A stretch of 64,000 nt of DNA from an uncultured Flavobacteriaceae bacterium (GTDB lineage Bacteria; Bacteroidota; Bacteroidia; Flavobacteriales; Flavobacteriaceae): the NCBI GenBank assembly GCA_947494695.1, contig CANLWB010000006.1:124001-188000 (forward strand), written 5' to 3'. The notes under the pieces were generated by a model. That model did not search any database. It was not told the DNA's origin and worked only from the letters and a program-made list of their open reading frames with translations. Shown in pieces: positions 1 to 64,000 of the stretch. Position 1 is the first letter of the stretch, and the number at the start of each line of letters is the position of its first letter. Made by a program: the position numbers and the translations under genes.

Positions 1-1
1 C

Positions 2-1597
2 TACAATGTATTCTTTAATATGCACACCGTTAGTGGCATTGTAATTAGTGTTGCTCTATATGTTATTTTCTTCGCTGGAGCTTTTGCTTTATTTAAAGAA
101 CAAATTTCTATTTGGGAGGAAGGCAACTTTGTAAGTCATACTAAAAACCAGAATATCAACTTTGATACTATTTTAAATAATCTAAATGAAACCTATGAAT
201 TAACGGGTAGAGATATTAGGTTTCTTTTTCAGGATAAAACCGATGACCTAGGTATTTTACTTTCTTCAAGTAAAGATACTCTGGCCTCTAAAAAAGCAAA
301 AGAAAGTTCGTTTTTTTATGTAGATATTCTTTCGGGAGTCACCAACACATATTCTGAAAAATATAGTTTGGGAGAGTTTTTATATCGCCTGCATTTCTTT
401 GCTCAAATCCCCACATTTGGGGCATACCTCGCTGGTTTTGTTGCGCTCTTTTTCTTATTTGCCATTGTAACTGGCATTATTGTTCATTGGAAAAAAATTA
501 TTCCCAATTTCTATACATTTAATCCGCGAATCGCATTAAAACGCGTATGGACAGATGCCCACACTGTTCTTGGAGTCATTGGTCTCCCTTTTCAATTCAT
601 TTTTGCGGTAACCGGAGCTTATTTGGCTTTAACTATTCTGGTTCTTATTCCTGCTAATACACTTTATAATAACAATCAGGCAAAACTCATGGAAGACCTA
701 AGTCCAGATCGTAAAAATTACGAATGGATATCGTCTGCTCAGGAAGGCTTTCCGAGTTTTAATGCTTTTTCTAAAAAAACGGCTACACGATGGAAAAACT
801 TCCATTTAACCAGAGGTTACATAAAAAACTATGGAGGTATCCATATGAAATACATTTTGGTTGGAACACTTAGCGATCAAGAGCGTTTTGTTAGTACTGG
901 CCGGGTTGTATTAGATGCATATACCGGTAACATAGATACCATAAAGACACCCTATACAAGCGATTATATTCAGGATGTACAAAACGTTGTGGGACGCTTG
1001 CACTTTGCCGATTTTGGAGGAATACCTTTAAAAATCGTTTACTTTATTTTAGCCTTGGTTACCTGTTTCGTTATCATTACTGGAGTTTTAATTTGGATTG
1101 AGGCGCGTAGCAAAAAAAACAGGCCTCTTAAACAACGATTATACACTGCAAAAATTGGACATATCTATTTGGCTATTTCCTTATCCATGCTCCCTGTAAC
1201 AGCATTGGCATTTTTATTTGCAAAGCTTTCACAGGGTTACTTTGAGGATAAACAGACAACTTTTTACTGGTTTTATTTTGTAACCTGGCTCATAGCTATC
1301 GTCTTTTTCAGGTTTAAAAGAGACAACTACTTTACCAATAAATACTGTCTTTTATCTGGAGTAATATTGGGATTTTTAATTCCTATCGTTAACGGTATGG
1401 TATCAGGCAACTGGATATGGTATACTTATGCTCAACATCAATTTGATATTTTATTAATTGATCTGCTATGGCTGGTTATCGCGACGTGTTCGTTTTTATT
1501 TTATTTAAAGCTGGCACCAAAAGACCACATGAAGAGTACCTTCGTCACATCACCTATAGATTATAAAAACCTATCGGCCATAAAATCTGAAGTGTAA
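2..1597 (+). CDS. PepSY-domain inner-membrane protein, 5' end outside window
   Basis: About 530 residues are visible. The reading frame is open to the window edge, and the first Met (position 20) lies inside the first membrane helix motif (HTVSGIVISV), so the true start is upstream. Hydrophobic segments lie at about residues 5-25, 130-155, 185-215, 335-360 and in a C-terminal cluster of several more helices. This is the architecture of the PepSY-associated TM family, with a large periplasmic PepSY-type loop between helices. Family members often sit beside TonB-dependent siderophore receptors and are thought to act in ferric-siderophore reduction or iron uptake. No such neighbour is visible because the upstream side is cut off. 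It converges on the minus-strand SusCD locus. The family call is firm; the exact substrate is not known. Confidence 0.8.
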   Translation, partial: YNVFFNMHTVSGIVISVALYVIFFAGAFALFKEQISIWEEGNFVSHTKNQNINFDTILNNLNETYELTGRDIRFLFQDKTDDLGILLSSSKDTLASKKAKESSFFYVDILSGVTNTYSEKYSLGEFLYRLHFFAQIPTFGAYLAGFVALFFLFAIVTGIIVHWKKIIPNFYTFNPRIALKRVWTDAHTVLGVIGLPFQFIFAVTGAYLALTILVLIPANTLYNNNQAKLMEDLSPDRKNYEWISSAQEGFPSFNAFSKKTATRWKNFHLTRGYIKNYGGIHMKYILVGTLSDQERFVSTGRVVLDAYTGNIDTIKTPYTSDYIQDVQNVVGRLHFADFGGIPLKIVYFILALVTCFVIITGVLIWIEARSKKNRPLKQRLYTAKIGHIYLAISLSMLPVTALAFLFAKLSQGYFEDKQTTFYWFYFVTWLIAIVFFRFKRDNYFTNKYCLLSGVILGFLIPIVNGMVSGNWIWYTYAQHQFDILLIDLLWLVIATCSFLFYLKLAPKDHMKSTFVTSPIDYKNLSAIKSEV

Positions 1598-1634
1598 AAA
1601 AACATTTTATTGCGTATATTTAAAACATAACGAA

Positions 1635-1698
1635 GAACTCATGTTGACTTTTTCTATTTCCTAAAAAATGGTTGAAAACAAAAAGTCAAGATGAGTTC
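1635..1698. repeat. 19-bp inverted repeat, long hairpin
   Basis: The arms 1635-1653 and 1680-1698 are complementary with one mismatch and enclose a loop of 26 bases. The hairpin lies between the stop of the PepSY gene and the terminator of the opposing SusCD operon. It could end transcription of the plus-strand gene or be a small palindromic element. There is no clear U-tract directly after the right arm, so it is not a standard intrinsic terminator. Confidence 0.5.
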
Positions 1699-1717
1699 GA
1701 ATATAACATTAGAGCAT

Positions 1718-1745
1718 AAAAAAAACCCTGAATATTATTCAGGGT
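1718..1745 (-). terminator. Intrinsic terminator of the SusCD operon
   Basis: Perfect hairpin ACCCTGAAT/ATTCAGGGT (1725-1745). Read on the minus strand it is followed directly by eight T (1725-1718). It lies 110 bases past the stop codon of the last gene of the minus-strand locus, the expected place for the end of that transcript. Confidence 0.8.
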
Positions 1746-1855
1746 CCTCGAACCTGGCAAAACAAACTCACCAATTAACTTACTAAAACGTTTCGCGTAA
1801 TGCTTTTATAGAAATTCTCTTATCACTTAATTTCTAATCGTCTTAATTGAGTTCG

Positions 1856-2734
1856 CTATTGCCATTGGTCAAGATTTAATTCTGTATTTCTGTAAATGAG
1901 TTCTTCCTCTACAGTATGCACGTCTCCATTAGCATCGGTATAATTATACTGAATAGAAAAGTTTCTCGTATTGGAATTATAGTTACCGGTTCCATTAAGT
2001 GCAGTAATACCTCCGTCTCCATTAGACAATGTGACATTACCATTGTTTTCAACTTGCATTTGCATACTACGACCGGATATTTTAGGGTTTCCGGCATAAG
2101 GGACAGAAAGTCCATCTTTAGCTGTTGTTATAAGTAACATATCTTCATTTGATACAAGGTCATCTTCAGAATATGTTACGACGCTATTGTCTTGTGTATT
2201 CGTATCTTTTCCTTTTATATAATACCAACCGTGGTATTTGTTATAGTATCGCAGTGCTATAATAGAGTAGTCTTTATTCGCTAAAATTGAATCGGTAGTG
2301 GCGCTTACAATTTGAAGCGGCAAGGCGTAATTGATCCCGACAGATAAAGCATCATTCATAAACAACTCTTTATCAATCATTATGGGTAAAGTTCCCTTAA
2401 ACTTGCCACTTGGAATGATAAAACTGCGTTCCTGGATTGAATAATAATTATCGGGTAACAGGGTTAATTCAGGGTATGCATCTAATAGCTCTTCTTTAAT
2501 CACAAAATCTACTTCTTCGTTAACACCATTAGAGTATTTACCTCCTAAAACGGCACCTACCTCGAATTTCAAGTCTTCATTATCGGCATCAACCAGGGTA
2601 CGAATTGGAAATTGGCGAGCAAAATATGTTGTTGTAAATAAATAATCTTCTTTATAATTATCGTAGCACCCTTGTAAAACAAAGAAGGCTCCTATAAAGA
2701 TGAATACTGCTATTTTTTTAATCATAATTTTCAT
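1856..2734 (-). CDS. DUF1735/DUF4361-type surface lipoprotein (SusE-like position)
   Basis: The 292-residue protein starts with a lipoprotein signal peptide ending in the lipobox LQGC (Cys about 23). The N-terminal half resembles the DUF1735 (BT_3987-like) beta-sandwich; the C-terminal half, beginning around the KYHGWYYIKG stretch, resembles DUF4361. Such lipoproteins are encoded right after SusC/SusD pairs and are thought to be surface glycan-binding or SusE-like accessory proteins. Here the gene is the last of the locus, 34 bases after SusD, and precedes a strong terminator. Binding specificity cannot be predicted. Confidence 0.75.
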   Translation of the reverse strand: MKIMIKKIAVFIFIGAFFVLQGCYDNYKEDYLFTTTYFARQFPIRTLVDADNEDLKFEVGAVLGGKYSNGVNEEVDFVIKEELLDAYPELTLLPDNYYSIQERSFIIPSGKFKGTLPIMIDKELFMNDALSVGINYALPLQIVSATTDSILANKDYSIIALRYYNKYHGWYYIKGKDTNTQDNSVVTYSEDDLVSNEDMLLITTAKDGLSVPYAGNPKISGRSMQMQVENNGNVTLSNGDGGITALNGTGNYNSNTRNFSIQYNYTDANGDVHTVEEELIYRNTELNLDQWQ

Positions 2735-2768
2735 TTTTCAAATTATTTTTACTTTGAACTTATCTTGA

Positions 2769-4574
2769 TTACCATCCTTGGTTTTGGGTTATATTTTGCG
2801 TTTTTAATAACTCATCAAAAGGAAGCGGACCGTAAATCATAAAGCTTTTGTAACTGGGATTTATAATATTTTTCCTTGTATAATCAAAGGTTCCGTCTCC
2901 ATTATCGGTTATGGTAACTCCGGTAATGGTTGTATTTAAATCCCTCTTCCATCTTCTTAGGTCAAAAAACCTGTGACCTTCAAAGCATAACTCAATACGA
3001 CGTTCGTTCTTAATCAATTCGCGCATGTCCTCTTTACTTGTAATGGAAGCCAAATAATCATCTGTCCCTCCTGAAGCAAGCCCGGCTCGTCTTCTAACTT
3101 CGGCAATAGCTTCTCTTGCCGACATTCCAAATGTAGAAGCATCTGGACCATTAGCTTCATTTGCGGCTTCAGCAAAATTTAGAAAGATTTCAGCTTTTCG
3201 AAACAAGGCATTATAGTGTGTATCCTTCACATTATTTCCCCCAACTAAATTAGCTTTAGGGCTCATCCACTTCCGTAAATAATAACCGGTTCGTGTAGAA
3301 TTTTCTACAGTAACGCCTGGTGCCCCCGTCATGTGATCCCCACCCTGAAAGGTTTCAATGGTAATCCCTTTAAACGTTTGCCCATTATGCATAACAGTCA
3401 TGTAAAAACGTGGATCTCTACTTTCATACATGGTATTTTCATCATAGCCACTGGTTCCATTAGTTATGGGATAACCATTTGCCATTGGGAATGCATCAAC
3501 TAAATTCTGAGAGGGGTTACACCGTCCATTACCTTCCAGGCCAGCTCCTGGAGGAAAATGCCCTTGTTCCAACTCATTATTTCCATTTTGATTGCCACTA
3601 ACGCGACGCATAATAAGTTCATCGTTTAGATCATTATTGAAATACGTCTGCGATATGTTATCTACCTGATAAACATCTGGTAACGTATTCCCAATAACAT
3701 CTAAGGCTTCTTTTGCAGCTTCAGCAGCCTCGGCATAGGTTGAACTCCCAAATGCCGGGCTAGCTGCATACAATAGCACTCTAGATTTTAAAGCTTTGCA
3801 AGCCACCGTGGTTGGTCTTCCAAGGTTTGTTAAATCGAAATCAGGATCCGTCGTGCTATTATTATAAGCTTCTGGTAAACCCGCAGAAATTGCGATATCT
3901 AAATCGTCTATGATTTGTTGAACACATTCGGCATATGTATTTCTGGACAAGTTAAGGGCATCGGTATCGTTAATATCTATCATGGATGTCATTAATGGAA
4001 TCCCCATGAGCTCGCCATTTTGGTCTATTCCACCGTAGCGTGTTAACAAATCAAAATGAATAAACGCTCTTAAAAAATAGGCTTCTCCTTTTAACCGTTC
4101 TCTGTAAGCCTCATCTCTTTCGGGATTGGATTTGTAGTATAAAATCGTTCCATCCAGGCCTATTTCAATAAACTGGTTTATATTCTTCAAGTCATCATAC
4201 CTAAATTTCCAACTATTAATAGGATTAACAACCGCGGTCCAAAAGCCATCTACAGATACCATGCGGTTCATATTCCCAGTAAGATTATTAGACAGGGCAT
4301 TGTCTGTAGCACTATCTAAAAAATCTCCGCTATAGGCATTGTATGAAGCCGGAATGGCTCGATAAGCGTAGGTTAGTAAACCCCTAACAATTCCAGGGTT
4401 TTCTAAGAGTTGATCAAAGGTTCTTTCGTTGGTTAATTTAGGATCGAAATAATCCTCACAAGATGTAAAACCGAACAAAATTAGCATAATAAAGACTATG
4501 CTTCTCATATTATATGTTTTTGCGACGTTGTGGTTCAACGACTTTTTTGTGTATGTTTTCTGTGTCATCATCAT
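2769..4574 (-). CDS. SusD/RagB-family outer-membrane lipoprotein (second pair)
   Basis: The 601-residue protein has the SusD/RagB fold: N-terminal SusD-like region with TPR-like helices (EAYFLRAFIHFDLLTRYGG is the typical signature) and the C-terminal block with RNERRIEL-type and GHRFFDLRRWKR motifs. The lipobox FTSC is at about residue 39. The long lysine-rich leader before it could mean the true start is Met23 (position 4508), which gives a normal signal peptide. The upstream Met is only four bases after the preceding SusC stop, which would fit translational coupling. SusD proteins act as surface lids over the SusC barrel. Ligand unknown. Confidence 0.9.
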   Translation of the reverse strand: MMMTQKTYTKKSLNHNVAKTYNMRSIVFIMLILFGFTSCEDYFDPKLTNERTFDQLLENPGIVRGLLTYAYRAIPASYNAYSGDFLDSATDNALSNNLTGNMNRMVSVDGFWTAVVNPINSWKFRYDDLKNINQFIEIGLDGTILYYKSNPERDEAYRERLKGEAYFLRAFIHFDLLTRYGGIDQNGELMGIPLMTSMIDINDTDALNLSRNTYAECVQQIIDDLDIAISAGLPEAYNNSTTDPDFDLTNLGRPTTVACKALKSRVLLYAASPAFGSSTYAEAAEAAKEALDVIGNTLPDVYQVDNISQTYFNNDLNDELIMRRVSGNQNGNNELEQGHFPPGAGLEGNGRCNPSQNLVDAFPMANGYPITNGTSGYDENTMYESRDPRFYMTVMHNGQTFKGITIETFQGGDHMTGAPGVTVENSTRTGYYLRKWMSPKANLVGGNNVKDTHYNALFRKAEIFLNFAEAANEANGPDASTFGMSAREAIAEVRRRAGLASGGTDDYLASITSKEDMRELIKNERRIELCFEGHRFFDLRRWKRDLNTTITGVTITDNGDGTFDYTRKNIINPSYKSFMIYGPLPFDELLKTQNITQNQGW

Positions 4575-4578
4575 GCAT

Positions 4579-7377
4579 TTAATAGGTTAATCTTAATCCC
4601 AATGAAATGGTTCGAGATATAGGGTAATCTGTGATTCCGGAATTCAGACTTTCTGGATCTAAATCTTTAATTTTTGAAATGGTAAACAGATCGTTACCCC
4701 GTGCAAATAGCCTTAATTTATCTGCTCCAAATTTACTGCTGATGCGTTCTGAAAAATTATAAGCCAATTCGGCTGTTCTTAGTTTAAAGTAATCTCCACT
4801 TACCAACCAGTATGTTGAATTTCTGTAACTATGCGATTGAGTTAATGAGGTTAAACGTGGTGAACTTGCTCCGGCCACCGAACCTGGAACGGCCGATCCT
4901 AATGCCTTAACAGAATATTTATTTTCTCCAACATTCCAGTAATATGAATTGTTTAATAATTTGTCTGATCCCGAAGTTCCCTGACCTAAAGCATAAAACT
5001 CAAAACCTTGATACTCTAAATTGATATTTAAGGAATAGTTAATCCGTGGAAACCAATTACCAATGACTTGTGTATCAAATTGATCAATTGTATTATCCTC
5101 TTTGTCGTTTGTAATGTCCAATATTTTGACATCACCGGGAATAATATCTCCGAATGAGGATATTACCCCATGCCCTGTGATATCTGCATCGTTCTGATAC
5201 AACCCATCGGCCTTCCAGCCCCATAGCGCATCACTAGCGCGTCCTGTTTTGTTTTGATGTGCGTACTCATTAATTTCATCAAATACATCATTAACTGCTT
5301 TAGAGTAAATAACATTGGTAGTTACCGAAAAATTAAGATCCCCTATTTTATCGGTATAGTTTAAGGACACATCGATACCTTGATTAGACACTTTATTAAA
5401 ATTACCTATGGGCTTTAGCTCTCCCAAATAGTCTGGTAAAGCATTATTGAGAACAATAGGCATATCTGAACGTGTGGTGTGGAAATAATTGACTTCAAAA
5501 TCAATTTTACTATGGAACAAACTGGTTTCTACACCAATATTATATTCTTTAGACTTTTCAAAAGTTAATTCAGGATTCCCTATTTGTCCGGCTCTCCAAC
5601 CGTACTCTATTGTAGAGTTTTGAGGTCCGGTTCTTAAATTGCCCCATGCCTGATAAAAATCGCGATAAAGCAAATAATCAAAGGTTCCCAATCTGTCGTA
5701 CCCCATTATACCATAGGAACCCTTCAACTTTAAGCGATTAATGGTTTTACTGGTTTTTAGGAAATCCTCATTGGAAATCATCCAGGCAAAACCTCCAGCT
5801 CCAAATAGTCCCCAACGATTTTCTTTGGTAAACTTATCCGATCCCATATAGGAAGAAGACCCTTCTAAGGTATATTTATCATTTAGGGTATAATTTATAC
5901 GAGCTCCAAAGTTTACATTTTTATCGTCCTGCTGTGTTGTAGGGCCATCTAGGGTAGATTTTAAGATTAAGGTTTGATTCACACCCACCAGATTAACCTG
6001 TAAATCATGGTTTCCCCATTCTCGAGCGTAATCGATTTTTGCTACAAGCCCAAGATTTTGAGTTGAATTATCTCCTTTTCTGCTCTCATTTCCATCATAT
6101 TTATCAGTACCTATTCTAGTTATCAACGCTAAGTTGTTCGGATCGTCGAAGCGTATTCTAGAGTAATCCAGAGATTTTCCAATGGCAATATTATTAAATA
6201 CATCGAAGGTGACATAACCTGTTGCGCTAAGCCCTTTAGTCAGCATATTTAAGTCGAAGTTTATACCAAGATTAGTTTGTGCATAGTAATTTTTGGTATT
6301 TACATACCCAGATCTAGCCAACTCTCCTACCAAGTTGGTTTCAACTCTTGGACTAAACCCTAAATTATCAGTATCTCCCACTGCTCCAGCCCATAGTGGG
6401 TAATCGTTTGGACGGTGTGATGATAAGGCTCCAAAAAAATCAGAATTCGTGATATCTGCTCTGTCCCAGATATCCATTCTTCCGGCAATATCCAAAAACA
6501 TGGAAACCGTCTCATTAACATCGTAATCAAGGTTTCCTCTAATATTTAAACGTGTAAATTTTTGAGTCTTTCCCTGGTTTTCTAGACCATTTTCACCCAC
6601 ATATCCTAAATTTAAAAAGAACTTTGTCTCATCCGACCCACCAATTAACTGTGCATTAAACCTTCGAAAGGAGGTGCTTTTCTTCAGAAATTCATCGTAA
6701 AAGTCAACATCAGGATACAAAACAGACGTATTATTCGCATAGTTATTAATATCATCTAATGTATATATGGGGGCTAAACCATCATTGGTTCTCGCTTGAT
6801 TATACAGTCTGGTATACTGTGCAGAATTCAGGTATTGCGGCAAACGCGTCGGTGTTTTAATACCATACTCATGAAAGAACGTCACCTTACGCTTGCCATT
6901 ATACCCTCTTTTTGTTTTAAGCATAATTACGCCATTTGCTGCTTTGCTACCATACAGCATTTTTGCCGTAGCGTCTTTTAATATTTGAATGCTCTCAACT
7001 TCATCAATGGCAATACTCGATAAAGCTCTGTTGGCGATACCATCAATAACAATTAGCGGCTCATCCTTTCTTCCGCCTCTAGAAAGTCCTCTTATCTTCA
7101 TCCAGGTCTTATCTAAACCGGGAGAGCCACTTCCTTCAAAAACGATAAGTCCCGGAGTTTGACCCGCCAAGATAGATTCTAAGTTATAGTCTGATGAATG
7201 TAAAAGGTCCTCTCCTTTAATAACATCTATTGCTCCAACCAGTTTGTCTTTACTAGTTTCTCCAAAGGCCACTGCAATTTTATCATCGACTTGTGCCTGT
7301 ATTGTATCATGCTTCTGCTGTGCAGAAGTCATATGTATTATGGTTGCTACAAATAATAATGATATGTAGTATTTCAT
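4579..7377 (-). CDS. SusC/RagA TonB-dependent outer-membrane transporter, short form
   Basis: 932 residues with a signal peptide ending near TSAQQ. The plug domain begins at about residue 35 and carries the SusC signature LKDATAKMLYGSKAANGVIMLKT in place of the common DASAxAIYGxRAANGV. The rest is a 22-stranded beta barrel ending in the aromatic SLGLRLTY. The CarboxypepD-regulatory-like domain that normally sits before the plug, and the STN domain, are both missing. The paired SusD gene follows after four bases. The protein should form a TonB-driven import channel for an unknown oligosaccharide or peptide. It probably has no signalling role because STN is absent. Confidence 0.9.
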   Translation of the reverse strand: MKYYISLLFVATIIHMTSAQQKHDTIQAQVDDKIAVAFGETSKDKLVGAIDVIKGEDLLHSSDYNLESILAGQTPGLIVFEGSGSPGLDKTWMKIRGLSRGGRKDEPLIVIDGIANRALSSIAIDEVESIQILKDATAKMLYGSKAANGVIMLKTKRGYNGKRKVTFFHEYGIKTPTRLPQYLNSAQYTRLYNQARTNDGLAPIYTLDDINNYANNTSVLYPDVDFYDEFLKKSTSFRRFNAQLIGGSDETKFFLNLGYVGENGLENQGKTQKFTRLNIRGNLDYDVNETVSMFLDIAGRMDIWDRADITNSDFFGALSSHRPNDYPLWAGAVGDTDNLGFSPRVETNLVGELARSGYVNTKNYYAQTNLGINFDLNMLTKGLSATGYVTFDVFNNIAIGKSLDYSRIRFDDPNNLALITRIGTDKYDGNESRKGDNSTQNLGLVAKIDYAREWGNHDLQVNLVGVNQTLILKSTLDGPTTQQDDKNVNFGARINYTLNDKYTLEGSSSYMGSDKFTKENRWGLFGAGGFAWMISNEDFLKTSKTINRLKLKGSYGIMGYDRLGTFDYLLYRDFYQAWGNLRTGPQNSTIEYGWRAGQIGNPELTFEKSKEYNIGVETSLFHSKIDFEVNYFHTTRSDMPIVLNNALPDYLGELKPIGNFNKVSNQGIDVSLNYTDKIGDLNFSVTTNVIYSKAVNDVFDEINEYAHQNKTGRASDALWGWKADGLYQNDADITGHGVISSFGDIIPGDVKILDITNDKEDNTIDQFDTQVIGNWFPRINYSLNINLEYQGFEFYALGQGTSGSDKLLNNSYYWNVGENKYSVKALGSAVPGSVAGASSPRLTSLTQSHSYRNSTYWLVSGDYFKLRTAELAYNFSERISSKFGADKLRLFARGNDLFTISKIKDLDPESLNSGITDYPISRTISLGLRLTY

Positions 7378-7393
7378 GTTTTATATGTTTTGT

Positions 7394-9244
7394 TTACCAC
7401 CCGGGGTTTTGTTCGAATTGCGTCATAATGTCCATAACTTTGGAAGGAAACGGATACCAATAGTGTCTGTCTTCAAAGACACGTAAAGCACCTTCTAATG
7501 CCTTTTTCTCATAAACCGTTTGCCCTCCAATGTCTTTGATTTCAACGCCATAAATCCTTCCCTGTCCTAAAACTTCTTTTGATAATTTCCATCGTCTTAG
7601 ATCATGCCAGCGATGAAACTCATGATAAAGTTCTACCGCCCTTTCGTTATAAATACGTTTTCTGAACGCGTCTTTATCACTCGTGTATTTTGCCAACACA
7701 TCGGGCATATTAGCTCTGTTACGAACAACATTTAAAGCTTGTACTGCTGTTAAAGATGCTCCGGGAGCCATACCATTAGGGCCGTAGGCTTCGTTGGCCG
7801 CTTCGGCATAATCCAGATACAACTGAGCGACTCTTATATGGGGGAATGCACGATACCATCCTCTGGAACGGTTCCATCTATCGCAGCCGGGCCATTTGTG
7901 CTTTCCTTTATGGTAGTATCCTGTAAATATTTTGTTTTTTCCGGTTTCGAACTTATAGTGCCAACCGTCTGGTTCCTTCATGTCAAGCACTCGTATTTTT
8001 TTATTGCCTGGATTTGGTAACCCTTCAAACATATCGTCTCCCTGTACTGAAATTAGGGTTCTCAAACGAGGGTCTCTATTACTGTAGGGATCACTGGGAT
8101 CGAAACTTCCGCTAGAGATGGCTTCGGGGTCATTAACATCATAGCCATTGGCCGTCTCAAACCATTCAACCGCATTTTGTGTGGGCTGTCCCTCTACTTG
8201 CCAACCACCGGCAAATTGTGGTAAAAACCACCCTTGACCGGCTCTTCCCGAACCATTTGGGTCGGTATGTCTCGATAATGGTGCCTGAACTATAGATTCT
8301 TTGGGAAAACCTGATGTTCTGCTGTACCAGTTCTCTGTGTATTCATCCATAGTAAACATGCCGTAACCTCCTTTTGGATATCCATTTATGGCCTCTGCAG
8401 CTGCAATGGCTGCTTTTTCGGCATAGGCATTATTATAGGTTTTGGAACTTGACCCGTAAGGATTTAAATCCGGATTCATTAACGGACTTGCAGCGTAAAG
8501 TAATGCCATGGATTTTACTGCTTTTGCTGCTGTTTTAGTAGCACGCCCCTGGTTTTGATCATTCCACTTTTCGGGTAACAATTGAATGGCTTTATCTAAA
8601 TCCTCTACTAATGAATCGGTTGACTGTAAATAGGTGGGTCTGACCTCATCGAAATCATAATCAATATTGTATGATTTACGTAGTATTGGAAATCCTCCAT
8701 ACCTACGAATAATCTGAAAATAGTGAAAGGCTCTAAGAAAGTAACTTTGTCCTATCAACTGATCCTTTAGTTGCTGAGCGGTATATCCCAATTCGGTAGG
8801 ATATTCCTCTAACTTATCAATGTTCTCTAGAACCAAATTCACCGATCGAATGGCCAAAAAGGCCTTAGAAACAGGTTCTGCGTTATGGTCATTACCATTG
8901 TACTCATCATTCTCCTTTTCATAAATCATACCTCCTAATTCGCGACCATTAGAATTCATCCAAACCCCTGTGTTATAAACATAGTGTGGCGGATAATTTG
9001 TTTGCGATATTTGACATTCATCCGACATAACGCCCAACTCACTTGCCCAATCTGTATCGCTATAAACATAATTTTGTATTAAAAAATTGGCTCTATCTAC
9101 CACGCCACGTGTGTTAAAATAATCTGTGTAAGCCTCCTCTTCACTTATTCCCAACTCTGGACTAACATCTAGGTAATCTTCGCATGAGATAAAGAACGTT
9201 GCCGCTAAAAACATTAACAACAGTGTTTTATAATATCTTTTCAT
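7394..9244 (-). CDS. SusD/RagB-family outer-membrane lipoprotein (first pair)
   Basis: 616 residues. The signal peptide ends in the lipobox FISC followed by EDYLDVSPE, the usual start of mature SusD proteins. SusD-like helices (SYFLRAFHYFQIIRRYGG) and the C-terminal RIYNERAVELYHEFHRWHDLRRWK region are both present. It lies 24 bases after the large STN-containing SusC and 16 bases before the second SusC. It is little like the other SusD in the middle region, so the two pairs may handle different ligands or different sizes of one ligand. Confidence 0.92.
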   Translation of the reverse strand: MKRYYKTLLLMFLAATFFISCEDYLDVSPELGISEEEAYTDYFNTRGVVDRANFLIQNYVYSDTDWASELGVMSDECQISQTNYPPHYVYNTGVWMNSNGRELGGMIYEKENDEYNGNDHNAEPVSKAFLAIRSVNLVLENIDKLEEYPTELGYTAQQLKDQLIGQSYFLRAFHYFQIIRRYGGFPILRKSYNIDYDFDEVRPTYLQSTDSLVEDLDKAIQLLPEKWNDQNQGRATKTAAKAVKSMALLYAASPLMNPDLNPYGSSSKTYNNAYAEKAAIAAAEAINGYPKGGYGMFTMDEYTENWYSRTSGFPKESIVQAPLSRHTDPNGSGRAGQGWFLPQFAGGWQVEGQPTQNAVEWFETANGYDVNDPEAISSGSFDPSDPYSNRDPRLRTLISVQGDDMFEGLPNPGNKKIRVLDMKEPDGWHYKFETGKNKIFTGYYHKGKHKWPGCDRWNRSRGWYRAFPHIRVAQLYLDYAEAANEAYGPNGMAPGASLTAVQALNVVRNRANMPDVLAKYTSDKDAFRKRIYNERAVELYHEFHRWHDLRRWKLSKEVLGQGRIYGVEIKDIGGQTVYEKKALEGALRVFEDRHYWYPFPSKVMDIMTQFEQNPGW

Positions 9245-9268
9245 AATCGTATATTTTATATTAAACCT

Positions 9269-12200
9269 TTAGAAGGAGGCTCTCACTCCAAAATTGTATC
9301 GCTTGGTTATAGGGTATACCAGCAACCTGCTCTGTTCGGGGTCGAATTCATCTGGTAAATCGGACCAGGTGGCCAGGTTATTCCCGTTTACATAGATTTC
9401 GAAAGCATCAAATAAACCGATAGTTTCTTTTAACTTCTTACCAAAAGCATATTTCACTTCCATGGTTCTAAATCTTAAAAAATTACTAGATCGGTGTGAG
9501 TAGGTGCTCCTTTGGCGATCATGATTGTTTGAAATTGTTCGCAACGCCGGGTGTACGCCATTGGGGTTATCAAACGACCAAGCATTTCGTTGCTCATTAT
9601 TTAAAAGCTGCCAGCCCGTTGTTCCTGAAGACTCATATTCAAACAGGTATAGGGAGCTTAGTTCTTTAGAAATATCGAACATACCATTAAACATGGCATG
9701 TACAGAAAGATTTTTATATGTGAACCCAAGACTAAAGGCATAGGTTTTTGCCGCAAAGGAAGGGTTATTTATAGGAACCCTGTCAAATTCATTAATAACC
9801 CCATCACCATTATAATCTACATAGTCTAAGGTTCCGGGAATTAAACGACCATCCCAAGCCGAAACCGTACTGTTATAGACATCGTCCCAAGATTGATGTA
9901 ACCCATTGGCAAGCAACCCATTTTGCCATCCTATAGGTTTTCCTGCATCTTGTCTGTGAAGATCAACAGAGGGTGGATCGTCCCTACTTATTACTCGACT
10001 TTCACTTAAGGACACATTGGTTCTAAAAAAGTATTCAAAATCCTCCCCGATATTAGAATTCCATTTAAGCTCTATATCGATACCATGGTTTTTTGTTTCT
10101 CCAATATTAGATAGTGGTGGTGAGTTTCCAAACCAGGGTGCCGTTGTTCGACGTTGCATGATAATATCTTTTCTCCTTTCATCAAACAATTCAATATTTC
10201 CTTTTAGTTTACTATTGAAAAGAGCAAACTCCATAGCTAGATCCTGTTTAATGGCAGTTTCCCATGTATTATTAGGTACGGCAGGCGAACCTTCACGAAT
10301 AATCGCATAATCTCCACCTCCATAATTAATCAAAGGATTTCCATAGTAGAAGGCATTATTTCCGTTAGTTCTGGATTGGAATACAGATTGATAAATAAAT
10401 CGGTCGTCCCCTATACCTCCATCGGATCCAATTTCACCATAGGAATATCTAAACTTAAGGAAGTCTAAAAACTTAATATTTTTTTCAAAAAAATCTTCGT
10501 TAGATATCACCCATCCGACTGCTGCTGATGGAAAGAAACCAAAACGAAGTCCTGGTGCCCAGTTTTCATTACCATTATAGGCGCCATTAAACTCTGCCAA
10601 ATATTTTCCTTTATAGCCATAGGTTGCTCTACCAATCCAACTTTCTTCAAACCTCGGAAAGGATGTTCCGCTTTGCGCTCTTCTACGATTAAAAAGCCCC
10701 ATAAGACCGACATCATGATTTTTCTTTATGGTTCTATCAAAGTTTAAACGAACTTCGTAATACAAGCTATTACTTGACGCCGAAATTTTCTCAGCACTTA
10801 CTCCCAGCGGTCCTTGAACGGCATCAGGATCACCTTCCTGAATAAAATCGGTCTTATCCTGGTTGGGGAAATAATACAATAAATCCCTTTTTACATTACT
10901 CTTATACTGCTGACCGAAATTATAGGAAACCTTCCCGCTAATTTTTAAGTCTGATGTAATGTCCTGAATCAAAGTAAAATCTGTGTACATTGTGTTTGTA
11001 CGCTGTTGCCATTGTCCTTCTTTTTCCATCCTGTAAAAATTGGGGTTTACATCGGCACCTTGTTCTGTCGTTAATCTACCATCTTCGAGAATAGGCATTG
11101 GGCCAATGAGCGGCGTTTGCCAAATACGGGTAAAGCTATCACCATTACCAGTTGCTACTCCATTACGGTTTCCCTGGGTAATAGAATTACCATTCCACTG
11201 TTTGAAATTACCCGATAATCCAACTTTAAATTTTGTGGTTTTACTAAAATTGAAATCCAGATTGGTACGCCAATTATACCTTTTTTGATAGGTACGCGGG
11301 TCGAATTCATCTTGCTTTTTTATATTGAAAATGTCTCCATCATATTGGTATCCCAACGAAGTAAAATAAGTTACGAATTCGTTTCCTCCCGAGACGTTCA
11401 GGTTGTGCTGTGATGACACTCCAGTTGTTAATAACTCATTAATCCAGGTTGTATAGGTATAAAAACGTTTATCTCGATTTGGGTCTCTCCAAATATCTAT
11501 TTCGCTTTGTGGCACCAAATCCTTGTACAAACGATCGTTCATTAAGGCTATGTTATAATGCTCTAGAGTCGTGGCGTAGTCGGCGTAGTAATTCGTGTTC
11601 ATGGTCGGTTCTTTTAGTCCCCAACTGGTTGTAAAGCTCACCCGGGTCTCACCTTGTTTTCCGCGTTTTGTAGTCACCAGGACAACACCATTTGCTGCTT
11701 TTACTCCAAATACTGCCGTGGCCGATGCATCTTTTAAAACGGAAATAGATTCTATTTCATTCGGGTCAAGATCATTAAAATCACGTTCTACACCATCCAC
11801 CACAAACAACGGCGTATTACTGGTCCAGGTTGATTGTCCACGAATTAAAATGGTAGACTGGGTCGATCCTGGTTGTCCGGCAGCCTGCATGGTTGAAACC
11901 CCAGGCATAATTCCTGTAAGTGCTTCAGATACCGTGGCTACATTACCTGTTCTAAGTAACTCTTCTCCTTTTGCCTGTGTAATAGAGCCAACCACGGTTT
12001 CTTTCTTTTGACGACCAAAACCGACGATAACGACTTCGTCTAATTCGGACAGGTTTTCCTTTAAGGCAACTTGAATATTGGATTGTCCATTTACAGGAAT
12101 TTCTTTCGTGATATACCCTAAGAAAGACACTACGAGTGTGGCGTTTTCATTCAAAACTCTTAAGGTGAATTTTCCATCGAAATCTGCAGTACTTCCATTG

Positions 12201-12688
12201 GCCAATCCCTTTTCAATAATATTGGCTCCTGGTAACGGTAGGCCTAAGGCATCGGTCACCATACCGCTTACTTCAAATTTGGTTTGTTTTGTTGCTTTGG
12301 TAGCAGAAGGCTGGGCAACATGTTTTACAGGTTTTAAGACGATTTGTTTATCGAATACGCTATAATTTATATTCATCCCTAAAAACAACCCATCGAGGAC
12401 TTTTTTAAGTGATTTTTTGTGCGCATTAACAGTCACTCGCTTATTATAGTCTATATCGTCATCTCTATAGATGAATTTGAAATCGGTTAGCGTCTCTATC
12501 CGATTCAAGACCCTTTCCAAACTCACGTTTTTAAGGCTTATAGTAACCTTAACTGTTTCGGTTTCGGCAGTAGGATTAGCATGTGTTTGGAACAAGGCAA
12601 CAATTAAAAAGATTGTAGTGAGTTTCATTTTTAAATTGCGTTGCAACAGAAAGAGAACAGATTCCCTTTGAATAACAAGGTTTTTCAT
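9269..12688 (-). CDS. SusC/RagA TonB-dependent transporter with STN signalling domain
   Basis: 1139 residues. Domain order: signal peptide (Met21, MKLTTIFLIVALF, is a likely alternative start at 12628), STN (secretin/TonB short N-terminal) domain about 48-120, CarboxypepD-regulatory-like domain about 138-220, plug about 230-345 with LKDASATAVFGVKAANGV, then the barrel ending in YNFGVRASF. STN-bearing SusC proteins signal ligand arrival to a FecR-type anti-sigma factor, and one is encoded just upstream. The pair with the next SusD forms the first transporter of the operon. The 180-base leader holds an antisense-oriented terminator and a palindrome, listed separately. Confidence 0.95.
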   Translation of the reverse strand: MKNLVIQRESVLFLLQRNLKMKLTTIFLIVALFQTHANPTAETETVKVTISLKNVSLERVLNRIETLTDFKFIYRDDDIDYNKRVTVNAHKKSLKKVLDGLFLGMNINYSVFDKQIVLKPVKHVAQPSATKATKQTKFEVSGMVTDALGLPLPGANIIEKGLANGSTADFDGKFTLRVLNENATLVVSFLGYITKEIPVNGQSNIQVALKENLSELDEVVIVGFGRQKKETVVGSITQAKGEELLRTGNVATVSEALTGIMPGVSTMQAAGQPGSTQSTILIRGQSTWTSNTPLFVVDGVERDFNDLDPNEIESISVLKDASATAVFGVKAANGVVLVTTKRGKQGETRVSFTTSWGLKEPTMNTNYYADYATTLEHYNIALMNDRLYKDLVPQSEIDIWRDPNRDKRFYTYTTWINELLTTGVSSQHNLNVSGGNEFVTYFTSLGYQYDGDIFNIKKQDEFDPRTYQKRYNWRTNLDFNFSKTTKFKVGLSGNFKQWNGNSITQGNRNGVATGNGDSFTRIWQTPLIGPMPILEDGRLTTEQGADVNPNFYRMEKEGQWQQRTNTMYTDFTLIQDITSDLKISGKVSYNFGQQYKSNVKRDLLYYFPNQDKTDFIQEGDPDAVQGPLGVSAEKISASSNSLYYEVRLNFDRTIKKNHDVGLMGLFNRRRAQSGTSFPRFEESWIGRATYGYKGKYLAEFNGAYNGNENWAPGLRFGFFPSAAVGWVISNEDFFEKNIKFLDFLKFRYSYGEIGSDGGIGDDRFIYQSVFQSRTNGNNAFYYGNPLINYGGGDYAIIREGSPAVPNNTWETAIKQDLAMEFALFNSKLKGNIELFDERRKDIIMQRRTTAPWFGNSPPLSNIGETKNHGIDIELKWNSNIGEDFEYFFRTNVSLSESRVISRDDPPSVDLHRQDAGKPIGWQNGLLANGLHQSWDDVYNSTVSAWDGRLIPGTLDYVDYNGDGVINEFDRVPINNPSFAAKTYAFSLGFTYKNLSVHAMFNGMFDISKELSSLYLFEYESSGTTGWQLLNNEQRNAWSFDNPNGVHPALRTISNNHDRQRSTYSHRSSNFLRFRTMEVKYAFGKKLKETIGLFDAFEIYVNGNNLATWSDLPDEFDPEQSRLLVYPITKRYNFGVRASF

Positions 12689-12735
12689 TATTTTTATGGT
12701 TCGTTTTACGTTGGTTATTAATTAATCACGTCTTA

Positions 12736-12776
12736 AACCGGTAAAATGTGCCAGCATTTTCCGGTTTTTTGTTTTT
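12736..12776 (+). terminator. Plus-strand intrinsic terminator inside the susC leader
   Basis: A 13-bp stem (AAACCGG.AAAATG with CATTTTCCGGTTT, one bulged T) and six-base loop TGCCAG are followed by TTTGTTTTT on the plus strand only. The flanking genes are all on the minus strand, so this would stop an antisense RNA starting near the susC start codon. On the minus strand there is no U-tract. Confidence 0.6.
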
Positions 12777-12782
12777 AGAAAC

Positions 12783-12799
12783 AATCATGTAACATGATT
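12783..12799. promoter_or_regulatory. 17-bp perfect palindrome upstream of susC
   Basis: AATCATGT-A-ACATGATT is a perfect 8+1+8 palindrome in the 180-base spacer between fecR and susC. It has no T-tract, so it looks more like a protein-binding site than a terminator. The regulator is unknown. Confidence 0.45.
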
Positions 12800-12868
12800 A
12801 AGTAAAATAATCAGTTTAGTTCGTGTAGATTCATATAAATTCCTATTTCATAATTAGTTAGTTTTAGT

Positions 12869-14029
12869 TTAAAGTTTAATTTTTATGGTTTTACCATGTT
12901 GTAAGCTATCCATGGTGTATTTTATATCGTAATTATTTTCGAAGGTTTGTAGAATATATTCTAAGGATACTTCATTAAAACTGGCTGTAAAAGACGTTTC
13001 GTTTAATGCTTTACTGTCGCAGTGTATCGAGACATTATAGTGTCTTTCTAGCTTTTTAAGAATATTTTTAAATGGTTCGTGTTTAAAGCTAATGGTTCCA
13101 TCTATCCATGCCGTATAGAGGGATGTATCGACAGTATCAACAGCTATGGTATTCGTAGATTTATTAAATGCTCCAAGTTGACCGGGCTCTAAAACGATAA
13201 CATCGTTCTTTTTGTGGCCTGCTTCCTGATAGAGTCCAACAGCCCCTTCAACTAAAACTGTTTTCGTACTAAAATCTTCCGGGTAAGAGGAGACATTGAA
13301 TTTAGTTCCCAGTACGCTTATATTTAAACCTTTAGTATTTACAATAAAGGGGTGAGCTTCATCTTTTGCTACATCAAAAAAAGCTTCTCCGGTTATAAAT
13401 ACTTCACGCTTATGTCCTTTAATAAATTTCACAGGATATCGTAATGACGTTCCGGCATTTAAAGTCACGCGCGTGTTGTCTGATAAAATGATATCAAAAC
13501 GTTTTCCGTAAGGGACTGTTAACGTATTATAGGTAAGTTTTTCAGGCTTCAGGTCATTGCCATTATATTCGAGCTTGTTACCATTTTGCTCACCAATAGT
13601 GTTTCCTTTAGAGTCTACTAACTGAGCAGAGTTTCCTTCTTCAATAACCCTGGTATCACCATTCTCTAGTTCTAAAACAATGGTTCCTTCGGGTATGTTA
13701 TCGCTTGTTTTGTTAAAAAATTCAGATTTAAACAGATAGGCTGTGCTTAAAAGAACAGTTAGCACAGCGGCATATTTTAAAGTCTTAAGCCTTATTGATT
13801 TTTGCGTATTGCGAGACCTCTTTTCAATATTGGTTCTATACGCATTATAGCTTTTGTTTGTATTTGCAAGACCGGCTGTTTCCTGAAATGTGGATGTTAT
13901 ATATCGCGCTTTTTGAAGGTTAAATGTCCTCTCATTTTCATGTGAAGCATTAATCCACCTCTGCACCTCCTCCATCTCCTTTTGTGAGGCAATTCCTTTT
14001 ATATATTTTAAGATTTTAGTCGGCTCCAT
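12869..14029 (-). CDS. FecR-family anti-sigma factor
   Basis: 386 residues. An N-terminal cytoplasmic anti-sigma segment (1-80) is followed by one membrane helix (about 83-101, LKYAAVLTVLLSTAYLF). The periplasmic FecR domain (about 167-265) has VPYGKRFDIILSDNTRVTLNAG and GEAFFDVAKD, and a C-terminal DUF4974 region (about 313-380) follows. FecR proteins hold their ECF sigma factor until the STN domain of a loaded transporter contacts the periplasmic part. The sigma gene is 43 bases upstream and the STN-SusC gene directly downstream, so the signal chain is complete in this locus. Confidence 0.93.
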   Translation of the reverse strand: MEPTKILKYIKGIASQKEMEEVQRWINASHENERTFNLQKARYITSTFQETAGLANTNKSYNAYRTNIEKRSRNTQKSIRLKTLKYAAVLTVLLSTAYLFKSEFFNKTSDNIPEGTIVLELENGDTRVIEEGNSAQLVDSKGNTIGEQNGNKLEYNGNDLKPEKLTYNTLTVPYGKRFDIILSDNTRVTLNAGTSLRYPVKFIKGHKREVFITGEAFFDVAKDEAHPFIVNTKGLNISVLGTKFNVSSYPEDFSTKTVLVEGAVGLYQEAGHKKNDVIVLEPGQLGAFNKSTNTIAVDTVDTSLYTAWIDGTISFKHEPFKNILKKLERHYNVSIHCDSKALNETSFTASFNEVSLEYILQTFENNYDIKYTMDSLQHGKTIKIKL

Positions 14030-14072
14030 AATGCGTTTATACTATTATAGACGACCAAGTCTTAAAAGATAC

Positions 14073-14597
14073 CTAATTTAATTTGAAAAAAATTATCAAT
14101 ATGGTAATATATTCTTTTAAATACAGTCTCATATGCTGTAGAGCATTAGAAATATGATTATCTACTGTTCTTTTAGAAATATGCAACTTATCTGCTATTT
14201 CTTTGTGCTTAAGTCCTTCAAATCGGCTCTTTAAAAACACTTTTTTACACTTTTCAGGAAGGGCTTCTAGTGCATTATTAATTTGTTCCTCTAATTCTGT
14301 TTCCAAAATTAAAGAAGCTGCTTCATCATTAATAAATTGATTCTGAATAGCAATTCTTTCCTTATAATAATTATTTGAAAATGTATTTTTAACTTTTTGG
14401 TGCTTCAAAAAATCCAGACAAGCGTTTTTGGTCATGGTATATAAGTAACCATTAATATTACTTATTTGATCCAGGTTCTTTCGTTTTTCCCATACTTTTA
14501 AAAAAACATTCTGTACAGCACCTTCTGCATCTTCAATGGATCCCAGATAACCTCTGGCCACATGCAAAAGTTTGTCGTGATATAAACGAAACAGCAC
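14073..14597 (-). CDS. ECF RNA polymerase sigma-70 factor (FecI-like)
   Basis: Sigma region 2 (LFRLYHDKLLHVARGYLG, VFLKVWEKR) and region 4 (LPEKCKKVFLKSRFEGLKHKEIADKLHISKRTVDNHI) are clear in 174 residues. The given start is a GTG. The reading frame stays open upstream to a TAG at 14736-14738 and encodes residues that fit sigma region 2.1 (ESDSFVRLLQIGDQVAHE). The true start is therefore probably further upstream, yet no ATG, GTG or TTG exists in that part. CTG at 14675 or ATT at 14654 are the only candidates near the right place. It should direct transcription of the SusCD operon with the FecR next to it. Confidence 0.88.
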   Translation of the reverse strand: MLFRLYHDKLLHVARGYLGSIEDAEGAVQNVFLKVWEKRKNLDQISNINGYLYTMTKNACLDFLKHQKVKNTFSNNYYKERIAIQNQFINDEAASLILETELEEQINNALEALPEKCKKVFLKSRFEGLKHKEIADKLHISKRTVDNHISNALQHMRLYLKEYITILIIFFKLN

Positions 14598-14963
14598 TTC
14601 ATGAGCGACTTGATCTCCTATTTGAAGTAATCGAACAAATGAATCGGACTCAATATTTGTGCTACAGTTTTTCAGGGGCCAAATTTTAATAACAGTATTG
14701 TAAATAATAATTTCTAAAGTTATTGGTTTTTTACCCTATCTATACAGCAGAAACATGCAGAAAAGTACAACATATGGTTTTTACTACATCATGAAAATGC
14801 TTTCTTATTTGATTTATAAGTATTTACATAAAAAATAATTTAAAAACTAAAACGGATTATCTAAGTGAAGAACAGTAATTACATTCGGTTACATCTTCTT
14901 CTGGAAGTTTTTTTATAATGAATTTAAAAACTATTGGTGAGATTAAATGAATTTTTACGCTTT
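14598..14963. other. Intergenic region between sigma factor and LysR gene
   Basis: This 366-base AT-rich stretch holds the probable non-canonical N-terminal coding extension of the sigma factor (to about 14675) and presumably its promoter. A weak short hairpin with a T-run near 14898-14917 is the only other structure seen. No further gene was found. Confidence 0.5.
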
Positions 14964-15842
14964 CTATATACCTTGACTCATTTTTTCGATAAACGAATTA
15001 ATTTCTTTAGAACTACTGTTCTTTAGTTTATAGGCATAATATCGTTTTTGCTTGACTGTATTCAAATGGGGCAGTGATAGCATCTTTTTATTGTCAAGTG
15101 CTTCCTTGCATAAATGCCTGGGTACTATACCCAAGCCCTCATGATGTTTAATAGTTTCGATGATATCCAGATGCGATGGTAAAATATACCTTGGAACGAT
15201 TTTAGGCTCCATACTAAAATTGGCTTCCCAGAATTTTTTAATCTCACTTTGGTCATTATCAAAGGCAAACCAAGGTTGTCTCTGTAACCATGTAACACAC
15301 CGTTTTTCATCCTGTATTAGTCCTTCGGGAATTTGAATGTCTTTAGAACCAATCAATACTAAATCTTCACGCTTCAAAAAAATAAATTGATGATTGTAGG
15401 TATTGTATTCCCTAACTCCGACTAGTAATTGCACTTGTTCCGCTTCCAATGCCTCTATTAACGTCTTCTCATTCCCAAAGACGGTAACGATATACATGTC
15501 GAAATCGTAAATTCTATGCCGAAGCTCTTCTTTGAAAAAATCGGAGGTACACCCTATCGTTATTGCAAAACGGTCTTTTTTTGTTCTTTGATTTGAATAA
15601 TATTCTACTTTTTCTAATTCTCGAAGCGGATAATTAACTTGAGCATATAAAAATTTACCATACTCTGTGGGTTCAAGTTTTCGTGTGGTTCTATTGAATA
15701 ATGTCTTACCAATATGACTCTCCAGAGCAGATAAATGTTTACTTACGCCTGGCTGGGTCATATTTAACTGACTTGATGCCTTTGTGATATTCTCGCATTC
15801 GTAAATCGCCTTAAAGGTTCTAAACCATTCCAGATTAATCAT
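14964..15842 (-). CDS. LysR-family transcriptional regulator
   Basis: From Met at 15842 (MINLEWFRTFKAIYE) the protein is 292 residues. This start is chosen because the winged helix-turn-helix begins right there; an upstream Met at 15887 only adds a hydrophobic run not typical of the family. HTH residues ITKASSQLNMTQPGVSKHLSALE are followed by the effector-binding domain from about residue 90. The gene diverges from a flavodoxin-fold reductase across 80 bases that contain -7 motifs for both directions and a palindrome. It probably controls that reductase, perhaps responding to quinones or other electrophiles. The effector is an inference. Confidence 0.92.
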   Translation of the reverse strand: MINLEWFRTFKAIYECENITKASSQLNMTQPGVSKHLSALESHIGKTLFNRTTRKLEPTEYGKFLYAQVNYPLRELEKVEYYSNQRTKKDRFAITIGCTSDFFKEELRHRIYDFDMYIVTVFGNEKTLIEALEAEQVQLLVGVREYNTYNHQFIFLKREDLVLIGSKDIQIPEGLIQDEKRCVTWLQRQPWFAFDNDQSEIKKFWEANFSMEPKIVPRYILPSHLDIIETIKHHEGLGIVPRHLCKEALDNKKMLSLPHLNTVKQKRYYAYKLKNSSSKEINSFIEKMSQGI

Positions 15843-15865
15843 AATTTTTGTTATGAATAGGTAAA

Positions 15866-15906
15866 CAAAAATAATTAAAATTATCAATCAAACAGATTTA
15901 CTTTTG
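15866..15906. promoter_or_regulatory. Divergent promoter region with LysR-type operator candidate
   Basis: Plus strand -7 motif TACTTTTG at 15899-15906, 17 bases before the reductase start. Minus strand -7 motif TATTTTTG at 15873-15866 for the LysR gene. Between them the perfect inverted repeat ATAATT-AA-AATTAT (15871-15884) overlaps the minus-strand -7 motif and the place where the plus-strand -33 box should be. This is a typical arrangement for a LysR regulator acting on itself and its target. -33 boxes are poor. Confidence 0.5.
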
Positions 15907-15922
15907 CTTAAAACTATTAATC

Positions 15923-16546
15923 ATGACAAAAACACTAGTTATAGGCTATACCCCCAGACATGGGTCGTATACGAAGATTTTAATCGATGAATTTGTAAAA
16001 CTGGCAAAAGGAAAAACAGACATTGACTATTTAGATTTGGTGGAAACACCCCCAGATTTATTATTAAAAGAAAACTTAAATCTAATCATGGCATGGAATT
16101 CGGGAAAAAGAGATTTTTCGGAAACCGAGTTATCTATTTTATCTAATCATCATCAACTTATAGAACAACTCCTCAACGTCGATCATATTGTTTTGGGATT
16201 TCCTATTTATAACTTTACCATGCCAGCCACTGTTAAGGCCTGGATTGATGCTATTGTAGTAAGTGATAAAACTTTTTCTTTCAATCCCGAAAGCGGTTTT
16301 ACCGGGCTTTGTACAGACAAAAAGGCGGTGATTATTGTCGTTGGTGGGTTCGATTACAGCGCATCACAACATATAAAGGAGTATGCTTCACCAACCTTAA
16401 AACAGAACTTTGATTTTATTGGAATGCCTTTTGAGCAGATTTCAGTCTTTGGAGTTGATCAACATCGAGATGAACTGGATACCATCATGGATCAAGCGAA
16501 ATCGGATATTAAAAACCTGTCTGACAGGTGGTTTTCAAATTATTAA
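15923..16546 (+). CDS. Flavodoxin-fold NAD(P)H-dependent oxidoreductase (azoreductase/quinone reductase type)
   Basis: 207 residues of the Flavodoxin_2 (AcpD/AzoR) family. The N-terminal phosphate-binding segment GYTPRHGSYTKILIDEF, the FMN-contact motif FPIYNFTMPATVKAWIDAI and the VVGGFDYS segment are all in the expected order. Family members reduce quinones and azo compounds by two electrons and so prevent redox cycling. Control by the divergent LysR gene is likely. The physiological substrate cannot be told from sequence. Confidence 0.87.
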   Translation: MTKTLVIGYTPRHGSYTKILIDEFVKLAKGKTDIDYLDLVETPPDLLLKENLNLIMAWNSGKRDFSETELSILSNHHQLIEQLLNVDHIVLGFPIYNFTMPATVKAWIDAIVVSDKTFSFNPESGFTGLCTDKKAVIIVVGGFDYSASQHIKEYASPTLKQNFDFIGMPFEQISVFGVDQHRDELDTIMDQAKSDIKNLSDRWFSNY

Positions 16547-16619
16547 TAACGTTCAGGGTAAAATACATTTCTTTTCTTATTGGGATATCGAAATGTATTT
16601 TTCTCTTTTTTATTGGGCA

Positions 16620-17063
16620 TTATTTCTTTAATTCCATATGTGAAATTGGATATGGCTTTCCACATGCATCTAATTCGGAGCGATTTATGGTTTCAAACCC
16701 ATAATATTTATAAAACCCAACAGCCTGTTCGTTTTGTTCATTCACGTCAACTTTAAGCACTTTTAGTTCGTTAACAGAATAATCTAATAATGCTTTCCCT
16801 ATTCCCTTTCCTCGATAGATGGGGTGAATAAATAACATTTCTAAATTTTGATCTGCCACTCCAAGAAAACCAATTATTTTCTCTGCCTCATTCCTAATAC
16901 ATCTTAATTCCACAGCATCTAGATATGTATTTAGAATTAGTGGCTTAAAGTATGCTATATCTTCTTCTTTTAAAAAGTGATGCGTGGCTCTAACCGAAGC
17001 TTCCCATACATTAACGACCTCCTGATATTCTGTCTTATTTATTGTATCTATCCTGTATTTCAT
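16620..17063 (-). CDS. GNAT N-acetyltransferase, YjaB-like
   Basis: 147 residues. Acetyl-CoA binding motif A is seen as LFIHPIYRGKGIGKALL. The block VNEQNEQAVGFYKYYGF and the ending SELDACGKPYPISHMEL strongly resemble E. coli YjaB. The substrate of this group is not settled; protein or small-amine acetylation are both possible. The gene stands alone, convergent with the reductase and upstream of a palindromic repeat element. Confidence 0.85.
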   Translation of the reverse strand: MKYRIDTINKTEYQEVVNVWEASVRATHHFLKEEDIAYFKPLILNTYLDAVELRCIRNEAEKIIGFLGVADQNLEMLFIHPIYRGKGIGKALLDYSVNELKVLKVDVNEQNEQAVGFYKYYGFETINRSELDACGKPYPISHMELKK

Positions 17064-17146
17064 TTTTCGGCAATCTCAAGTATTTGGGTTTACATATTAG
17101 TTTATATAGCTAAAATAATAGATTTTTCAAACTATCTGAAAGATAA

Positions 17147-17280
17147 AGAGGACGTCTAAAAAGTTCTGGAATTGTCATTTTTGAACGCAGTCGAAAAATC
17201 TTCAAACCCTAATAAACAAGCGTTTAATTTCTAATAGATTCTTCACTTTGTTCTGAATGACATCTTTTTAGACGCCCTCT
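17147..17280. repeat. 134-bp palindromic repeat element (MITE- or REP-like)
   Basis: The ends AGAGGACGTCTAAAAAG (17147-17163) and CTTTTTAGACGCCCTCT (17264-17280) are inverted repeats with one mismatch. Inside, GTCATTTTTGAACGCAGTCGAA faces its degenerate complement (TTCACTTTGTTCTGAATGAC). The whole unit can fold into one long stem. Similar GTCATTCTGAAC-type palindromes are scattered in many flavobacterial genomes. It carries no coding capacity and may end transcription of the adhesin operon. Confidence 0.6.
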
Positions 17281-17345
17281 TTTTACTCTAGTCGTAATGA
17301 CCAGATTGACCAGCTATTATCCAAATACTATTTGTATTCGGTATT

Positions 17346-18233
17346 TTAAATCTCCAATCTCATCATGATTTCATGGGCTCCATTATCTATACTTCGTATT
17401 GAACTTTGAAGTGCAGATTCGTATGCATATCCTATTTCTAATGTTTTAGATAGTTTAAATATCACCAAGCCACTTACACTTTCATCTATTCTATATGCCG
17501 CCCCTAAATCAATTCTCTTATTAAATTCTAATAAGGCAGTTAAATCGACCGATAGTGGCGTAGCATTAACATATCGTAGTAAGGTACTTGGCTTTAAAAC
17601 TATATTACCTCCTAAATCAAAATCATAACCTCCAGACAGGTACACATGCATTCTATTTGCTCCGGCAGTGGCTATGCCATTATTATCTTCTACCCTATCT
17701 GTACTTAGGATTTTAGGAGCTGATAGTGATATAAAATAATCTTCATGTTTTAAATAGGCTCCGGCACCAAAATTGGGATTTAACTTGCCATTTAAATTTG
17801 CCAAATTAGGGTCTTGCATAATGCTATAGGTTACCAAACCGTCTGCATTGGCATTATAGGAGTTAAGACCTGCTTTAAACCCCAGATACAAATCAAGAAC
17901 TTTATTTAGCTTCAAATGATAAGAAAAATCTAAGGCTATAGATGTTTGCTTTTCGATGAAGGTTTTATCATTGATTACAGATAATCCTAAACCTAAGTTC
18001 TTACCTACTGGCACGCCAAAAATAAAACTTTGTGTTTCCGGGGCTCCTTCAACATTTGCCCATTGACTGCGAATGTTTACACCTAGATTGGCCGTATTAT
18101 CGGCTCCGGCATAGGCCGGATTTATTAAATTCATATTAAACCTGTACATGGTATAATTCGGATCCTGCTGTGCTTCTACTCTAGTGATCGTACATAACGT
18201 TAACACTAAAACAAGTATATATATTGATTTCAT
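17346..18233 (-). CDS. PorP/SprF-family outer-membrane protein (T9SS-associated)
   Basis: With the start at 18233 (MKSIYILVLVLTLC) the protein is 295 residues and opens with a normal signal peptide. An earlier Met at 18275 would overlap the upstream gene. Hallmarks are QQDPNYTMYRFNMNLINPAYAGAD at the mature N-terminus and GLGLSVINDK further on, typical of the PorP/SprF barrel family. SprF proteins are encoded right after adhesins with type B sorting domains and are needed for their secretion or surface attachment. Here the gene follows the 1808-residue adhesin after 20 bases. Confidence 0.92.
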   Translation of the reverse strand: MKSIYILVLVLTLCTITRVEAQQDPNYTMYRFNMNLINPAYAGADNTANLGVNIRSQWANVEGAPETQSFIFGVPVGKNLGLGLSVINDKTFIEKQTSIALDFSYHLKLNKVLDLYLGFKAGLNSYNANADGLVTYSIMQDPNLANLNGKLNPNFGAGAYLKHEDYFISLSAPKILSTDRVEDNNGIATAGANRMHVYLSGGYDFDLGGNIVLKPSTLLRYVNATPLSVDLTALLEFNKRIDLGAAYRIDESVSGLVIFKLSKTLEIGYAYESALQSSIRSIDNGAHEIMMRLEI

Positions 18234-18253
18234 TTTTATTGACTTTATTTTTA

Positions 18254-21200
18254 TTAATAATTGATGAATATCCAACCTCTTAATAGTGCTGAACCATTAC
18301 CTAAATCAATCACATATAAGTATGATCCTGAAGGTACTTTCTCTGAATTCGATTTATAAACACCATTCCAATCGTTTTGATACCCTTTGGTTGCATACAC
18401 TTCATGCCCCCACCGGTTGTACACTTTTACGATTGAATTGGGGTAATTATTAATCCCCGGAATCATCCAACTGTCATTAATTCCATCTCCGTTTGGAGTG
18501 AAGGCTTCTGCGGGAACTAATGACGGGCTTACTGTTTTAGAAAAGAAATCATTAGAATCTGGAACACCATCATTATCATCATCAGGATCACAAGGATCGG
18601 CCATTAAATCTCCATCCGTATCGGTTCCTGTTATAGTAAGAATGGCTTCTTCTATGGTCGTATTATCACTAGAATCTGTTACGGTTAAAGTAACGATGTA
18701 ATCTCCCAGGTCAACACAATCAAAATCTGTACGATCAATACTTATAGTCGAGATGCTACAATTATCGAAACTTTCGTCTATAAATTCTGCTGCGGTAACA
18801 CGAGCTTCCCCTGTTTCATCCATTGTAATTGTAAGATCCTGAGTAACCACAATAGGATCTACAGTATCTTCTACTGTAATTGTAGTGGTTGCTGTATGGC
18901 TATTCCCGGAAGTATCTGTAACGGTTAAGGTCACAGTATTCTCCCCCAGGTCATCACAAGTGAACATATCTTTATCAATGGTCATGGATGCAATAGCACA
19001 ATTATCGGTTGAGCCACCGTCTATATCTTCCGCAGTCATATACAAGGCACTGCCAATCTCATCTAATTGCACGGTAAAAGGACTAACGGCTATGGCTATA
19101 GGAGCGATTTGATCTACAACGGTAACTTCCGCCGTTGCCGAATCACTATTCCCATTAACATCTGTTACGGTTAAGGTTACTGTGTTTAGTCCTAAGTTGC
19201 TACAATCGAAATTTGTCTTATCAACAACATATGTTGCTATGGCGCAATTATCAGTTGACAGATTATCTATTTGTGCAGCCGTTATTGTTACTAATCCATC
19301 GCTATCTAATTCTGCGGTAAGATTTTGGGTTAACACAGTTGGATTAACCTGATCCTCTACAGTAACAATGGCCGTTACCGAATCACTATTTCCATTGACA
19401 TCGGTTACTGTTAACGTCACCGTATTGTCTCCAACATCGTCGCATGAAAATGTGGTAATATCTAGACTTATATCCGCAATTCCACAAGTATCTGTAGAGC
19501 CGTTATTTATTTCTGCGGGTGTTATTGATGCTGCTCCAAAGGCATCCAACTGTACCATCATATTTTGTGCTACAGCTATTGGGGATGTTACATCTACCAG
19601 AGTGACATCAAAAGTCGTACTGTTTGCATTTCCATTACCATCATCTGCAGTTAGGGTAATAGTTTGAACGGTAGCATGACCGCTAATTACGGTACCAATA
19701 ACCGGTGACTGTGTCACTGTGGCGGCTCCACAATTATCTGTAACTGTTGTTAAACCGGTGTAATCGGGAATTGTGAAATTACAATCGGCATCTAAATTTT
19801 CGTTCCGGTCTGCAACCACGGTCAATGCTGGAAGAGTAACATCAACCAATATAATATCAAAGGTTGTATCGTTCGTGTTTCCGTTACCATCATCCGCGGT
19901 TAGCGTAATGGTTTGCACGGTAACATGGCCGCTAATTACGGTCCCAATTGCTGGTGATTGTGTAACTGTAGCGGTTCCACAATTATCGGTAGCGGTGGTT
20001 AAACCGGTGTAATCGGGAATGGTAAAATTACAATCGGCATCCAAATCTTCTGCTCTACTTGCAACTGCTGTTAGAGTTGGCGGGGTAACGTCAACCAAAG
20101 TCACATCAAATGTGGTATTATTCGTGTTTCCATTCCCATCATCTACGGTTAGTGTAATGGTTTGCACGGTAGCATGACCACTAATTACGGTGCCAATTGC
20201 TGGTGATTGTGTTACTGTCGCGGTTCCACAATTATCGGTAGCTGTTGTTAAACTGGTATAATCGGGTAGCGTAAAATTACAACTGGCATCTACATTTTCA
20301 TTTCTATCCACAACTGAGGTCAACGCCGGAAGGGTGGCATCTACCAAAGTCACATCAAATGTGGTGTTATTCGTGTTTCCGTTCCCATCATCTACGGTTA
20401 GTGTAATGGTTTGAACGGTAGCATGACCACTAATTACGGTGCCAATTGCTGGCGATTGTGTTACTGTCGCGGTTCCACAATTATCGGTAGCTGTTGTTAA
20501 ACTGGTATAATCGGGTAGCGTAAAATTACAACTGGCATCTACATTTTCATTTCTATCCACAACTGAGGTCAACGCCGGAAGGGTGGCATCTACCAAAGTC
20601 ACATCAAATGTGGTGTTATTCGTGTTTCCATTCCCATCATCTGCGGTTAGTGTAATGGTTTGGACGGTAGCATGACCACTAATTACGGTGCCAATTGCTG
20701 GCGATTGCGTTACTGTCGCGGTTCCACAATTATCGGTTGCTGTTGTTAAACTGGTATAATCGGGTAGCGTAAAATTACAACTGGCATCTACATTTTCATT
20801 TCTATCGACAACTGAGGTCAACGCCGGAAGGGTGGCATCTACCAAAGTCACATCAAATGTGGTGTTATTCGTGTTTCCGTTCCCATCATCTACGGTTAGT
20901 GTAATGGTTTGAACAGTAGCATGACCACTAATTACGGTGCCAATTGCTGGCGATTGTGTTACTGTCGCGGTTCCACAATTATCGGTAGCGGTGGTTAAAC
21001 TGGTATAATCGGGTAGCGTAAAATTACAACTGGCATCTACATTTTCATTTCTATCCACAACTGAGGTCAACGCCGGAAGGGTGGCATCTACCAAAGTCAC
21101 ATCAAATGTGGTGTTATTCGTGTTTCCGTTACCATCATCTACGGTTAGTGTAATGGTTTGGACGGTAGCATGACCACTAATTACGGTGCCAATTGCTGGT

Positions 21201-23680
21201 GATTGTGTTACTGTCGCGGTTCCACAATTATCGGTAGCGGTGGTTAAACTAGTATAATCGGGAAGCGTAAAATTACAACTGGCATCTACATTTTCATTTC
21301 TATCGACAACTGAGGTCAACGCCGGAAGGGTGGCATCTACCAAAGTCACATCAAATGTGGTGTTATTCGTGTTTCCATTCCCATCATCTGCGGTTAAGGT
21401 AATGGTTTGAACGGTAGCATGACCACTAATTACGGTGCCAATTGCTGGCGATTGTGTTACTGTCGCGGTTCCACAATTATCGGTAGCGGTGGTTAAACTG
21501 GTATAATCGGGAAGCGTAAAATTACAACTGGCATCTACATTTTCATTTCTATCGACAACTGAGGTCAACGCCGGAAGGGTGGCATCTACCAAAGTCACAT
21601 CAAATGTGGTGTTATTCGTGTTTCCATTCCCATCATCTACGGTTAGTGTAATGGTTTGAACGGTAGCATGACCACTAATTATAGTGCCAATTGCTGGCGA
21701 TTGCGTTACTGTCGCGGTTCCACAATTATCGGTTGCTGTTGTTAAACTGGTATAATCGGGTAGCGTAAAATTACAACTGGCATCTGCATTTTCATTTCTA
21801 TCGACAACTGAGGTCAACGCCGGAAGGGTGGCATCTACCAAAGTCACATCAAATGTGGTGTTATTCGTGTTTCCATTCCCATCATCTACGGTTAGTGTAA
21901 TGGTTTGGACAGTAGCATGACCACTAATTACGGTGCCAATTGCTGGCGATTGTGTTACTGTCGCGGTTCCACAATTATCGGTAGCGGTGGTTAAACTGGT
22001 ATAATCGGGAAGCGTAAAATTACAACTGGCATCTACATTTTCATTTCTATCGACAACTGAGGTCAACGCCGGAAGGGTGGCATCTACCAAAGTCACATCA
22101 AACGTGGTGTTATTCGTGTTTCCGTTTCCATCATCTGCGGTTAAGGTAATGGTTTGAACGGTAGCATGACCACTAATTACGGTGCCAATTGCTGGCGATT
22201 GTGTTACTGTCGCGGTTCCACAATCATCCGTAGCTGTTGTTAAACTGGTATAATCGGGAAGCGTAAAATTACAACTGGCATCTACATTTTCATTTCTATC
22301 GACAACTGAGGTCAATGTTGGTAAGGTATTATCGATGAATGTAACATCGAACGTTTGTTGCCCCACTGCCCCTAGACTATCTTCCATTGAAACGGTAATG
22401 GTACTCGTTCCTGAAGCATCTAAAACCGGGGTTATGGCAATCGAACGGGTATTACCGGTTCCTGTAATTGTAATGTCTCCATTTGCTACAACACTTGTGT
22501 TTGAAGAGGTTGCTGTAACAATAAATGTATTATCTCCTGGATAGGTATCTGTAATGGTTAAACTTAGTCCTGAAAGGGATGCGTTTATACATTCGGACTG
22601 ATCTGCTATTGCTGAACCTACTGGAACTTCATTGGGTAATGTTGTAAAGTTAGCATTTTCAACGGCCGAATACACATTTGAAAAGCCATCAAAGTAAAGC
22701 GTAACGGCGTAAACATCGTAATTAGTATTTGGAGTAAGTCCTGTTAAATTAAATGTATGAGCAACATCTGCCGTGGTAGCCACAGTGGCATTATCGATAA
22801 CGGTAACCCCAGAGTAATCCACACCTGCTGCTACCTGCGCAGCTGTTGGAGCTGTTGAACCTCCAGCAACTAAAATATAACTTGTCGTTCCACTTTCTGA
22901 AAATGTATATTCAAAATCCCCTGAATCTTCAGTGATATTTGTTACCGCACTACTAGAGAGCGCACTTGCATAATCTAATGCCGCTGGTATGATCTGCTGT
23001 ACCCAATCTGAGGAATATTGAGGGCATCCTGGACCAGTGTTAAAAAAATCGTACCCCATATAAATAACATAACCGGAACCATACTCGATAACAGCCACAA
23101 CAGCATTGCTATCGACACCCCACATGGATGTAAAATTTGCGACAGTACCTTTTGATATCGCATTGGTAGCACTTAAAGAAGGTAAACTGGTTGCCGTAAC
23201 GGTATCGAAGGGTGTACCTGCTGTATTACTTGTGTTTTTCGCCCAGGATGATGAACTTACATTTCCTAAATCCCAGGAAAAAATAAGATTTAAAAAATCT
23301 ACATCTCTAGGTCCACTTGTTCCTGTCATGACCATAACACCACCTGTGTTAACCCAACTTTCAATAACCCCTCTTGAGGCCACTGGGAAAAAGGTGGTAT
23401 TATTAGGATCCTGGCTCTCCATATCGGTCATGAAGAAAAATGTACTCGCATCTAACTGCGTAGCCAAGGTTCCTGAATTAGCAAAACTGTCTATAGAGCC
23501 ATCTACAGTATACCCCGAAATAGCATTTATAATGCCTATTAAATTAGCGTTTTCAACGCCACAATCTGTAGCTCCTGGGGATCCGTTTAGTCCATCATAA
23601 TTAAATACTGAAACCTGTGTATCTTGAGCGTAGACTCCAAGGCTTAAAAATGTTATAATGGCTAGTAATAAATTTTTCAT
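18254..23680 (-). CDS. Giant repeat adhesin with type B (gliding-type) T9SS sorting domain
   Basis: 1808 residues. Order: signal peptide (ending VYAQ), an N-terminal domain of about 220 residues that looks like a GATase1/ThuA-like fold, a fibronectin-III-like domain (about 240-345), an Ig-like domain (about 350-450), eleven 83-residue repeats (about 451-1363), four HYR-like domains of about 80 residues (about 1364-1690), a thrombospondin-3-like calcium motif (DTDGDLMADPCDPDDDNDG), and the type B C-terminal domain (AFTPNGDGINDSW, VYNRWGHEVY, GSYLYVIDL). Such proteins (SprB-like) are carried to the surface by T9SS and act in gliding or attachment. The gene is followed by its sprF-like partner. 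The ligand is unknown. Confidence 0.92.
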   Translation of the reverse strand: MKNLLLAIITFLSLGVYAQDTQVSVFNYDGLNGSPGATDCGVENANLIGIINAISGYTVDGSIDSFANSGTLATQLDASTFFFMTDMESQDPNNTTFFPVASRGVIESWVNTGGVMVMTGTSGPRDVDFLNLIFSWDLGNVSSSSWAKNTSNTAGTPFDTVTATSLPSLSATNAISKGTVANFTSMWGVDSNAVVAVIEYGSGYVIYMGYDFFNTGPGCPQYSSDWVQQIIPAALDYASALSSSAVTNITEDSGDFEYTFSESGTTSYILVAGGSTAPTAAQVAAGVDYSGVTVIDNATVATTADVAHTFNLTGLTPNTNYDVYAVTLYFDGFSNVYSAVENANFTTLPNEVPVGSAIADQSECINASLSGLSLTITDTYPGDNTFIVTATSSNTSVVANGDITITGTGNTRSIAITPVLDASGTSTITVSMEDSLGAVGQQTFDVTFIDNTLPTLTSVVDRNENVDASCNFTLPDYTSLTTATDDCGTATVTQSPAIGTVISGHATVQTITLTADDGNGNTNNTTFDVTLVDATLPALTSVVDRNENVDASCNFTLPDYTSLTTATDNCGTATVTQSPAIGTVISGHATVQTITLTVDDGNGNTNNTTFDVTLVDATLPALTSVVDRNENADASCNFTLPDYTSLTTATDNCGTATVTQSPAIGTIISGHATVQTITLTVDDGNGNTNNTTFDVTLVDATLPALTSVVDRNENVDASCNFTLPDYTSLTTATDNCGTATVTQSPAIGTVISGHATVQTITLTADDGNGNTNNTTFDVTLVDATLPALTSVVDRNENVDASCNFTLPDYTSLTTATDNCGTATVTQSPAIGTVISGHATVQTITLTVDDGNGNTNNTTFDVTLVDATLPALTSVVDRNENVDASCNFTLPDYTSLTTATDNCGTATVTQSPAIGTVISGHATVQTITLTVDDGNGNTNNTTFDVTLVDATLPALTSVVDRNENVDASCNFTLPDYTSLTTATDNCGTATVTQSPAIGTVISGHATVQTITLTADDGNGNTNNTTFDVTLVDATLPALTSVVDRNENVDASCNFTLPDYTSLTTATDNCGTATVTQSPAIGTVISGHATVQTITLTVDDGNGNTNNTTFDVTLVDATLPALTSVVDRNENVDASCNFTLPDYTSLTTATDNCGTATVTQSPAIGTVISGHATVQTITLTVDDGNGNTNNTTFDVTLVDVTPPTLTAVASRAEDLDADCNFTIPDYTGLTTATDNCGTATVTQSPAIGTVISGHVTVQTITLTADDGNGNTNDTTFDIILVDVTLPALTVVADRNENLDADCNFTIPDYTGLTTVTDNCGAATVTQSPVIGTVISGHATVQTITLTADDGNGNANSTTFDVTLVDVTSPIAVAQNMMVQLDAFGAASITPAEINNGSTDTCGIADISLDITTFSCDDVGDNTVTLTVTDVNGNSDSVTAIVTVEDQVNPTVLTQNLTAELDSDGLVTITAAQIDNLSTDNCAIATYVVDKTNFDCSNLGLNTVTLTVTDVNGNSDSATAEVTVVDQIAPIAIAVSPFTVQLDEIGSALYMTAEDIDGGSTDNCAIASMTIDKDMFTCDDLGENTVTLTVTDTSGNSHTATTTITVEDTVDPIVVTQDLTITMDETGEARVTAAEFIDESFDNCSISTISIDRTDFDCVDLGDYIVTLTVTDSSDNTTIEEAILTITGTDTDGDLMADPCDPDDDNDGVPDSNDFFSKTVSPSLVPAEAFTPNGDGINDSWMIPGINNYPNSIVKVYNRWGHEVYATKGYQNDWNGVYKSNSEKVPSGSYLYVIDLGNGSALLRGWIFINY
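19590..22326 (-). repeat. Eleven tandem 249-bp coding repeats
   Basis: Exact 249-bp spacing is seen, for example, between copies of CAACTGAGGT at 20311, 20560 and 20809. Nine copies (about 20090-22326) are nearly identical at DNA level. The two nearest 19590 have diverged (DLDADCNFTIPDYTG instead of NVDASCNFTLPDYTS). Each unit encodes one small beta-sandwich with a paired ASC...DNCG cysteine motif. Near-identity points to recent expansion or gene conversion, and copy number may vary between strains or be wrong in short-read assemblies. Confidence 0.95.
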
Positions 23681-23681
23681 T

Positions 23682-24005
23682 TTATATCTCTTTTAGTTTG
23701 TATGTAATAATTGAATCAAGTGAAGTGATCACATTTGCACTCTTGATAAACATCTGAAGATGCTTCATATAAGATGTCTCATTTACAGGTATGTTATTCT
23801 GAAAAGATTGACATGTTAAAGGTGTACGAAGTAGGTGTTCTTTTGCCAAGCCAAAGATGTTTAAATCTAAGTGGAGCACTTCCTTAGTATTCACAACGTT
23901 AATGTTAGTACTTTGTCTAACCGTCATGTCACCATGTTGAGCACATAGGGCTTCTACAGAACACAGAAACGTCATAACGACAAATCGTTTAAAAAAGTCA
24001 TTCAT
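23682..24005 (-). CDS. Small secreted protein at head of adhesin operon, unknown function
   Basis: 107 residues with a signal peptide ending near ALCAQ. The rest has no motif I recognise. The stop codon is one base before the adhesin start codon, so translation of the two is probably coupled and the protein is likely to be a partner of the adhesin. It could be a secretion accessory, a plug-like factor or simply a translational leader. Composition is ordinary for the region. I do not recognise a family. Confidence 0.6.
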   Translation of the reverse strand: MNDFFKRFVVMTFLCSVEALCAQHGDMTVRQSTNINVVNTKEVLHLDLNIFGLAKEHLLRTPLTCQSFQNNIPVNETSYMKHLQMFIKSANVITSLDSIITYKLKEI

Positions 24006-24524
24006 AATAATCGGTTGGTTTTAATTGTTAAACATTTAGCTTTATATAAATTTGCTTAGGTAAATTTTCAAGTTTAAAATCGATTTTTAAAGACTTTAAA
24101 CATCACGACTACAATCAATTAATAAATACATTGTAGTACAAATACTTTGCGAAAAGTAGGAATTTCCTTAGATAAAACCAAAAAAATATCGCATTTTATC
24201 GATAAAAAATGCTTTTTAACGATGTTTTTGGAAGTTTAAGAGACCTGTGAAAAGATAAAAATTGACTTCAAAGAATGTCTGAAGCCCAATAAATACGCAC
24301 ATAATTGCATGAAATAAAAGATAAGCACTTTTCAAGGCAAACTATTAGGATGCGTTATTAACAAAACCACCAAACTGTATCCCATTCTGCAAATAATTTT
24401 AAGTTAAGAGGACATTTGTTGTTGTTTTTGATTAGCAAAAGACGCTCAGATAACTAACAAAACGTTTCAGACAAACCATTCCTTTTAAGTACAGATACTT
24501 TTGTCTAATAAACATTAAACATAG
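24006..24524. other. 519-base intergenic region, divergent
   Basis: It lies between the adhesin operon (minus) and the SRPBCC gene (plus). Seen: an imperfect hairpin around GCATTTTATCGATAAAAAATGC (about 24191-24212), a small palindrome TTGTAGTACAA (24131-24141), and a -7 motif TACTTTTG at 24496-24503, 22 bases before the SRPBCC start but without a clear -33 box. No gene was recognised. Confidence 0.4.
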
Positions 24525-25130
24525 ATGAAAGTAGTTCAAATTAAAGCGGCAATCTTGATGGGATTAGCCCTAATAATGGTAAACTTAAAAGGCATGACAC
24601 AGGAAAATAAGCAGAAAATAATTAAGGAAACATGGACTAGTGAGGTCATTCATGTTTCAGCAGATTCACTTTGGGCAATTTGCAGATCATTTGACAACAC
24701 AGCGAAATGGACCTCTACATTACACCACTCATACGGCACAGGTACTCCAAAATACGAAGGCGCAACCTGCTCTGCCAGAACTTGTGAAACCAGTTTTGGG
24801 AAAGGACGTAAAGTCGTTGAGGAACTCACCATGTTTAGTGATGAAAACAGGGAACTGGCTTATAATCTTATTGAAGGCGCACCGGGATTTATAACCTATA
24901 CAAATAATCACTGGAAAGTGATCGAAATAAGTTCTAATCGATCCAAATTAGAAATGCACATAACCCTACATATGAAGAAATTTGCCGGGTTCTTTTTGGG
25001 TGGCTTAACCATCAAACAAATGAAAAAACAAGTAAGCATTGTTTTGGATGAGATAAAATTTTATGCTGAAACAGGGGTCGTATCTGAAGCTAAGAAAAAA
25101 CAACTGGAAAAACTAAATAAGGGTGGATAA
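24525..25130 (+). CDS. SRPBCC-fold protein, probably exported
   Basis: 201 residues. The N-terminus (MKVVQIKAAILMGLALIMVNLKGMTQ) looks like a signal peptide or anchor. From residue about 35 the pattern WTSEVIHVSADSLWAICRSFDNTAKWTS, then GATCSARTC and the long C-terminal helix, fits the START/SRPBCC (polyketide cyclase/MxaD-like) fold, which forms a hydrophobic ligand pocket. Neighbours are HxlR and a nitroreductase, which suggests handling of small aromatic or electrophilic compounds. The gene ends 12 bases before the convergent HxlR gene. Ligand and role are unknown. Confidence 0.75.
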   Translation: MKVVQIKAAILMGLALIMVNLKGMTQENKQKIIKETWTSEVIHVSADSLWAICRSFDNTAKWTSTLHHSYGTGTPKYEGATCSARTCETSFGKGRKVVEELTMFSDENRELAYNLIEGAPGFITYTNNHWKVIEISSNRSKLEMHITLHMKKFAGFFLGGLTIKQMKKQVSIVLDEIKFYAETGVVSEAKKKQLEKLNKGG

Positions 25131-25142
25131 TCGAAGGAGACC

Positions 25143-25499
25143 TCAATTCGAATAATTTTCAACTACAAAATCACCCCAATCCGCAATAGATTGAATTAAT
25201 GGCTCTAAAGTTTTACCAAAATTTGTTAGGGCATACTCTACTTTTAAAGGTGGTTTTGAAGTGTAAACCTTTCTTTTAATTAGTCCATCTGCCTCTAAAG
25301 CTTTTAGCTGCAAACTCAATGTGCGTTCGGTGACCGCAGGTATTTCCTTTCTTAATTGACTATATCGGAGCGTTCCTTTCATGAGGTGATACAATATTAC
25401 TGTTTTCCATTTCCCACCTATTATCCCCATAGTTAAACTTGCACAACAAGGGTATTTCTTACCATTAAATTCAAACGTTATAAACTCTTTTTCTTTCAT
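25143..25499 (-). CDS. HxlR-family winged-helix regulator
   Basis: 118 residues. The family hallmark CCASLTMGIIGGKWKTVILYHL is present, then LRYSQLRKEIPAVTERTLSLQLKALEADGLI and the wing with VEYALTNFGKTL. The paired Cys near the N-terminus (about 18-19) occupies the place of the redox- or electrophile-sensing Cys in family members such as HypR and YodB. The gene diverges from a nitroreductase with which it shares overlapping promoters, the normal arrangement for repressor and target. Inducers in the family include quinones, diamide and hypochlorite. Confidence 0.92.
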   Translation of the reverse strand: MKEKEFITFEFNGKKYPCCASLTMGIIGGKWKTVILYHLMKGTLRYSQLRKEIPAVTERTLSLQLKALEADGLIKRKVYTSKPPLKVEYALTNFGKTLEPLIQSIADWGDFVVENYSN

Positions 25500-25528
25500 A
25501 ATTTCTATACTATCCTCTTTGACCGTTA

Positions 25529-25562
25529 TTGCAAAAATAAAATACTATACTTAGTTTTGCAA
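25529..25562. promoter_or_regulatory. Two face-to-face promoters in 34 bases
   Basis: Plus strand: TTG (25529-25531), 20 bases, TAGTTTTG (25552-25559), reading to the nitroreductase. Minus strand: TTG (25562-25560), 20 bases, TATTTTTG (25539-25532), reading to hxlR. Both match the Bacteroidota -33/-7 consensus with identical spacing. Each -33 box touches the other promoter's -7 box, so only one polymerase can bind at a time. Confidence 0.65.
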
Positions 25563-25578
25563 CTATAAAAATTATAGT
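25562..25578. promoter_or_regulatory. Inverted repeat, HxlR operator candidate
   Basis: ACTATAA-AAA-TTATAGT is a perfect 17-base inverted repeat lying right after the nitroreductase -7 box and 10 bases before its start codon. HxlR-type repressors commonly bind such sites at the transcription start of divergent redox genes. A further TACTATAC copy lies near 25543-25550. Confidence 0.5.
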
Positions 25579-25588
25579 AAAATAAATT

Positions 25589-26188
25589 ATGAGCTTTATT
25601 ACATCTATGCAGCGTCGTTATACGACTAAGAAATATGACAATTCTAAAAAAATTGAAAAGAAAAAATTAGAGGAACTAAAAGAAATTTTACGATTAAGTC
25701 CTTCTTCAATAAACAGTCAACCCTGGAAATTCACATTTGTTTCAGATAAAGATTTAAAACAACAACTATCAAAGGTTTCATGGCATAATACTAATAAGAT
25801 TCTTAACAGTGATACGGTTATAGTATTTAGTAGAATTAATAACATAGCTCTGTTTGAGGAACAGATAAAAAACGGACTCCCTGAAGGGGCCGTAAACTAT
25901 TATAAGGAATTCATCCAGCCTCAGACAGATGAACACATCAAAGCCTGGTTTGATCGTCAGGTATATTTGGCACTGGGAGTTTTATTAAGTGCCTGTGCGG
26001 AAATGAAAATCGATGTCACACCAATGGAAGGGATTGAACCCGAAAGTTATAATCGGATATTAAACCATACCGATTACTCAACAATTGTAGCGGTTGCCAT
26101 TGGTTATAGAGATCATGATGATTTTAATCAACCAAGCAAAATAGCGAAATCGAGAAAAGATATTAACGAGGTTGTAGAAACTATTTAA
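25589..26188 (+). CDS. NAD(P)H-dependent nitroreductase, NfsB-like (first copy)
   Basis: 199 residues, close to the usual length. FMN-binding N-terminus RRYTTKKYD, then SPSSINSQPWKFTFV, and the C-terminal block LGVLLSACAEMKIDVTPMEGI with VAVAIGYRDHDD, all typical of the NfsB/YdgI nitroreductase group. These FMN dimers reduce nitro groups and quinones with NAD(P)H. Control by the divergent HxlR gene is likely. A second, related gene lies at 28814-29443. Confidence 0.92.
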   Translation: MSFITSMQRRYTTKKYDNSKKIEKKKLEELKEILRLSPSSINSQPWKFTFVSDKDLKQQLSKVSWHNTNKILNSDTVIVFSRINNIALFEEQIKNGLPEGAVNYYKEFIQPQTDEHIKAWFDRQVYLALGVLLSACAEMKIDVTPMEGIEPESYNRILNHTDYSTIVAVAIGYRDHDDFNQPSKIAKSRKDINEVVETI

Positions 26189-26334
26189 GGGAATTTAATC
26201 GGAAAAACGCATACTAACCATCATATATTGGTCGTTACACAACATTGAATATTTGTATTCATAATACAATTTATGTCATTGGAATAGAGAGAAACAACAT
26301 GATAAATCTATTCATAATCCTGAGATACTCTGTC

Positions 26335-26358
26335 TTTCGACAGGCTCCTTTGTCGAAA
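26335..26358. repeat. Short palindrome related to scattered flavobacterial repeats
   Basis: TTTCGACA and TGTCGAAA form a perfect 8-bp stem around eight bases, within a CTGTCTTTCGACAGGCTCC stretch. It resembles the intergenic palindromes common in flavobacteria and the interior of the 17147-17280 element. It lies between the nitroreductase and monooxygenase genes and may end transcription of the former. Confidence 0.35.
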
Positions 26359-26451
26359 TGAACAAAATCATTATCTAGTCTGTTTCATGGCAAATTGCAG
26401 ACATTTATAAAACAAAATCATCATACAGTTTAAATTTAAAAGCGAATAATA

Positions 26452-26742
26452 ATGAGTAAATTAACCATAGTCGCCAAAATATTGGCAAAACCAGAAAAAA
26501 GAGAATTAGTAAAGAGTGAATTACTAAAACTTATAGATATTACAAAGGCAGAAAAAGGCTGCCTTAATTACGATCTGCATCAAGACAATGAAAATGAAAA
26601 CTTGTTCTTATTCTTTGAAAACTGGGAAACTAGAGACCTATGGCAAAACCATATGAACACTACACATATCGCAGAGTTTACGAAAGCTACCAACGGTGCT
26701 GTAGAAGAATTTAGTCTAAACGAAATGACACACATCGGATAA
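26452..26742 (+). CDS. Antibiotic-biosynthesis-monooxygenase (ABM) domain protein, YgiN-like
   Basis: 96 residues, one ABM ferredoxin-like domain: KLTIVAKILAKPEKRELVKSELLKL, AEKGCLNYDLHQD, FFENWETRDLWQNHM. YgiN-type members are dimeric quinol monooxygenases or simply small-molecule binders; cofactor-free oxygenation is known for some. Together with the nitroreductases and azoreductase nearby it suggests quinone or aromatic stress handling. It is a single gene with its own spacer on both sides. Confidence 0.88.
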   Translation: MSKLTIVAKILAKPEKRELVKSELLKLIDITKAEKGCLNYDLHQDNENENLFLFFENWETRDLWQNHMNTTHIAEFTKATNGAVEEFSLNEMTHIG

Positions 26743-26997
26743 GCGTCTTGTGTTAACAACGTAACGCATAAAATAGCAGATAAGAGCTAAGGTTTAAATT
26801 TGACTTTTCTCTGCTATTTTTATTTTAAATTGTATCTATAAGTTGTCTCCTTTTTAAAGTTTCATATAAAAATGATATTAACATTACAGAATTAAAAAAA
26901 CACAATAAAAACCGTTGATTTCTCTTAAGACTTTCTATGTGTTCCATATTTCCTAACTTCGTTATATTGAATAATACAAATAACCCATTTCAATTAC

Positions 26998-27600
26998 ATG
27001 AACGACATAGAAGCATACCGACAATTCGTAAAAACAATTCTAAACAGATATAGTCCGGTAAGCGATGACTCGGTTTCATCACTACTCTCAATTTCTCGGG
27101 TAAATAAGTTTCAAAAAGGCCATATGTTACTTGAAGTTGGAAAAGTATCTAAAACGACACATATCTTATGCGATGGAGCAGTTGTTTCTTATTACATTAA
27201 CAAGGAAGGCGATTTGTATCATAAAAATATCTTTTTAAAGGACGACTTTGTTGGTTCAACAGTATCAGCTTTAAAAAGAGAACCATCCTATTTCACACTT
27301 GAAGTTATTGAACATGCAACCCTTATTAGTTTTGATTACGATAAATTCAGACAGCTTATAGGCGAGCATATCGATCTTAAAAACTTTTACATAGCTTATT
27401 TAGAAAAAAATTGGGTTATCGACAAAGAAAAGCGCGAGATAGATATCGTGTTAAAAGATGCAGGTGAAAGATACATAGATTTCATTACTGCTCACCCTAA
27501 AATCGAGGAGCGCGTTCCACTATATTATATCGCTTCTCACCTGGGTATTACATCCACTCAATTGAGCAGAATTCGAAAAAAAATTCAAAAAAACATATAG
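26998..27600 (+). CDS. Crp/Fnr-family regulator with cyclic-nucleotide-binding fold
   Basis: 200 residues. An N-terminal jelly-roll domain of the cNMP type (about 25-125, KFQKGHMLLEVGKVSKTTHILCDGAV) is followed by a C-terminal helix-turn-helix (IASHLGITSTQLSRIRKKI). The canonical cAMP phosphate-binding Arg-Ser pair is not evident, as in most Bacteroidota homologues, so it may not bind cAMP. It lies 50 bases upstream of the ydcZ-GNAT-nitroreductase operon on the same strand and may control it. Confidence 0.9.
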   Translation: MNDIEAYRQFVKTILNRYSPVSDDSVSSLLSISRVNKFQKGHMLLEVGKVSKTTHILCDGAVVSYYINKEGDLYHKNIFLKDDFVGSTVSALKREPSYFTLEVIEHATLISFDYDKFRQLIGEHIDLKNFYIAYLEKNWVIDKEKREIDIVLKDAGERYIDFITAHPKIEERVPLYYIASHLGITSTQLSRIRKKIQKNI

Positions 27601-27650
27601 AATCAACATATGTAAAAGAAAAAGTAAAGGCTTCTGCCCACTTTTGCCAT

Positions 27651-28100
27651 ATGAAACTAATTATTTTATACATATTGGCATTTACAGGTGGTATTTTTCT
27701 AGCCATCCAGGCAGGGTTTAATACCCAATTAGGTTCCATTCTAAAACAACCTGTCGCGGCAGTGATATCCACATCTATATCTAGTGCTTTTTTTGGTGGA
27801 TTACTTTTAGTTTTTACCAGCAAGGGACATATTCAATTAAACACTTTCGAACAGGTGCCTTGGTATTTGTGGTTCCTTGGAGGGGTGTTTAGTATGATTG
27901 GTATTTCGCTCTATTTTTACACGATTCCAAAACTAGGGATTTCTAAAATGATCGCATTAGGTTTATGCGGTCAGCTCATCTTTTCATTAATCGCAGGAAA
28001 ATTTGGTTGGCTCAATCTACCTGTAGAACCCTTAACAACAAAACGTCTTGCTGGTGCTTTCGCCATGCTAATTGGTATACTATTAATAAATTCAAAATGA
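27651..28100 (+). CDS. DMT-superfamily membrane protein, YdcZ/DUF606 type
   Basis: 149 residues with five hydrophobic helices. GGIFLAIQAGFNTQLG, WYLWFLGGVFSMIGI and the ending RLAGAFAMLIGILLI are the usual signatures of the half-size YdcZ (DUF606) transporters, which work as dimers in drug/metabolite export. The stop codon overlaps the next start (ATGA), so it is translationally coupled to the GNAT gene. Substrate unknown. Confidence 0.88.
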   Translation: MKLIILYILAFTGGIFLAIQAGFNTQLGSILKQPVAAVISTSISSAFFGGLLLVFTSKGHIQLNTFEQVPWYLWFLGGVFSMIGISLYFYTIPKLGISKMIALGLCGQLIFSLIAGKFGWLNLPVEPLTTKRLAGAFAMLIGILLINSK

Positions 28101-28810
28101 ACACAACACAATTAAACATCGATAATCTAACGCATTTATGGACTGTGGCCGGACAAGATTTCACTAAAGGTTCGGCCTATAGTTTTTCAAAAATAAAAAA
28201 CGCGCAATGGCCTAACCGAATTTGGGCAAACGGTCCAATAACGCTAGATATTATCGAAAAAATAGGAATGCGAATGACAACCGAAACAGATTTGATATTC
28301 TCGGTTTTCAGTGAAAAACAAGAAACGAATCACTTAATCAACCAAGACGTATTTATCTTAAAATCTGCTCAGTACGGCATGAGTCTAGCACTCACTCACG
28401 GCTATAAAACCCATAGAAAAATAGAGTTTAAGCACGTGATGGATGCGGCAGGTGCTGAGCTATGGAGTGACACTTTTTTTCAGGCCTTTAGGTATCAAAT
28501 AACAGCAGAGACGGTTCTAAAAACGAGCAAGGACATTCCATATTTTCTTGTTTATCATCAAGGCAACCTTGTAGGAACGGTTATCTTGTTTGTTACCAAC
28601 CATGTTATGGGAATACACAGTTTAGGAATCGTTCCATCTCAAAGAAAAAAAGGTTTCGCTACAGACATTATGCATCATGTGCTCAACAGAGCCATTGACC
28701 AAAACCTGAGTTTAGCCACGTTACAGGCATCGGAAATGGCTAAAGACATGTATCTTAAAATGGGATTTACCACCGATTTTTTAATGAAAAACTATACACT
28801 AAAAAAGTAG
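28097..28810 (+). CDS. GNAT N-acetyltransferase
   Basis: The start at 28097 is chosen because the ATGA overlap with the ydcZ stop codon is typical of coupled genes; this gives 237 residues. The GNAT core is in the C-terminal half: LVGTVILFVTNHVMGIHSLGIVPSQRKKGFATDIMHHV (motif A with QRKKGFA binding the CoA pyrophosphate), then LQASEMAKDMYLKMGF. The N-terminal half has no motif I recognise and may be substrate-specific. Its neighbours, an exporter and a nitroreductase, hint at detoxification by acetylation. Confidence 0.85.
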   Translation: MNTTQLNIDNLTHLWTVAGQDFTKGSAYSFSKIKNAQWPNRIWANGPITLDIIEKIGMRMTTETDLIFSVFSEKQETNHLINQDVFILKSAQYGMSLALTHGYKTHRKIEFKHVMDAAGAELWSDTFFQAFRYQITAETVLKTSKDIPYFLVYHQGNLVGTVILFVTNHVMGIHSLGIVPSQRKKGFATDIMHHVLNRAIDQNLSLATLQASEMAKDMYLKMGFTTDFLMKNYTLKK

Positions 28811-28813
28811 ACT

Positions 28814-29443
28814 ATGGAATTTATAGAAAACCAAATATGGCGCTATGCCACCAAAAATTTCGATCTAAAAAAAAAGGTATCGATAGAACATTTAGAGCTT
28901 ATAAAAAAAACCATACAATTGTCTGTATCCTCTTTTGGACTGCAGCCGTATAATGTACTAATCATTGATAATTATCATGTAAAGGAACAACTTCGAGCCG
29001 CCTCTTGGGATCAAAAACAGATAACAGATGCTTCTCACCTATTTGTCTTTTGTAATGATGTTAAAGCAACACCACAATTGGTCGATAACTATATCACCCA
29101 AACTGCTAAGACTCGAAACATTGATATCATGACATTGAAAGGTTATGGGGATTTTATTAAGACTCAAATTTGTGAAAAGTCTCCAGATGAGCAATTTAAC
29201 TGGACAAAACACCAAACATACATCGCTTTAGCCAACTTGCTAGCAGCTTGTGCAGAACTTAAAATAGATGCCTGCCCTATGGAGGGCTTTGATAATGAAC
29301 GCTATAATAACATATTAGGACTAACAAAAAGAGGGCTTAATGCTTCTGTTATTGCTCCTATTGGCTATAGAAACGATGCTGACGAAACCCAACATGCATT
29401 GAAGGTGAGAAAGCCAATGGATACATTGTTTGAGATGGTATAG
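28814..29443 (+). CDS. Nitroreductase-family protein, NfsB-like (second copy)
   Basis: 209 residues, three bases after the GNAT stop. WRYATKNFDLKKKV, SVSSFGLQPYNVLII and LANLLAACAELKIDACPMEGF follow the same order as in the 25589 gene, but sequence differs enough that this is an old paralogue. FMN-dependent reduction of nitro or quinone compounds is expected. It is the last gene of the operon starting at 27651. Confidence 0.9.
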   Translation: MEFIENQIWRYATKNFDLKKKVSIEHLELIKKTIQLSVSSFGLQPYNVLIIDNYHVKEQLRAASWDQKQITDASHLFVFCNDVKATPQLVDNYITQTAKTRNIDIMTLKGYGDFIKTQICEKSPDEQFNWTKHQTYIALANLLAACAELKIDACPMEGFDNERYNNILGLTKRGLNASVIAPIGYRNDADETQHALKVRKPMDTLFEMV

Positions 29444-29995
29444 GGTATTGGTTTCAAATAACCTTAAGGATATGCTAACGATCCCCTGTTCGGGGTTCAA
29501 GCCAAAGGCATCTGGGAAATAACTCCCGGATGCCTTTGAACCATGTAAACCTCTGCTGAATAAGTTCAGACCTAAAATTAGCTAGTAGGTCGGCAGGAAC
29601 TGTTACATCTCAAGTGCCAAAACCCTTTTCCCTTTAATTAAATATGATAATAGGGCTAACATGTATACTGTTATCCAAACCCTAATTATATAGCCCGCTT
29701 AACTAAAAATTTATAGGCAGTTTTGTCTATAACTACCTGGACATTACTAAACATTTCTAGTCTTTTTACCACCCGTTTTTCCTTTTTAATTGTATTTACT
29801 AAATAAGCGGTAGGTTAAACACGTATACCATATAGGAATCTCGATGTCTCATTACGAGTCCTTGATTTAATCAAAACTTCCCAAAAATACGCTGTCCATA
29901 TTACCCCATATACGTTCTGGTAAAGCATACGTCGATAATGTGATCCCTATAACATTATCCCTAAGAACAAATTTATACTAACAAAACTATAATTT
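29444..29995. other. 552-base intergenic region with a structured repeat
   Basis: The hairpin-forming stretch 29494-29542 (GGTTCAA...AAGGCATCTGGGA against TCCCGGATGCCTTTGAACC) is preceded by a small CCCC/GGGG hairpin at 29483-29495. These may act as terminator of the upstream operon, though no long U-tract follows. The remaining 450 bases are AT-rich and show no credible gene. Confidence 0.4.
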
Positions 29996-31057
29996 ATGAC
30001 AACAAAAAAACTCTTCATGTTATTTTTCGCAATCACCCTATGTAGTTGTGATTGCTTTCTTGGTTTTATTGGGCCGGAATGTGATGACTGTGATGGTTGT
30101 GAACAAAGTTCCGACAACCCAAATTCTGATGCTATTATTAATTTTAGTTTCACAAACGATGGTGTAAATCCCACTTTATCTGTAGACTCAACCACGGGTT
30201 CTGTGCAAATAGATGAAAATTCAACACTATCTCAATCGACATCACGTTTCATTTTTACTTTCACCGGAGTTACGTTCTTTGAAAACAAAGATATTTTTGC
30301 GGTTAAGGACGTTATTCCTCAAGTGAAAACAGAGACCGGCACATGGATTTTAGATGATGAAAATGATTTCGATCCTGCAGATTCTAAAAGTTTAGATATT
30401 ATTTTGGTTTTAGATGTAAGTGGCTCACTGGAAAACAATATTGATAATGTAAAAAATAGTGCTATTGATATGATACGTCAAATCCTTTTCGATAATAAGG
30501 ATGCCAGAATTGGGGTGGTTAAATTTTCGGAGGGTAAGGTTTCCGAAAACTTCAGTTCAAATTTAACAACGCTTGCAAACTTCATAAGGTTACCTTCTCA
30601 GTATACAAGCCCAATAACAAGCGAGACCTATCATCTTGAATCGAGAGATGCAACAGGTTTATATGAAGCGATTTTAGAAGGTATAGCATTATTAGAAACA
30701 TCAAGTGCCAAAGGACAGGGCATAATTACTTTTACAGATGGAACTAATAATTATCAGGAAAATGCCAATAACAATGTTTCAAACGTCGTAATTACCGCTT
30801 TAAATAATACGAATGTAAAGCATTATACCATAGGATTCACTGGTAATCAAGGAAGCATTGATGAAACCATCTTATCGAATCTGGCCATAAATGGACAGTA
30901 TGCCTCCGCAAATAGTATTTCTAACCTTAAGGAAGTATTTACCCGATTTTCGAATAATATAGCAACAATTTATGATTTCGTTTATGAAACTAATAAATCT
31001 CCTTTTAATGGTGAAAGAGAATTTAGATTGCTGGTAGATTTAGAAAAGGTTAACTAG
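29996..31057 (+). CDS. VWA-domain lipoprotein
   Basis: 353 residues. The signal peptide ends at lipobox LCSC; a Cys-rich segment (CDCFLGFIGPECDDCDGCE) follows. The von Willebrand A domain begins at about 133 with DIILVLDVSGSL (metal-ion-dependent adhesion site DxSxS), then DATGLYEA and FTDGTNNYQ supply the second and third metal loops. All MIDAS residues are present, so divalent-metal-dependent ligand binding is plausible. It is a surface or periplasmic lipoprotein of unknown partner, convergent with the pectate-lyase-like gene. Confidence 0.85.
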   Translation: MTTKKLFMLFFAITLCSCDCFLGFIGPECDDCDGCEQSSDNPNSDAIINFSFTNDGVNPTLSVDSTTGSVQIDENSTLSQSTSRFIFTFTGVTFFENKDIFAVKDVIPQVKTETGTWILDDENDFDPADSKSLDIILVLDVSGSLENNIDNVKNSAIDMIRQILFDNKDARIGVVKFSEGKVSENFSSNLTTLANFIRLPSQYTSPITSETYHLESRDATGLYEAILEGIALLETSSAKGQGIITFTDGTNNYQENANNNVSNVVITALNNTNVKHYTIGFTGNQGSIDETILSNLAINGQYASANSISNLKEVFTRFSNNIATIYDFVYETNKSPFNGEREFRLLVDLEKVN

Positions 31058-31201
31058 TGTTACTACACTTACCATCGAAATAAATCATATCGACATGGTA
31101 AAATGAGGAATTACATGATTGACTTCAAGCAGACTGCTATTTTGCAATCTTATAGAAGACCTTTTCAATGGCACCATTGTTTTAATGCGTTCAACGACAT
31201 T

Positions 31202-31240
31202 GAAAAACTGAAACTAGTTAACCACTAGTTTCAGTTTTTC
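31202..31240. terminator. Bidirectional terminator overlapping a coding end
   Basis: A perfect 17-bp stem GAAAAACTGAAACTAGT/ACTAGTTTCAGTTTTTC with loop TAACC. T-rich sequence follows on both strands. It serves the convergent VWA gene (plus) and pectate-lyase-like gene (minus). The last eight codons and stop of the latter lie within the stem. Confidence 0.75.
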
Positions 31241-34200
31241 ATTTTTATTCTCACTTCGTATATCTAAAACATAGAGTCCTTTATTTTTAAATATATCAGA
31301 ATTAATATTCAAAATATTTTGGTCGGTGAGGGTTTTATATACCAGTCTCCCCATGGTATCAAAGATTTTAATTGAAACATTCTTATCATTCCCCCGAAGT
31401 TTTATGGTAAAATCTCCACCCAAAACAGGGTTAGGATATAGGCTTACTTTTTTCTCTAAGGTATGGTCTAAATCATTTATTCCTAAAGAGGCTTCATACC
31501 CAGTCCAGGTTATATCATCAAAAGCCACAGTTCGGTTTCCTCCATCAATAGAAGCATTCCTGATGGCTATGGTGATGTCTCCAGGAATGTTAATATTATC
31601 TACCGAATATGTATATATAGAAGACCCTGTATGGGTAAATGTATCTATGAGAGTGCCATTGATTAATAATTGCAGGGTACGCTCTATCCCACCTTCCCAC
31701 AAATCTTTGCAGCTCATGGAAAATGAACCTATTCCTCCTGTAATAATTCCGGATTCGATACCTGTGGTATTCTTTTGAAAGTACACACATTGAGATGCAT
31801 TGATATATCCATTAACACCCTTTGCGTTTACCGTCCAGCTAATCCCGTTATCACCAATATACGTTTCATTACCCCATCCCGATAGTGTCATATTAGTAAA
31901 CGTTTCTCCTCCTCCACCATTTCCTAAAGCGATATCGACAGTCACATCAGTCGTATCTGTAAAACCACCATCTTCTGTAGTCGCTGTAATCGTTGCATGA
32001 CCATTGGCTACTGCGGTCGCTACCCCGGTATTTTCATCTACTGTAACCACCGAGGTATCATCGGATTCCCATGTTACGATTTGGTTCGTGGCAATAGACG
32101 GAAAAATCGTAGCCTCTAAATTCGAAGTGGCTCCCGCATAGGTTAACGTTACCGTGTCTGGACTTACACTAACCCCCGTTACATCAATTGGTGGACTATA
32201 ACTTGTCCAGGTTATATCATCGAATGCCACGGTTCGATCTCCCCCATCAACCGAAGCATTCCTTATAGCTATGGTGATATCTCCTGAAATGTTGACATCA
32301 TCCACAGCATAGGTATATACAGAAGCACCTATATGCGTAAATGTATCAACTACATTGCCATTGACAAGTAACTGCAGGGTACGTTCTACCCCGTCTTCCT
32401 CTATATCCTTACAGCTAACGGAAAAGGAACCTATCCCTCCAGAAATAGTTTCAGATTGAATACCGGTTGTATTCCTATGAAAATATACGCCTTTGGATGC
32501 ATTTATATATCCACTTACGCCTTTTGCGTTAACCGTCCAACTAATCCCATTATCTCCAATATATGTTTCACTGCCCCAATCTGATAGTGTCATATTAGTA
32601 AAGGTTTCGCTACCACTTCCCCCTCCTTGTTCATCATACCAATCTATTTTTAGTGATTCATATTTAGAAATAGCGGCATCGATCCATGCTGGTCTTGTTC
32701 CAAGCCTGTGTTCAATTTGCGCTTCATATAAAGATTCCGGACTCACCTTTACGCCATTGTTTTCTTCATAACCAACATGGGATTGGTCGAACGTTGTGGT
32801 GGCGCTACCATGATAACCAACAATAACAGGGTTAACCAAAGTCACACCGCAATAGTTACCTCCACAACTGGTATTCCAAAAATTGAAATTAGTTTCATGT
32901 CCTCCGGTTCGTTCTTGATTCCAAATAGTGAGACCAGATAAATGATTTGGATTATTTGAATAATGACCTCCAGATCCAGATATACCGTCACTAGAATACA
33001 TATCTATGAGGTTTGTACGAGGCTGAGCAGAATGAAGATCCCAACCCCTTGCAGCCGATTCAACTCTCCAAACAACCGATCCGCTCGTGCGCCCAGACAT
33101 GTCTGTTCCATGCCATTGTCCATTATTTGTGTTGTCCCAAATTAAACCCTGGAGTACCGCTGAAGAGCCCCCACCTACTGAAGATACGGCATGACCAGCA
33201 TTTCCATCTACCAATATGTTCATAATAGATGATGCATAGGTGGTATGAAACTTTGCGGCTAGCGAAATATTAGAGAATTTAGAGCGTCGAACCCAGGAAT
33301 TTGCCACAAGCCTCATAGATACGGCATGCCAGGCATAATCATGGATATAATCTTTATGATGTTGGAAAGGGTCTTTAAAATTACCTTTAAAGTGGATGTC
33401 TTCAAACCCACAGTTTTCAATCAGGTTTACCGTATGTGCTTTCCAGCCCCAAGACGATACAACATCATCTAGAATAGGATCTTTTAACGTAATAATATTG
33501 TTAGCAATATCGACAGATACAATTTCATGAAACTCGATGGCTTTAACCCCTTCATCAATAACCTTCGTCCAGATATTTCGGGGTGTTTTGTTGTCCAGGA
33601 AATAGCTATTTGCTGCCGTATTGCTCTCCATTTGCAATTTAAGATACGTCTCGTTTTGGAAGATACTCGCATCTTGCACCTTAACTGTAAAATCCCCTCG
33701 TTTTTGATCCTGGGTGACGTTGGTACTGCCCGTACTGCTCGCTCCTCCAACAAACTCTATCATTTGTGGCGTACTCCAGGGGTTTCCTCCAGGTGGTTGT
33801 AGCATGTGGTTCACCATATTAATGACCGTACCTCCAGGGGTTGAGCCACTACCCTTTAGAATAATATTAGAACTATTAATCTTAATACTGTTGGTACTAC
33901 CAGCATTGGTATTTACAAGAAATTCGCCAGGGGGAAAAAATACGATTCCACCATCATTCGCCTCTGCTGCATCAATCGCAGCTTGAATGGCAGCTTGATC
34001 TGAATGACTATCGTTAGCGATCGCTCCATAATTTGTGACATCAAAAGTTGTGAGATTATGTGTATTAGGGATGGCCTCTTGTCCTTGTTTATAACCTGCA
34101 TAACCATAATTTGGAAGTGTTGGTATACTCGGATCTGAAATCGTCCCTATATACTTGTTCCATATTTGGGCGTCCTGACCAAAGCTCATCATCGAACATA

Positions 34201-34249
34201 ACATATGGACCATAAAAATCATTATTAAAGTAGTCGTTTTTTTCATCAT
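31214..34249 (-). CDS. Secreted pectate-lyase-fold protein with Ig-like domain and type A T9SS sorting domain
   Basis: 1011 residues. Signal peptide to about 25; right-handed beta-helix region (about 65-510) opening with FDVTNYGAIANDSHSDQAAIQAAID and FFPPGEFLV, the Pectate_lyase_3 signature. The stretch ending in EAQIEHRLGTRPAWIDAAIS resembles DUF4955. Then come a beta-sandwich domain (about 549-690), a BID_2 Ig-like domain (about 695-780), a second copy of the same beta-sandwich (about 790-930), and the type A sorting domain (SLYPNPVLGGDFTIKL ... GLYVLDIRS). It is probably a surface polysaccharide lyase or hydrolase for a marine glycan. Catalytic residues cannot be assigned. Confidence 0.85.
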   Translation of the reverse strand: MMKKTTTLIMIFMVHMLCSMMSFGQDAQIWNKYIGTISDPSIPTLPNYGYAGYKQGQEAIPNTHNLTTFDVTNYGAIANDSHSDQAAIQAAIDAAEANDGGIVFFPPGEFLVNTNAGSTNSIKINSSNIILKGSGSTPGGTVINMVNHMLQPPGGNPWSTPQMIEFVGGASSTGSTNVTQDQKRGDFTVKVQDASIFQNETYLKLQMESNTAANSYFLDNKTPRNIWTKVIDEGVKAIEFHEIVSVDIANNIITLKDPILDDVVSSWGWKAHTVNLIENCGFEDIHFKGNFKDPFQHHKDYIHDYAWHAVSMRLVANSWVRRSKFSNISLAAKFHTTYASSIMNILVDGNAGHAVSSVGGGSSAVLQGLIWDNTNNGQWHGTDMSGRTSGSVVWRVESAARGWDLHSAQPRTNLIDMYSSDGISGSGGHYSNNPNHLSGLTIWNQERTGGHETNFNFWNTSCGGNYCGVTLVNPVIVGYHGSATTTFDQSHVGYEENNGVKVSPESLYEAQIEHRLGTRPAWIDAAISKYESLKIDWYDEQGGGSGSETFTNMTLSDWGSETYIGDNGISWTVNAKGVSGYINASKGVYFHRNTTGIQSETISGGIGSFSVSCKDIEEDGVERTLQLLVNGNVVDTFTHIGASVYTYAVDDVNISGDITIAIRNASVDGGDRTVAFDDITWTSYSPPIDVTGVSVSPDTVTLTYAGATSNLEATIFPSIATNQIVTWESDDTSVVTVDENTGVATAVANGHATITATTEDGGFTDTTDVTVDIALGNGGGGETFTNMTLSGWGNETYIGDNGISWTVNAKGVNGYINASQCVYFQKNTTGIESGIITGGIGSFSMSCKDLWEGGIERTLQLLINGTLIDTFTHTGSSIYTYSVDNINIPGDITIAIRNASIDGGNRTVAFDDITWTGYEASLGINDLDHTLEKKVSLYPNPVLGGDFTIKLRGNDKNVSIKIFDTMGRLVYKTLTDQNILNINSDIFKNKGLYVLDIRSENKNEKLKLVVN

Positions 34250-34625
34250 TAAATTTGGTTTGTTTTGTGCATGTTAAATTTACATCATCATTCTATTATT
34301 TTTTGGGGGAATATGAGTTAAAAAGGAGGGGGAAATCATTCCTGTCTTAAAAACATGTACAGAAACACAGACTTCAGGATCTGTTAGCATATTAATAAGT
34401 CTCTATGTAGGGATTATTTTCACTGAAAACAGGGCATTTTATATCCTCAAAACGAGATACCTTTGTCTTCAATTCAAAGCACGTTGTATATTGGAAAATC
34501 TCAATATTATTGTGATTTCACCCAATCTTGAACAAAAACTAAAACAGACATTCACAACCATAAAAAGCCCAAAATGAGAAGCACATGTATCGTATTTTCG
34601 ATACACGGATTGAAACCATAGAACC
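34250..34625. other. 376-base divergent intergenic region
   Basis: It separates the pectate-lyase-like gene (minus) from the WGR gene (plus). One perfect 7-bp inverted repeat, TGTATCG-TATTTT-CGATACA (34586-34605), lies 21 bases before the WGR start and may be an operator. No consensus -7 motif and no gene were seen. Confidence 0.4.
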
Positions 34626-36074
34626 ATGAAAAAGCACTTAGAGTACACGGATGAAAAATCGTCAAAATTTTGGAACATTGAAGTCAACGAAACCAGCCAC
34701 ACCGTTTCGTACGGAAAAATTGGCACCAATGGGCAAACAAAGACCAAGGCGTTTGTTAGCGTTGAAGCTGCTATTAAGGATGCGGACAAACTTATTAAAG
34801 CAAAACTAAAAAAAGGATATTTCGATGTAGACCAGGAAGAGGGCTCACAAAAACAATGGTTTGAACGATTAAATACTAAAATATTTACAATTTATAAATC
34901 AGCTATTCTTAAACACCCTATAAAAGCGTTCAAATATATTCAGATGAACTGGACAGGTCAGGGGTTTTCTTTAGGTCTAAGCACTAGCGCCAGAAGTGAG
35001 GATCATGAATATATAGCTGATGGGGACTGGCATAATGAACAAAATACTTCTCTTGAATCGGTTTATAGAGCGCTAGAAAATATTCCTTACGATGAATATG
35101 ATAAAGACGATGATTGCTATTATGAAGTAGAATTTGAACGGGAAGAATGGCCTAGAGATAGCTCGGATTGTTATGAATTAGAGTATTTTCTCATCAGCGT
35201 AAGTTTAGGTTTGGCCTATCTAAAACTGGAAAAAGATAACGATGTTAAAACATACTTAAACGGCATGGAAGTCATCAAAATTGTTTCTGTAGATAGAGCA
35301 ATGGGAGCTTTTACTTACCACGCTCCCGATGAGCATATTAAGAAAAACGTCGTACAAGCCTTATTAAAACACCCCAAAGAACAACAATTGGTACTGGATC
35401 TATGGGGGAAGGAAGCCAGGAATACCGGATTAGATTTCCTGAAAAAATTTGAAAGAAAAGTAACAGCAATTAAGGATTTACCCAAATTTACCTTAAAAAA
35501 GGCCTACGAAGAAGCCAAGGCATTAGAATTGCATTTTAGAAATGATGAAGCCATTGAAATACTAAAACCTGTTTTGGAAGAGGCTCTTAGTCAAGGTGAA
35601 GTTAAAGATCCAGAATTGATAGAGCAATGTTGCGATGTACTTGGACAAGCTAGTATTGACGTTCGTGACGGCTGTAAAGCGTCCATTTATTGGTTTCAAA
35701 AAGGCTTAGAATTTATTCCTAATGGACATTGTGCAATAAGTTTAATGTCTTTGTACAAATTGGATGTAGGTGATAATAACGCTTTGATTGCATTTGGCGA
35801 AAAACACATCCAGAGCATAAATCCAGAGGAAGATGTAGATCACACATCGACATGCTACCAGTATTTAGGAAGCGCTTATGTAAAAATTCAAAATAAGGAG
35901 AAAGCATTAGCTATGTATCAAACACTTATAGATTTCCTTACTAAGGTGGATCAAACATGGCGGATTGACTATGCTGTTGAAGATCTTGAACGTATTAGTG
36001 ATTGGCAAAAAGAATATAAAATGGCCCATGAGATTTTAGCCTGGCTTAAACCTTTGGTGCCCGATGATGATTAA
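34626..36074 (+). CDS. WGR-domain protein with TPR-like C-terminus
   Basis: 482 residues. The N-terminal 75 residues form a WGR domain (SSKFWNIEVNETSHTVSYGKIGTNGQTKTKAF, with YGKIG in place of WGR), a fold that binds nucleic acid in PARPs and is fused to many bacterial regulators. The middle part (about 85-280) is acidic and unassigned. From about 300 to 460 there are helical repeats resembling TPRs (EAIEILKPVLEEAL, YQYLGSAYVKIQNKEKALAMYQTL). It stands alone between unrelated genes. The domain is clear; the function is unknown. Confidence 0.8.
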   Translation: MKKHLEYTDEKSSKFWNIEVNETSHTVSYGKIGTNGQTKTKAFVSVEAAIKDADKLIKAKLKKGYFDVDQEEGSQKQWFERLNTKIFTIYKSAILKHPIKAFKYIQMNWTGQGFSLGLSTSARSEDHEYIADGDWHNEQNTSLESVYRALENIPYDEYDKDDDCYYEVEFEREEWPRDSSDCYELEYFLISVSLGLAYLKLEKDNDVKTYLNGMEVIKIVSVDRAMGAFTYHAPDEHIKKNVVQALLKHPKEQQLVLDLWGKEARNTGLDFLKKFERKVTAIKDLPKFTLKKAYEEAKALELHFRNDEAIEILKPVLEEALSQGEVKDPELIEQCCDVLGQASIDVRDGCKASIYWFQKGLEFIPNGHCAISLMSLYKLDVGDNNALIAFGEKHIQSINPEEDVDHTSTCYQYLGSAYVKIQNKEKALAMYQTLIDFLTKVDQTWRIDYAVEDLERISDWQKEYKMAHEILAWLKPLVPDDD

Positions 36075-36209
36075 ATTATACTTGAATTAATTCGCTGATC
36101 CCTAGAGCCTAAATTGTCTTTTCTTACAAATTGCAGATAACGATTTTTACTAATAGAGCATGCCGTAAATAATATGTTCAGCTATTTTTACTAGATACTA
36201 ATTGATAAT

Positions 36210-37343
36210 CTAAAATTTAAAGTTAAAATCGATTCTGGCTCTAGAGCCCGTTTCCTTTTCTTGTCCTAAAGCCTTAATTTGTCGTACGCGGTACCCTCTA
36301 AAATTTAGATTCATTTGCTTATTTATCATGTAGACAATTTTAAATTCTACACCGTGAAAATTAGTTAGTCTCGAACCACTGGCTTCAAATGAACTGTAGT
36401 CCCATCGTGCCCAGTCATTTTGTGCAAAATAGTCTACTACAGAAATTTTTTCCAAATACGCATAGGTGATATCAAAACTCCATGATTTTGCCTTTTTTAA
36501 CGTCCCAAATCCAATGTTACCAACAATACCGGTGTTTTCGTTTTTTATACCGTCTTCGATTTGTGAGTTATCGCTTAAGTTGCGATAGAAATCTGCCCCT
36601 AGTCTATATCTTTTATATGGACCAAACCGAAGTAATGCACCAATGTTCAAGATATTATATTCAATATCAAAAGTACCTTTCCCATCAGGAATATTGGGAA
36701 CATTATTTAAATAATAAATCCCAGAATAGGCAGATAAACCTTCAAACGTTTTAACGAGCTGTATGCTTTGTAAAAAACGATCTTTGTCAAGTCCAGAATT
36801 TTTACTATCAAAAATAAAATGCCCTAAATTAAGGGTGATATCGTTTAAAAATTTATTTTGAGAAGCACTTGAAAAACGCATAGCAACACCGTCTACAAAT
36901 ACATTATCGTTCCAAAACAATTCATTCTGCTTAAAAAAGGGAAAGCTATTTTTTCCTATCCACCCTGAAATGTTTTTATGCTTTGCTTTAAAATATAGTT
37001 TTTCAAACCCTAAATTTACAAGTCCAAACTCTTTTGAAGCTCCTCCTAGTGTAACATGTGGTCCTTGTTGATCCAATATATTTCCCGTTCTCACGCGAGC
37101 GCCTACCTGCGCCCAATCTTTATAATCGTATTTTACACCTAATCTGAATCGGTACCTCAATCTACTACGATCTTTACGTATATCGCCATTAGATTTCTTA
37201 GAATCCCAATCATGCTCTCCTCTAAATCGAAAATCACCAAAAATTATTGGTCTATTTTTAGCGTCATCATTTTTTTGTGCCAAAACAAAACTCGTAGGAA
37301 ATGTTATAAAAATTAGTAGTAAATTAAGCGTCTTAAAATTCAT
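36210..37343 (-). CDS. Outer-membrane porin-like barrel (alginate-export-like)
   Basis: 377 residues with a signal peptide ending FVLAQ. Charged beta strands such as FRFRGEHDW, RLRYRFRLGVKYDYKDWAQVGARVRTGN, and the C-terminal ARIDFNFKF aromatic end indicate an outer-membrane barrel, with the RLRYRxR pattern of the alginate-export/putative-porin group. It diverges by 65 bases from the phosphopantetheinyl transferase gene and might be the outer port for the biosynthetic cluster or an unrelated porin. Substrate not predictable. Confidence 0.7.
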   Translation of the reverse strand: MNFKTLNLLLIFITFPTSFVLAQKNDDAKNRPIIFGDFRFRGEHDWDSKKSNGDIRKDRSRLRYRFRLGVKYDYKDWAQVGARVRTGNILDQQGPHVTLGGASKEFGLVNLGFEKLYFKAKHKNISGWIGKNSFPFFKQNELFWNDNVFVDGVAMRFSSASQNKFLNDITLNLGHFIFDSKNSGLDKDRFLQSIQLVKTFEGLSAYSGIYYLNNVPNIPDGKGTFDIEYNILNIGALLRFGPYKRYRLGADFYRNLSDNSQIEDGIKNENTGIVGNIGFGTLKKAKSWSFDITYAYLEKISVVDYFAQNDWARWDYSSFEASGSRLTNFHGVEFKIVYMINKQMNLNFRGYRVRQIKALGQEKETGSRARIDFNFKF

Positions 37344-37408
37344 CTTTTATAATTTTGGTTAGCCTTTCTTAGTATGTGGTTTATATTTTAATTTAAATTC
37401 AAATAGTA

Positions 37409-38068
37409 ATGTCTCCTTCTACTTCCAAAGACTTGATTCTTTATTCAGAAATTAGCACTTTCCAGACATCCGATTTCTTGTCAACTCATTTTGAATTACT
37501 CAAACACTCTTTAAACTTTGGAAAACAAACATCGGTAACACAAAAATTTGTTCCCTATCATCGTCTTTTGGGTCGTGCTCTTTTATTACATGCGCTTCAA
37601 CTTTTAAACATAAAGGACTTTAACCTTAAACACATGACTTATAGCGAGATGGGAAAACCCCAATTAGAAACAAATCCATTAATTAATTTTAATATTTCCC
37701 ATAGCGAACAGATTGTTGTTTGCGCAGTAAGCCTAAATAATGTTGTTGGAATTGATATTGAAAAGGAAAAAACAATTGATATTTATAACTTTAAGGATCA
37801 TTTTTCAGATCATGAATGGGATCTTTTAAATTGCAGTTCCAATACTTCTCTTTTTTTTGACTTATGGACAAAAAAAGAGGCTTTGCTAAAAGCGCTTGGA
37901 CATGGATTATCTATTCCTCTTAAAGACATAGAGGTTTCCTCCAATAGACTTCATTGCAACAACGACATCTGGACATTTTCTAAATTGCATCTAATGCCTA
38001 ACTACTGTGTCCATTTTACTTGTAACAATGATGTCCCGTCTTTTGAGATTAAAAAGATGACATTCTAA
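37409..38068 (+). CDS. 4'-phosphopantetheinyl transferase (Sfp superfamily), stand-alone
   Basis: 219 residues, within the size range for Sfp-type enzymes. Catalytic motifs are intact: VVGIDIE with Asp116 and Glu118 (Mg2+ ligands) and FFDLWTKKEALLKALGHGL with Glu157 and the following Lys. INFNISHSEQ and the early RLLGRALL give the CoA-contact region. The enzyme moves phosphopantetheine from CoA to an ACP serine. The obvious client is Ser988 of the PksE-type synthase at 48523-54096, which lacks the C-terminal transferase domain found in known PksE proteins. The gene is convergent with the end of that operon. Confidence 0.93.
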   Translation: MSPSTSKDLILYSEISTFQTSDFLSTHFELLKHSLNFGKQTSVTQKFVPYHRLLGRALLLHALQLLNIKDFNLKHMTYSEMGKPQLETNPLINFNISHSEQIVVCAVSLNNVVGIDIEKEKTIDIYNFKDHFSDHEWDLLNCSSNTSLFFDLWTKKEALLKALGHGLSIPLKDIEVSSNRLHCNNDIWTFSKLHLMPNYCVHFTCNNDVPSFEIKKMTF

Positions 38069-38180
38069 TAAGCTTTCTGAAAAAATTTATTTCAATTTAA
38101 ATGTCCTTCTACTATTTCCCCCTCTGGTCTACCAATAGATCTGTACTTTTCTGAAATAACCTCTATATTTTGAATATACT

Positions 38181-38705
38181 CTATATGTTCTTTTTGATTA
38201 CGTTTATTAAGGTCTCTAATTCTTCCTGGTTTAAAACGCCATGTTTCATAAACTGTAATATCCCTTTTTTATCAAAAAATAAGACATGATACATATCTTC
38301 GCTTAAACCCCACAGGGTTTGTATCACTTTATTCTTATCTAATACAATTTTTAATGACTCATTATCACGTTCTCTTTTCTTTAGCTTCATCTTTACTGCA
38401 AAAAACGGTAGTTTTGTGGCCTCCAGGTTTGCAATGCCAAAGATTCTCATTTTCGAATCCTTAAAGGTTTCCTTAATTTTTTCTTCTACATGTACATTGT
38501 CTTTTTCGTTATCTGGATCTATATACATGACCACTGTTGGTTCTCCAACAATATCTTTTGTTTTCCATGCTTCTTTTGTTTTAAAAAAACCTCCGTTTTC
38601 CTCAGATAGTTGCGCAAAAGGCGCTTCTTTTCCTAGTTCTAAAAGCTCTTGCGCAAAAGCATTATTAATGAATCCTAAAAAAATAATTAGTGCGATTTTT
38701 TTCAT
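38181..38705 (-). CDS. YtfJ-like thioredoxin-fold periplasmic protein
   Basis: 174 residues with a signal peptide (NNAFAQ). The thioredoxin-like fold is suggested by GKEAPFAQL near the start, VGEPTVVMYIDPD in the centre and HVLFFDKKGILQFMKHGVLNQEELETLINVI at the end, which closely follows E. coli YtfJ. No CxxC motif exists, so it is not a disulfide reductase. It is the last gene of the long biosynthetic operon, 16 bases after the E1-like gene. Role unknown; handling of thiols or an exported product is possible. Confidence 0.75.
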   Translation of the reverse strand: MKKIALIIFLGFINNAFAQELLELGKEAPFAQLSEENGGFFKTKEAWKTKDIVGEPTVVMYIDPDNEKDNVHVEEKIKETFKDSKMRIFGIANLEATKLPFFAVKMKLKKRERDNESLKIVLDKNKVIQTLWGLSEDMYHVLFFDKKGILQFMKHGVLNQEELETLINVIKKNI

Positions 38706-38721
38706 TTTTTGATTTTTATAG

Positions 38722-39888
38722 TTATAGTGTACAAGTTTCTTCGTATTCTACATATTCTGGATACTCGGTCTCTTTGTTATTACAGTATTTACATGATGCA
38801 TCTTTTTGGACATCGAATATGTCGAATTCCCAATCGGCCGCATTATAAACCAATAGTTTTCCTGTTAATAATTCTCCGAAACCTATTATGATTTTTATGG
38901 TTTCTGTAGCACATAAAAGCCCTATCGTCCCTGGTAATACGCCCAATATTCCAGCTTCTGCACAAGATGGTGCCAATTCTGGTGGTGGAGGTGCTGGATA
39001 CAAACAACGGTAACAAGGAGATGTATCGTCCTTTGCAGGCCAAAATGTAGAAACCTGGCCTTCGAACTGAAATACAGAGCCATGCACATTAGGCACTTTA
39101 TGCTTTACACATGCATCATTAATTAAATAACGTGTATTAAAATTATCTGTTCCATCCAAAACCACATCGTAAGCACCAATGATATGATCCACATTTTCTC
39201 TAGTCAGTCTTTCTTCATAAGTGATGACATTAATGTCTGGATTTAACGCTTCCAATCGTTTTTTTGCTGAACCTACTTTAGATGTACCTACGCTATCATT
39301 GGTATGTAAAATTTGACGTTGAAGATTCGTTTTATCTACAATATCATCATCAATTATCGCTAATGTCCCAATACCTGCTGCCGCCAGGTATAAGGCTACT
39401 GGCGACCCTATTCCTCCTGCTCCCACAACTAAAACTTTACTATTCAGCAGTTTTATTTGCCCTTCTTCTCCTATTTCGGGGATTAATAAATGACGTTTAT
39501 AGCGTTCATAATCACTTTCGTTTAATGTTTCTGGCACTTCAAACGGTAAGCCGCTATCTTTCCAACCTTTAAAACCTCCTTGAACCGAGAATACATTTTC
39601 GTACCCCATCTGAACTAACGAATTCGCAGAAATCACCGAGCGATTGCCGCTAGCACATAGCAGAAAAATATCTTGCTCTTTATTTGTCACAATATGCTCT
39701 ATTTGCATTTCCAAAAGCCCTTTGGATAATCTAATTGCACCTGTTGGACTTCCGGACTTCACTTCATCTTTTTCTCGAATATCAATAAGCAAACTTTGAT
39801 GATTTTTATTCTCGTCGTGTGCTTTTCGTGCCTCAATCTCTTTTACCGTCGTATCTTTTAGATACTGTATGTGGTCTTTTATAGTCAT
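38722..39888 (-). CDS. moeB: MoeB/ThiF E1-like adenylyltransferase with N-terminal rhodanese domain
   Basis: 388 residues. Residues 1-115 are a rhodanese domain with active-site Cys78 in LLCASGNRS; from about 125 an E1-like domain follows with the nucleotide motif VVGAGGIGSPVALYLAAAG (Gly156), DDDIVDKTNLQRQ and DNFNTRYL, and a zinc site from Cys292/Cys295 and Cys366/Cys369. Such enzymes adenylate the C-terminal Gly of a MoaD/ThiS-like carrier and load sulfur on it. The rhodanese is at the N-terminus, the reverse of MoeZ-type proteins. The carrier is encoded at 43832-44116 in the same operon, which suggests sulfur delivery to the product, with molybdopterin synthesis as the alternative. Confidence 0.9.
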   Translation of the reverse strand: MTIKDHIQYLKDTTVKEIEARKAHDENKNHQSLLIDIREKDEVKSGSPTGAIRLSKGLLEMQIEHIVTNKEQDIFLLCASGNRSVISANSLVQMGYENVFSVQGGFKGWKDSGLPFEVPETLNESDYERYKRHLLIPEIGEEGQIKLLNSKVLVVGAGGIGSPVALYLAAAGIGTLAIIDDDIVDKTNLQRQILHTNDSVGTSKVGSAKKRLEALNPDINVITYEERLTRENVDHIIGAYDVVLDGTDNFNTRYLINDACVKHKVPNVHGSVFQFEGQVSTFWPAKDDTSPCYRCLYPAPPPPELAPSCAEAGILGVLPGTIGLLCATETIKIIIGFGELLTGKLLVYNAADWEFDIFDVQKDASCKYCNNKETEYPEYVEYEETCTL

Positions 39889-39899
39889 GCGATAAGGTT

Positions 39900-41045
39900 T
39901 TATTGGTTAGTTAATTGATGGCAAGCAAAACATTGATATGCTCTTTTAAAATCTTTTGAATCTATAAACGATTCCAGCTCTGGACGTTCCGTTTCTACTC
40001 CACCTTTTAAAGCTTTCCAATATGCTTTAATAGCGTCTACTTTATCCTTGCGTTCATAATATGTTTTATTATCCTTCCACACCTCTAAAACACTTGCTCT
40101 GGACACCTCTATGGAGTTTGCAGCAACATCTATCACATCTAAATATTGCTTTAATTCGTCTATTTGCTCATGACTTAGTGTTGGGTTATTTTTAAATAGC
40201 CAGTCTATCTTTTTTATGTTTAAATCCATACGGTACAAAGGCCCTATAATTTCTGTAATCTGTCCATCCAGACTTGGTACAGCTTCTGGTCCTAATCGTT
40301 CGTTTATTTGCTTTAGAAGTAAATCTAGTTTAGGATTATCAAACCTATTTAAGGGATCTTTGTAATTAGACATCGCCACTTGTGGGGCTAATAAATTCCA
40401 CACAGGCACCAATGTATAGTCATTTAATACGAGTTGGGTATAATCAATGATTAAATCGTGATTTTCATTATTGTTAATGTTACCATTGGATGCGCGTTGC
40501 TGTACTTGCTTTAATATGACATAAAAGCCATATGTTAAATCATTATACCCAGCAATATTTGTGGCTTCTTCTATGGCCTCTTCTGCATGACTCATCATGG
40601 CTTTTATTTCCTTCTGAATAAAATCTGGATCTTCAACAGGCACACCGCTATATACGCCTTCTTTCACGTCTCCTGTGATGTCTTTAAATGCTATGGTTTC
40701 TTCCAAATAAGCCCCTACGATACCTGTTATATAAAAGGAGTAATACATTTGTAACCTCCGCATTTGGTTTAAGTCGAAATTTGTGGTGAACTTCCCCTCG
40801 TTATACTGTTTTTCGTAATCCAGATAAACGAGTCTTAGATCATTGAAAAAAGCTGGCATGGCATTTACAATCTGTTCGTCTTCAAAGTTCAAGTTGTCAA
40901 AATACACGGGACGTATTTCGCTTAAAAATGATTTCAAACGAGGAGTTTCAAGCTCTGAATTACTTCCATCTGAATCGTCACTATGACATGAAAACAATAA
41001 AAAGGCTAGAACTGTGGCTAGAATTATGCTTTGTACTTTCATCAT
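39900..41045 (-). CDS. Lipoprotein with C-terminal c-type heme motif
   Basis: 381 residues. Signal peptide with lipobox LFSC, then an acidic Ser/Asp linker. The main body is mostly helical with no family I recognise. Close to the end, CFACH (Cys372, Cys375, His376) is a canonical heme-c attachment site, leaving only five residues after it. A covalently bound heme on an outer- or inner-membrane lipoprotein suggests electron transfer in the periplasm. The E1-like gene follows after 11 bases. Confidence 0.65.
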   Translation of the reverse strand: MMKVQSIILATVLAFLLFSCHSDDSDGSNSELETPRLKSFLSEIRPVYFDNLNFEDEQIVNAMPAFFNDLRLVYLDYEKQYNEGKFTTNFDLNQMRRLQMYYSFYITGIVGAYLEETIAFKDITGDVKEGVYSGVPVEDPDFIQKEIKAMMSHAEEAIEEATNIAGYNDLTYGFYVILKQVQQRASNGNINNNENHDLIIDYTQLVLNDYTLVPVWNLLAPQVAMSNYKDPLNRFDNPKLDLLLKQINERLGPEAVPSLDGQITEIIGPLYRMDLNIKKIDWLFKNNPTLSHEQIDELKQYLDVIDVAANSIEVSRASVLEVWKDNKTYYERKDKVDAIKAYWKALKGGVETERPELESFIDSKDFKRAYQCFACHQLTNQ

Positions 41046-41168
41046 GTTTTGTTTTATACAACAATTTTATTTTTAGTCTTTCTTTTCAATTACAATCTAT
41101 AGCACTACAATTTCAATTGATTAAAGATGGTCTCTAAGCCTATCCATAATGTCTTGTTATCTGATTTC

Positions 41169-42464
41169 CTAGAACCTCCAAATGGCTCCTAACATGAGCT
41201 GGTTATTTAATAGATTATTAAAACTGGATCTCTCTGCTCCTATATTGGCAATAAACACACTAAATAGTTCTAAATTATCCCATGTATTCCATTCTATTAA
41301 TGATGAAAACTGACTGCTTTGATCGTCGAAGGAATAGAAGTATCTCAAATTATAACTTAACTCTCCAAAGAGATCATTCTCACCAATCTGTGAAAACAGA
41401 TAATTTCTACGCAAATATGGCAATCCGGTGTTGGCAGCCCGACCTAGATTAAGATTAGACAAATCAAAAATTATATCGAAATTGCTTAATGATCCACTAA
41501 CTATTGTTTCGTTGTATAAATCAAAGGTTTTGTCATCATAGCCTTTTCCATTATAATAGTACTCTAGATTTAAAGTTGGTCCAAAACTAAAGGTGTATGA
41601 AGCTCCTAATAAGCCCGAAAAAAAGTACTTTTTATTTTCACTTCCATTCACCATTTCAAACGGCAAAAGCTCTGTACTATGCCCGTCTTGTGGATAAAAC
41701 CTATTTGGGTTGTAATTTATGGCTCCATCAAACCAAACCAGGGTCGCATCGCTTAGATTTCGTTGACCATAAAACCCTAAATGATAGCGTTTATCTTCGC
41801 TTATAGAAAGTATGGTTCCAATGGTTTGAGATTCACCGTAATATTCTGCTAATAGACCATGCTGCCTTTCAAAATTGAAAAAAGGAAATCCAAAGAGTTC
41901 TGCTTCGCCTTCATGTACATTTGAGATGAATGAAAAATCCCAATTCCCTTTTGTAAAGTTTAGTTCTACAAAATTCATGGGACGCAGTTCTATTTTAGGG
42001 TTTAATCGCCCAGATTCTAAGAAGTATGGATTACTTGGGTTTATATACACCGATGTTCCTATACTTTTTATATACTGACCTCCAGCCACATATAGAGCAT
42101 CATTTAGCTGTATTTTTAGTTTTGCTTGCTGGAAATAAAACTCGGTTTCCAATCCTTTTCCCTCACGCCAGTCTGTATTTAAACGAGGTTTTATAAACAT
42201 TGAAACAGCATGCTTTCTAAACTTGACATCGGGCCTTATATATACTCCAGCATTGTAATGATCTAACCCGGCAATTCTGTTTTGCGGGTTTATCCCTTCG
42301 GTAGATTCATCAAACTTGGTAATTCTTGTAAAGGGCAGTATATCTACAGACCAATCTACCTGCTTCATTAGAGCTTTAAATTTACTGTCCTCTTTTTCCT
42401 GAGTTTGTGCAAAGGCATTCCCCTCCAACATTAGCGCACATATAAGTGCTACTATTTTTTTCAT
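41169..42464 (-). CDS. Predicted outer-membrane beta-barrel protein, cluster-linked
   Basis: 431 residues. The signal peptide ends NAFAQ; a short charged stretch is followed by regularly alternating amphipathic strands (AGVYIRPDVKF, VSMFIKPRLN, TEFYFQQAKLKI) and the C-terminus LMLGAIWRF, the usual last strand of an outer-membrane barrel. No assigned family is obvious. It is encoded 35 bases after the LolA-like gene and with an ABC exporter further upstream, so it may be the outer-membrane exit or the cargo target of that system. Confidence 0.65.
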   Translation of the reverse strand: MKKIVALICALMLEGNAFAQTQEKEDSKFKALMKQVDWSVDILPFTRITKFDESTEGINPQNRIAGLDHYNAGVYIRPDVKFRKHAVSMFIKPRLNTDWREGKGLETEFYFQQAKLKIQLNDALYVAGGQYIKSIGTSVYINPSNPYFLESGRLNPKIELRPMNFVELNFTKGNWDFSFISNVHEGEAELFGFPFFNFERQHGLLAEYYGESQTIGTILSISEDKRYHLGFYGQRNLSDATLVWFDGAINYNPNRFYPQDGHSTELLPFEMVNGSENKKYFFSGLLGASYTFSFGPTLNLEYYYNGKGYDDKTFDLYNETIVSGSLSNFDIIFDLSNLNLGRAANTGLPYLRRNYLFSQIGENDLFGELSYNLRYFYSFDDQSSQFSSLIEWNTWDNLELFSVFIANIGAERSSFNNLLNNQLMLGAIWRF

Positions 42465-42499
42465 TTGGATTTCACGTATTGACTATTAGTGACTTTTGA

Positions 42500-43264
42500 T
42501 TATTCTAACAAACTATTTTTTTGAAATTTAGCATTGCTAAAGTTTTTAAATGCTGGTTCTAAAATTTCTAGTATCGTTTTATCTTCGGTATTGATTTTAT
42601 CTACAATCGTAATTTTAGAGATGTATTTACATGGTTTTCCTTCAAAAGTTACATCGTTCTGATAATCGAAATACCCCGTTTTAATCAGTTTTCCAGATTT
42701 ACCAAAAAAGTCTGCTTTCAATCCAAAATTTTCGTCCTTTGATATCCAATAGTCTATTTTCGAATAACTCACTAAACTATTTTTTGCTACTAACTCGAGT
42801 TTCCAGCAGTCTTTTCCATCTAGAACTTCGCTTAATGTATTTTTTATATCGTAGTCTATAAAATAATTGGCTGCCGCTGCATCGGCATTGGCTGCCGAAC
42901 CAGATAAACGCTGTCTTCCGGAAATAGGAACTGGTCTTCTCATTCCTCTTTTAACAAACCACATATTATTACCTCTTAGTAGCAATCTTTGTCCGTTATA
43001 CTTTTTGGGTTTCAGGAAAGAGATTAGTGCAAATTGACTTTCTGAATTTGTCGTAGCCTCTACTTTTAGGTTTAATTTATTTCTCAAATTTCCCTCTTCT
43101 ATGTTTTGTACTTCTAAGTCCCAGGATATTCCAGGTACACGACCACCTCTATAAAAATCGGATTGTTTTAGTATCTCTTCAAAGTTTGGTTCTTTATTAA
43201 TTTCTTTAAATGATACTGAAACTAACCCAACGCATGTTAAAAATATTAATATTGTTTTTTTCAT
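42500..43264 (-). CDS. LolA-like periplasmic protein (outer-membrane lipoprotein-sorting family)
   Basis: 254 residues with an N-terminal signal-like segment. EEILKQSDFYRGGRVPGISWDLEV, FLKPKKYNGQRLLLRGNNMWFVKRGMRRPVPIS and GKDCWKLELVAKN are characteristic of the LolA-like group annotated as outer membrane lipoprotein-sorting proteins. These are often encoded near MMPL or MacB/LolCE-type exporters and probably carry a lipidic cargo across the periplasm. An ABC transporter of that kind is in the same operon (45916-47902). Confidence 0.8.
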   Translation of the reverse strand: MKKTILIFLTCVGLVSVSFKEINKEPNFEEILKQSDFYRGGRVPGISWDLEVQNIEEGNLRNKLNLKVEATTNSESQFALISFLKPKKYNGQRLLLRGNNMWFVKRGMRRPVPISGRQRLSGSAANADAAAANYFIDYDIKNTLSEVLDGKDCWKLELVAKNSLVSYSKIDYWISKDENFGLKADFFGKSGKLIKTGYFDYQNDVTFEGKPCKYISKITIVDKINTEDKTILEILEPAFKNFSNAKFQKNSLLE

Positions 43265-43290
43265 AATTCAAAATTTTAAAAATCAAACCC

Positions 43291-43755
43291 TTACAATTTA
43301 TAAAGGTAAAACCACAGTGTTAACAATAAGCCTAGAATACCACTGATGAAAGTACCGTAGGCCCTATAATTATAAAATTTATGCAAAGCATAAGCTTCTT
43401 TATCTGTTGCTAATTGCATTTTTGGCCAGGTTATAAAAGTTCCATAGAGTGTAAAAACCGTCATTACAGAAAGAAAAAAGAACTTTCCTATAATCATTTT
43501 TGTTTCCATACCGTTTTGAGGAGGGTGAACTATTAATAGTCCTATACCTGTAGCCCAGAGTTGAAATATACCGAAGTACACACTATAAAAGACACGTTTT
43601 CCTTGACCTATTATAAACCTAAAGGGGAATTTCCCTTTTTCTACACTTTCTTCTGCAGCGGGAGCATCTATGAATGCGCCCATAAAAACGGATCCTATCC
43701 AAATCGCTCCAGCAATGGCATGGAGTGATAACAAAATCTTTTCTGCTAATATCAT
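43291..43755 (-). CDS. CopD-like four-helix membrane protein
   Basis: 154 residues, four hydrophobic helices (about 5-27, 57-75, 88-107, 131-150). LSLHAIAGAIWIGSVFMGAF in the first helix is the CopD-superfamily signature, with His and Trp spaced as in family members thought to bind heme or copper. Together with the c-heme lipoprotein of the same operon it could form a small membrane redox path. Overall similarity is modest; DUF2269-type proteins are the alternative. Confidence 0.65.
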   Translation of the reverse strand: MILAEKILLSLHAIAGAIWIGSVFMGAFIDAPAAEESVEKGKFPFRFIIGQGKRVFYSVYFGIFQLWATGIGLLIVHPPQNGMETKMIIGKFFFLSVMTVFTLYGTFITWPKMQLATDKEAYALHKFYNYRAYGTFISGILGLLLTLWFYLYKL

Positions 43756-43831
43756 TGAAACAAAATTTTATTTATTGAACCGAGTTCAGTTTTCATCTGT
43801 AAAATAAAGCCTGTAACTCGTTCGGCTTAAT

Positions 43832-44116
43832 TTATCCTCCGGCACGAGAAAGTAAAAGTGTAACCTTCTCACCATTGGGTATTTCAGACTGCAACCCTTG
43901 AAGTGAATTAATATTTTTTTTACCTATATAAAAATTAATATAGGGTCTTAATTCTCCATTTTCATCAAAAAGCCGCTCTTTTATATGCCCAAAAGTATCT
44001 TCCAAATAGTTTATAAAATCGGAGAACTTCTCCCCTTTAAACTGTGCTGTTTTTTCATTATTAATGTGCACTGAAAACTGAGATGGGAACTTTAAGGTTA
44101 CGTTTGTTGTATTCAT
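43832..44116 (-). CDS. MoaD/ThiS-type sulfur-carrier protein with C-terminal Gly-Gly
   Basis: 94 residues with the beta-grasp pattern: VTLKFPSQFSV, KFSDFINYLEDTFGHIKERL, LRPYINFYIGKKNI, then NGEKVTLLLSRAGG. The terminal Gly93-Gly94 is free, as needed for adenylation and thiocarboxylate formation. The LRPYINFYIG..INSLQGL segment is nearer to CysO/MoaD2-type carriers than to short MoaD. Its likely activating enzyme is the MoeB-rhodanese at 38722-39888. CysO-like carriers have been shown to supply sulfur in some natural-product pathways (BE-7585A). Here the acceptor is not known. Confidence 0.88.
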   Translation of the reverse strand: MNTTNVTLKFPSQFSVHINNEKTAQFKGEKFSDFINYLEDTFGHIKERLFDENGELRPYINFYIGKKNINSLQGLQSEIPNGEKVTLLLSRAGG

Positions 44117-44157
44117 TATTCTAAATATTTTTTCTTAACTCCATATAAATCTTAACA

Positions 44158-45852
44158 TTAATAATTGGCGATTGCCCTTATATCTTGAATCGTCCCAACA
44201 CCACCGTGGGTACTAATTATTATTTGGACATCTAATTGTTGTTCTTTTATAAACTTTAGTACAAATTGTGATCGTTTTTTTAGCGACTGTTTAATAGGCT
44301 CGGCAAACTGTCCCATGGTCTTATTATGAAACACATTTTCAGCAAAACCTGAATAGTAAAAATCTGTTTGGATAAGTGTTTTATCTTTGGGAATGTATAC
44401 TGCTACTAAATCTTCCGAGTGCGGGTTATTAGATGTATCGTCATGACTAAAATCGTAAATTATAATCTCGTTATCTCCAATAATTTCTTTTTCATCAATA
44501 GGGTGAATAACATTCGTTTTGGTTGAACTGGCGTAAGCGTCTGGATGAAGTGTATGCTTAGATTCTAAAACATTTTCAACAAACGATTGTCCTGATTTAC
44601 CAACATAAATGTGTTCCATATTTGCCGCAAATTCTCGAATTCCCGAAATATGTGTTCCATGTGTATGTGTGGGTATAACTCCCATAAGTGTTTCATTAGG
44701 GAACACATTTTTAGCAACATTAATAATTCCTTTTGCCCATGTATTATTAATTGGAGCATCTACAAAATACACCCCTTTTGAGGTCTTAATAGCAACACCC
44801 CAAATAGTCACATCTGGTCTTCCTATAATTTTTATATGATCACTTACTTTTTGGCTCTTTAAGTTAAACTGAGATAAATCTGCTCGCTCTAATAAAAAGG
44901 CCGTTGACAAATCTTGATCTAACGTTAAATGCATATAAAACATGCGTTGATACCATTGCGAGAACATATATCCTTTCTTAGCATTCGCCTCGTTATAGGT
45001 TAATTCGGTGTCTAAATTTGGTAACGTAAAACTATCGTCACTTAGTGAACCGTTTATTTTTATATTGGTAATTGTTTCTTCTCTTAGAACGTCATTTTTA
45101 AATGTATGGGTTATATGTTTTGGATATTTGGTACTTCCTACTGACTCCCAATTAGCGTAATTTACCGTAAAAGAAGTATCTCCAAACATAAAATCAGATT
45201 CTAAGACCGTTGCTTTTTCTGGCAACTTAGTTTTGGGATTTACCTCTAATTTTATTTTTAAACCGTCAATAATTGTTGATAATTCAAAAACTCCATTTTC
45301 TACTTTTGTGGTAACATCTGTAGTTTGAGACAATGCCTTAATTAATGCTAATGGATTACTCATTAACTGTACTTTTAGAAGGGCTTCCATACGAGCCGAA
45401 CTTAAAGGTACCTTTCTGTTAAATCCCAGATATATTGAACCAAAATTATATTCTCCTTCAAGACTCCCTTTTTTGTTATCTATGATAACTTGAGTTTTGG
45501 GAGAATTATATGTAAAGGGAAACAAGGCTAAATTTTTCGTATAATTTATATTCAGTTTCCTTTCGCCTATTAAAGAAATTAAGTCGTAGCTATATTGATT
45601 AATCTGGTGTTCTTCGGCTTGGTTTGGTCCATCTTGCTCATGCTCATATGCGGTTCCAGTGCTAGTATAACTAATGTTTTCTAATTTTTTAATAACATCT
45701 ATCCCTCCCAGGTTGTCTATAACAGATTGCAATGTTACTGTATAACTACCGGTATCGGCATCATCTGTTTTGCATGAAAAACATGTTCCGATAAAAAAGA
45801 CTACCAGCATATTAAAACTGCTAATCCTTTTAATGACTTTTAATGATTTCAT
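44158..45852 (-). CDS. Metallo-beta-lactamase-fold lipoprotein
   Basis: 564 residues. Lipobox CFSC near residue 27; an N-terminal beta-rich region of about 290 residues; then an MBL-fold domain (about 330-564). The metal motif HxHxDH appears as H396-T-H398-G-T400-H401, so the Asp has become Thr. SHDDTSNNPHSEDLVAVYIP and IIISTHGG supply later metal-binding candidates. Proteins of this group include hydrolases and sulfatases; the Asp change may leave only one metal site. It is co-transcribed with the ABC transporter. The role could be product tailoring, release or resistance. Confidence 0.75.
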   Translation of the reverse strand: MKSLKVIKRISSFNMLVVFFIGTCFSCKTDDADTGSYTVTLQSVIDNLGGIDVIKKLENISYTSTGTAYEHEQDGPNQAEEHQINQYSYDLISLIGERKLNINYTKNLALFPFTYNSPKTQVIIDNKKGSLEGEYNFGSIYLGFNRKVPLSSARMEALLKVQLMSNPLALIKALSQTTDVTTKVENGVFELSTIIDGLKIKLEVNPKTKLPEKATVLESDFMFGDTSFTVNYANWESVGSTKYPKHITHTFKNDVLREETITNIKINGSLSDDSFTLPNLDTELTYNEANAKKGYMFSQWYQRMFYMHLTLDQDLSTAFLLERADLSQFNLKSQKVSDHIKIIGRPDVTIWGVAIKTSKGVYFVDAPINNTWAKGIINVAKNVFPNETLMGVIPTHTHGTHISGIREFAANMEHIYVGKSGQSFVENVLESKHTLHPDAYASSTKTNVIHPIDEKEIIGDNEIIIYDFSHDDTSNNPHSEDLVAVYIPKDKTLIQTDFYYSGFAENVFHNKTMGQFAEPIKQSLKKRSQFVLKFIKEQQLDVQIIISTHGGVGTIQDIRAIANY

Positions 45853-45915
45853 TTTAATGAATTATTAATAAAAGCTATTGCTTTTATCCTTTGTTTTACA
45901 ATTGGATACATGGTA

Positions 45916-47163
45916 TTAATTTGTCTGAGCTAAGGAATTAACCACTTTTTGCTTCGCTATTTTTTTAGACGCTAAAAACGAGGACACAAAAGACGCTACA
46001 ACAAATAGCACAAACACGGGCACTATATTAGTGGGTTTTAATATTAAAGCAATGGGTACTTCTGTTGATGCTACTGGCGGAATAAAGGTTACGTTTAATG
46101 TTTTAAGAATAAATGCTATTAGAAATAAAATTGGTAAGGCCAATAAACATCCTATAGCTCCCATTAATATACCTTCTGTACAAAATAATTTCACAATATT
46201 TCTTCTTAGTACGCCTATTGCTCTTATGGTTCCTATTTCACGAGTACGCTCTGAAACTGCCATTTGCATTGTATTTAAAAGCGTTAACAATACGATTACC
46301 GTTATAATTATTGTTAAAACTCTAAATATCACGCCAAACATGGTTTTTACTTTTCCAAAAGTTAACGACAGTTTATCCCAGGTTTTAGATTCTACTTTAT
46401 ATCCTGCTCCTTTCAATAAACCATTTAGTTTTGCCTGAACCTCATCAATTCTTTGAGGTTCTTTTAAGGTTACAACAATACGTTCTGCTCCTTTTGTATC
46501 ATACAGCTCTTGAGCCATGTAAAAATTAGACAAAACATATTTGTCATTATTGGCAGGGTTTCCTGTATTATAAACTTCCTTAATATCAACATCTACGGCA
46601 TTCGCAATACCATCTTTGGTGGTCGTTAACAAGGTTAGATAGTCCCCTTCTTTTAATTGTAAACTCGACGACAATTCTGAACCGATTGCGACATCTGAAT
46701 TTTTGCTATTCTCAATTCCTAAAGAAATATCTTCCCTATCGGTTCTTCCATCTACATTGGTTTTTATTAGTCTATGATCATCCTCTGGAACGATAGCCTC
46801 GGTTATAAAAATTGTAGATGCTTTACCATTACTTGCTACGCCAAATAAACTTAAACGCGGTGTTGCCAGTTCCACTTCTCCACTATTTTCCAGAATGCTT
46901 ATAATACCATTCATTTCCTTTTCATTCCATAAATAGGCTTCGGGATTTAATTTCCCATTTTCATAAAATCCTTCTTTTGCAAACGTTAAATGCCCAAGCT
47001 TTTCTGTTACAATAGATTGTTCTTTTAAACGAGAAAATATATTCGTTAAAATACCGCCTATAATTCCTAGAGCTGTAAAACCTAAACAGATCGTAAAAAT
47101 GGTTACTAATGAGCGTTTTTTATGTCGTCTTATATTTCGTATTGCAAAATTTATATAGTCCAT
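45916..47163 (-). CDS. MacB/FtsX-type ABC transporter permease
   Basis: 415 residues. MDYINFAIRNIRRHKKRSLVTIFTICLGF opens the first helix (about 18-42); a large periplasmic MacB_PCD domain follows (about 43-270); then three helices (about 280-302, 328-350, 377-400) with the FtsX signature QMAVSERTREIGTIRAIGVLRRNIVKLFCTEGI. Such permeases do not move cargo through the membrane but push it from the periplasm (MacB) or pull lipoproteins out (LolCE). The matching ATPase is 10 bases upstream. Confidence 0.92.
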   Translation of the reverse strand: MDYINFAIRNIRRHKKRSLVTIFTICLGFTALGIIGGILTNIFSRLKEQSIVTEKLGHLTFAKEGFYENGKLNPEAYLWNEKEMNGIISILENSGEVELATPRLSLFGVASNGKASTIFITEAIVPEDDHRLIKTNVDGRTDREDISLGIENSKNSDVAIGSELSSSLQLKEGDYLTLLTTTKDGIANAVDVDIKEVYNTGNPANNDKYVLSNFYMAQELYDTKGAERIVVTLKEPQRIDEVQAKLNGLLKGAGYKVESKTWDKLSLTFGKVKTMFGVIFRVLTIIITVIVLLTLLNTMQMAVSERTREIGTIRAIGVLRRNIVKLFCTEGILMGAIGCLLALPILFLIAFILKTLNVTFIPPVASTEVPIALILKPTNIVPVFVLFVVASFVSSFLASKKIAKQKVVNSLAQTN

Positions 47164-47173
47164 TGTTATCTGT

Positions 47174-47902
47174 TTATGCGTTGATTGTTTCTACTTTTGA
47201 TTTTAGTATGGCGGTTTCTGTGTTTACAATTTCACCATCTTGCAAGGTCACAACAGAGTCTACATTGTCTATGACCTTATAATCATGAGAAGAGAAAATA
47301 AACGTTGTTTTTTTGGTCTCGTTTAGCTCCTTCATAAGATTTATAATATCCATACCCGTTTTACTATCTAATGCAGCGGTAGGTTCATCAGCTATTACAA
47401 TTTCTGGATTTGTAACTAGTGCTCTTGCTATGGCTACTCGTTGTTTTTGACCTCCACTTAAATTATTTGGTCTATGATTGAGGTGTGCTTCTAACCCCAC
47501 TTCTTTTAAGAGCTCTGAAGCTCTTTGCAAGCTTTCCTTTTTAGAAATTTTATTTATTTGCAGAGGAAAAGCCACATTTTCTACAGCACTTAGTACAGGA
47601 ATTAAGTTGTAATTCTGAAACACAATTCCTATTTTTTTATTTCTAAAACTTGTTATTTCATTATCGGTAAGCTCTCTAACCTTTACATCCCCATAAATAA
47701 TTTCGCCTTTGGTCGGTTCGTCTATCATGGAGATTAAATTTAATAACGAACTTTTTCCACTTCCCGACGGCCCTGCTATGGCTATAAAATCACCATGAAA
47801 AATTGAAAAATTGATATTCTTCAATGCCTCAACCCTCTGGGTGCCTAAAAAATATGTTTTATATATGTTATTTAACTCTATTAAAGTTTTGGGTCTACTC
47901 AT
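47174..47902 (-). CDS. ABC transporter ATP-binding protein, LolD/MacB type
   Basis: 242 residues. Walker A GPSGSGKSS (about 44-52), Q-loop VFQNYNLIPVLSAVENV, signature LSGGQKQRVAIARALV, Walker B EIVIADEPTAALD and H-loop SSHDYKV are all intact. Size and motifs are those of the LolD/MacB/SalX group. It forms a transporter with the permease that follows after 10 bases. A 140-base gap precedes it, the longest inside the operon, so an internal promoter is possible. Confidence 0.95.
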   Translation of the reverse strand: MSRPKTLIELNNIYKTYFLGTQRVEALKNINFSIFHGDFIAIAGPSGSGKSSLLNLISMIDEPTKGEIIYGDVKVRELTDNEITSFRNKKIGIVFQNYNLIPVLSAVENVAFPLQINKISKKESLQRASELLKEVGLEAHLNHRPNNLSGGQKQRVAIARALVTNPEIVIADEPTAALDSKTGMDIINLMKELNETKKTTFIFSSHDYKVIDNVDSVVTLQDGEIVNTETAILKSKVETINA

Positions 47903-48042
47903 TTTTATTGTGTTTTTGTTTTACATCCTTACTTTTAATTAGTGTTATCATAAAATTAAAGTATCAACTTTATGAACAACGCACACTCCATGTATAACCA
48001 ATTAGTAAAAAACTGATTATATGTTATTTACATTCTTTATTA

Positions 48043-48492
48043 TCACATAATTTCATATTCCTCAAAAACTTCAAACATAGATTCAGGGAAAGGTACCGAT
48101 ATCATTTTCCCGTTCTCTTCTCTCATTGATGCCGTTGCTTGTGTACCTTCGCAAACTAATGTAAGCCCGTCTTTTTCTTCCTTATAATATTTAAACCGCA
48201 TTAATAATCTACTCGGACTTTGTGCTTCTAAAAACATTCGCATTACGACATTATCAAAAGCAAACAACTGTGATATATATTGGGCACTTAAATCCAAAGT
48301 AATGAGTGATAATCCATTATTAATATCTTCAATGACATCCGGACAGGTCTCATATAGAAACATCTCTCTACATTTCCCTTGCCACAATACGTAATTGGCA
48401 AAATATATATTCCCCACTAAATTGGTTTCTTCAAACGTGGTTTTAAATCTATATTCAAAACAAGCTCCTTCGGAACTATAAATCATTGGCAT
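48043..48492 (-). CDS. tebC: Enediyne-type hot-dog thioesterase (TEBC/CalE7/SgcE10-like)
   Basis: 149 residues. FEETNLVGNIYFANYVLWQGKCREMFL is nearly the defining signature of the enediyne PKS thioesterases CalE7, DynE7 and SgcE10; the later SLITLDLSAQYISQLFAFDNVVMRM and RFKYYKEE stretches follow them too. In known systems this hot-dog-fold enzyme releases the linear polyene from the PksE ACP. It sits 30 bases after the PKS gene, as in actinobacterial clusters. Met3 is an equally possible start. This gene with its neighbour is the strongest sign that the cluster is enediyne-like. Confidence 0.93.
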   Translation of the reverse strand: MPMIYSSEGACFEYRFKTTFEETNLVGNIYFANYVLWQGKCREMFLYETCPDVIEDINNGLSLITLDLSAQYISQLFAFDNVVMRMFLEAQSPSRLLMRFKYYKEEKDGLTLVCEGTQATASMREENGKMISVPFPESMFEVFEEYEIM

Positions 48493-48522
48493 ACTAACTA
48501 ATTTTATATTATTTGTAAACTA

Positions 48523-51500
48523 TTACACCATTACTATGGAGCTATTTTCTGACATTAAAAGTAATGTTTTTTTATCATAATTCTTTAATAAAATTGAAGA
48601 ATTAAACGCTGATGCATCGATATTTACACCTTCATTTCGTAAAGATTGCTCTGTACCTAACATGACTGTAAAATCTTCATCCACGCTTAGCGCTGCAAAA
48701 CCGTTTTCGGTCACTTTTTTTACAAAATCAGCAACTTGAGATAGAGGTAACTCTATGGGTTTTTCTATTATGTTTTTAATGTGATACTCTAAATATGGCT
48801 TTAACAATTCTGGAATCCATTTTTGACTTTTAACAACCCCTGTTACCTTTGTTAAAACCATACCTTTCCAGTATTGCTTCACTTCTCCCTTAGCATTCGC
48901 TATATAAACATCTATAGTTGTTTCATTGTCAATTTCGCCCAATTCATTTGTATGAATATATAGTGGTCCCTCTACAGGATTTGTATTCATATAAATTTCA
49001 CTAGCCGCTGTCGGTAGTAATTGTTGAGAAGGTCTACATACTTGATGACAATGTATTGCTGCATCATTCAATCCCGGATCTCCTGTTCGTAAATTTGACG
49101 ATACAAAATCTCCAAACCACGAATCCTCCAAAGATGTTTCTGTATATGCCAGAGCTTCTAGTGCATTTACCTTGTGAAATTGTTTTATCCTTCGAAAGGG
49201 GCCTTCATGAAATAACAAGTCATCATAGAAATGTGTTTCTGTATCAATCGCTAAGCGATCTAAAGAAGAGGTATCGATCTCATAACTATATTCTACTGCC
49301 GTCGATCTATAAGTTACGGTGGCTTCAAAACATTTTACTTCATAGTTAGAGTCTTCACTTAAGACCACAGCTTGAAATGTTCGTTCTGCTAATCTGGAAA
49401 CGACAAAACGAATTTTATTGACGCCTTTTTCCGGTATAAAAATAGATTTGTTAATCTTAAGGTTTTCGAAATGCCAAGCATCTTTGTTTTCAGATAGTGA
49501 ATTACAGCATTGCGCCATACCTTCCATAATCATTACGGTTGGAAAAACGTATTGGCCATTAAAAACATGATTTTTTAAATATATATCATCATTAAGGTTA
49601 ATACCTACCTCTGATATGAGTTCAACTTCTGGTATTTGATGAATAATTTTAGAAACAAATCGATCTAAGGTATGCGTCTTCTTCCGGAAAGAAAGTGTTG
49701 GTATATTCCCATACCTTCCGGTTATAATATACCGTCCGATCTTACAAGATGCATCTGCCAAAATCTGCTCTAAAACTTCTACTCCGTTTTTAACCGGAAT
49801 AGGCCACACGCCTCTACGTTTTAAATTATCTATACTATTTAAATTGGCCCCCATTCCCGTTTCATCCCAAACAGACCATTCTAACGTTAAACACCTACAA
49901 TTTGGAGCGATTTTCTTTAAATCCCGAATGTATATAGCAAGTTGATCATTTGCAAAAGCGTAATCTGCATTGCCCTCCATCCCACTTTGAGCAATTATAG
50001 ACCCATATCCAATGACAAACCTTAAATTTTGTATGTCTAATTGGTTTATAAGGTTCTTTAAGCCCTTAACTTTTACATTGGCTGTTCTTTCAAAATCTCC
50101 TGCATGTAAATTTTGAATTATTTTAGGGTTATTAACGCCCGCCCCGTGGATTACAATGCTAACTTCCCCAAAATCTTTCTTGATTTTTCGTATCGTATTA
50201 GCTAATGCGTCTTCTGAACAAACATCTGTGGTATAATAATTAAAATTGATGTTATGGGCTTTCAACAGTGCCAGGTTATTAGATAATTCGTTACTGCTTC
50301 CCTCTTTTGATCGTCCTAAAATCGCCAATTTTGCATTGGTTTTTTTAGCCAACTGAAATATAGACTCAAATGTTATTCCTTTTCCTCCTCCTGTGGCCAA
50401 GATGACGTCATCCTCTGAAATTTGATTTGCAATGTTTCCTGTTTCTGGAAAAAACACTTCGCATTGGGACTCTAATCTACTATCTTTATCGGTGTAAATG
50501 ACTTCTTTATATTTGGAAATCACTTCAAGTTCATCTTTTATAATGGTTGTCTTATCCTCAATAGTCTCCGCTATGCCTAACACCAATGCTCCATCTATGG
50601 TTGGATACTCCTGTATAAAAGAGCGAAAAACGGGTTTTAAATCTGTAACTGTGGTTTCTGTAGCACTATTGAACTGAATTAGAGTTACAAAATGACTTTG
50701 TACGGTTTCTGGTTGTTTTAAAAAATTCATAAAATCCCCCAGAACAGTATTAGCATCTGTATTTCTATAAATAAAAATCCCTCCCTTACCTGAAGTAAAC
50801 TTTTGCGAGTCTATTAAACCTTGAATTTCCCGTATTAAACCAGGATCTGATCCCTGAACAAAAATCTCCCCTTCATTCTCCTTTGTTTTTATTTTTGAAC
50901 GCTTTTTTAATACATCGACACGCTTAAAAATATGTGTCCAATTCTCATATTCGGAAAAATCAAACATTTCAGATTCGACGTGGCTTCTTTTATCGCTTTC
51001 TCCCTCATAAATTAGCTTACTAAGCTCCTTTATTGTGCCATCAGCATTTGCTAAAATTGAAGCTGCAGAATACACCTTATGGCTTTTATTAAATGTTTTA
51101 GCTACCAGTGACACTATTTCTGTAATAACTAATGAATTTAAATGTAACTGAGACATAATGCGGTCTCCATCTGTTATGACTTCTACTGGTATTTCTGTTT
51201 TTTCACTTATTAAATTTTTTAAATGCCTTAATACACCTTGTTCGGTATGCTCTACTGATGGTGTTTTTAAGATTGCGGCATCGTTTAAACCTACGGCTTC
51301 TGGCTTTAGGTTTTCCTGACTCATTAATTCCTTTATACTAGAAGGTTTAAAATCCACCTTCTCACATGGGTTGGTTAGCACGTCTAAGGTCCAATTTTCA
51401 ATATCAAAAGGTCTAAAGAATCTATTTGCTATTAACTCATCAAACTTTACAGCTACCCCGTGTATGTAGGAAGCCGATAATGTATTTAATAGTCCTTTTA

Positions 51501-54096
51501 AAGACTTACTGCCATAATTTAAGGCTACTACATGAACCTCCTTGTCGTCTTTCAACGTTTTTTGTAGTGCTGTTCCAGGACCCACCTCAACAAAAAGCGA
51601 TGTGCTCTCCTTTAATGTGGATATAGCTTGTGAAAACCTTACGGGCTTCTCTATTTGATCATACAAATAGGTTGCAAAACACGTATCGCTTTCTAATGCC
51701 TGGCCTGTAACTGTTGAAATTACTTTTTTAGAAGTTTTTTTAAACACCCAGGTTTCTAATTTTTCTTTAAATGCCAATGCTGCATTGGTCATCATTGGTG
51801 TATGGAAAGCATGCGAGACTTTTAAAAGTGTACTTTTTACTCCCAAATTAAAAGCTTTACGCTCTATTTCACTGATGGCATTTTTAGTTCCCCCTACGAC
51901 GTAATTATTCTTTCCGTTATACCCTGTAATGACGGCATCTGTCCCTTCTATTAATCCATTTACAACGTCCACTTCGCTATTTAATGCTAACATGGCCCCG
52001 CCTTCTTCTCCGAGAGTAGACATACAGCGACCTCGCTCCTTCGCGATATCTACGGCCTCTTTTCTACTCATAGCATTTGCCCATGCCAAAGCAGAAATTT
52101 CACCTAAACTGTGCCCTATTCCGTAATTGGCATGGACGCCTAGACATTTAAGAAGCTCTACCGATTCTAAAGTATGCTCTACTATCTTTGGTTGTGCTAC
52201 TTTTGTATCAACTATGGTATCGTGAAGTGCATCACTGGTTTCTCCTATGTCAAATTTGCTTCCAGTTAATGACTCTAAGTTTAACGTTTTAAACCCACCC
52301 TGGTCTTTATAAATTGGTGCACCTTGTCCTGGAAATAAGAACGTGATCTCTTCTTTTTCTTTGTTTTTATTAAAAAACACACCTTCTGCATCGTTCATTA
52401 ACTTTTCCTCAGAACCTTCTAAATGCTCCAATATTTTCTTTGCATTCTGAACGAGCTGATCTGGCGTGGCTGCAACAACCGATGCTTTATATGTTCCCTG
52501 TATTTTAAAACGTTTTAATATGGAACTTGAAAAATCTATCAATTGCGCTTTTGAAATTTTGGAAGCTACATTAACAACATGCTCTAACTCTTTAACTAAG
52601 GTATCTTTAGTCACTGCTGCGAATGGAAAAACTTCAAAATCTCTGGGACTGTTTGCGTATTTAGTTAAGGTTCTTTCAGTGTGATTAGATGCTTCAATAG
52701 TATCGCTCTCTAATACGATATGTGCATTTATTCCACCAAAACCAAAAGACGATATTCCTGACACGAATGAAGTTTCATCATCATGAGGTATTGGTTGATG
52801 TACAACTTTTATTTTATCCTTATTTTCTTTAATCACCGGATGCGCTCCAGATGTACTAACAGATGGGGGCACCACTTTGTTTTTTGTAGCCATAGCTGCC
52901 TTAATGACACCCGCAATTCCCGCGGCTGCTTTGGTGTGCCCTATAAGATGTTTTACCGAACTTACTACAACCGGCTTTTCCAATTTACCATGATTAGCTA
53001 AGGCACTTGTTATAGCTTTAAGTTCTATACTATCCCCAATATTAGTTCCTGTTCCGTGTGCTTCAAACATGGTTACTTTAGAGATATCTATACCCGAGCG
53101 CTTATAAGCTCTTTCTAATGCCAACTGTTGTGTTTCTGGTTTGGGCCTTGTCATCCCTCCTTTTCCATCAGAAGATATTCCCCAACCACGAATTACCGAG
53201 TACATGTTTAAACCCATTTCTCTTGCTTTAGACTCCTTCATGATTAGAACCATTCCGCAGCCTTCACCCGGCCAAAACCCTTGAGATTTATCTCCAAAAA
53301 CCTGCATATCTTCTACTGCCAAAGCGCCATTCCTGGCAAAGCCTACCATTTCAAAAGGATCTATACTTAAATCCACACCACCAACTAAGGCCATTTCCAT
53401 ATCCCCATTTACAATAGCATTGCAGCCATTTGTTAACGCTAACAGTGATGAAGAGCAAGCCCCATCAACCGTATAACCTCCTCCGTTAAAATCGAAATAA
53501 TTACAGACTCTACCTGCAATAGTATTACTTAACCCTCCTGCCAGTGTATCTGCATCTGGTTTTGGAAAAGGTTCTTTATACACTTTCTCGGTCTTAGACA
53601 ATATTGCCGATATTTCTTCCTTACTATAATCTAAATGGCTCAAAGTAGATTCAAAAACTTTAAACACATAAGGCCAACGTAAACGCATAACGTTTGCTCT
53701 AGTAAACTCTCCCGTTAACGAATTTCCTATAATAACACCAACTTTGTCTTTTGGTAAGCCTTCTCCATTTTTAAAACCTGCATCGGCCAACGCTCCTGCT
53801 GCCACATCTAAAGCCAACCAGTGGGTTAAGTCTGTTTGCTCGAAAGTAGATTTTGAAACTCTATATTTTACCCTATCAAAATGATAATCTGTTAGTACTG
53901 CTGCTTTTTTCACATAAGTAAGGTCTTCTGCTTCTTTATCTTCTGTACCATAATAATCCAAATTCAAACGCTTATCGGGCATTGCTCTAAATTGCTGGCG
54001 TGCCGTTAAAATATTTTCCCAAAACTCATTTATATTGTTAGCTCCTGGGTAACGGCAATCCATTCCCACAATAGCTATGCCTTCACTTTTTTTCAT
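48523..54096 (-). CDS. pksE: Iterative type I PKS of enediyne (PksE) type, KS-AT-ACP-KR-DH
   Basis: 1857 residues. KS: Cys214 in DGACSSS, His347 in EAHGTGT, His387 in IGHTKAAAG, with PksE-specific TDLTHWLALD and GNSLTGEFTRANVMRLRWPYV. AT: Ser663 in GIGHSLGE. ACP: single, Ser988 in LHLNSL, matching the unusual ACP of PksE. KR: TGGGKGI (1235-1241), Ser1366 and Tyr1379. DH: His1510 in LKNHVFNG and Asp1678 in GLNDAAIH. In known PksE proteins a phosphopantetheinyl transferase domain follows DH; here about 100 residues follow with no such motif, and a separate transferase gene exists at 37409. The expected product is a polyene chain that is processed further by the other cassette proteins. Confidence 0.95.
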   Translation of the reverse strand: MKKSEGIAIVGMDCRYPGANNINEFWENILTARQQFRAMPDKRLNLDYYGTEDKEAEDLTYVKKAAVLTDYHFDRVKYRVSKSTFEQTDLTHWLALDVAAGALADAGFKNGEGLPKDKVGVIIGNSLTGEFTRANVMRLRWPYVFKVFESTLSHLDYSKEEISAILSKTEKVYKEPFPKPDADTLAGGLSNTIAGRVCNYFDFNGGGYTVDGACSSSLLALTNGCNAIVNGDMEMALVGGVDLSIDPFEMVGFARNGALAVEDMQVFGDKSQGFWPGEGCGMVLIMKESKAREMGLNMYSVIRGWGISSDGKGGMTRPKPETQQLALERAYKRSGIDISKVTMFEAHGTGTNIGDSIELKAITSALANHGKLEKPVVVSSVKHLIGHTKAAAGIAGVIKAAMATKNKVVPPSVSTSGAHPVIKENKDKIKVVHQPIPHDDETSFVSGISSFGFGGINAHIVLESDTIEASNHTERTLTKYANSPRDFEVFPFAAVTKDTLVKELEHVVNVASKISKAQLIDFSSSILKRFKIQGTYKASVVAATPDQLVQNAKKILEHLEGSEEKLMNDAEGVFFNKNKEKEEITFLFPGQGAPIYKDQGGFKTLNLESLTGSKFDIGETSDALHDTIVDTKVAQPKIVEHTLESVELLKCLGVHANYGIGHSLGEISALAWANAMSRKEAVDIAKERGRCMSTLGEEGGAMLALNSEVDVVNGLIEGTDAVITGYNGKNNYVVGGTKNAISEIERKAFNLGVKSTLLKVSHAFHTPMMTNAALAFKEKLETWVFKKTSKKVISTVTGQALESDTCFATYLYDQIEKPVRFSQAISTLKESTSLFVEVGPGTALQKTLKDDKEVHVVALNYGSKSLKGLLNTLSASYIHGVAVKFDELIANRFFRPFDIENWTLDVLTNPCEKVDFKPSSIKELMSQENLKPEAVGLNDAAILKTPSVEHTEQGVLRHLKNLISEKTEIPVEVITDGDRIMSQLHLNSLVITEIVSLVAKTFNKSHKVYSAASILANADGTIKELSKLIYEGESDKRSHVESEMFDFSEYENWTHIFKRVDVLKKRSKIKTKENEGEIFVQGSDPGLIREIQGLIDSQKFTSGKGGIFIYRNTDANTVLGDFMNFLKQPETVQSHFVTLIQFNSATETTVTDLKPVFRSFIQEYPTIDGALVLGIAETIEDKTTIIKDELEVISKYKEVIYTDKDSRLESQCEVFFPETGNIANQISEDDVILATGGGKGITFESIFQLAKKTNAKLAILGRSKEGSSNELSNNLALLKAHNINFNYYTTDVCSEDALANTIRKIKKDFGEVSIVIHGAGVNNPKIIQNLHAGDFERTANVKVKGLKNLINQLDIQNLRFVIGYGSIIAQSGMEGNADYAFANDQLAIYIRDLKKIAPNCRCLTLEWSVWDETGMGANLNSIDNLKRRGVWPIPVKNGVEVLEQILADASCKIGRYIITGRYGNIPTLSFRKKTHTLDRFVSKIIHQIPEVELISEVGINLNDDIYLKNHVFNGQYVFPTVMIMEGMAQCCNSLSENKDAWHFENLKINKSIFIPEKGVNKIRFVVSRLAERTFQAVVLSEDSNYEVKCFEATVTYRSTAVEYSYEIDTSSLDRLAIDTETHFYDDLLFHEGPFRRIKQFHKVNALEALAYTETSLEDSWFGDFVSSNLRTGDPGLNDAAIHCHQVCRPSQQLLPTAASEIYMNTNPVEGPLYIHTNELGEIDNETTIDVYIANAKGEVKQYWKGMVLTKVTGVVKSQKWIPELLKPYLEYHIKNIIEKPIELPLSQVADFVKKVTENGFAALSVDEDFTVMLGTEQSLRNEGVNIDASAFNSSILLKNYDKKTLLLMSENSSIVMV

Positions 54097-54136
54097 AACA
54101 TTAGATTTTGCTTTTAGTACTTTAGTGATTTGCTTG

Positions 54137-56860
54137 CTACAAATTTTCCTTCCAACTAGTCACCCCTTCACCTTTTGTAATCGTAATTATTCCATTTGCT
54201 TTCGAGTCTAATTTGATTTCTTCAACAGTTCGATCCTTATCGGGCCATTCAATTTTTATGGTCTCTGCTTTTTTGTTTCCTAATCCAAAATGTAAATCTC
54301 CACAGTAATTAGATAAGAATCCCCCTCCTCCAGCACGATTAACCATTAAATTATCACTGTTAACAAACACTTTAGCACCTACGCCATTTGTATTAAAAGA
54401 GCCTGGAGTATTATCTACTAACCTTACTTTTATATAATTACTCCCTTTATGCGTATTTATAAAAACTCTGGAGTCTCCAGGCTCGAAGTTTGTTGGTGTT
54501 GGAAAATTAGCATCGTGCGCTGGCAACACACTTACCTTTCCATTGATTTTTGCTTTTAAGTTTACTCCGGTTGATTTTCTTGAATCGTAACCACCAATAT
54601 TTCTTAACACGATATCTTGATACCCATCATTATTAATATCGGCTGCAACAACAGAACGTCCTTCTTCTGCTAATTGAATCATGGATCTGTTAGACACTTT
54701 TTGAAGTACATCCGGCCCTTGTAACCCCCACACATCCAAATCATAACTATACACCATACTCCGTTTTCCCCAATTTTTAGTTGGTGATTTACGATAAATA
54801 TGGCCTTCGTCTTCTAACTTGTCATACTTCATTTCTAAAATATTAAACACGTTATATTCTGCTGTAAGATCTTTAAAATTGACTTTTTCGCCTTTATCTG
54901 TAGCATTTACTAACAGACGTCCTGGACCTGTACCCATTATTGGAAAAATGCCACCTCCTGATCCCCATAGGCATCCTATCCAATACAAATCTTTCCTACC
55001 ATCATTTTGAACATCTAATGTGGTTGATCCCCAAGCAAATTCGTAGGGATCTAAACTATTGATGTCGTAAGGCACATGGCGCCCTCCTGGTATAAACGGA
55101 CGTACATTATTTGGTAATGCAGCATCTGGAGGTAATATTTTAGAGTGCTTAACTTTAGTTTCTAATTCCTTTTCAAAATCTTCTCCATCTATTACAGCAT
55201 GCATGGCTCGGTGGCGGTCTGAAAAATACTGCTGCGACATAGTTCCCACGGTCATTACGGGGTCTAAGATCATATTCGGATCCGGATAGGAGAATGCAAA
55301 ATTCATTGAAGATCCTCCTAAATTCCCTGCAAATACATCTTCTTTTTGATCGTTGTTAAAGTCTGCTGGTGAAAAGGTCATCCAATACCCTGACTTATCT
55401 GATCGCGCGTATTTTTCAGGTTGTATAAAGCCTTTTCCTTTATCATTAATATATAAACGAAGCCATCCTAAATCGTTTGCTACCCATATATCTGGATACC
55501 CATCATGGTTTACGTCTTGTGTTACGGAAGACCATGATAATTGTCCGTGTTCTGACTCTTGATTATTAATTGTTAACCATCCTGGTTTGTAAGCTTCAAA
55601 ACTCATAAAGGCTAACGAATATTCTTTTGGCAGTATTGGTAATTTACGAACACGGTAGTAATCTGGCATAGGGTTACCCTCGTCGTAAATACCATCAACA
55701 TTCATTTCCGAAGATTTCTCAATAAAGGTTAACTTTCCTGTTTCCGATAATTGATTTATATACAATTGGTTTGCCCCTCCTGAAAGTGCTTTTGCTCCTC
55801 CTGGCCAATAATCTTCATCCATGGCGTTTCCTTCGAAAATATCCAGGTCGCCATCTAAATCAAAATCTGCTGCTAAAATTGAAAATGTATTTCTTTTACC
55901 AGAAAGCCCTGTTTCTTTAGATACGTCTTTCCATTCGGGAATTCCATCATTATCCTTATCTCCCATATTGAGGAAAATCGTGTTAGCTCCGTAATACTCT
56001 TCTCCATGAGATGATTTTCTTTTATCGTTTGTATTATCTCTGGGTTGGTATCCTTTTATAAATCCTAACCCCTGACTCTTCATTGGCACCCGTACATTGT
56101 TAGCCTGACGTCCAACTGGACGTACAAATTGCCCTAAGATACGTTGTGTTTTTGGAGAAGACCATACCATGCCTTCCATACCGTTACCAACCAAAATATC
56201 TTGTAAACCATCACCATTAATATCTGCTGCAATGGCTGTTTGAGAATTTCTGCCTTTGCGCTTACGTGAATCTGTTAATTTTTCACGCGGAAACAAATAG
56301 TTTTCAATGAGCATTTCCTCCTTAACATAGGTATCATTTACTTGAGCTAATTCATCGACTTCTTTATAAATTGGATTACCAGCTTCATCATTTCCCATAT
56401 TTAGGTACAGAGCGTTGTATTGTAACCTTGGCTCATCCATTAAAACACCTTTTTCATCGGTTGGACGCACCCAATTATCCCCTGGATTTAAAAAATATGT
56501 ATCTAACTTATCATCTCCATTTGCATCAAAAATTAGTAGTCCGCAAGACCCGTATTGTCCGGCATAGGTTCCCCAATTTTTAGCATCATCATCAAAAAGT
56601 TCGACTTCTTTGAATGCTGAAGGCTTTTCTAATTTTACAAATTTACTTTCATCTAAAGGTTTGCTATTATTCTTAACAACATTAAGATATTTAACATCCT
56701 TACTAGCTTGATCTAATTCTTCTCCAAATTTTGCTTCAACGTTAATGACTTGATTCACCTTAAACATAACGATGCTATGAAATATTACGGCAAATACAAC
56801 TAAGAACGTGATGCCCGCAAAGACTCTAAACTTAGTTTTTTTAAATAAACTTTTTTTCAT
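54137..56860 (-). CDS. unbV: UnbV/ASPIC-type FG-GAP repeat protein (CRTAC1-like), enediyne cassette
   Basis: 907 residues. One N-terminal helix (about 12-34, FRVFAGITFLVVFAVIFH) anchors or exports it. At least six FG-GAP/VCBS calcium loops occur, e.g. ADINGDGLQDILVG, ADFDLDGDLDIFEG, DVNHDGYPDIWVAND, ADINNDGYQDIV, making a beta-propeller. The C-terminal ASPIC/UnbV domain has NTNGVGAKVFV, NRAGGGGFLSNYCGDLHFGLG and IEWPD. UnbV proteins are conserved in enediyne warhead cassettes but their reaction is unsettled. The protein is longer than I expect for actinobacterial homologues, mainly between the repeats. Confidence 0.88.
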   Translation of the reverse strand: MKKSLFKKTKFRVFAGITFLVVFAVIFHSIVMFKVNQVINVEAKFGEELDQASKDVKYLNVVKNNSKPLDESKFVKLEKPSAFKEVELFDDDAKNWGTYAGQYGSCGLLIFDANGDDKLDTYFLNPGDNWVRPTDEKGVLMDEPRLQYNALYLNMGNDEAGNPIYKEVDELAQVNDTYVKEEMLIENYLFPREKLTDSRKRKGRNSQTAIAADINGDGLQDILVGNGMEGMVWSSPKTQRILGQFVRPVGRQANNVRVPMKSQGLGFIKGYQPRDNTNDKRKSSHGEEYYGANTIFLNMGDKDNDGIPEWKDVSKETGLSGKRNTFSILAADFDLDGDLDIFEGNAMDEDYWPGGAKALSGGANQLYINQLSETGKLTFIEKSSEMNVDGIYDEGNPMPDYYRVRKLPILPKEYSLAFMSFEAYKPGWLTINNQESEHGQLSWSSVTQDVNHDGYPDIWVANDLGWLRLYINDKGKGFIQPEKYARSDKSGYWMTFSPADFNNDQKEDVFAGNLGGSSMNFAFSYPDPNMILDPVMTVGTMSQQYFSDRHRAMHAVIDGEDFEKELETKVKHSKILPPDAALPNNVRPFIPGGRHVPYDINSLDPYEFAWGSTTLDVQNDGRKDLYWIGCLWGSGGGIFPIMGTGPGRLLVNATDKGEKVNFKDLTAEYNVFNILEMKYDKLEDEGHIYRKSPTKNWGKRSMVYSYDLDVWGLQGPDVLQKVSNRSMIQLAEEGRSVVAADINNDGYQDIVLRNIGGYDSRKSTGVNLKAKINGKVSVLPAHDANFPTPTNFEPGDSRVFINTHKGSNYIKVRLVDNTPGSFNTNGVGAKVFVNSDNLMVNRAGGGGFLSNYCGDLHFGLGNKKAETIKIEWPDKDRTVEEIKLDSKANGIITITKGEGVTSWKENL

Positions 56861-56877
56861 TACTGTAGTTATTAGTT

Positions 56878-58377
56878 TTATCTTAAATTATCATCTCTGT
56901 ATGAGAAGTATACTGGTGTTATGTATTTTTCTGTATGATCTACCTGTTCTTTCACTAAGGAAGGAGAAATAGGTACTCTGTATTTTACAATATCGGTGAT
57001 ACGTTCATAGGATGTAAAGGTGATATCCCAATGTGGATTTTTGTTGTTTGGAAAGCTTCTTATAAATACTTGCTCTAACCCTTCGCCATGGGAGTTTAAG
57101 GCATATAGTTTTCCATCGGCTCCTTCTTCTGCCAAATATGCAAAACTTGGATGGTACCCTTGATCTATTAAAAAACGTCTTCTCTCGGCAAAACCAGAAG
57201 CCGATAAAATACCTACTCCAAAACCATGTAAGGTATAATCTTCTTTTTGTACCAACAGGTTTAACGGTAGGTTTCCTAGTATAATTTTCTTATTGTTTGG
57301 ATACTTAAAATGTAATTCGATGTATTTAAAATCGTCCTTTGTTTTGATATCACTTTCGGAGTTAAAATCATAACGCGTATAAGGTTCTACTTCGAAAACC
57401 TCAACACTTAAAGGCTCTTTATAGATACTAAAATCGAATGTCATTTTGTCGTTAACAGAATAGATTCCCGGCTCTATGAACTTAGACATTTTCACCTTTC
57501 TATCTAAGATATCGTATAGTGAGTCTGGTCGCACAAATTCTCCTGCCTTATCGCAAGTAACAAACCCCTTTGATAGTTTTCTACGCGATCCCTGAGATGA
57601 ATAACTTACTTCTTCGTTTACTACTATTGGCGCACTACCTCCCAGAGGTTTTAACACTTTTCTTAATCTGGTTAGGTCAATCTCAACCTCTTCTTCTTTC
57701 CATACTAAAGCCTCTTTAACTACATCCTCTGGTAAGTTATTTACCTCAGCAGTAATCTTGTAGTATTCGTCTTTTGGAAAATTAAACCAGGCATGATAAA
57801 TCTCGCCTGTTTTATCACTTGCATTCATTTCCCAAAGTCCAGAAGACAGGCAATTATTAACGACGCTAAAGCGTATAGGCTTAAATTTGGGGTTGGGTAA
57901 AAATTTGTAATCATCAGATAACTTCCATGGAATCTCGGGAAGTAAACTCGTTTCGAAATGCGTAATCTTATCATTTTCTATTCCGTATGGAAAACTCAAT
58001 CCATTTCGAGAATATTCTGCCATCATGAGATTAAACAAATCGAACTTATCTGGTTCCTCTTTCAGCTTATAGTGTAACCGGGGTACTAAATAATTTAAAG
58101 GCAATTTTTTTACAGAAAAGTAATCCGTTCCACCATTAGAGATATCAAAATTAATATCTGCTTTTTTATCACTAGTAATCGAGATTGTAGACTTTTTTAT
58201 CTTTTCGAACCAATGATGGCCCCTTAAAAAAGACTGGGTTGATGGCGTATACAAATACCCTCCTTCAACAACTTCTTCTTTCGCAGAAACGATACTTACC
58301 AATAATTTTTTTTTATGCTCTTCACATGAACATAAAACAAGAATTGCTATCAAAAAAAATACTTTTTTTCTTAACAT
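56878..58377 (-). CDS. Lipoprotein of unknown function within the PKS cassette
   Basis: 499 residues. Lipobox LCSC at about 15-18. The rest is beta-rich with no motif I recognise. Features seen: WFNFPKDEYYKI, VEIDLTRLRKVLKPLGGSAPIVV, ELHFKYPNNKKIILGNLPLNLLVQ, and a C-terminal YLAEEGADGKLYALNSHGEGLEQVFIRSF. It lies 17 bases upstream of unbV and 38 bases downstream of unbL, so it belongs to the core cassette. It has no counterpart that I know in actinobacterial enediyne clusters. Periplasmic assistance to UnbV is a guess. Confidence 0.6.
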   Translation of the reverse strand: MLRKKVFFLIAILVLCSCEEHKKKLLVSIVSAKEEVVEGGYLYTPSTQSFLRGHHWFEKIKKSTISITSDKKADINFDISNGGTDYFSVKKLPLNYLVPRLHYKLKEEPDKFDLFNLMMAEYSRNGLSFPYGIENDKITHFETSLLPEIPWKLSDDYKFLPNPKFKPIRFSVVNNCLSSGLWEMNASDKTGEIYHAWFNFPKDEYYKITAEVNNLPEDVVKEALVWKEEEVEIDLTRLRKVLKPLGGSAPIVVNEEVSYSSQGSRRKLSKGFVTCDKAGEFVRPDSLYDILDRKVKMSKFIEPGIYSVNDKMTFDFSIYKEPLSVEVFEVEPYTRYDFNSESDIKTKDDFKYIELHFKYPNNKKIILGNLPLNLLVQKEDYTLHGFGVGILSASGFAERRRFLIDQGYHPSFAYLAEEGADGKLYALNSHGEGLEQVFIRSFPNNKNPHWDITFTSYERITDIVKYRVPISPSLVKEQVDHTEKYITPVYFSYRDDNLR

Positions 58378-58415
58378 TATTATTAATTTTTAGATGTGTT
58401 ATACGTTGATTTATT

Positions 58416-59462
58416 TCAGATTGTATCTGTTACGAGTTTGTGTTCTTCCTGCTCATAGGAATGATTACCGTTTTTCGAGTTTACATGATTTAGCCACGCT
58501 CTAAGGTGGGATAGGAATACCTGAAAAGAAGGGGTACCATCTATACTTTTACTTCCTTGAAACTTATTCTTAAACTCTAAAGCTTTTTCGTGACATTTTA
58601 TGCCACTTGCGCCTGTTAGTATATTTATAGTTGAATCATCTTCATGGGGGTTACCCGCTGTATGTCTTGTATGTGCCGCTAGCAGTGCCCCTTGCGCTAA
58701 CATAATTTGATGCTCCCTGGAAGCTCTTTTTAATTCATGTATTTTTTCATTGGAAACGCCTCCGGCATAAGTAGCTGCCAAGCCTATTCCCGACCAGATA
58801 TTTGCCCTTCTTTTCTCTGGAAATGTATTTATAGTTTTTTGTATATTTTCGGGTTCACCAGAATTGTAAAACCATAAAGCTCGGCCTAAACCATTATCAA
58901 AACGCTCTAAATAAAAAGGGTTCGATTTTATCTTTCTGGGGACATAATATTTAGCTATTGTTTTCTTCGTTTTAAACATAGCATAATAAAAACCAACCCC
59001 ATCTAACACTAAAGAACCACTCATGGGGTCGATTTTATTCATAAGTTTTTCGTAGGACGCATTGAACACGCCACAGGTAAGCCCGGCTCCTATATAAGAC
59101 ATGTATTCATGCTTCTTATCCTTTTCTATGATATAGCTGACTAACAAATTTTTCTTTTTCAAAGAAACCAGGTCTAAAGCATACAAGCCCATGCCGATTC
59201 CTTCATGGAAGAAACCCGAAAGCTCTTTGGAAATACTTTGACTTATTGCCCTTAGATCATCATTTAAACCATTCTCGACAGTAGTATTATACCCATTTAC
59301 AACTGTTTTGGCTACCATTTCGAGTCTTGATTGCGCCTCGTAACCCTCTTCAAATTTTCTAACAGAAAAATTTGCTTCTTTTAAGGGCATGGCAAAAAAT
59401 TGTTTTCTTATTAGTTTTAAATTGTAAATCATATCTCTGTTATATTCAAGTTTAAAAAACAA
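58416..59462 (-). CDS. unbL: DUF1702/UnbL-family enediyne cassette protein
   Basis: 348 residues; Met11 (59432) is an alternative start. DUF1702 features are clear: GFFHEGIGMGLYALDLV, YIGAGLTCGVF, FDNGLGRALWFYNSGEPENI, RRANIWSGIGLAATYAGG, and a helical AQGALLAAHTRHTAG. This family is the UnbL/E3-type protein conserved next to PksE, thioesterase, UnbV and UnbU in enediyne clusters. Its biochemical role has not been settled. It is the first gene of the fifteen-gene minus-strand operon and faces the AraC-type regulator. Confidence 0.88.
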   Translation of the reverse strand: MFFKLEYNRDMIYNLKLIRKQFFAMPLKEANFSVRKFEEGYEAQSRLEMVAKTVVNGYNTTVENGLNDDLRAISQSISKELSGFFHEGIGMGLYALDLVSLKKKNLLVSYIIEKDKKHEYMSYIGAGLTCGVFNASYEKLMNKIDPMSGSLVLDGVGFYYAMFKTKKTIAKYYVPRKIKSNPFYLERFDNGLGRALWFYNSGEPENIQKTINTFPEKRRANIWSGIGLAATYAGGVSNEKIHELKRASREHQIMLAQGALLAAHTRHTAGNPHEDDSTINILTGASGIKCHEKALEFKNKFQGSKSIDGTPSFQVFLSHLRAWLNHVNSKNGNHSYEQEEHKLVTDTI

Positions 59463-59526
59463 TTGGATTTCACTTAAATGATAATTCGATTATGGAGCGA
59501 AACAAATTTTACCATAATTACTGAAT

Positions 59527-59542
59527 TACAACAATTGTTGTA
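59527..59542. promoter_or_regulatory. 16-bp perfect palindrome, operator candidate
   Basis: TACAACAATTGTTGTA is fully self-complementary. It lies 65 bases upstream of the first biosynthetic gene, in the 279-base spacer to the divergent regulator, a place suited to control of the PKS operon. Confidence 0.5.
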
Positions 59543-59573
59543 GACTGATTTTAAGAAAACTAGACCCAAATTC

Positions 59574-59594
59574 ATGATTCATCGGATGAATCAT
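59574..59594. promoter_or_regulatory. 21-bp palindrome, second operator candidate
   Basis: ATGATTCATC-G-GATGAATCAT is a perfect 10+1+10 palindrome, 32 bases from the first one. It is GC-richer than the spacer around it (mostly A/T), which argues for selection. No T-tract follows, so it is not a terminator. Confidence 0.5.
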
Positions 59595-59741
59595 TCCATA
59601 AATTGCATGTGATAAATCTTTACTTTTTATTTAATTCTCTCTATTTCTATTTAATAAATAAATTCCTACAAATTATTTTTATTTATAAGAAAAAACATCA
59701 TATTTGTTATCAAAATAAACCTTATTTGAACCCTATTTTTC

Positions 59742-61091
59742 ATGAATTTCCTTGAATCGATCAAAATATTAGAAATGATTACCCTAAATACAGTAGAAGA
59801 TTTAATTATTCTCACATTTATTATTATACAAGTGTGTGTATTTTTTATGCTAACTATTTTTTTATCACATAATGAAAACATTAGAACATCGGGTCTCTTT
59901 AAAAAGCTAATATTGGTTTTTATTGTTTATAACATCTTACATTTTCTGTTTCCTTCTGCCTCAATACCAGTAAAAGCATTCATCCAAAAAACCCTGTTAC
60001 TTTTTAGTTGTATTATCACTGCTATTTATTGTTTATGTTTTATTTATGAGCAATATCGAATTATACCTTCAAATTTTTTTAAAGTAAAAACCATATTGAG
60101 TTTTGTTTTAACTTTAATTGTTATTTTGTTCATCATTCCATTTTCGTTTTCATTTTCTTTTAAATATTCGGAAATTTTATTCTTTTCAACATCTACTATA
60201 ATCTTAATAGCATGTCTATTTAATGGTATCGTTCTTTTTAAAGAAGACTATAAGTATTCTGAAACTAGACATCATAAAATCATCATTCTACTTGGGGGTC
60301 TTGCTTTATTAATCTTAGCATCTATCCCGGCTTCGTTATTAATATTTAGCAGAAACACATTTACAGAAATTTTACTATTTAATTTTGGGTTTATCACATT
60401 GCTATCGTTATTTCTAAAACAGCAATCTTATATAAATAAGAACCAATCTGATTTATTACTCGAATATTTCAATCAAAAAGCATCCTTAAAGTTAACTGCT
60501 GAAAAAATAAATTACTTCAGTAATTTATATATCTTAAATTTTAACGAAAAGAACATTGTAAAAATGCTTTTAGAGGGAGCGTCTAAAGATATTATCTCAT
60601 CAAAGTTGAATATCTCTAAGGTATTATTAGAAAAGAACATCACTTCTATACATCGAAAAACAAAAACAGAGAACAATAACGATTTACGTCTACTCTTTTT
60701 TGTAAATAGAAAAAACTCAAATTCTAAAGACTTTTCATATAAAATCTTAAAGTGTTTAGAAGATTTTGAAAATAATAAGGATTTTTTAGATTCAAATTTA
60801 AACATGACCAATTTGGCTAAAAAAATGAATACCAATCCGAAGTATTTGTCTAAAACAATTAATGAATATAAGCGCTTAAATTTTAATAATTATATTAATA
60901 AATTAAGAATTGAGCATGCGTTGTCTTTATTAAAAGAAGAACCGAAATACAAAAACTATGCTATTAAACATTTAGCCAAAGAAGTTGGGTTTAACTATTC
61001 TGATGTTTTTTCTAAAGCTTTTAAAAATTTTACTGGCACATACCCATCTGAGTATATTAAAGATTTATGTCAACCAAAGTATACGCCTTAA
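59742..61091 (+). CDS. Membrane-bound regulator with LuxR-like and AraC-type helix-turn-helix regions
   Basis: 449 residues. About seven hydrophobic helices occupy 15-225. At about 268-320, NEKNIVKMLLEGASKDIISSKLNISKVLLEKNITSIHRKTKTE follows the LuxR/GerE pattern. The C-terminal AraC domain (about 345-445) has NMTNLAKKMNTNPKYLSKTINE and AIKHLAKEVGFNYSDVFSKAFKNFTGTYPSEY. The helices suggest sensing at the membrane. It is divergent from the biosynthetic operon, with two palindromes between, so it is its probable regulator. An internal Met at residue 12 is an alternative start. Confidence 0.85.
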   Translation: MNFLESIKILEMITLNTVEDLIILTFIIIQVCVFFMLTIFLSHNENIRTSGLFKKLILVFIVYNILHFLFPSASIPVKAFIQKTLLLFSCIITAIYCLCFIYEQYRIIPSNFFKVKTILSFVLTLIVILFIIPFSFSFSFKYSEILFFSTSTIILIACLFNGIVLFKEDYKYSETRHHKIIILLGGLALLILASIPASLLIFSRNTFTEILLFNFGFITLLSLFLKQQSYINKNQSDLLLEYFNQKASLKLTAEKINYFSNLYILNFNEKNIVKMLLEGASKDIISSKLNISKVLLEKNITSIHRKTKTENNNDLRLLFFVNRKNSNSKDFSYKILKCLEDFENNKDFLDSNLNMTNLAKKMNTNPKYLSKTINEYKRLNFNNYINKLRIEHALSLLKEEPKYKNYAIKHLAKEVGFNYSDVFSKAFKNFTGTYPSEYIKDLCQPKYTP

Positions 61092-61205
61092 ACTCTTTAG
61101 GTGTTTTATTCTAAGACATTCACCGTTGCCATCGACCGACTTCCCTTTGGTGAAACTTAGGAACACGCTACCATACAGTTCACAAACTTATTGTTTTTAA
61201 GTATT

Positions 61206-62123
61206 TTAATTGAAATAATGTGAATTTTTAAGCAAACTTGATTTAATTGCTTTTTCAAGTATTAATGGTCTACTTCCAGGGCCAATAGTTAAAAGTTTAG
61301 CTCCGGTTATAGGAATTCCTTTAAATGGTCTAATATAAACTTCGCCATCGGGATTACGTTCGAAGTACGTGTAATTTTCATCCCGACCAATTTTTGTACA
61401 ACCTTTTACCCGAAGAATACTTTTGGACAACGCATTGCAAATGTCATTAATGCAATTCGTGTTGGGAAGGTTAGGTAAATCTACAGAACAAGATGCCCAA
61501 TGTGACTTTAGATGGTCGAACATTTGGGTTGTATTATTAGATGGTAATACTTCTGGAAGTAAGCTAACATCCAAATCATTCATCGCTACGATTTTCGCCA
61601 TTGGATTGAACGTTTTTAGTTCATTAATAACGGTAGTTTGTCTATCTAATGTTACTTTTTCAAGGTGTGTTAATACTAAAAGGGACGACACTTGTATTTG
61701 ATTAGATTCAAGATCATTATGTTCGTCTCGTTTTTGCCAGTTTTTAACATCAACTACAGATATTTGAATGGGTGGCAAAAACCGCTCATGAATTCCAACA
61801 CCAAGAAATTCCATTAAGGAACAAGCATCAGAAGTACCATTAGCCTCAATTAGTGTGATTCCATTGGCCCGTTCAGGAATTCTATTTACTATATTTCTAA
61901 GTTCTACAATACCACTACAGCATATACAACTACCGCTAAGTGCTTTTATGGATTTTAACTCTATTTGTTCTGTAAAATGCTGGGCATCCATATAAGCATT
62001 TTCGTAGTCATTCAGAATCACAAAAGGATTCCAGCCTTTATCTATAAAATTGTTTATCAAGTACCTTAATAATGTTGTTTTCCCTGCCCCTAAAAAGCCA
62101 ACAACCGTAATAATTGCTTCCAT
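61206..62123 (-). CDS. CobW/COG0523-type G3E GTPase (metallochaperone)
   Basis: 305 residues. Walker A GFLGAGKTTLLRYL at the N-terminus, the metal motif GSCICCSG (CxCC, about 65-70) and TLIEANGTSD as Walker B region are conserved. The C-terminal CobW domain is short. COG0523 GTPases insert or ration metals such as Zn, Co or Fe for a client enzyme. The gene is 32 bases after mogA, so a molybdenum-cofactor or metalloenzyme client is suggested. The client is not identified. Confidence 0.87.
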   Translation of the reverse strand: MEAIITVVGFLGAGKTTLLRYLINNFIDKGWNPFVILNDYENAYMDAQHFTEQIELKSIKALSGSCICCSGIVELRNIVNRIPERANGITLIEANGTSDACSLMEFLGVGIHERFLPPIQISVVDVKNWQKRDEHNDLESNQIQVSSLLVLTHLEKVTLDRQTTVINELKTFNPMAKIVAMNDLDVSLLPEVLPSNNTTQMFDHLKSHWASCSVDLPNLPNTNCINDICNALSKSILRVKGCTKIGRDENYTYFERNPDGEVYIRPFKGIPITGAKLLTIGPGSRPLILEKAIKSSLLKNSHYFN

Positions 62124-62155
62124 ATTTTCTCACCTTTTATAGGGTGTTTTGGCTT

Positions 62156-62689
62156 TTATTTTTTCTTAGGCCTAAATGGTTTAATAACAGCCTGATTACA
62201 TACCAAATATGGCCCATCCATAAGGTCTATACAATAGGGTACAGCCGGAAAAACGGCATCTAAACATTCTCTTATTGACTTTGGTTTTCCTGGAAGATTA
62301 ATAATTAAACTGCTTCCTCTGAGACCTGCAGTTTGTCTTGACAATATCGCTGTAGGTACAAACTTCAAAGATTCGGTTCTCATAAGCTCTCCAAACCCTG
62401 GCATCATTCGGTCACATACCGCTTCGGTGGCCTCGGGTGTAACATCTCTTTTAGCGGGACCAGTACCTCCAGTTGTAACTATTAAACAACAATTTTGGTT
62501 ATCTACCATATCAATGATTGTATTCTCAATACGCTTTTGTTCATCTGGAACTATTTTGTATACCGCTTTCCAATCTGAAGTCAAATATTCATCGAGTGTA
62601 TCTATAATTGCTTTTCCACTTAGGTCTTCATAAATCCCTGCACTTGCTCTATCACTAACCGTTATGATTCCTATTTTTATTATTGACAT
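62156..62689 (-). CDS. mogA: MogA, molybdopterin adenylyltransferase
   Basis: 177 residues. IGIITVSDRASAGIYEDLSGKAI, the nucleotide/pterin motif TTGGTGPAKRDVTPEAT and the LPGKPKSIRECLDAVFPAVPYCIDL end are conserved as in MogA. It adenylates molybdopterin before MoeA inserts molybdate. Other Moco genes are not adjacent; the moeB- and moaD-like genes at 38722 and 43832 are within the PKS operon, about 20 kb away. Confidence 0.93.
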   Translation of the reverse strand: MSIIKIGIITVSDRASAGIYEDLSGKAIIDTLDEYLTSDWKAVYKIVPDEQKRIENTIIDMVDNQNCCLIVTTGGTGPAKRDVTPEATEAVCDRMMPGFGELMRTESLKFVPTAILSRQTAGLRGSSLIINLPGKPKSIRECLDAVFPAVPYCIDLMDGPYLVCNQAVIKPFRPKKK

Positions 62690-62823
62690 ATTACTTGTTA
62701 CTTCTTTTTAAAATTCGCTTATCGTTATTTCAAGCTTAAACTAACTTTTGTTTGCCGCTTTGTTGAACCATACTAAACTAACTGTTTTTTGTTGCTTACA
62801 ACAGAATTGCATTGAAAATATCT

Positions 62824-63057
62824 TTAGTTCTTAAACCGTCCTTTACATCCGGTAAGGATATAGTTAAAATGTGATACGTCCTCAGCGTTTAGCTTTAAGG
62901 TCCCGGTAATGGTCACCAAATTATTGGTTTTAAAGGCTGGCTTAGAGCTAAATACTAGCTCTATAGCCGTTTCAGGACCTCCCGCACCACAAAAAAAACA
63001 GGAGGACATAGGTCCTTTTGTTTGTAATAAAATACAAGGTTTTCTATTTGAATCATT
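62824..63057 (-). pseudogene. Remnant of a small conserved Bacteroidota protein
   Basis: The open stretch ends upstream in a stop at 63058-63060. It encodes GPMSSCFFCGAGGPETAIEL and ITGTLKLNAEDVSHFNYILTG, which look like the C-terminal half of a conserved secreted protein with an SCFFCG motif. The part before it, including signal peptide, is absent; an ATG at 63009 would give 61 residues. I take it as a 5'-truncated relic. The family recognition is from memory and tentative. Confidence 0.45.
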
Positions 63058-63155
63058 TTAAAACGTATTGAACTCTATACATGTTGATTACTAAGGCTTT
63101 ACGCTTAATCTTTTTTGTATTACTTACAAGGTATTTGTTTTATAAATTCTCTGTG

Positions 63156-64000
63156 TTAAAAATATTTAATCAGTTTCGATGAACTTCGTCGTTTATAATT
63201 AGAGAATCTTTTTGTTGGAAAATACAGCAAAACAGACAACACAATTGAAATTAGCCAAAGTTGATAAACATTTTCTACTTTAATAACTTCACCATTGTTT
63301 ATTGTAAAAATTAGAATAGCATGAATTATTAGAATAACATAAAGATGAACAATATAAAAGAACATAGGAGCAGAACCATATACTTTTAAAACTTTTGAAA
63401 ATCGATTATCCATGCTTTCAAAAGAGGAAAGCAGCAAAAAACCAACTCCTAAAGTAAGTAACAAATAATCCAAGGATGGAGGATATTTTGTATAATTTAA
63501 AAAGGACATGATTGATTTTAATGCGGTGCTTTGTGTCTCCCAAGGCATAGTTTCTCCATAGATATTCCACCCCCTAAGTATCGAAAGAATAGTAAGAGCG
63601 CAAAGGCCAAGAACGATTAGTATGCTTTGCCTTCTTGCGGGTAATATACGACGATGATACAACGGCCCCATAACGTATCCCAATAAAATGACACCTATCC
63701 AAGGTAATATAGGATAAGAAATTCTAATGTCTATAAAACCATTAGTAGTTAAATAACCTCTATCGTGAAGAATGGTCCAAAGGTTATAGCCCAGTTCTAT
63801 CTTTTCAAATGTAATTGGTGTTAATAGGTTATGTCCGAAAACAATTGCAAATCCTAATATTCCAATCCATACTCTTGGTATTCTACTTAAGAAAGCCAAA
63901 CAAATCATACTTAACCCAATTGCCCATATAACTTGCAAATACAACGTATTATAAGATGCAGACCAGGAAAAATTAACAAGAGTTAGCTCTAAAAAAATTA
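63156..64000 (-). CDS. DUF1624-type membrane acyltransferase, 5' end outside window
   Basis: At least 280 residues; the frame stays open to the window edge. From 63944 there is a TTG that is unlikely to be the start. About seven helices are seen. LYLQVIWAIGLSMICLAF, ISYPILPWIGVILLGYVMGPLY, YTKYPPSLDYLLLTLGVGFLLL and GSAPMFFYIVHLYVI are the usual blocks of DUF1624 (heparan-alpha-glucosaminide N-acetyltransferase-like) proteins. They transfer acyl groups across membranes, often to sugars. Substrate unknown. Confidence 0.8.
   Translation of the reverse strand, partial: IFLELTLVNFSWSASYNTLYLQVIWAIGLSMICLAFLSRIPRVWIGILGFAIVFGHNLLTPITFEKIELGYNLWTILHDRGYLTTNGFIDIRISYPILPWIGVILLGYVMGPLYHRRILPARRQSILIVLGLCALTILSILRGWNIYGETMPWETQSTALKSIMSFLNYTKYPPSLDYLLLTLGVGFLLLSSFESMDNRFSKVLKVYGSAPMFFYIVHLYVILIIHAILIFTINNGEVIKVENVYQLWLISIVLSVLLYFPTKRFSNYKRRSSSKLIKYF

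Follow-up and report, generated by a model that had tools for sequence, protein, structure and literature searches.

With a probability of roughly one half, the 64,000-nucleotide window of a Flavivirga genome analyzed here harbors a cluster dedicated to biosynthesis and export and centered on an iterative polyketide synthase (PKS) of the enediyne lineage; its product would be a sulfur-bearing polyene-derived lipid rather than a classical enediyne. This reading draws on the families to which the PKS, a thioesterase, a DUF1702 protein, an E1 enzyme, a sulfur carrier and an exporter can be assigned, and on their joint conservation in two genomes.

Layout and conservation of the cluster

The core of the cluster (38181-59462, minus strand) consists of 15 closely packed genes, and is flanked by a phosphopantetheinyl transferase (PPTase) gene, an AraC-type regulator gene and a co-occurring porin gene.

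36210..37343, minus: Porin_5-type outer-membrane protein, 377 aa (Pfam PF16930, 52.1 bits)
37409..38068, plus: Sfp-type PPTase, 219 aa (PF01648, 54.7 bits)
38181..38705, minus: YtfJ-like protein with an apparent signal peptide, 174 aa (PF09695, 42.3 bits)
38722..39888, minus: MoeB-type E1 adenylyltransferase with an N-terminal rhodanese domain, 388 aa (PF00899, 276.5 bits; PF00581, 55.6 bits)
39900..41045, minus: lipoprotein carrying a single C-terminal CxxCH haem motif, 381 aa (motif conserved in F. jejuensis)
41169..42464, minus: outer-membrane-type protein of the predicted export module, 431 aa (weak relatives in other Bacteroidota)
42500..43264, minus: LolA-like periplasmic carrier, 254 aa (PF17131, 105.3 bits; relatives in the same module elsewhere)
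43291..43755, minus: membrane protein, 154 aa (four hydrophobic stretches predicted by a hydropathy scan)
43832..44116, minus: CysO/Urm1-like sulfur carrier with an exposed C-terminal GG, 94 aa (PDB matches)
44158..45852, minus: lipoprotein with a DUF4292-like N-part and a metallo-beta-lactamase-fold C-part, 564 aa (HxHGTH motif)
45916..47163, minus: FtsX/MacB-type ABC exporter permease, 415 aa (PF02687, 58.7 bits)
47174..47902, minus: LolD-like ABC ATPase, 242 aa (PF00005, 126.3 bits)
48043..48492, minus: enediyne-type (E10/TEBC) hot-dog thioesterase, 149 aa (structure-named matches, SgcE10)
48523..54096, minus: PksE-type iterative PKS, KS-AT-ACP-KR-DH, 1857 aa (Pfam, motifs and KS tree)
54137..56860, minus: ASPIC/FG-GAP protein with an N-terminal membrane anchor, 907 aa (PF07593, 38.3 bits)
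56878..58377, minus: lipoprotein of no known family, 499 aa (no Pfam match even at E 10)
58416..59432, minus: DUF1702 (E3/UnbL) protein, 338 aa (PF08012, 225.7 bits, cut-off 25)
59742..61091, plus: AraC-type regulator with a membrane N-terminal half, 449 aa (PF12833, 56.3 bits)

Gaps of 10-140 bp between the 15 minus-strand genes would fit a single operon or a small number of them; the sequence-only reading had assumed just one. The PKS, thioesterase, DUF1702 protein, ASPIC/FG-GAP protein, sulfur carrier, rhodanese-E1, ABC exporter and CxxCH lipoprotein were found where that reading had placed them. All 18 proteins occur in the same order in Flavivirga jejuensis, with 65-92% identity, and because this order is conserved the cluster is, on sequence grounds, a genuine gene set and not a chance arrangement. 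Few independent events test joint inheritance, since the full set is carried by two genomes only, both of one genus. In a genus-wide check of two genes, encoding the 499-aa lipoprotein and the porin, each was found in 2 of 12 Flavivirga genomes, namely both cluster carriers.

The porin has the same position and 79% identity in F. jejuensis and is a probable extra cluster member; the unit thus probably extends to 36210-37343, further than had been noted from the sequence at first. The AraC-type protein, also found at the same position in F. jejuensis (75% identity), shows seven hydrophobic stretches in a hydropathy scan and is a candidate cluster regulator. The N-terminus of the YtfJ-like protein is hydrophobic.

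The polyketide synthase, thioesterase and DUF1702 protein

The PKS has Pfam matches for its KS, AT, KR and DH domains, and its ACP, which has no Pfam match, was recognized by an LHLNS motif. The order of domains is KS-AT-ACP-KR-DH, the active sites are intact and the motifs common to enediyne PKSs are present, as the sequence-only reading had held; identity to SgcE is 34.4% over 1812 columns. The C-terminal region of SgcE, presumably an integrated PPTase domain, is absent both from this PKS and from that of F. jejuensis, a feature which had escaped the first reading, and a separate Sfp gene lies nearby instead. Its product, with the motifs GIDIE and WTKKEALLK and 65% identity in F. jejuensis, likely activates the ACP of the PKS.

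In a 20-row tree, the KS groups with the enediyne rows at 100/100 support, apart from nine other PKS rows, and its sister is the PKS of flavobacterium G125 (support 95/95). The nine non-enediyne rows were picked via TIGR02813 (six) or tblastn similarity (three) and include no product-proven PUFA synthase; CalE8 and DynE8 were left out, and SgcE is what we take to be the sole enediyne row with a proven product. Regarding plasmids, the best 30 of 1199 records matching the full PKS belong to Streptomyces or Nonomuraea, and all six that were examined among these 30 lie in enediyne cassettes. A scan of viral contigs found no relatives of the PKS. From this sequence evidence, the core enzyme is a true relative of enediyne PKSs. 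That it could be a misread PUFA-synthase-like or secondary-lipid PKS is suggested by a match to the NCBIfam PfaA model TIGR02813, but the score of 496.7 bits is far under the cut-off of 1010.1, the KS groups with enediyne PKSs and apart from the nine other rows, and the partner thioesterase and DUF1702 protein are of enediyne type, all of which make this very improbable. PUFA-synthase identity was rejected on the PfaA score and the tree placement.

The thioesterase has 40% identity to SgcE10. Its top six matches include CalE7 (4.9e-29), 4i4j, an 'ACP-polyene thioesterase' (1.1e-28), DynE7 (1.4e-26) and two further ones named just 'Thioesterase'; the seventh is a 4-hydroxybenzoyl-CoA thioesterase at 7.5e-6. 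The enzyme thus belongs with the E10/TEBC thioesterases of enediyne cassettes.

For the DUF1702 protein, the start was placed at the ATG shared with F. jejuensis, the listed reading frame beginning with TTG at 59462. When compared with profiles of E3, E4 and E5, it matched E3 only, over its full length (hhalign, 99.9%, 1.2e-36, 308 columns), so that by profile comparison it is a true E3 relative. DUF1702 carriers number 2 of 397 genomes of the family, 2 of 395 of the phylum and 2 of 395 of the order. In these overlapping samples the same two carriers recur, namely the present genome and G125. Trees of the DUF1702 protein (9 rows) and the thioesterase (11 rows) were short and long-branched, and the cluster proteins were left unplaced in them.

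The E4 and E5 positions

Characterized enediyne clusters share five genes, E4 and E5 being two of them (PMC5181780). Here the canonical positions of E4 and E5 are taken by the ASPIC/FG-GAP protein and by the 499-aa lipoprotein, but sequence comparison does not establish either as a relative of its counterpart.

The sequence-only reading had counted four of the five cassette genes, the fourth being UnbV (E4). When E4 relatives were sought elsewhere in the genome via the ASPIC family, all eight other ASPIC proteins, at 2.8e-14 to 6.8e-27, proved closer to enediyne E4s than the cluster protein, at 5e-5. Only 70 columns of the latter align with E4 in hhalign, and its best E4 match, on pSymA of Sinorhizobium meliloti T073, is weak (9.8e-7 over 117 aa). 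An FG-GAP protein from Alteromonas matches it better than E4s do (2.95e-10); in the 30 kb covered at that locus no PKS or DUF1702 is annotated, and a PQQ-dependent dehydrogenase is nearby. With up to three candidates scored per genome, no relatives at 1e-20 were found in 295 other Bacteroidota genomes. The protein was rejected as an E4 orthologue, since it shares only the ASPIC/FG-GAP domains and the other ASPIC proteins of the genome are more E4-like; it could nevertheless perform the E4 role after extreme divergence.

As for E5 (UnbU), an NQR2/RnfD-like membrane protein, there was no RnfD-type Pfam match among the cluster proteins, and eight of these besides DUF1702 matched none of the E3, E4 and E5 profiles. 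One of the eight, the 499-aa lipoprotein, also matched no plasmid sequence at 0.01. The enediyne link, as judged from sequence, is thus supported for three cassette genes, E, E10 and E3, and fails for E4 and E5. Where UnbV and UnbL had been proposed together, the latter stood and the former did not.

The closest comparisons are with complete cassettes. The C-1027 cassette (Streptomyces globisporus plasmid SGLP1) shares the PKS (34% over 1812 columns, with motifs), the thioesterase (40%) and DUF1702 (28% over 320 columns); the Flavivirga cluster differs in having no E5 that could be found, an ASPIC protein that is not E4-like, a PKS without the C-terminal region and other accessory genes. G125, of the same bacterial family (Flavobacteriaceae), shares the sister KS and DUF1702 (32%). 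Unlike the present cluster, it has relatives of E4 (39% to SgcE4) and E5 (49% to SgcE5), and its thioesterase is fused to the PKS; in the 34 kb read, no relatives of the sulfur and export genes were found at 1e-3. The pSymA cassette of S. meliloti T073, likewise in a Gram-negative host, shares relatives of E3, E and E10 but has all five cassette genes, and its 28.9 kb hold no relatives at 1e-5 of the cluster's other extra genes. To call the cluster type new to Bacteroidota would be too strong, as each of the five cassette genes has a relative in G125 and enediyne-type KS have been described in Bacteroidetes among other phyla (PMC10308959). Outside Actinobacteria they are also described in Herpetosiphon (PMC3368417) and Cyanobacteria (PMC4247773); in the available portions of these three papers, neither a sulfur relay nor export genes of Lol type are described alongside them. 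No description of the gene combination was found in the literature searched, where coverage of the matching papers was partial.

The cluster may still be a true Bacteroidota enediyne cluster, with the divergent ASPIC protein as E4, the 499-aa lipoprotein or the 154-aa membrane protein replacing E5, and a nine- or ten-membered warhead as product. The enediyne-type PKS, thioesterase and DUF1702, the ASPIC domain and a gene order (DUF1702, two proteins, PKS, thioesterase) mirroring E3-E4-E5-E-E10 would all fit, and enediyne chemistry can involve sulfur, a thiolactone iodoanthracene being reported in the dynemicin pathway (PMC8725005). What makes such a cluster unlikely is that E4 and E5, common elsewhere, were not found in it. 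Nor does it hold a P450, flavin reductase or GMC oxidoreductase of the kind seen in the surroundings of four out of five annotated Streptomyces cassettes, but this argument is weak because the fifth shows none nearby either. The neighbors were taken from plasmid gene tables that are incomplete.

Export module, sulfur relay and proposed pathway

The LolD-like ATPase (TIGR02211, 238.6 bits, under the cut-off of 307.75), FtsX-type permease, LolA-like carrier and 431-aa outer-membrane-type protein form a predicted export module. Among 246 other Bacteroidota genomes, six have weak relatives of the latter (7.6e-4 to 2.2e-6), and in the two of these examined, from another family, they lie close to counterparts of the ATPase, the permease and the LolA-like carrier, the module recurring beside KS and SDR-type genes. 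The 381-aa CxxCH lipoprotein has no Pfam family at E 0.01, only unrelated-type matches under the cut-offs at E 10, and no plasmid match at 1e-3, and the 154-aa membrane protein is at most weakly CopD-like (PF05425, E 0.016, 16 bits, cut-off 32.1). The 564-aa lipoprotein matches an NCBIfam class B core (2.3e-7) and PF14125 (E 0.0023), both under cut-off, with an HxHGTH motif conserved in F. jejuensis; its relatives in Bradyrhizobium and Methylosinus have no annotated neighbors resembling those of the cluster.

The E1-rhodanese and the CysO-like carrier are a predicted sulfur relay of the CysO type, pairing a ubiquitin-like carrier ending in GG with an activating E1. The carrier matches PDB 3dwg_C, which we take to be CysO (1.8e-9), and 4n6e_B, a 'ThiS/MoaD family protein' (4.3e-9), with a Pfam Urm1 score of 17.3 bits, under the cut-off of 21.8. 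Its GG terminus is conserved in F. jejuensis, as are the rhodanese CxxGxR loop and two CxxC pairs of the E1. The 2-thiosugar BE-7585A presumably involves another CysO/MoeZ-type system. Thioplatensimycin likewise depends on a GG-ending ubiquitin-like carrier and an activating E1 homologue, which there lie outside the gene cluster and are used by PtmA3/PtmU4 (PMC6006322, available part). In contrast, the Flavivirga cluster contains both carrier and E1, and no PtmA3/PtmU4-like acceptor pair was recognized in it.

The E1 exceeds the MoeB cut-off (NF006444, 547.1 bits against 449) and MogA-like and CobW-like genes lie just past the regulator (61206-62689), so that it could serve molybdopterin synthesis; this, together with the lack of a recognized sulfur acceptor enzyme in the cluster, speaks against a sulfur-bearing lipid. 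The cluster may accordingly make a polyene pigment or lipid devoid of sulfur, with the E1 and carrier employed for molybdopterin, for cysteine or, as ubiquitin-like carriers can also be, for the tagging of proteins. We nonetheless doubt this, for several reasons. A second MoeB-like protein in the genome (C5:49291-50064, 48% over residues 128-388) probably covers the household need; the close E1 copy (84%) is confined to the two cluster carriers among 12 genus genomes, the other ten having relatives of 52% identity at most; and in F. jejuensis the E1 and carrier remain with the PKS genes though no CobW or MogA relative was seen in the 7 kb past the regulator.

An exported sulfur-bearing polyene-derived lipid is thus the most likely product. 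We infer all reactions, the sulfur target and the product of the following scheme. The Sfp enzyme would arm the ACP; rounds of malonyl extension by KS-AT-KR-DH would then give a conjugated polyene, to be released by the E10-type thioesterase, by analogy with enediyne PKS and thioesterase pairs, which make polyenes in E. coli (PMC8725005). The same paper describes the conversion of a linear polyene to the enediyne core as mostly unknown. At the membrane, this polyene would be modified by DUF1702 along with the 907-aa ASPIC/FG-GAP protein and the 499-aa lipoprotein, both extracytoplasmic. The rhodanese-E1 would adenylate the C-terminal GG of the carrier, giving a thiocarboxylate whose sulfur enters the product or an intermediate, and the hydrophobic product would reach the outer membrane or the outside by way of the LolD/FtsX exporter, the LolA-like carrier and the outer-membrane proteins. 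Since two standard genes are missing and the cluster has its own sulfur-delivery and export genes, the product is probably related to enediynes but different.

A more specific version, with the unrelated extracytoplasmic pair in place of E4 and E5 and with the cluster's own ubiquitin-like relay giving thiocarboxylate sulfur to a polyene or polyene-derived ring for Lol-type export, is advanced tentatively, at less than even odds. If true, it would be a new chemical branch off the common enediyne polyene, and the pathway, of enediyne lineage, would come with a sulfur carrier and activating enzyme of its own. We know of no chemistry assigned to E3, E4 or E5. A cluster with PKS, thioesterase and E3 but without recognizable E4 and E5 separates their roles, and it is open to testing because a deposited strain, F. 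jejuensis KACC 14158, carries it; its product would reveal how E3 acts in the absence of E4 and E5.

Locus layout and conservation

The window (G000:C6:124001-188000) belongs to a 5.49 Mb genome whose host is taken to be a Flavivirga species. Fifteen minus-strand genes, spaced by 10-140 bp, run from the DUF1702 gene to a YtfJ-like gene and are flanked by two plus-strand genes:

36210-37343, porin
37409-38068, plus strand, PPTase gene
59432 (start) to 38181 (end), minus strand, 15-gene run, DUF1702 gene to YtfJ-like gene
59742-61091, plus strand, AraC-type regulator

The ATG at 59432 is common to the window and Flavivirga jejuensis, the mechanical ORF start being a TTG at 59462. In F. jejuensis, 18 proteins (the 15 together with the PPTase, the regulator and the porin) are collinear with those of the window at 65-92% identity. 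The 499-aa lipoprotein and the porin can each be found in two of 12 genus genomes, and these are the same two genomes. Directly beyond the regulator, at 61206-62689, lie genes for a CobW-type GTPase and a MogA-like molybdopterin protein; no relatives of either are seen in the 7 kb past the regulator of F. jejuensis, so the unit seems to be bounded on this side.

Polyketide synthase, thioesterase and DUF1702 protein

The PKS displays KS, AT, KR, and DH domains by Pfam. In keeping with the catalytic residues described in the sequence-only reading, the active-site regions are intact in the KS (Cys and two His), the AT (GHSLG), the KR and the DH (His and Asp). The ACP is unmatched by Pfam; its LHLNS motif lines up with LHMSS/LHLSS in the enediyne-type PKSs from actinobacteria and with an identical LHLNS in the PKSs of Sinorhizobium meliloti and of another Flavobacteriaceae genome, G125. 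Identity to SgcE of the C-1027 cluster is 34.4% over 1812 columns. Searched by tblastn against plasmids, the full PKS finds Streptomyces (29) and Nonomuraea (1) as the best 30 of 1199 records, and all six records inspected among those best 30 belong, as judged from annotation or blastp, to enediyne-type cassettes. A KS phylogeny of 20 rows places the window KS inside the enediyne clade (100/100), with the flavobacterial KS of G125 as its nearest neighbor (95/95). The PKSs of the window and F. jejuensis lack the C-terminal region of SgcE, which in the enediyne PKS family is a PPTase; the nearby Sfp-type gene would be its natural replacement.

The best PDB match of the thioesterase is CalE7 (4.9e-29). 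Besides CalE7, the top six comprise an ACP-polyene thioesterase, two DynE7 entries and two named simply "Thioesterase"; the seventh drops to 7.5e-6; the EETNLVGNIYF..WQGKCRE stretch of the top-matching enzymes is present. The DUF1702 protein scores 225.7 bits against a cut-off of 25, and aligns with the E3 profile over 308 columns (99.9%, 1.2e-36).

Departures from the enediyne cassette

According to PMC5181780, an E3/E4/E5/E/E10 cassette is common to the ten characterised enediyne clusters. Relatives of SgcE4 (39-61%) and SgcE5 (46-74%) are kept at the Nonomuraea, S. clavuligerus, S. meliloti T073, and G125 loci. In G125 (L013:7421-17204, minus), relatives of the full cassette comprise DUF1702, E4, E5 and a PKS that carries the TE as a C-terminal fusion; further downstream are genes for a 2OG-Fe(II) oxygenase, an ABC1 kinase and a DUF6073 protein. 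Plasmid pSymA of S. meliloti T073 (L040:13965-24084), one of 49 plasmid records with DUF1702 matches, has relatives of all five genes, in order. On a Thiosymbion contig of 15.9 kb (L019:99-6794), a protein that joins a DUF1702 domain to TPR repeats is encoded close to a TPR/FG-GAP protein, and none of ten scanned ORFs is a PKS; this pairing of DUF1702 and FG-GAP is possibly independent of enediynes.

Among the cluster genes of the window, neither Pfam nor profile comparison detects an E5-like protein, and the two positions separating E3 from E are taken by the 499-aa lipoprotein, to which Pfam assigns no family even at an E-value of 10, and the 907-aa ASPIC/FG-GAP protein. The latter had been read as UnbV (E4), yet its alignment to the E4 profile spans 70 columns and no more, and it matches enediyne E4s at 5e-5 (582-residue fragment) or 9e-5 (full protein). 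As a control, all eight other ASPIC proteins of the genome match these E4s at 2.8e-14 to 6.8e-27. A search of 295 other Bacteroidota genomes, scoring up to three candidates in each, finds no relative of the 907-aa protein at 1e-20. Judged by sequence, it is therefore a cluster-specific ASPIC protein and not E4. That the product is a true enediyne is considered unlikely.

Enediyne-type PKSs or KSs beyond Actinobacteria are reported for Herpetosiphon (PMC3368417) and Cyanobacteria (PMC4247773), and Bacteroidetes are named as well in PMC10308959. No description of the present gene set was found in the open-licence literature among the matches listed.

Putative sulfur relay, export and product

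The 94-aa protein matches 3dwg_C (CysO) and 4n6e_B (a ThiS/MoaD family protein, the BE-7585A carrier) at 2-4e-9, and terminates in an exposed GG in both the window genome and F. jejuensis. At its N-terminus the cluster E1 carries a rhodanese domain with a CxxGxR loop, and it also contains two CxxC pairs; a second MoeB-like protein elsewhere in the genome is 48% identical over residues 128-388. No sulfur carrier or E1 is annotated in the stretches viewed of five Streptomyces cassettes, whose gene tables are incomplete. In G783 (L101:3801-10844), a genus-mate that lacks the cluster, two genes for ThiF-type E1s (36% and 54% to the E1 of the cluster) are interspersed with a permease-like gene and two for ABC ATPases; the locus is possibly a further peptide or sulfur cluster.

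A sulfur-free polyene is likewise considered unlikely as the product. Sulfur by itself is no argument against an enediyne, since dynemicin biosynthesis is reported to involve an intermediate that contains sulfur (PMC8725005).

Relatives of the ABC ATPase, FtsX permease, LolA-like carrier and 431-aa outer-membrane protein are clustered in two genomes from a different family within the phylum (L099:9234-17821 and L100:3913-11157), where a KS gene and two SDR-like genes lie next to them. In L099, Pfam confirms the LolA-like protein and the KS, together with one SDR and a partial KS-like protein; ATPase and permease are separated there by an additional open frame. The 431-aa protein has relatives in six of 246 other genomes, two of whose neighborhoods were viewed. 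These findings support export of a lipid-like polyketide.

Visual inspection or hydropathy shows a signal peptide, a lipobox or a membrane anchor in seven of the 15 minus-strand proteins (YtfJ, haem protein, LolA, MBL protein, ASPIC protein, 499-aa lipoprotein and 431-aa protein), and much of the pathway thus appears to face the periplasm. In the best-supported route, the PKS and thioesterase would, by family membership, synthesize and release a polyene, followed by putative DUF1702-dependent processing, sulfur activation and Lol-type export; the product would be a sulfur-bearing, polyene-derived compound, to which we give a probability of about one half.
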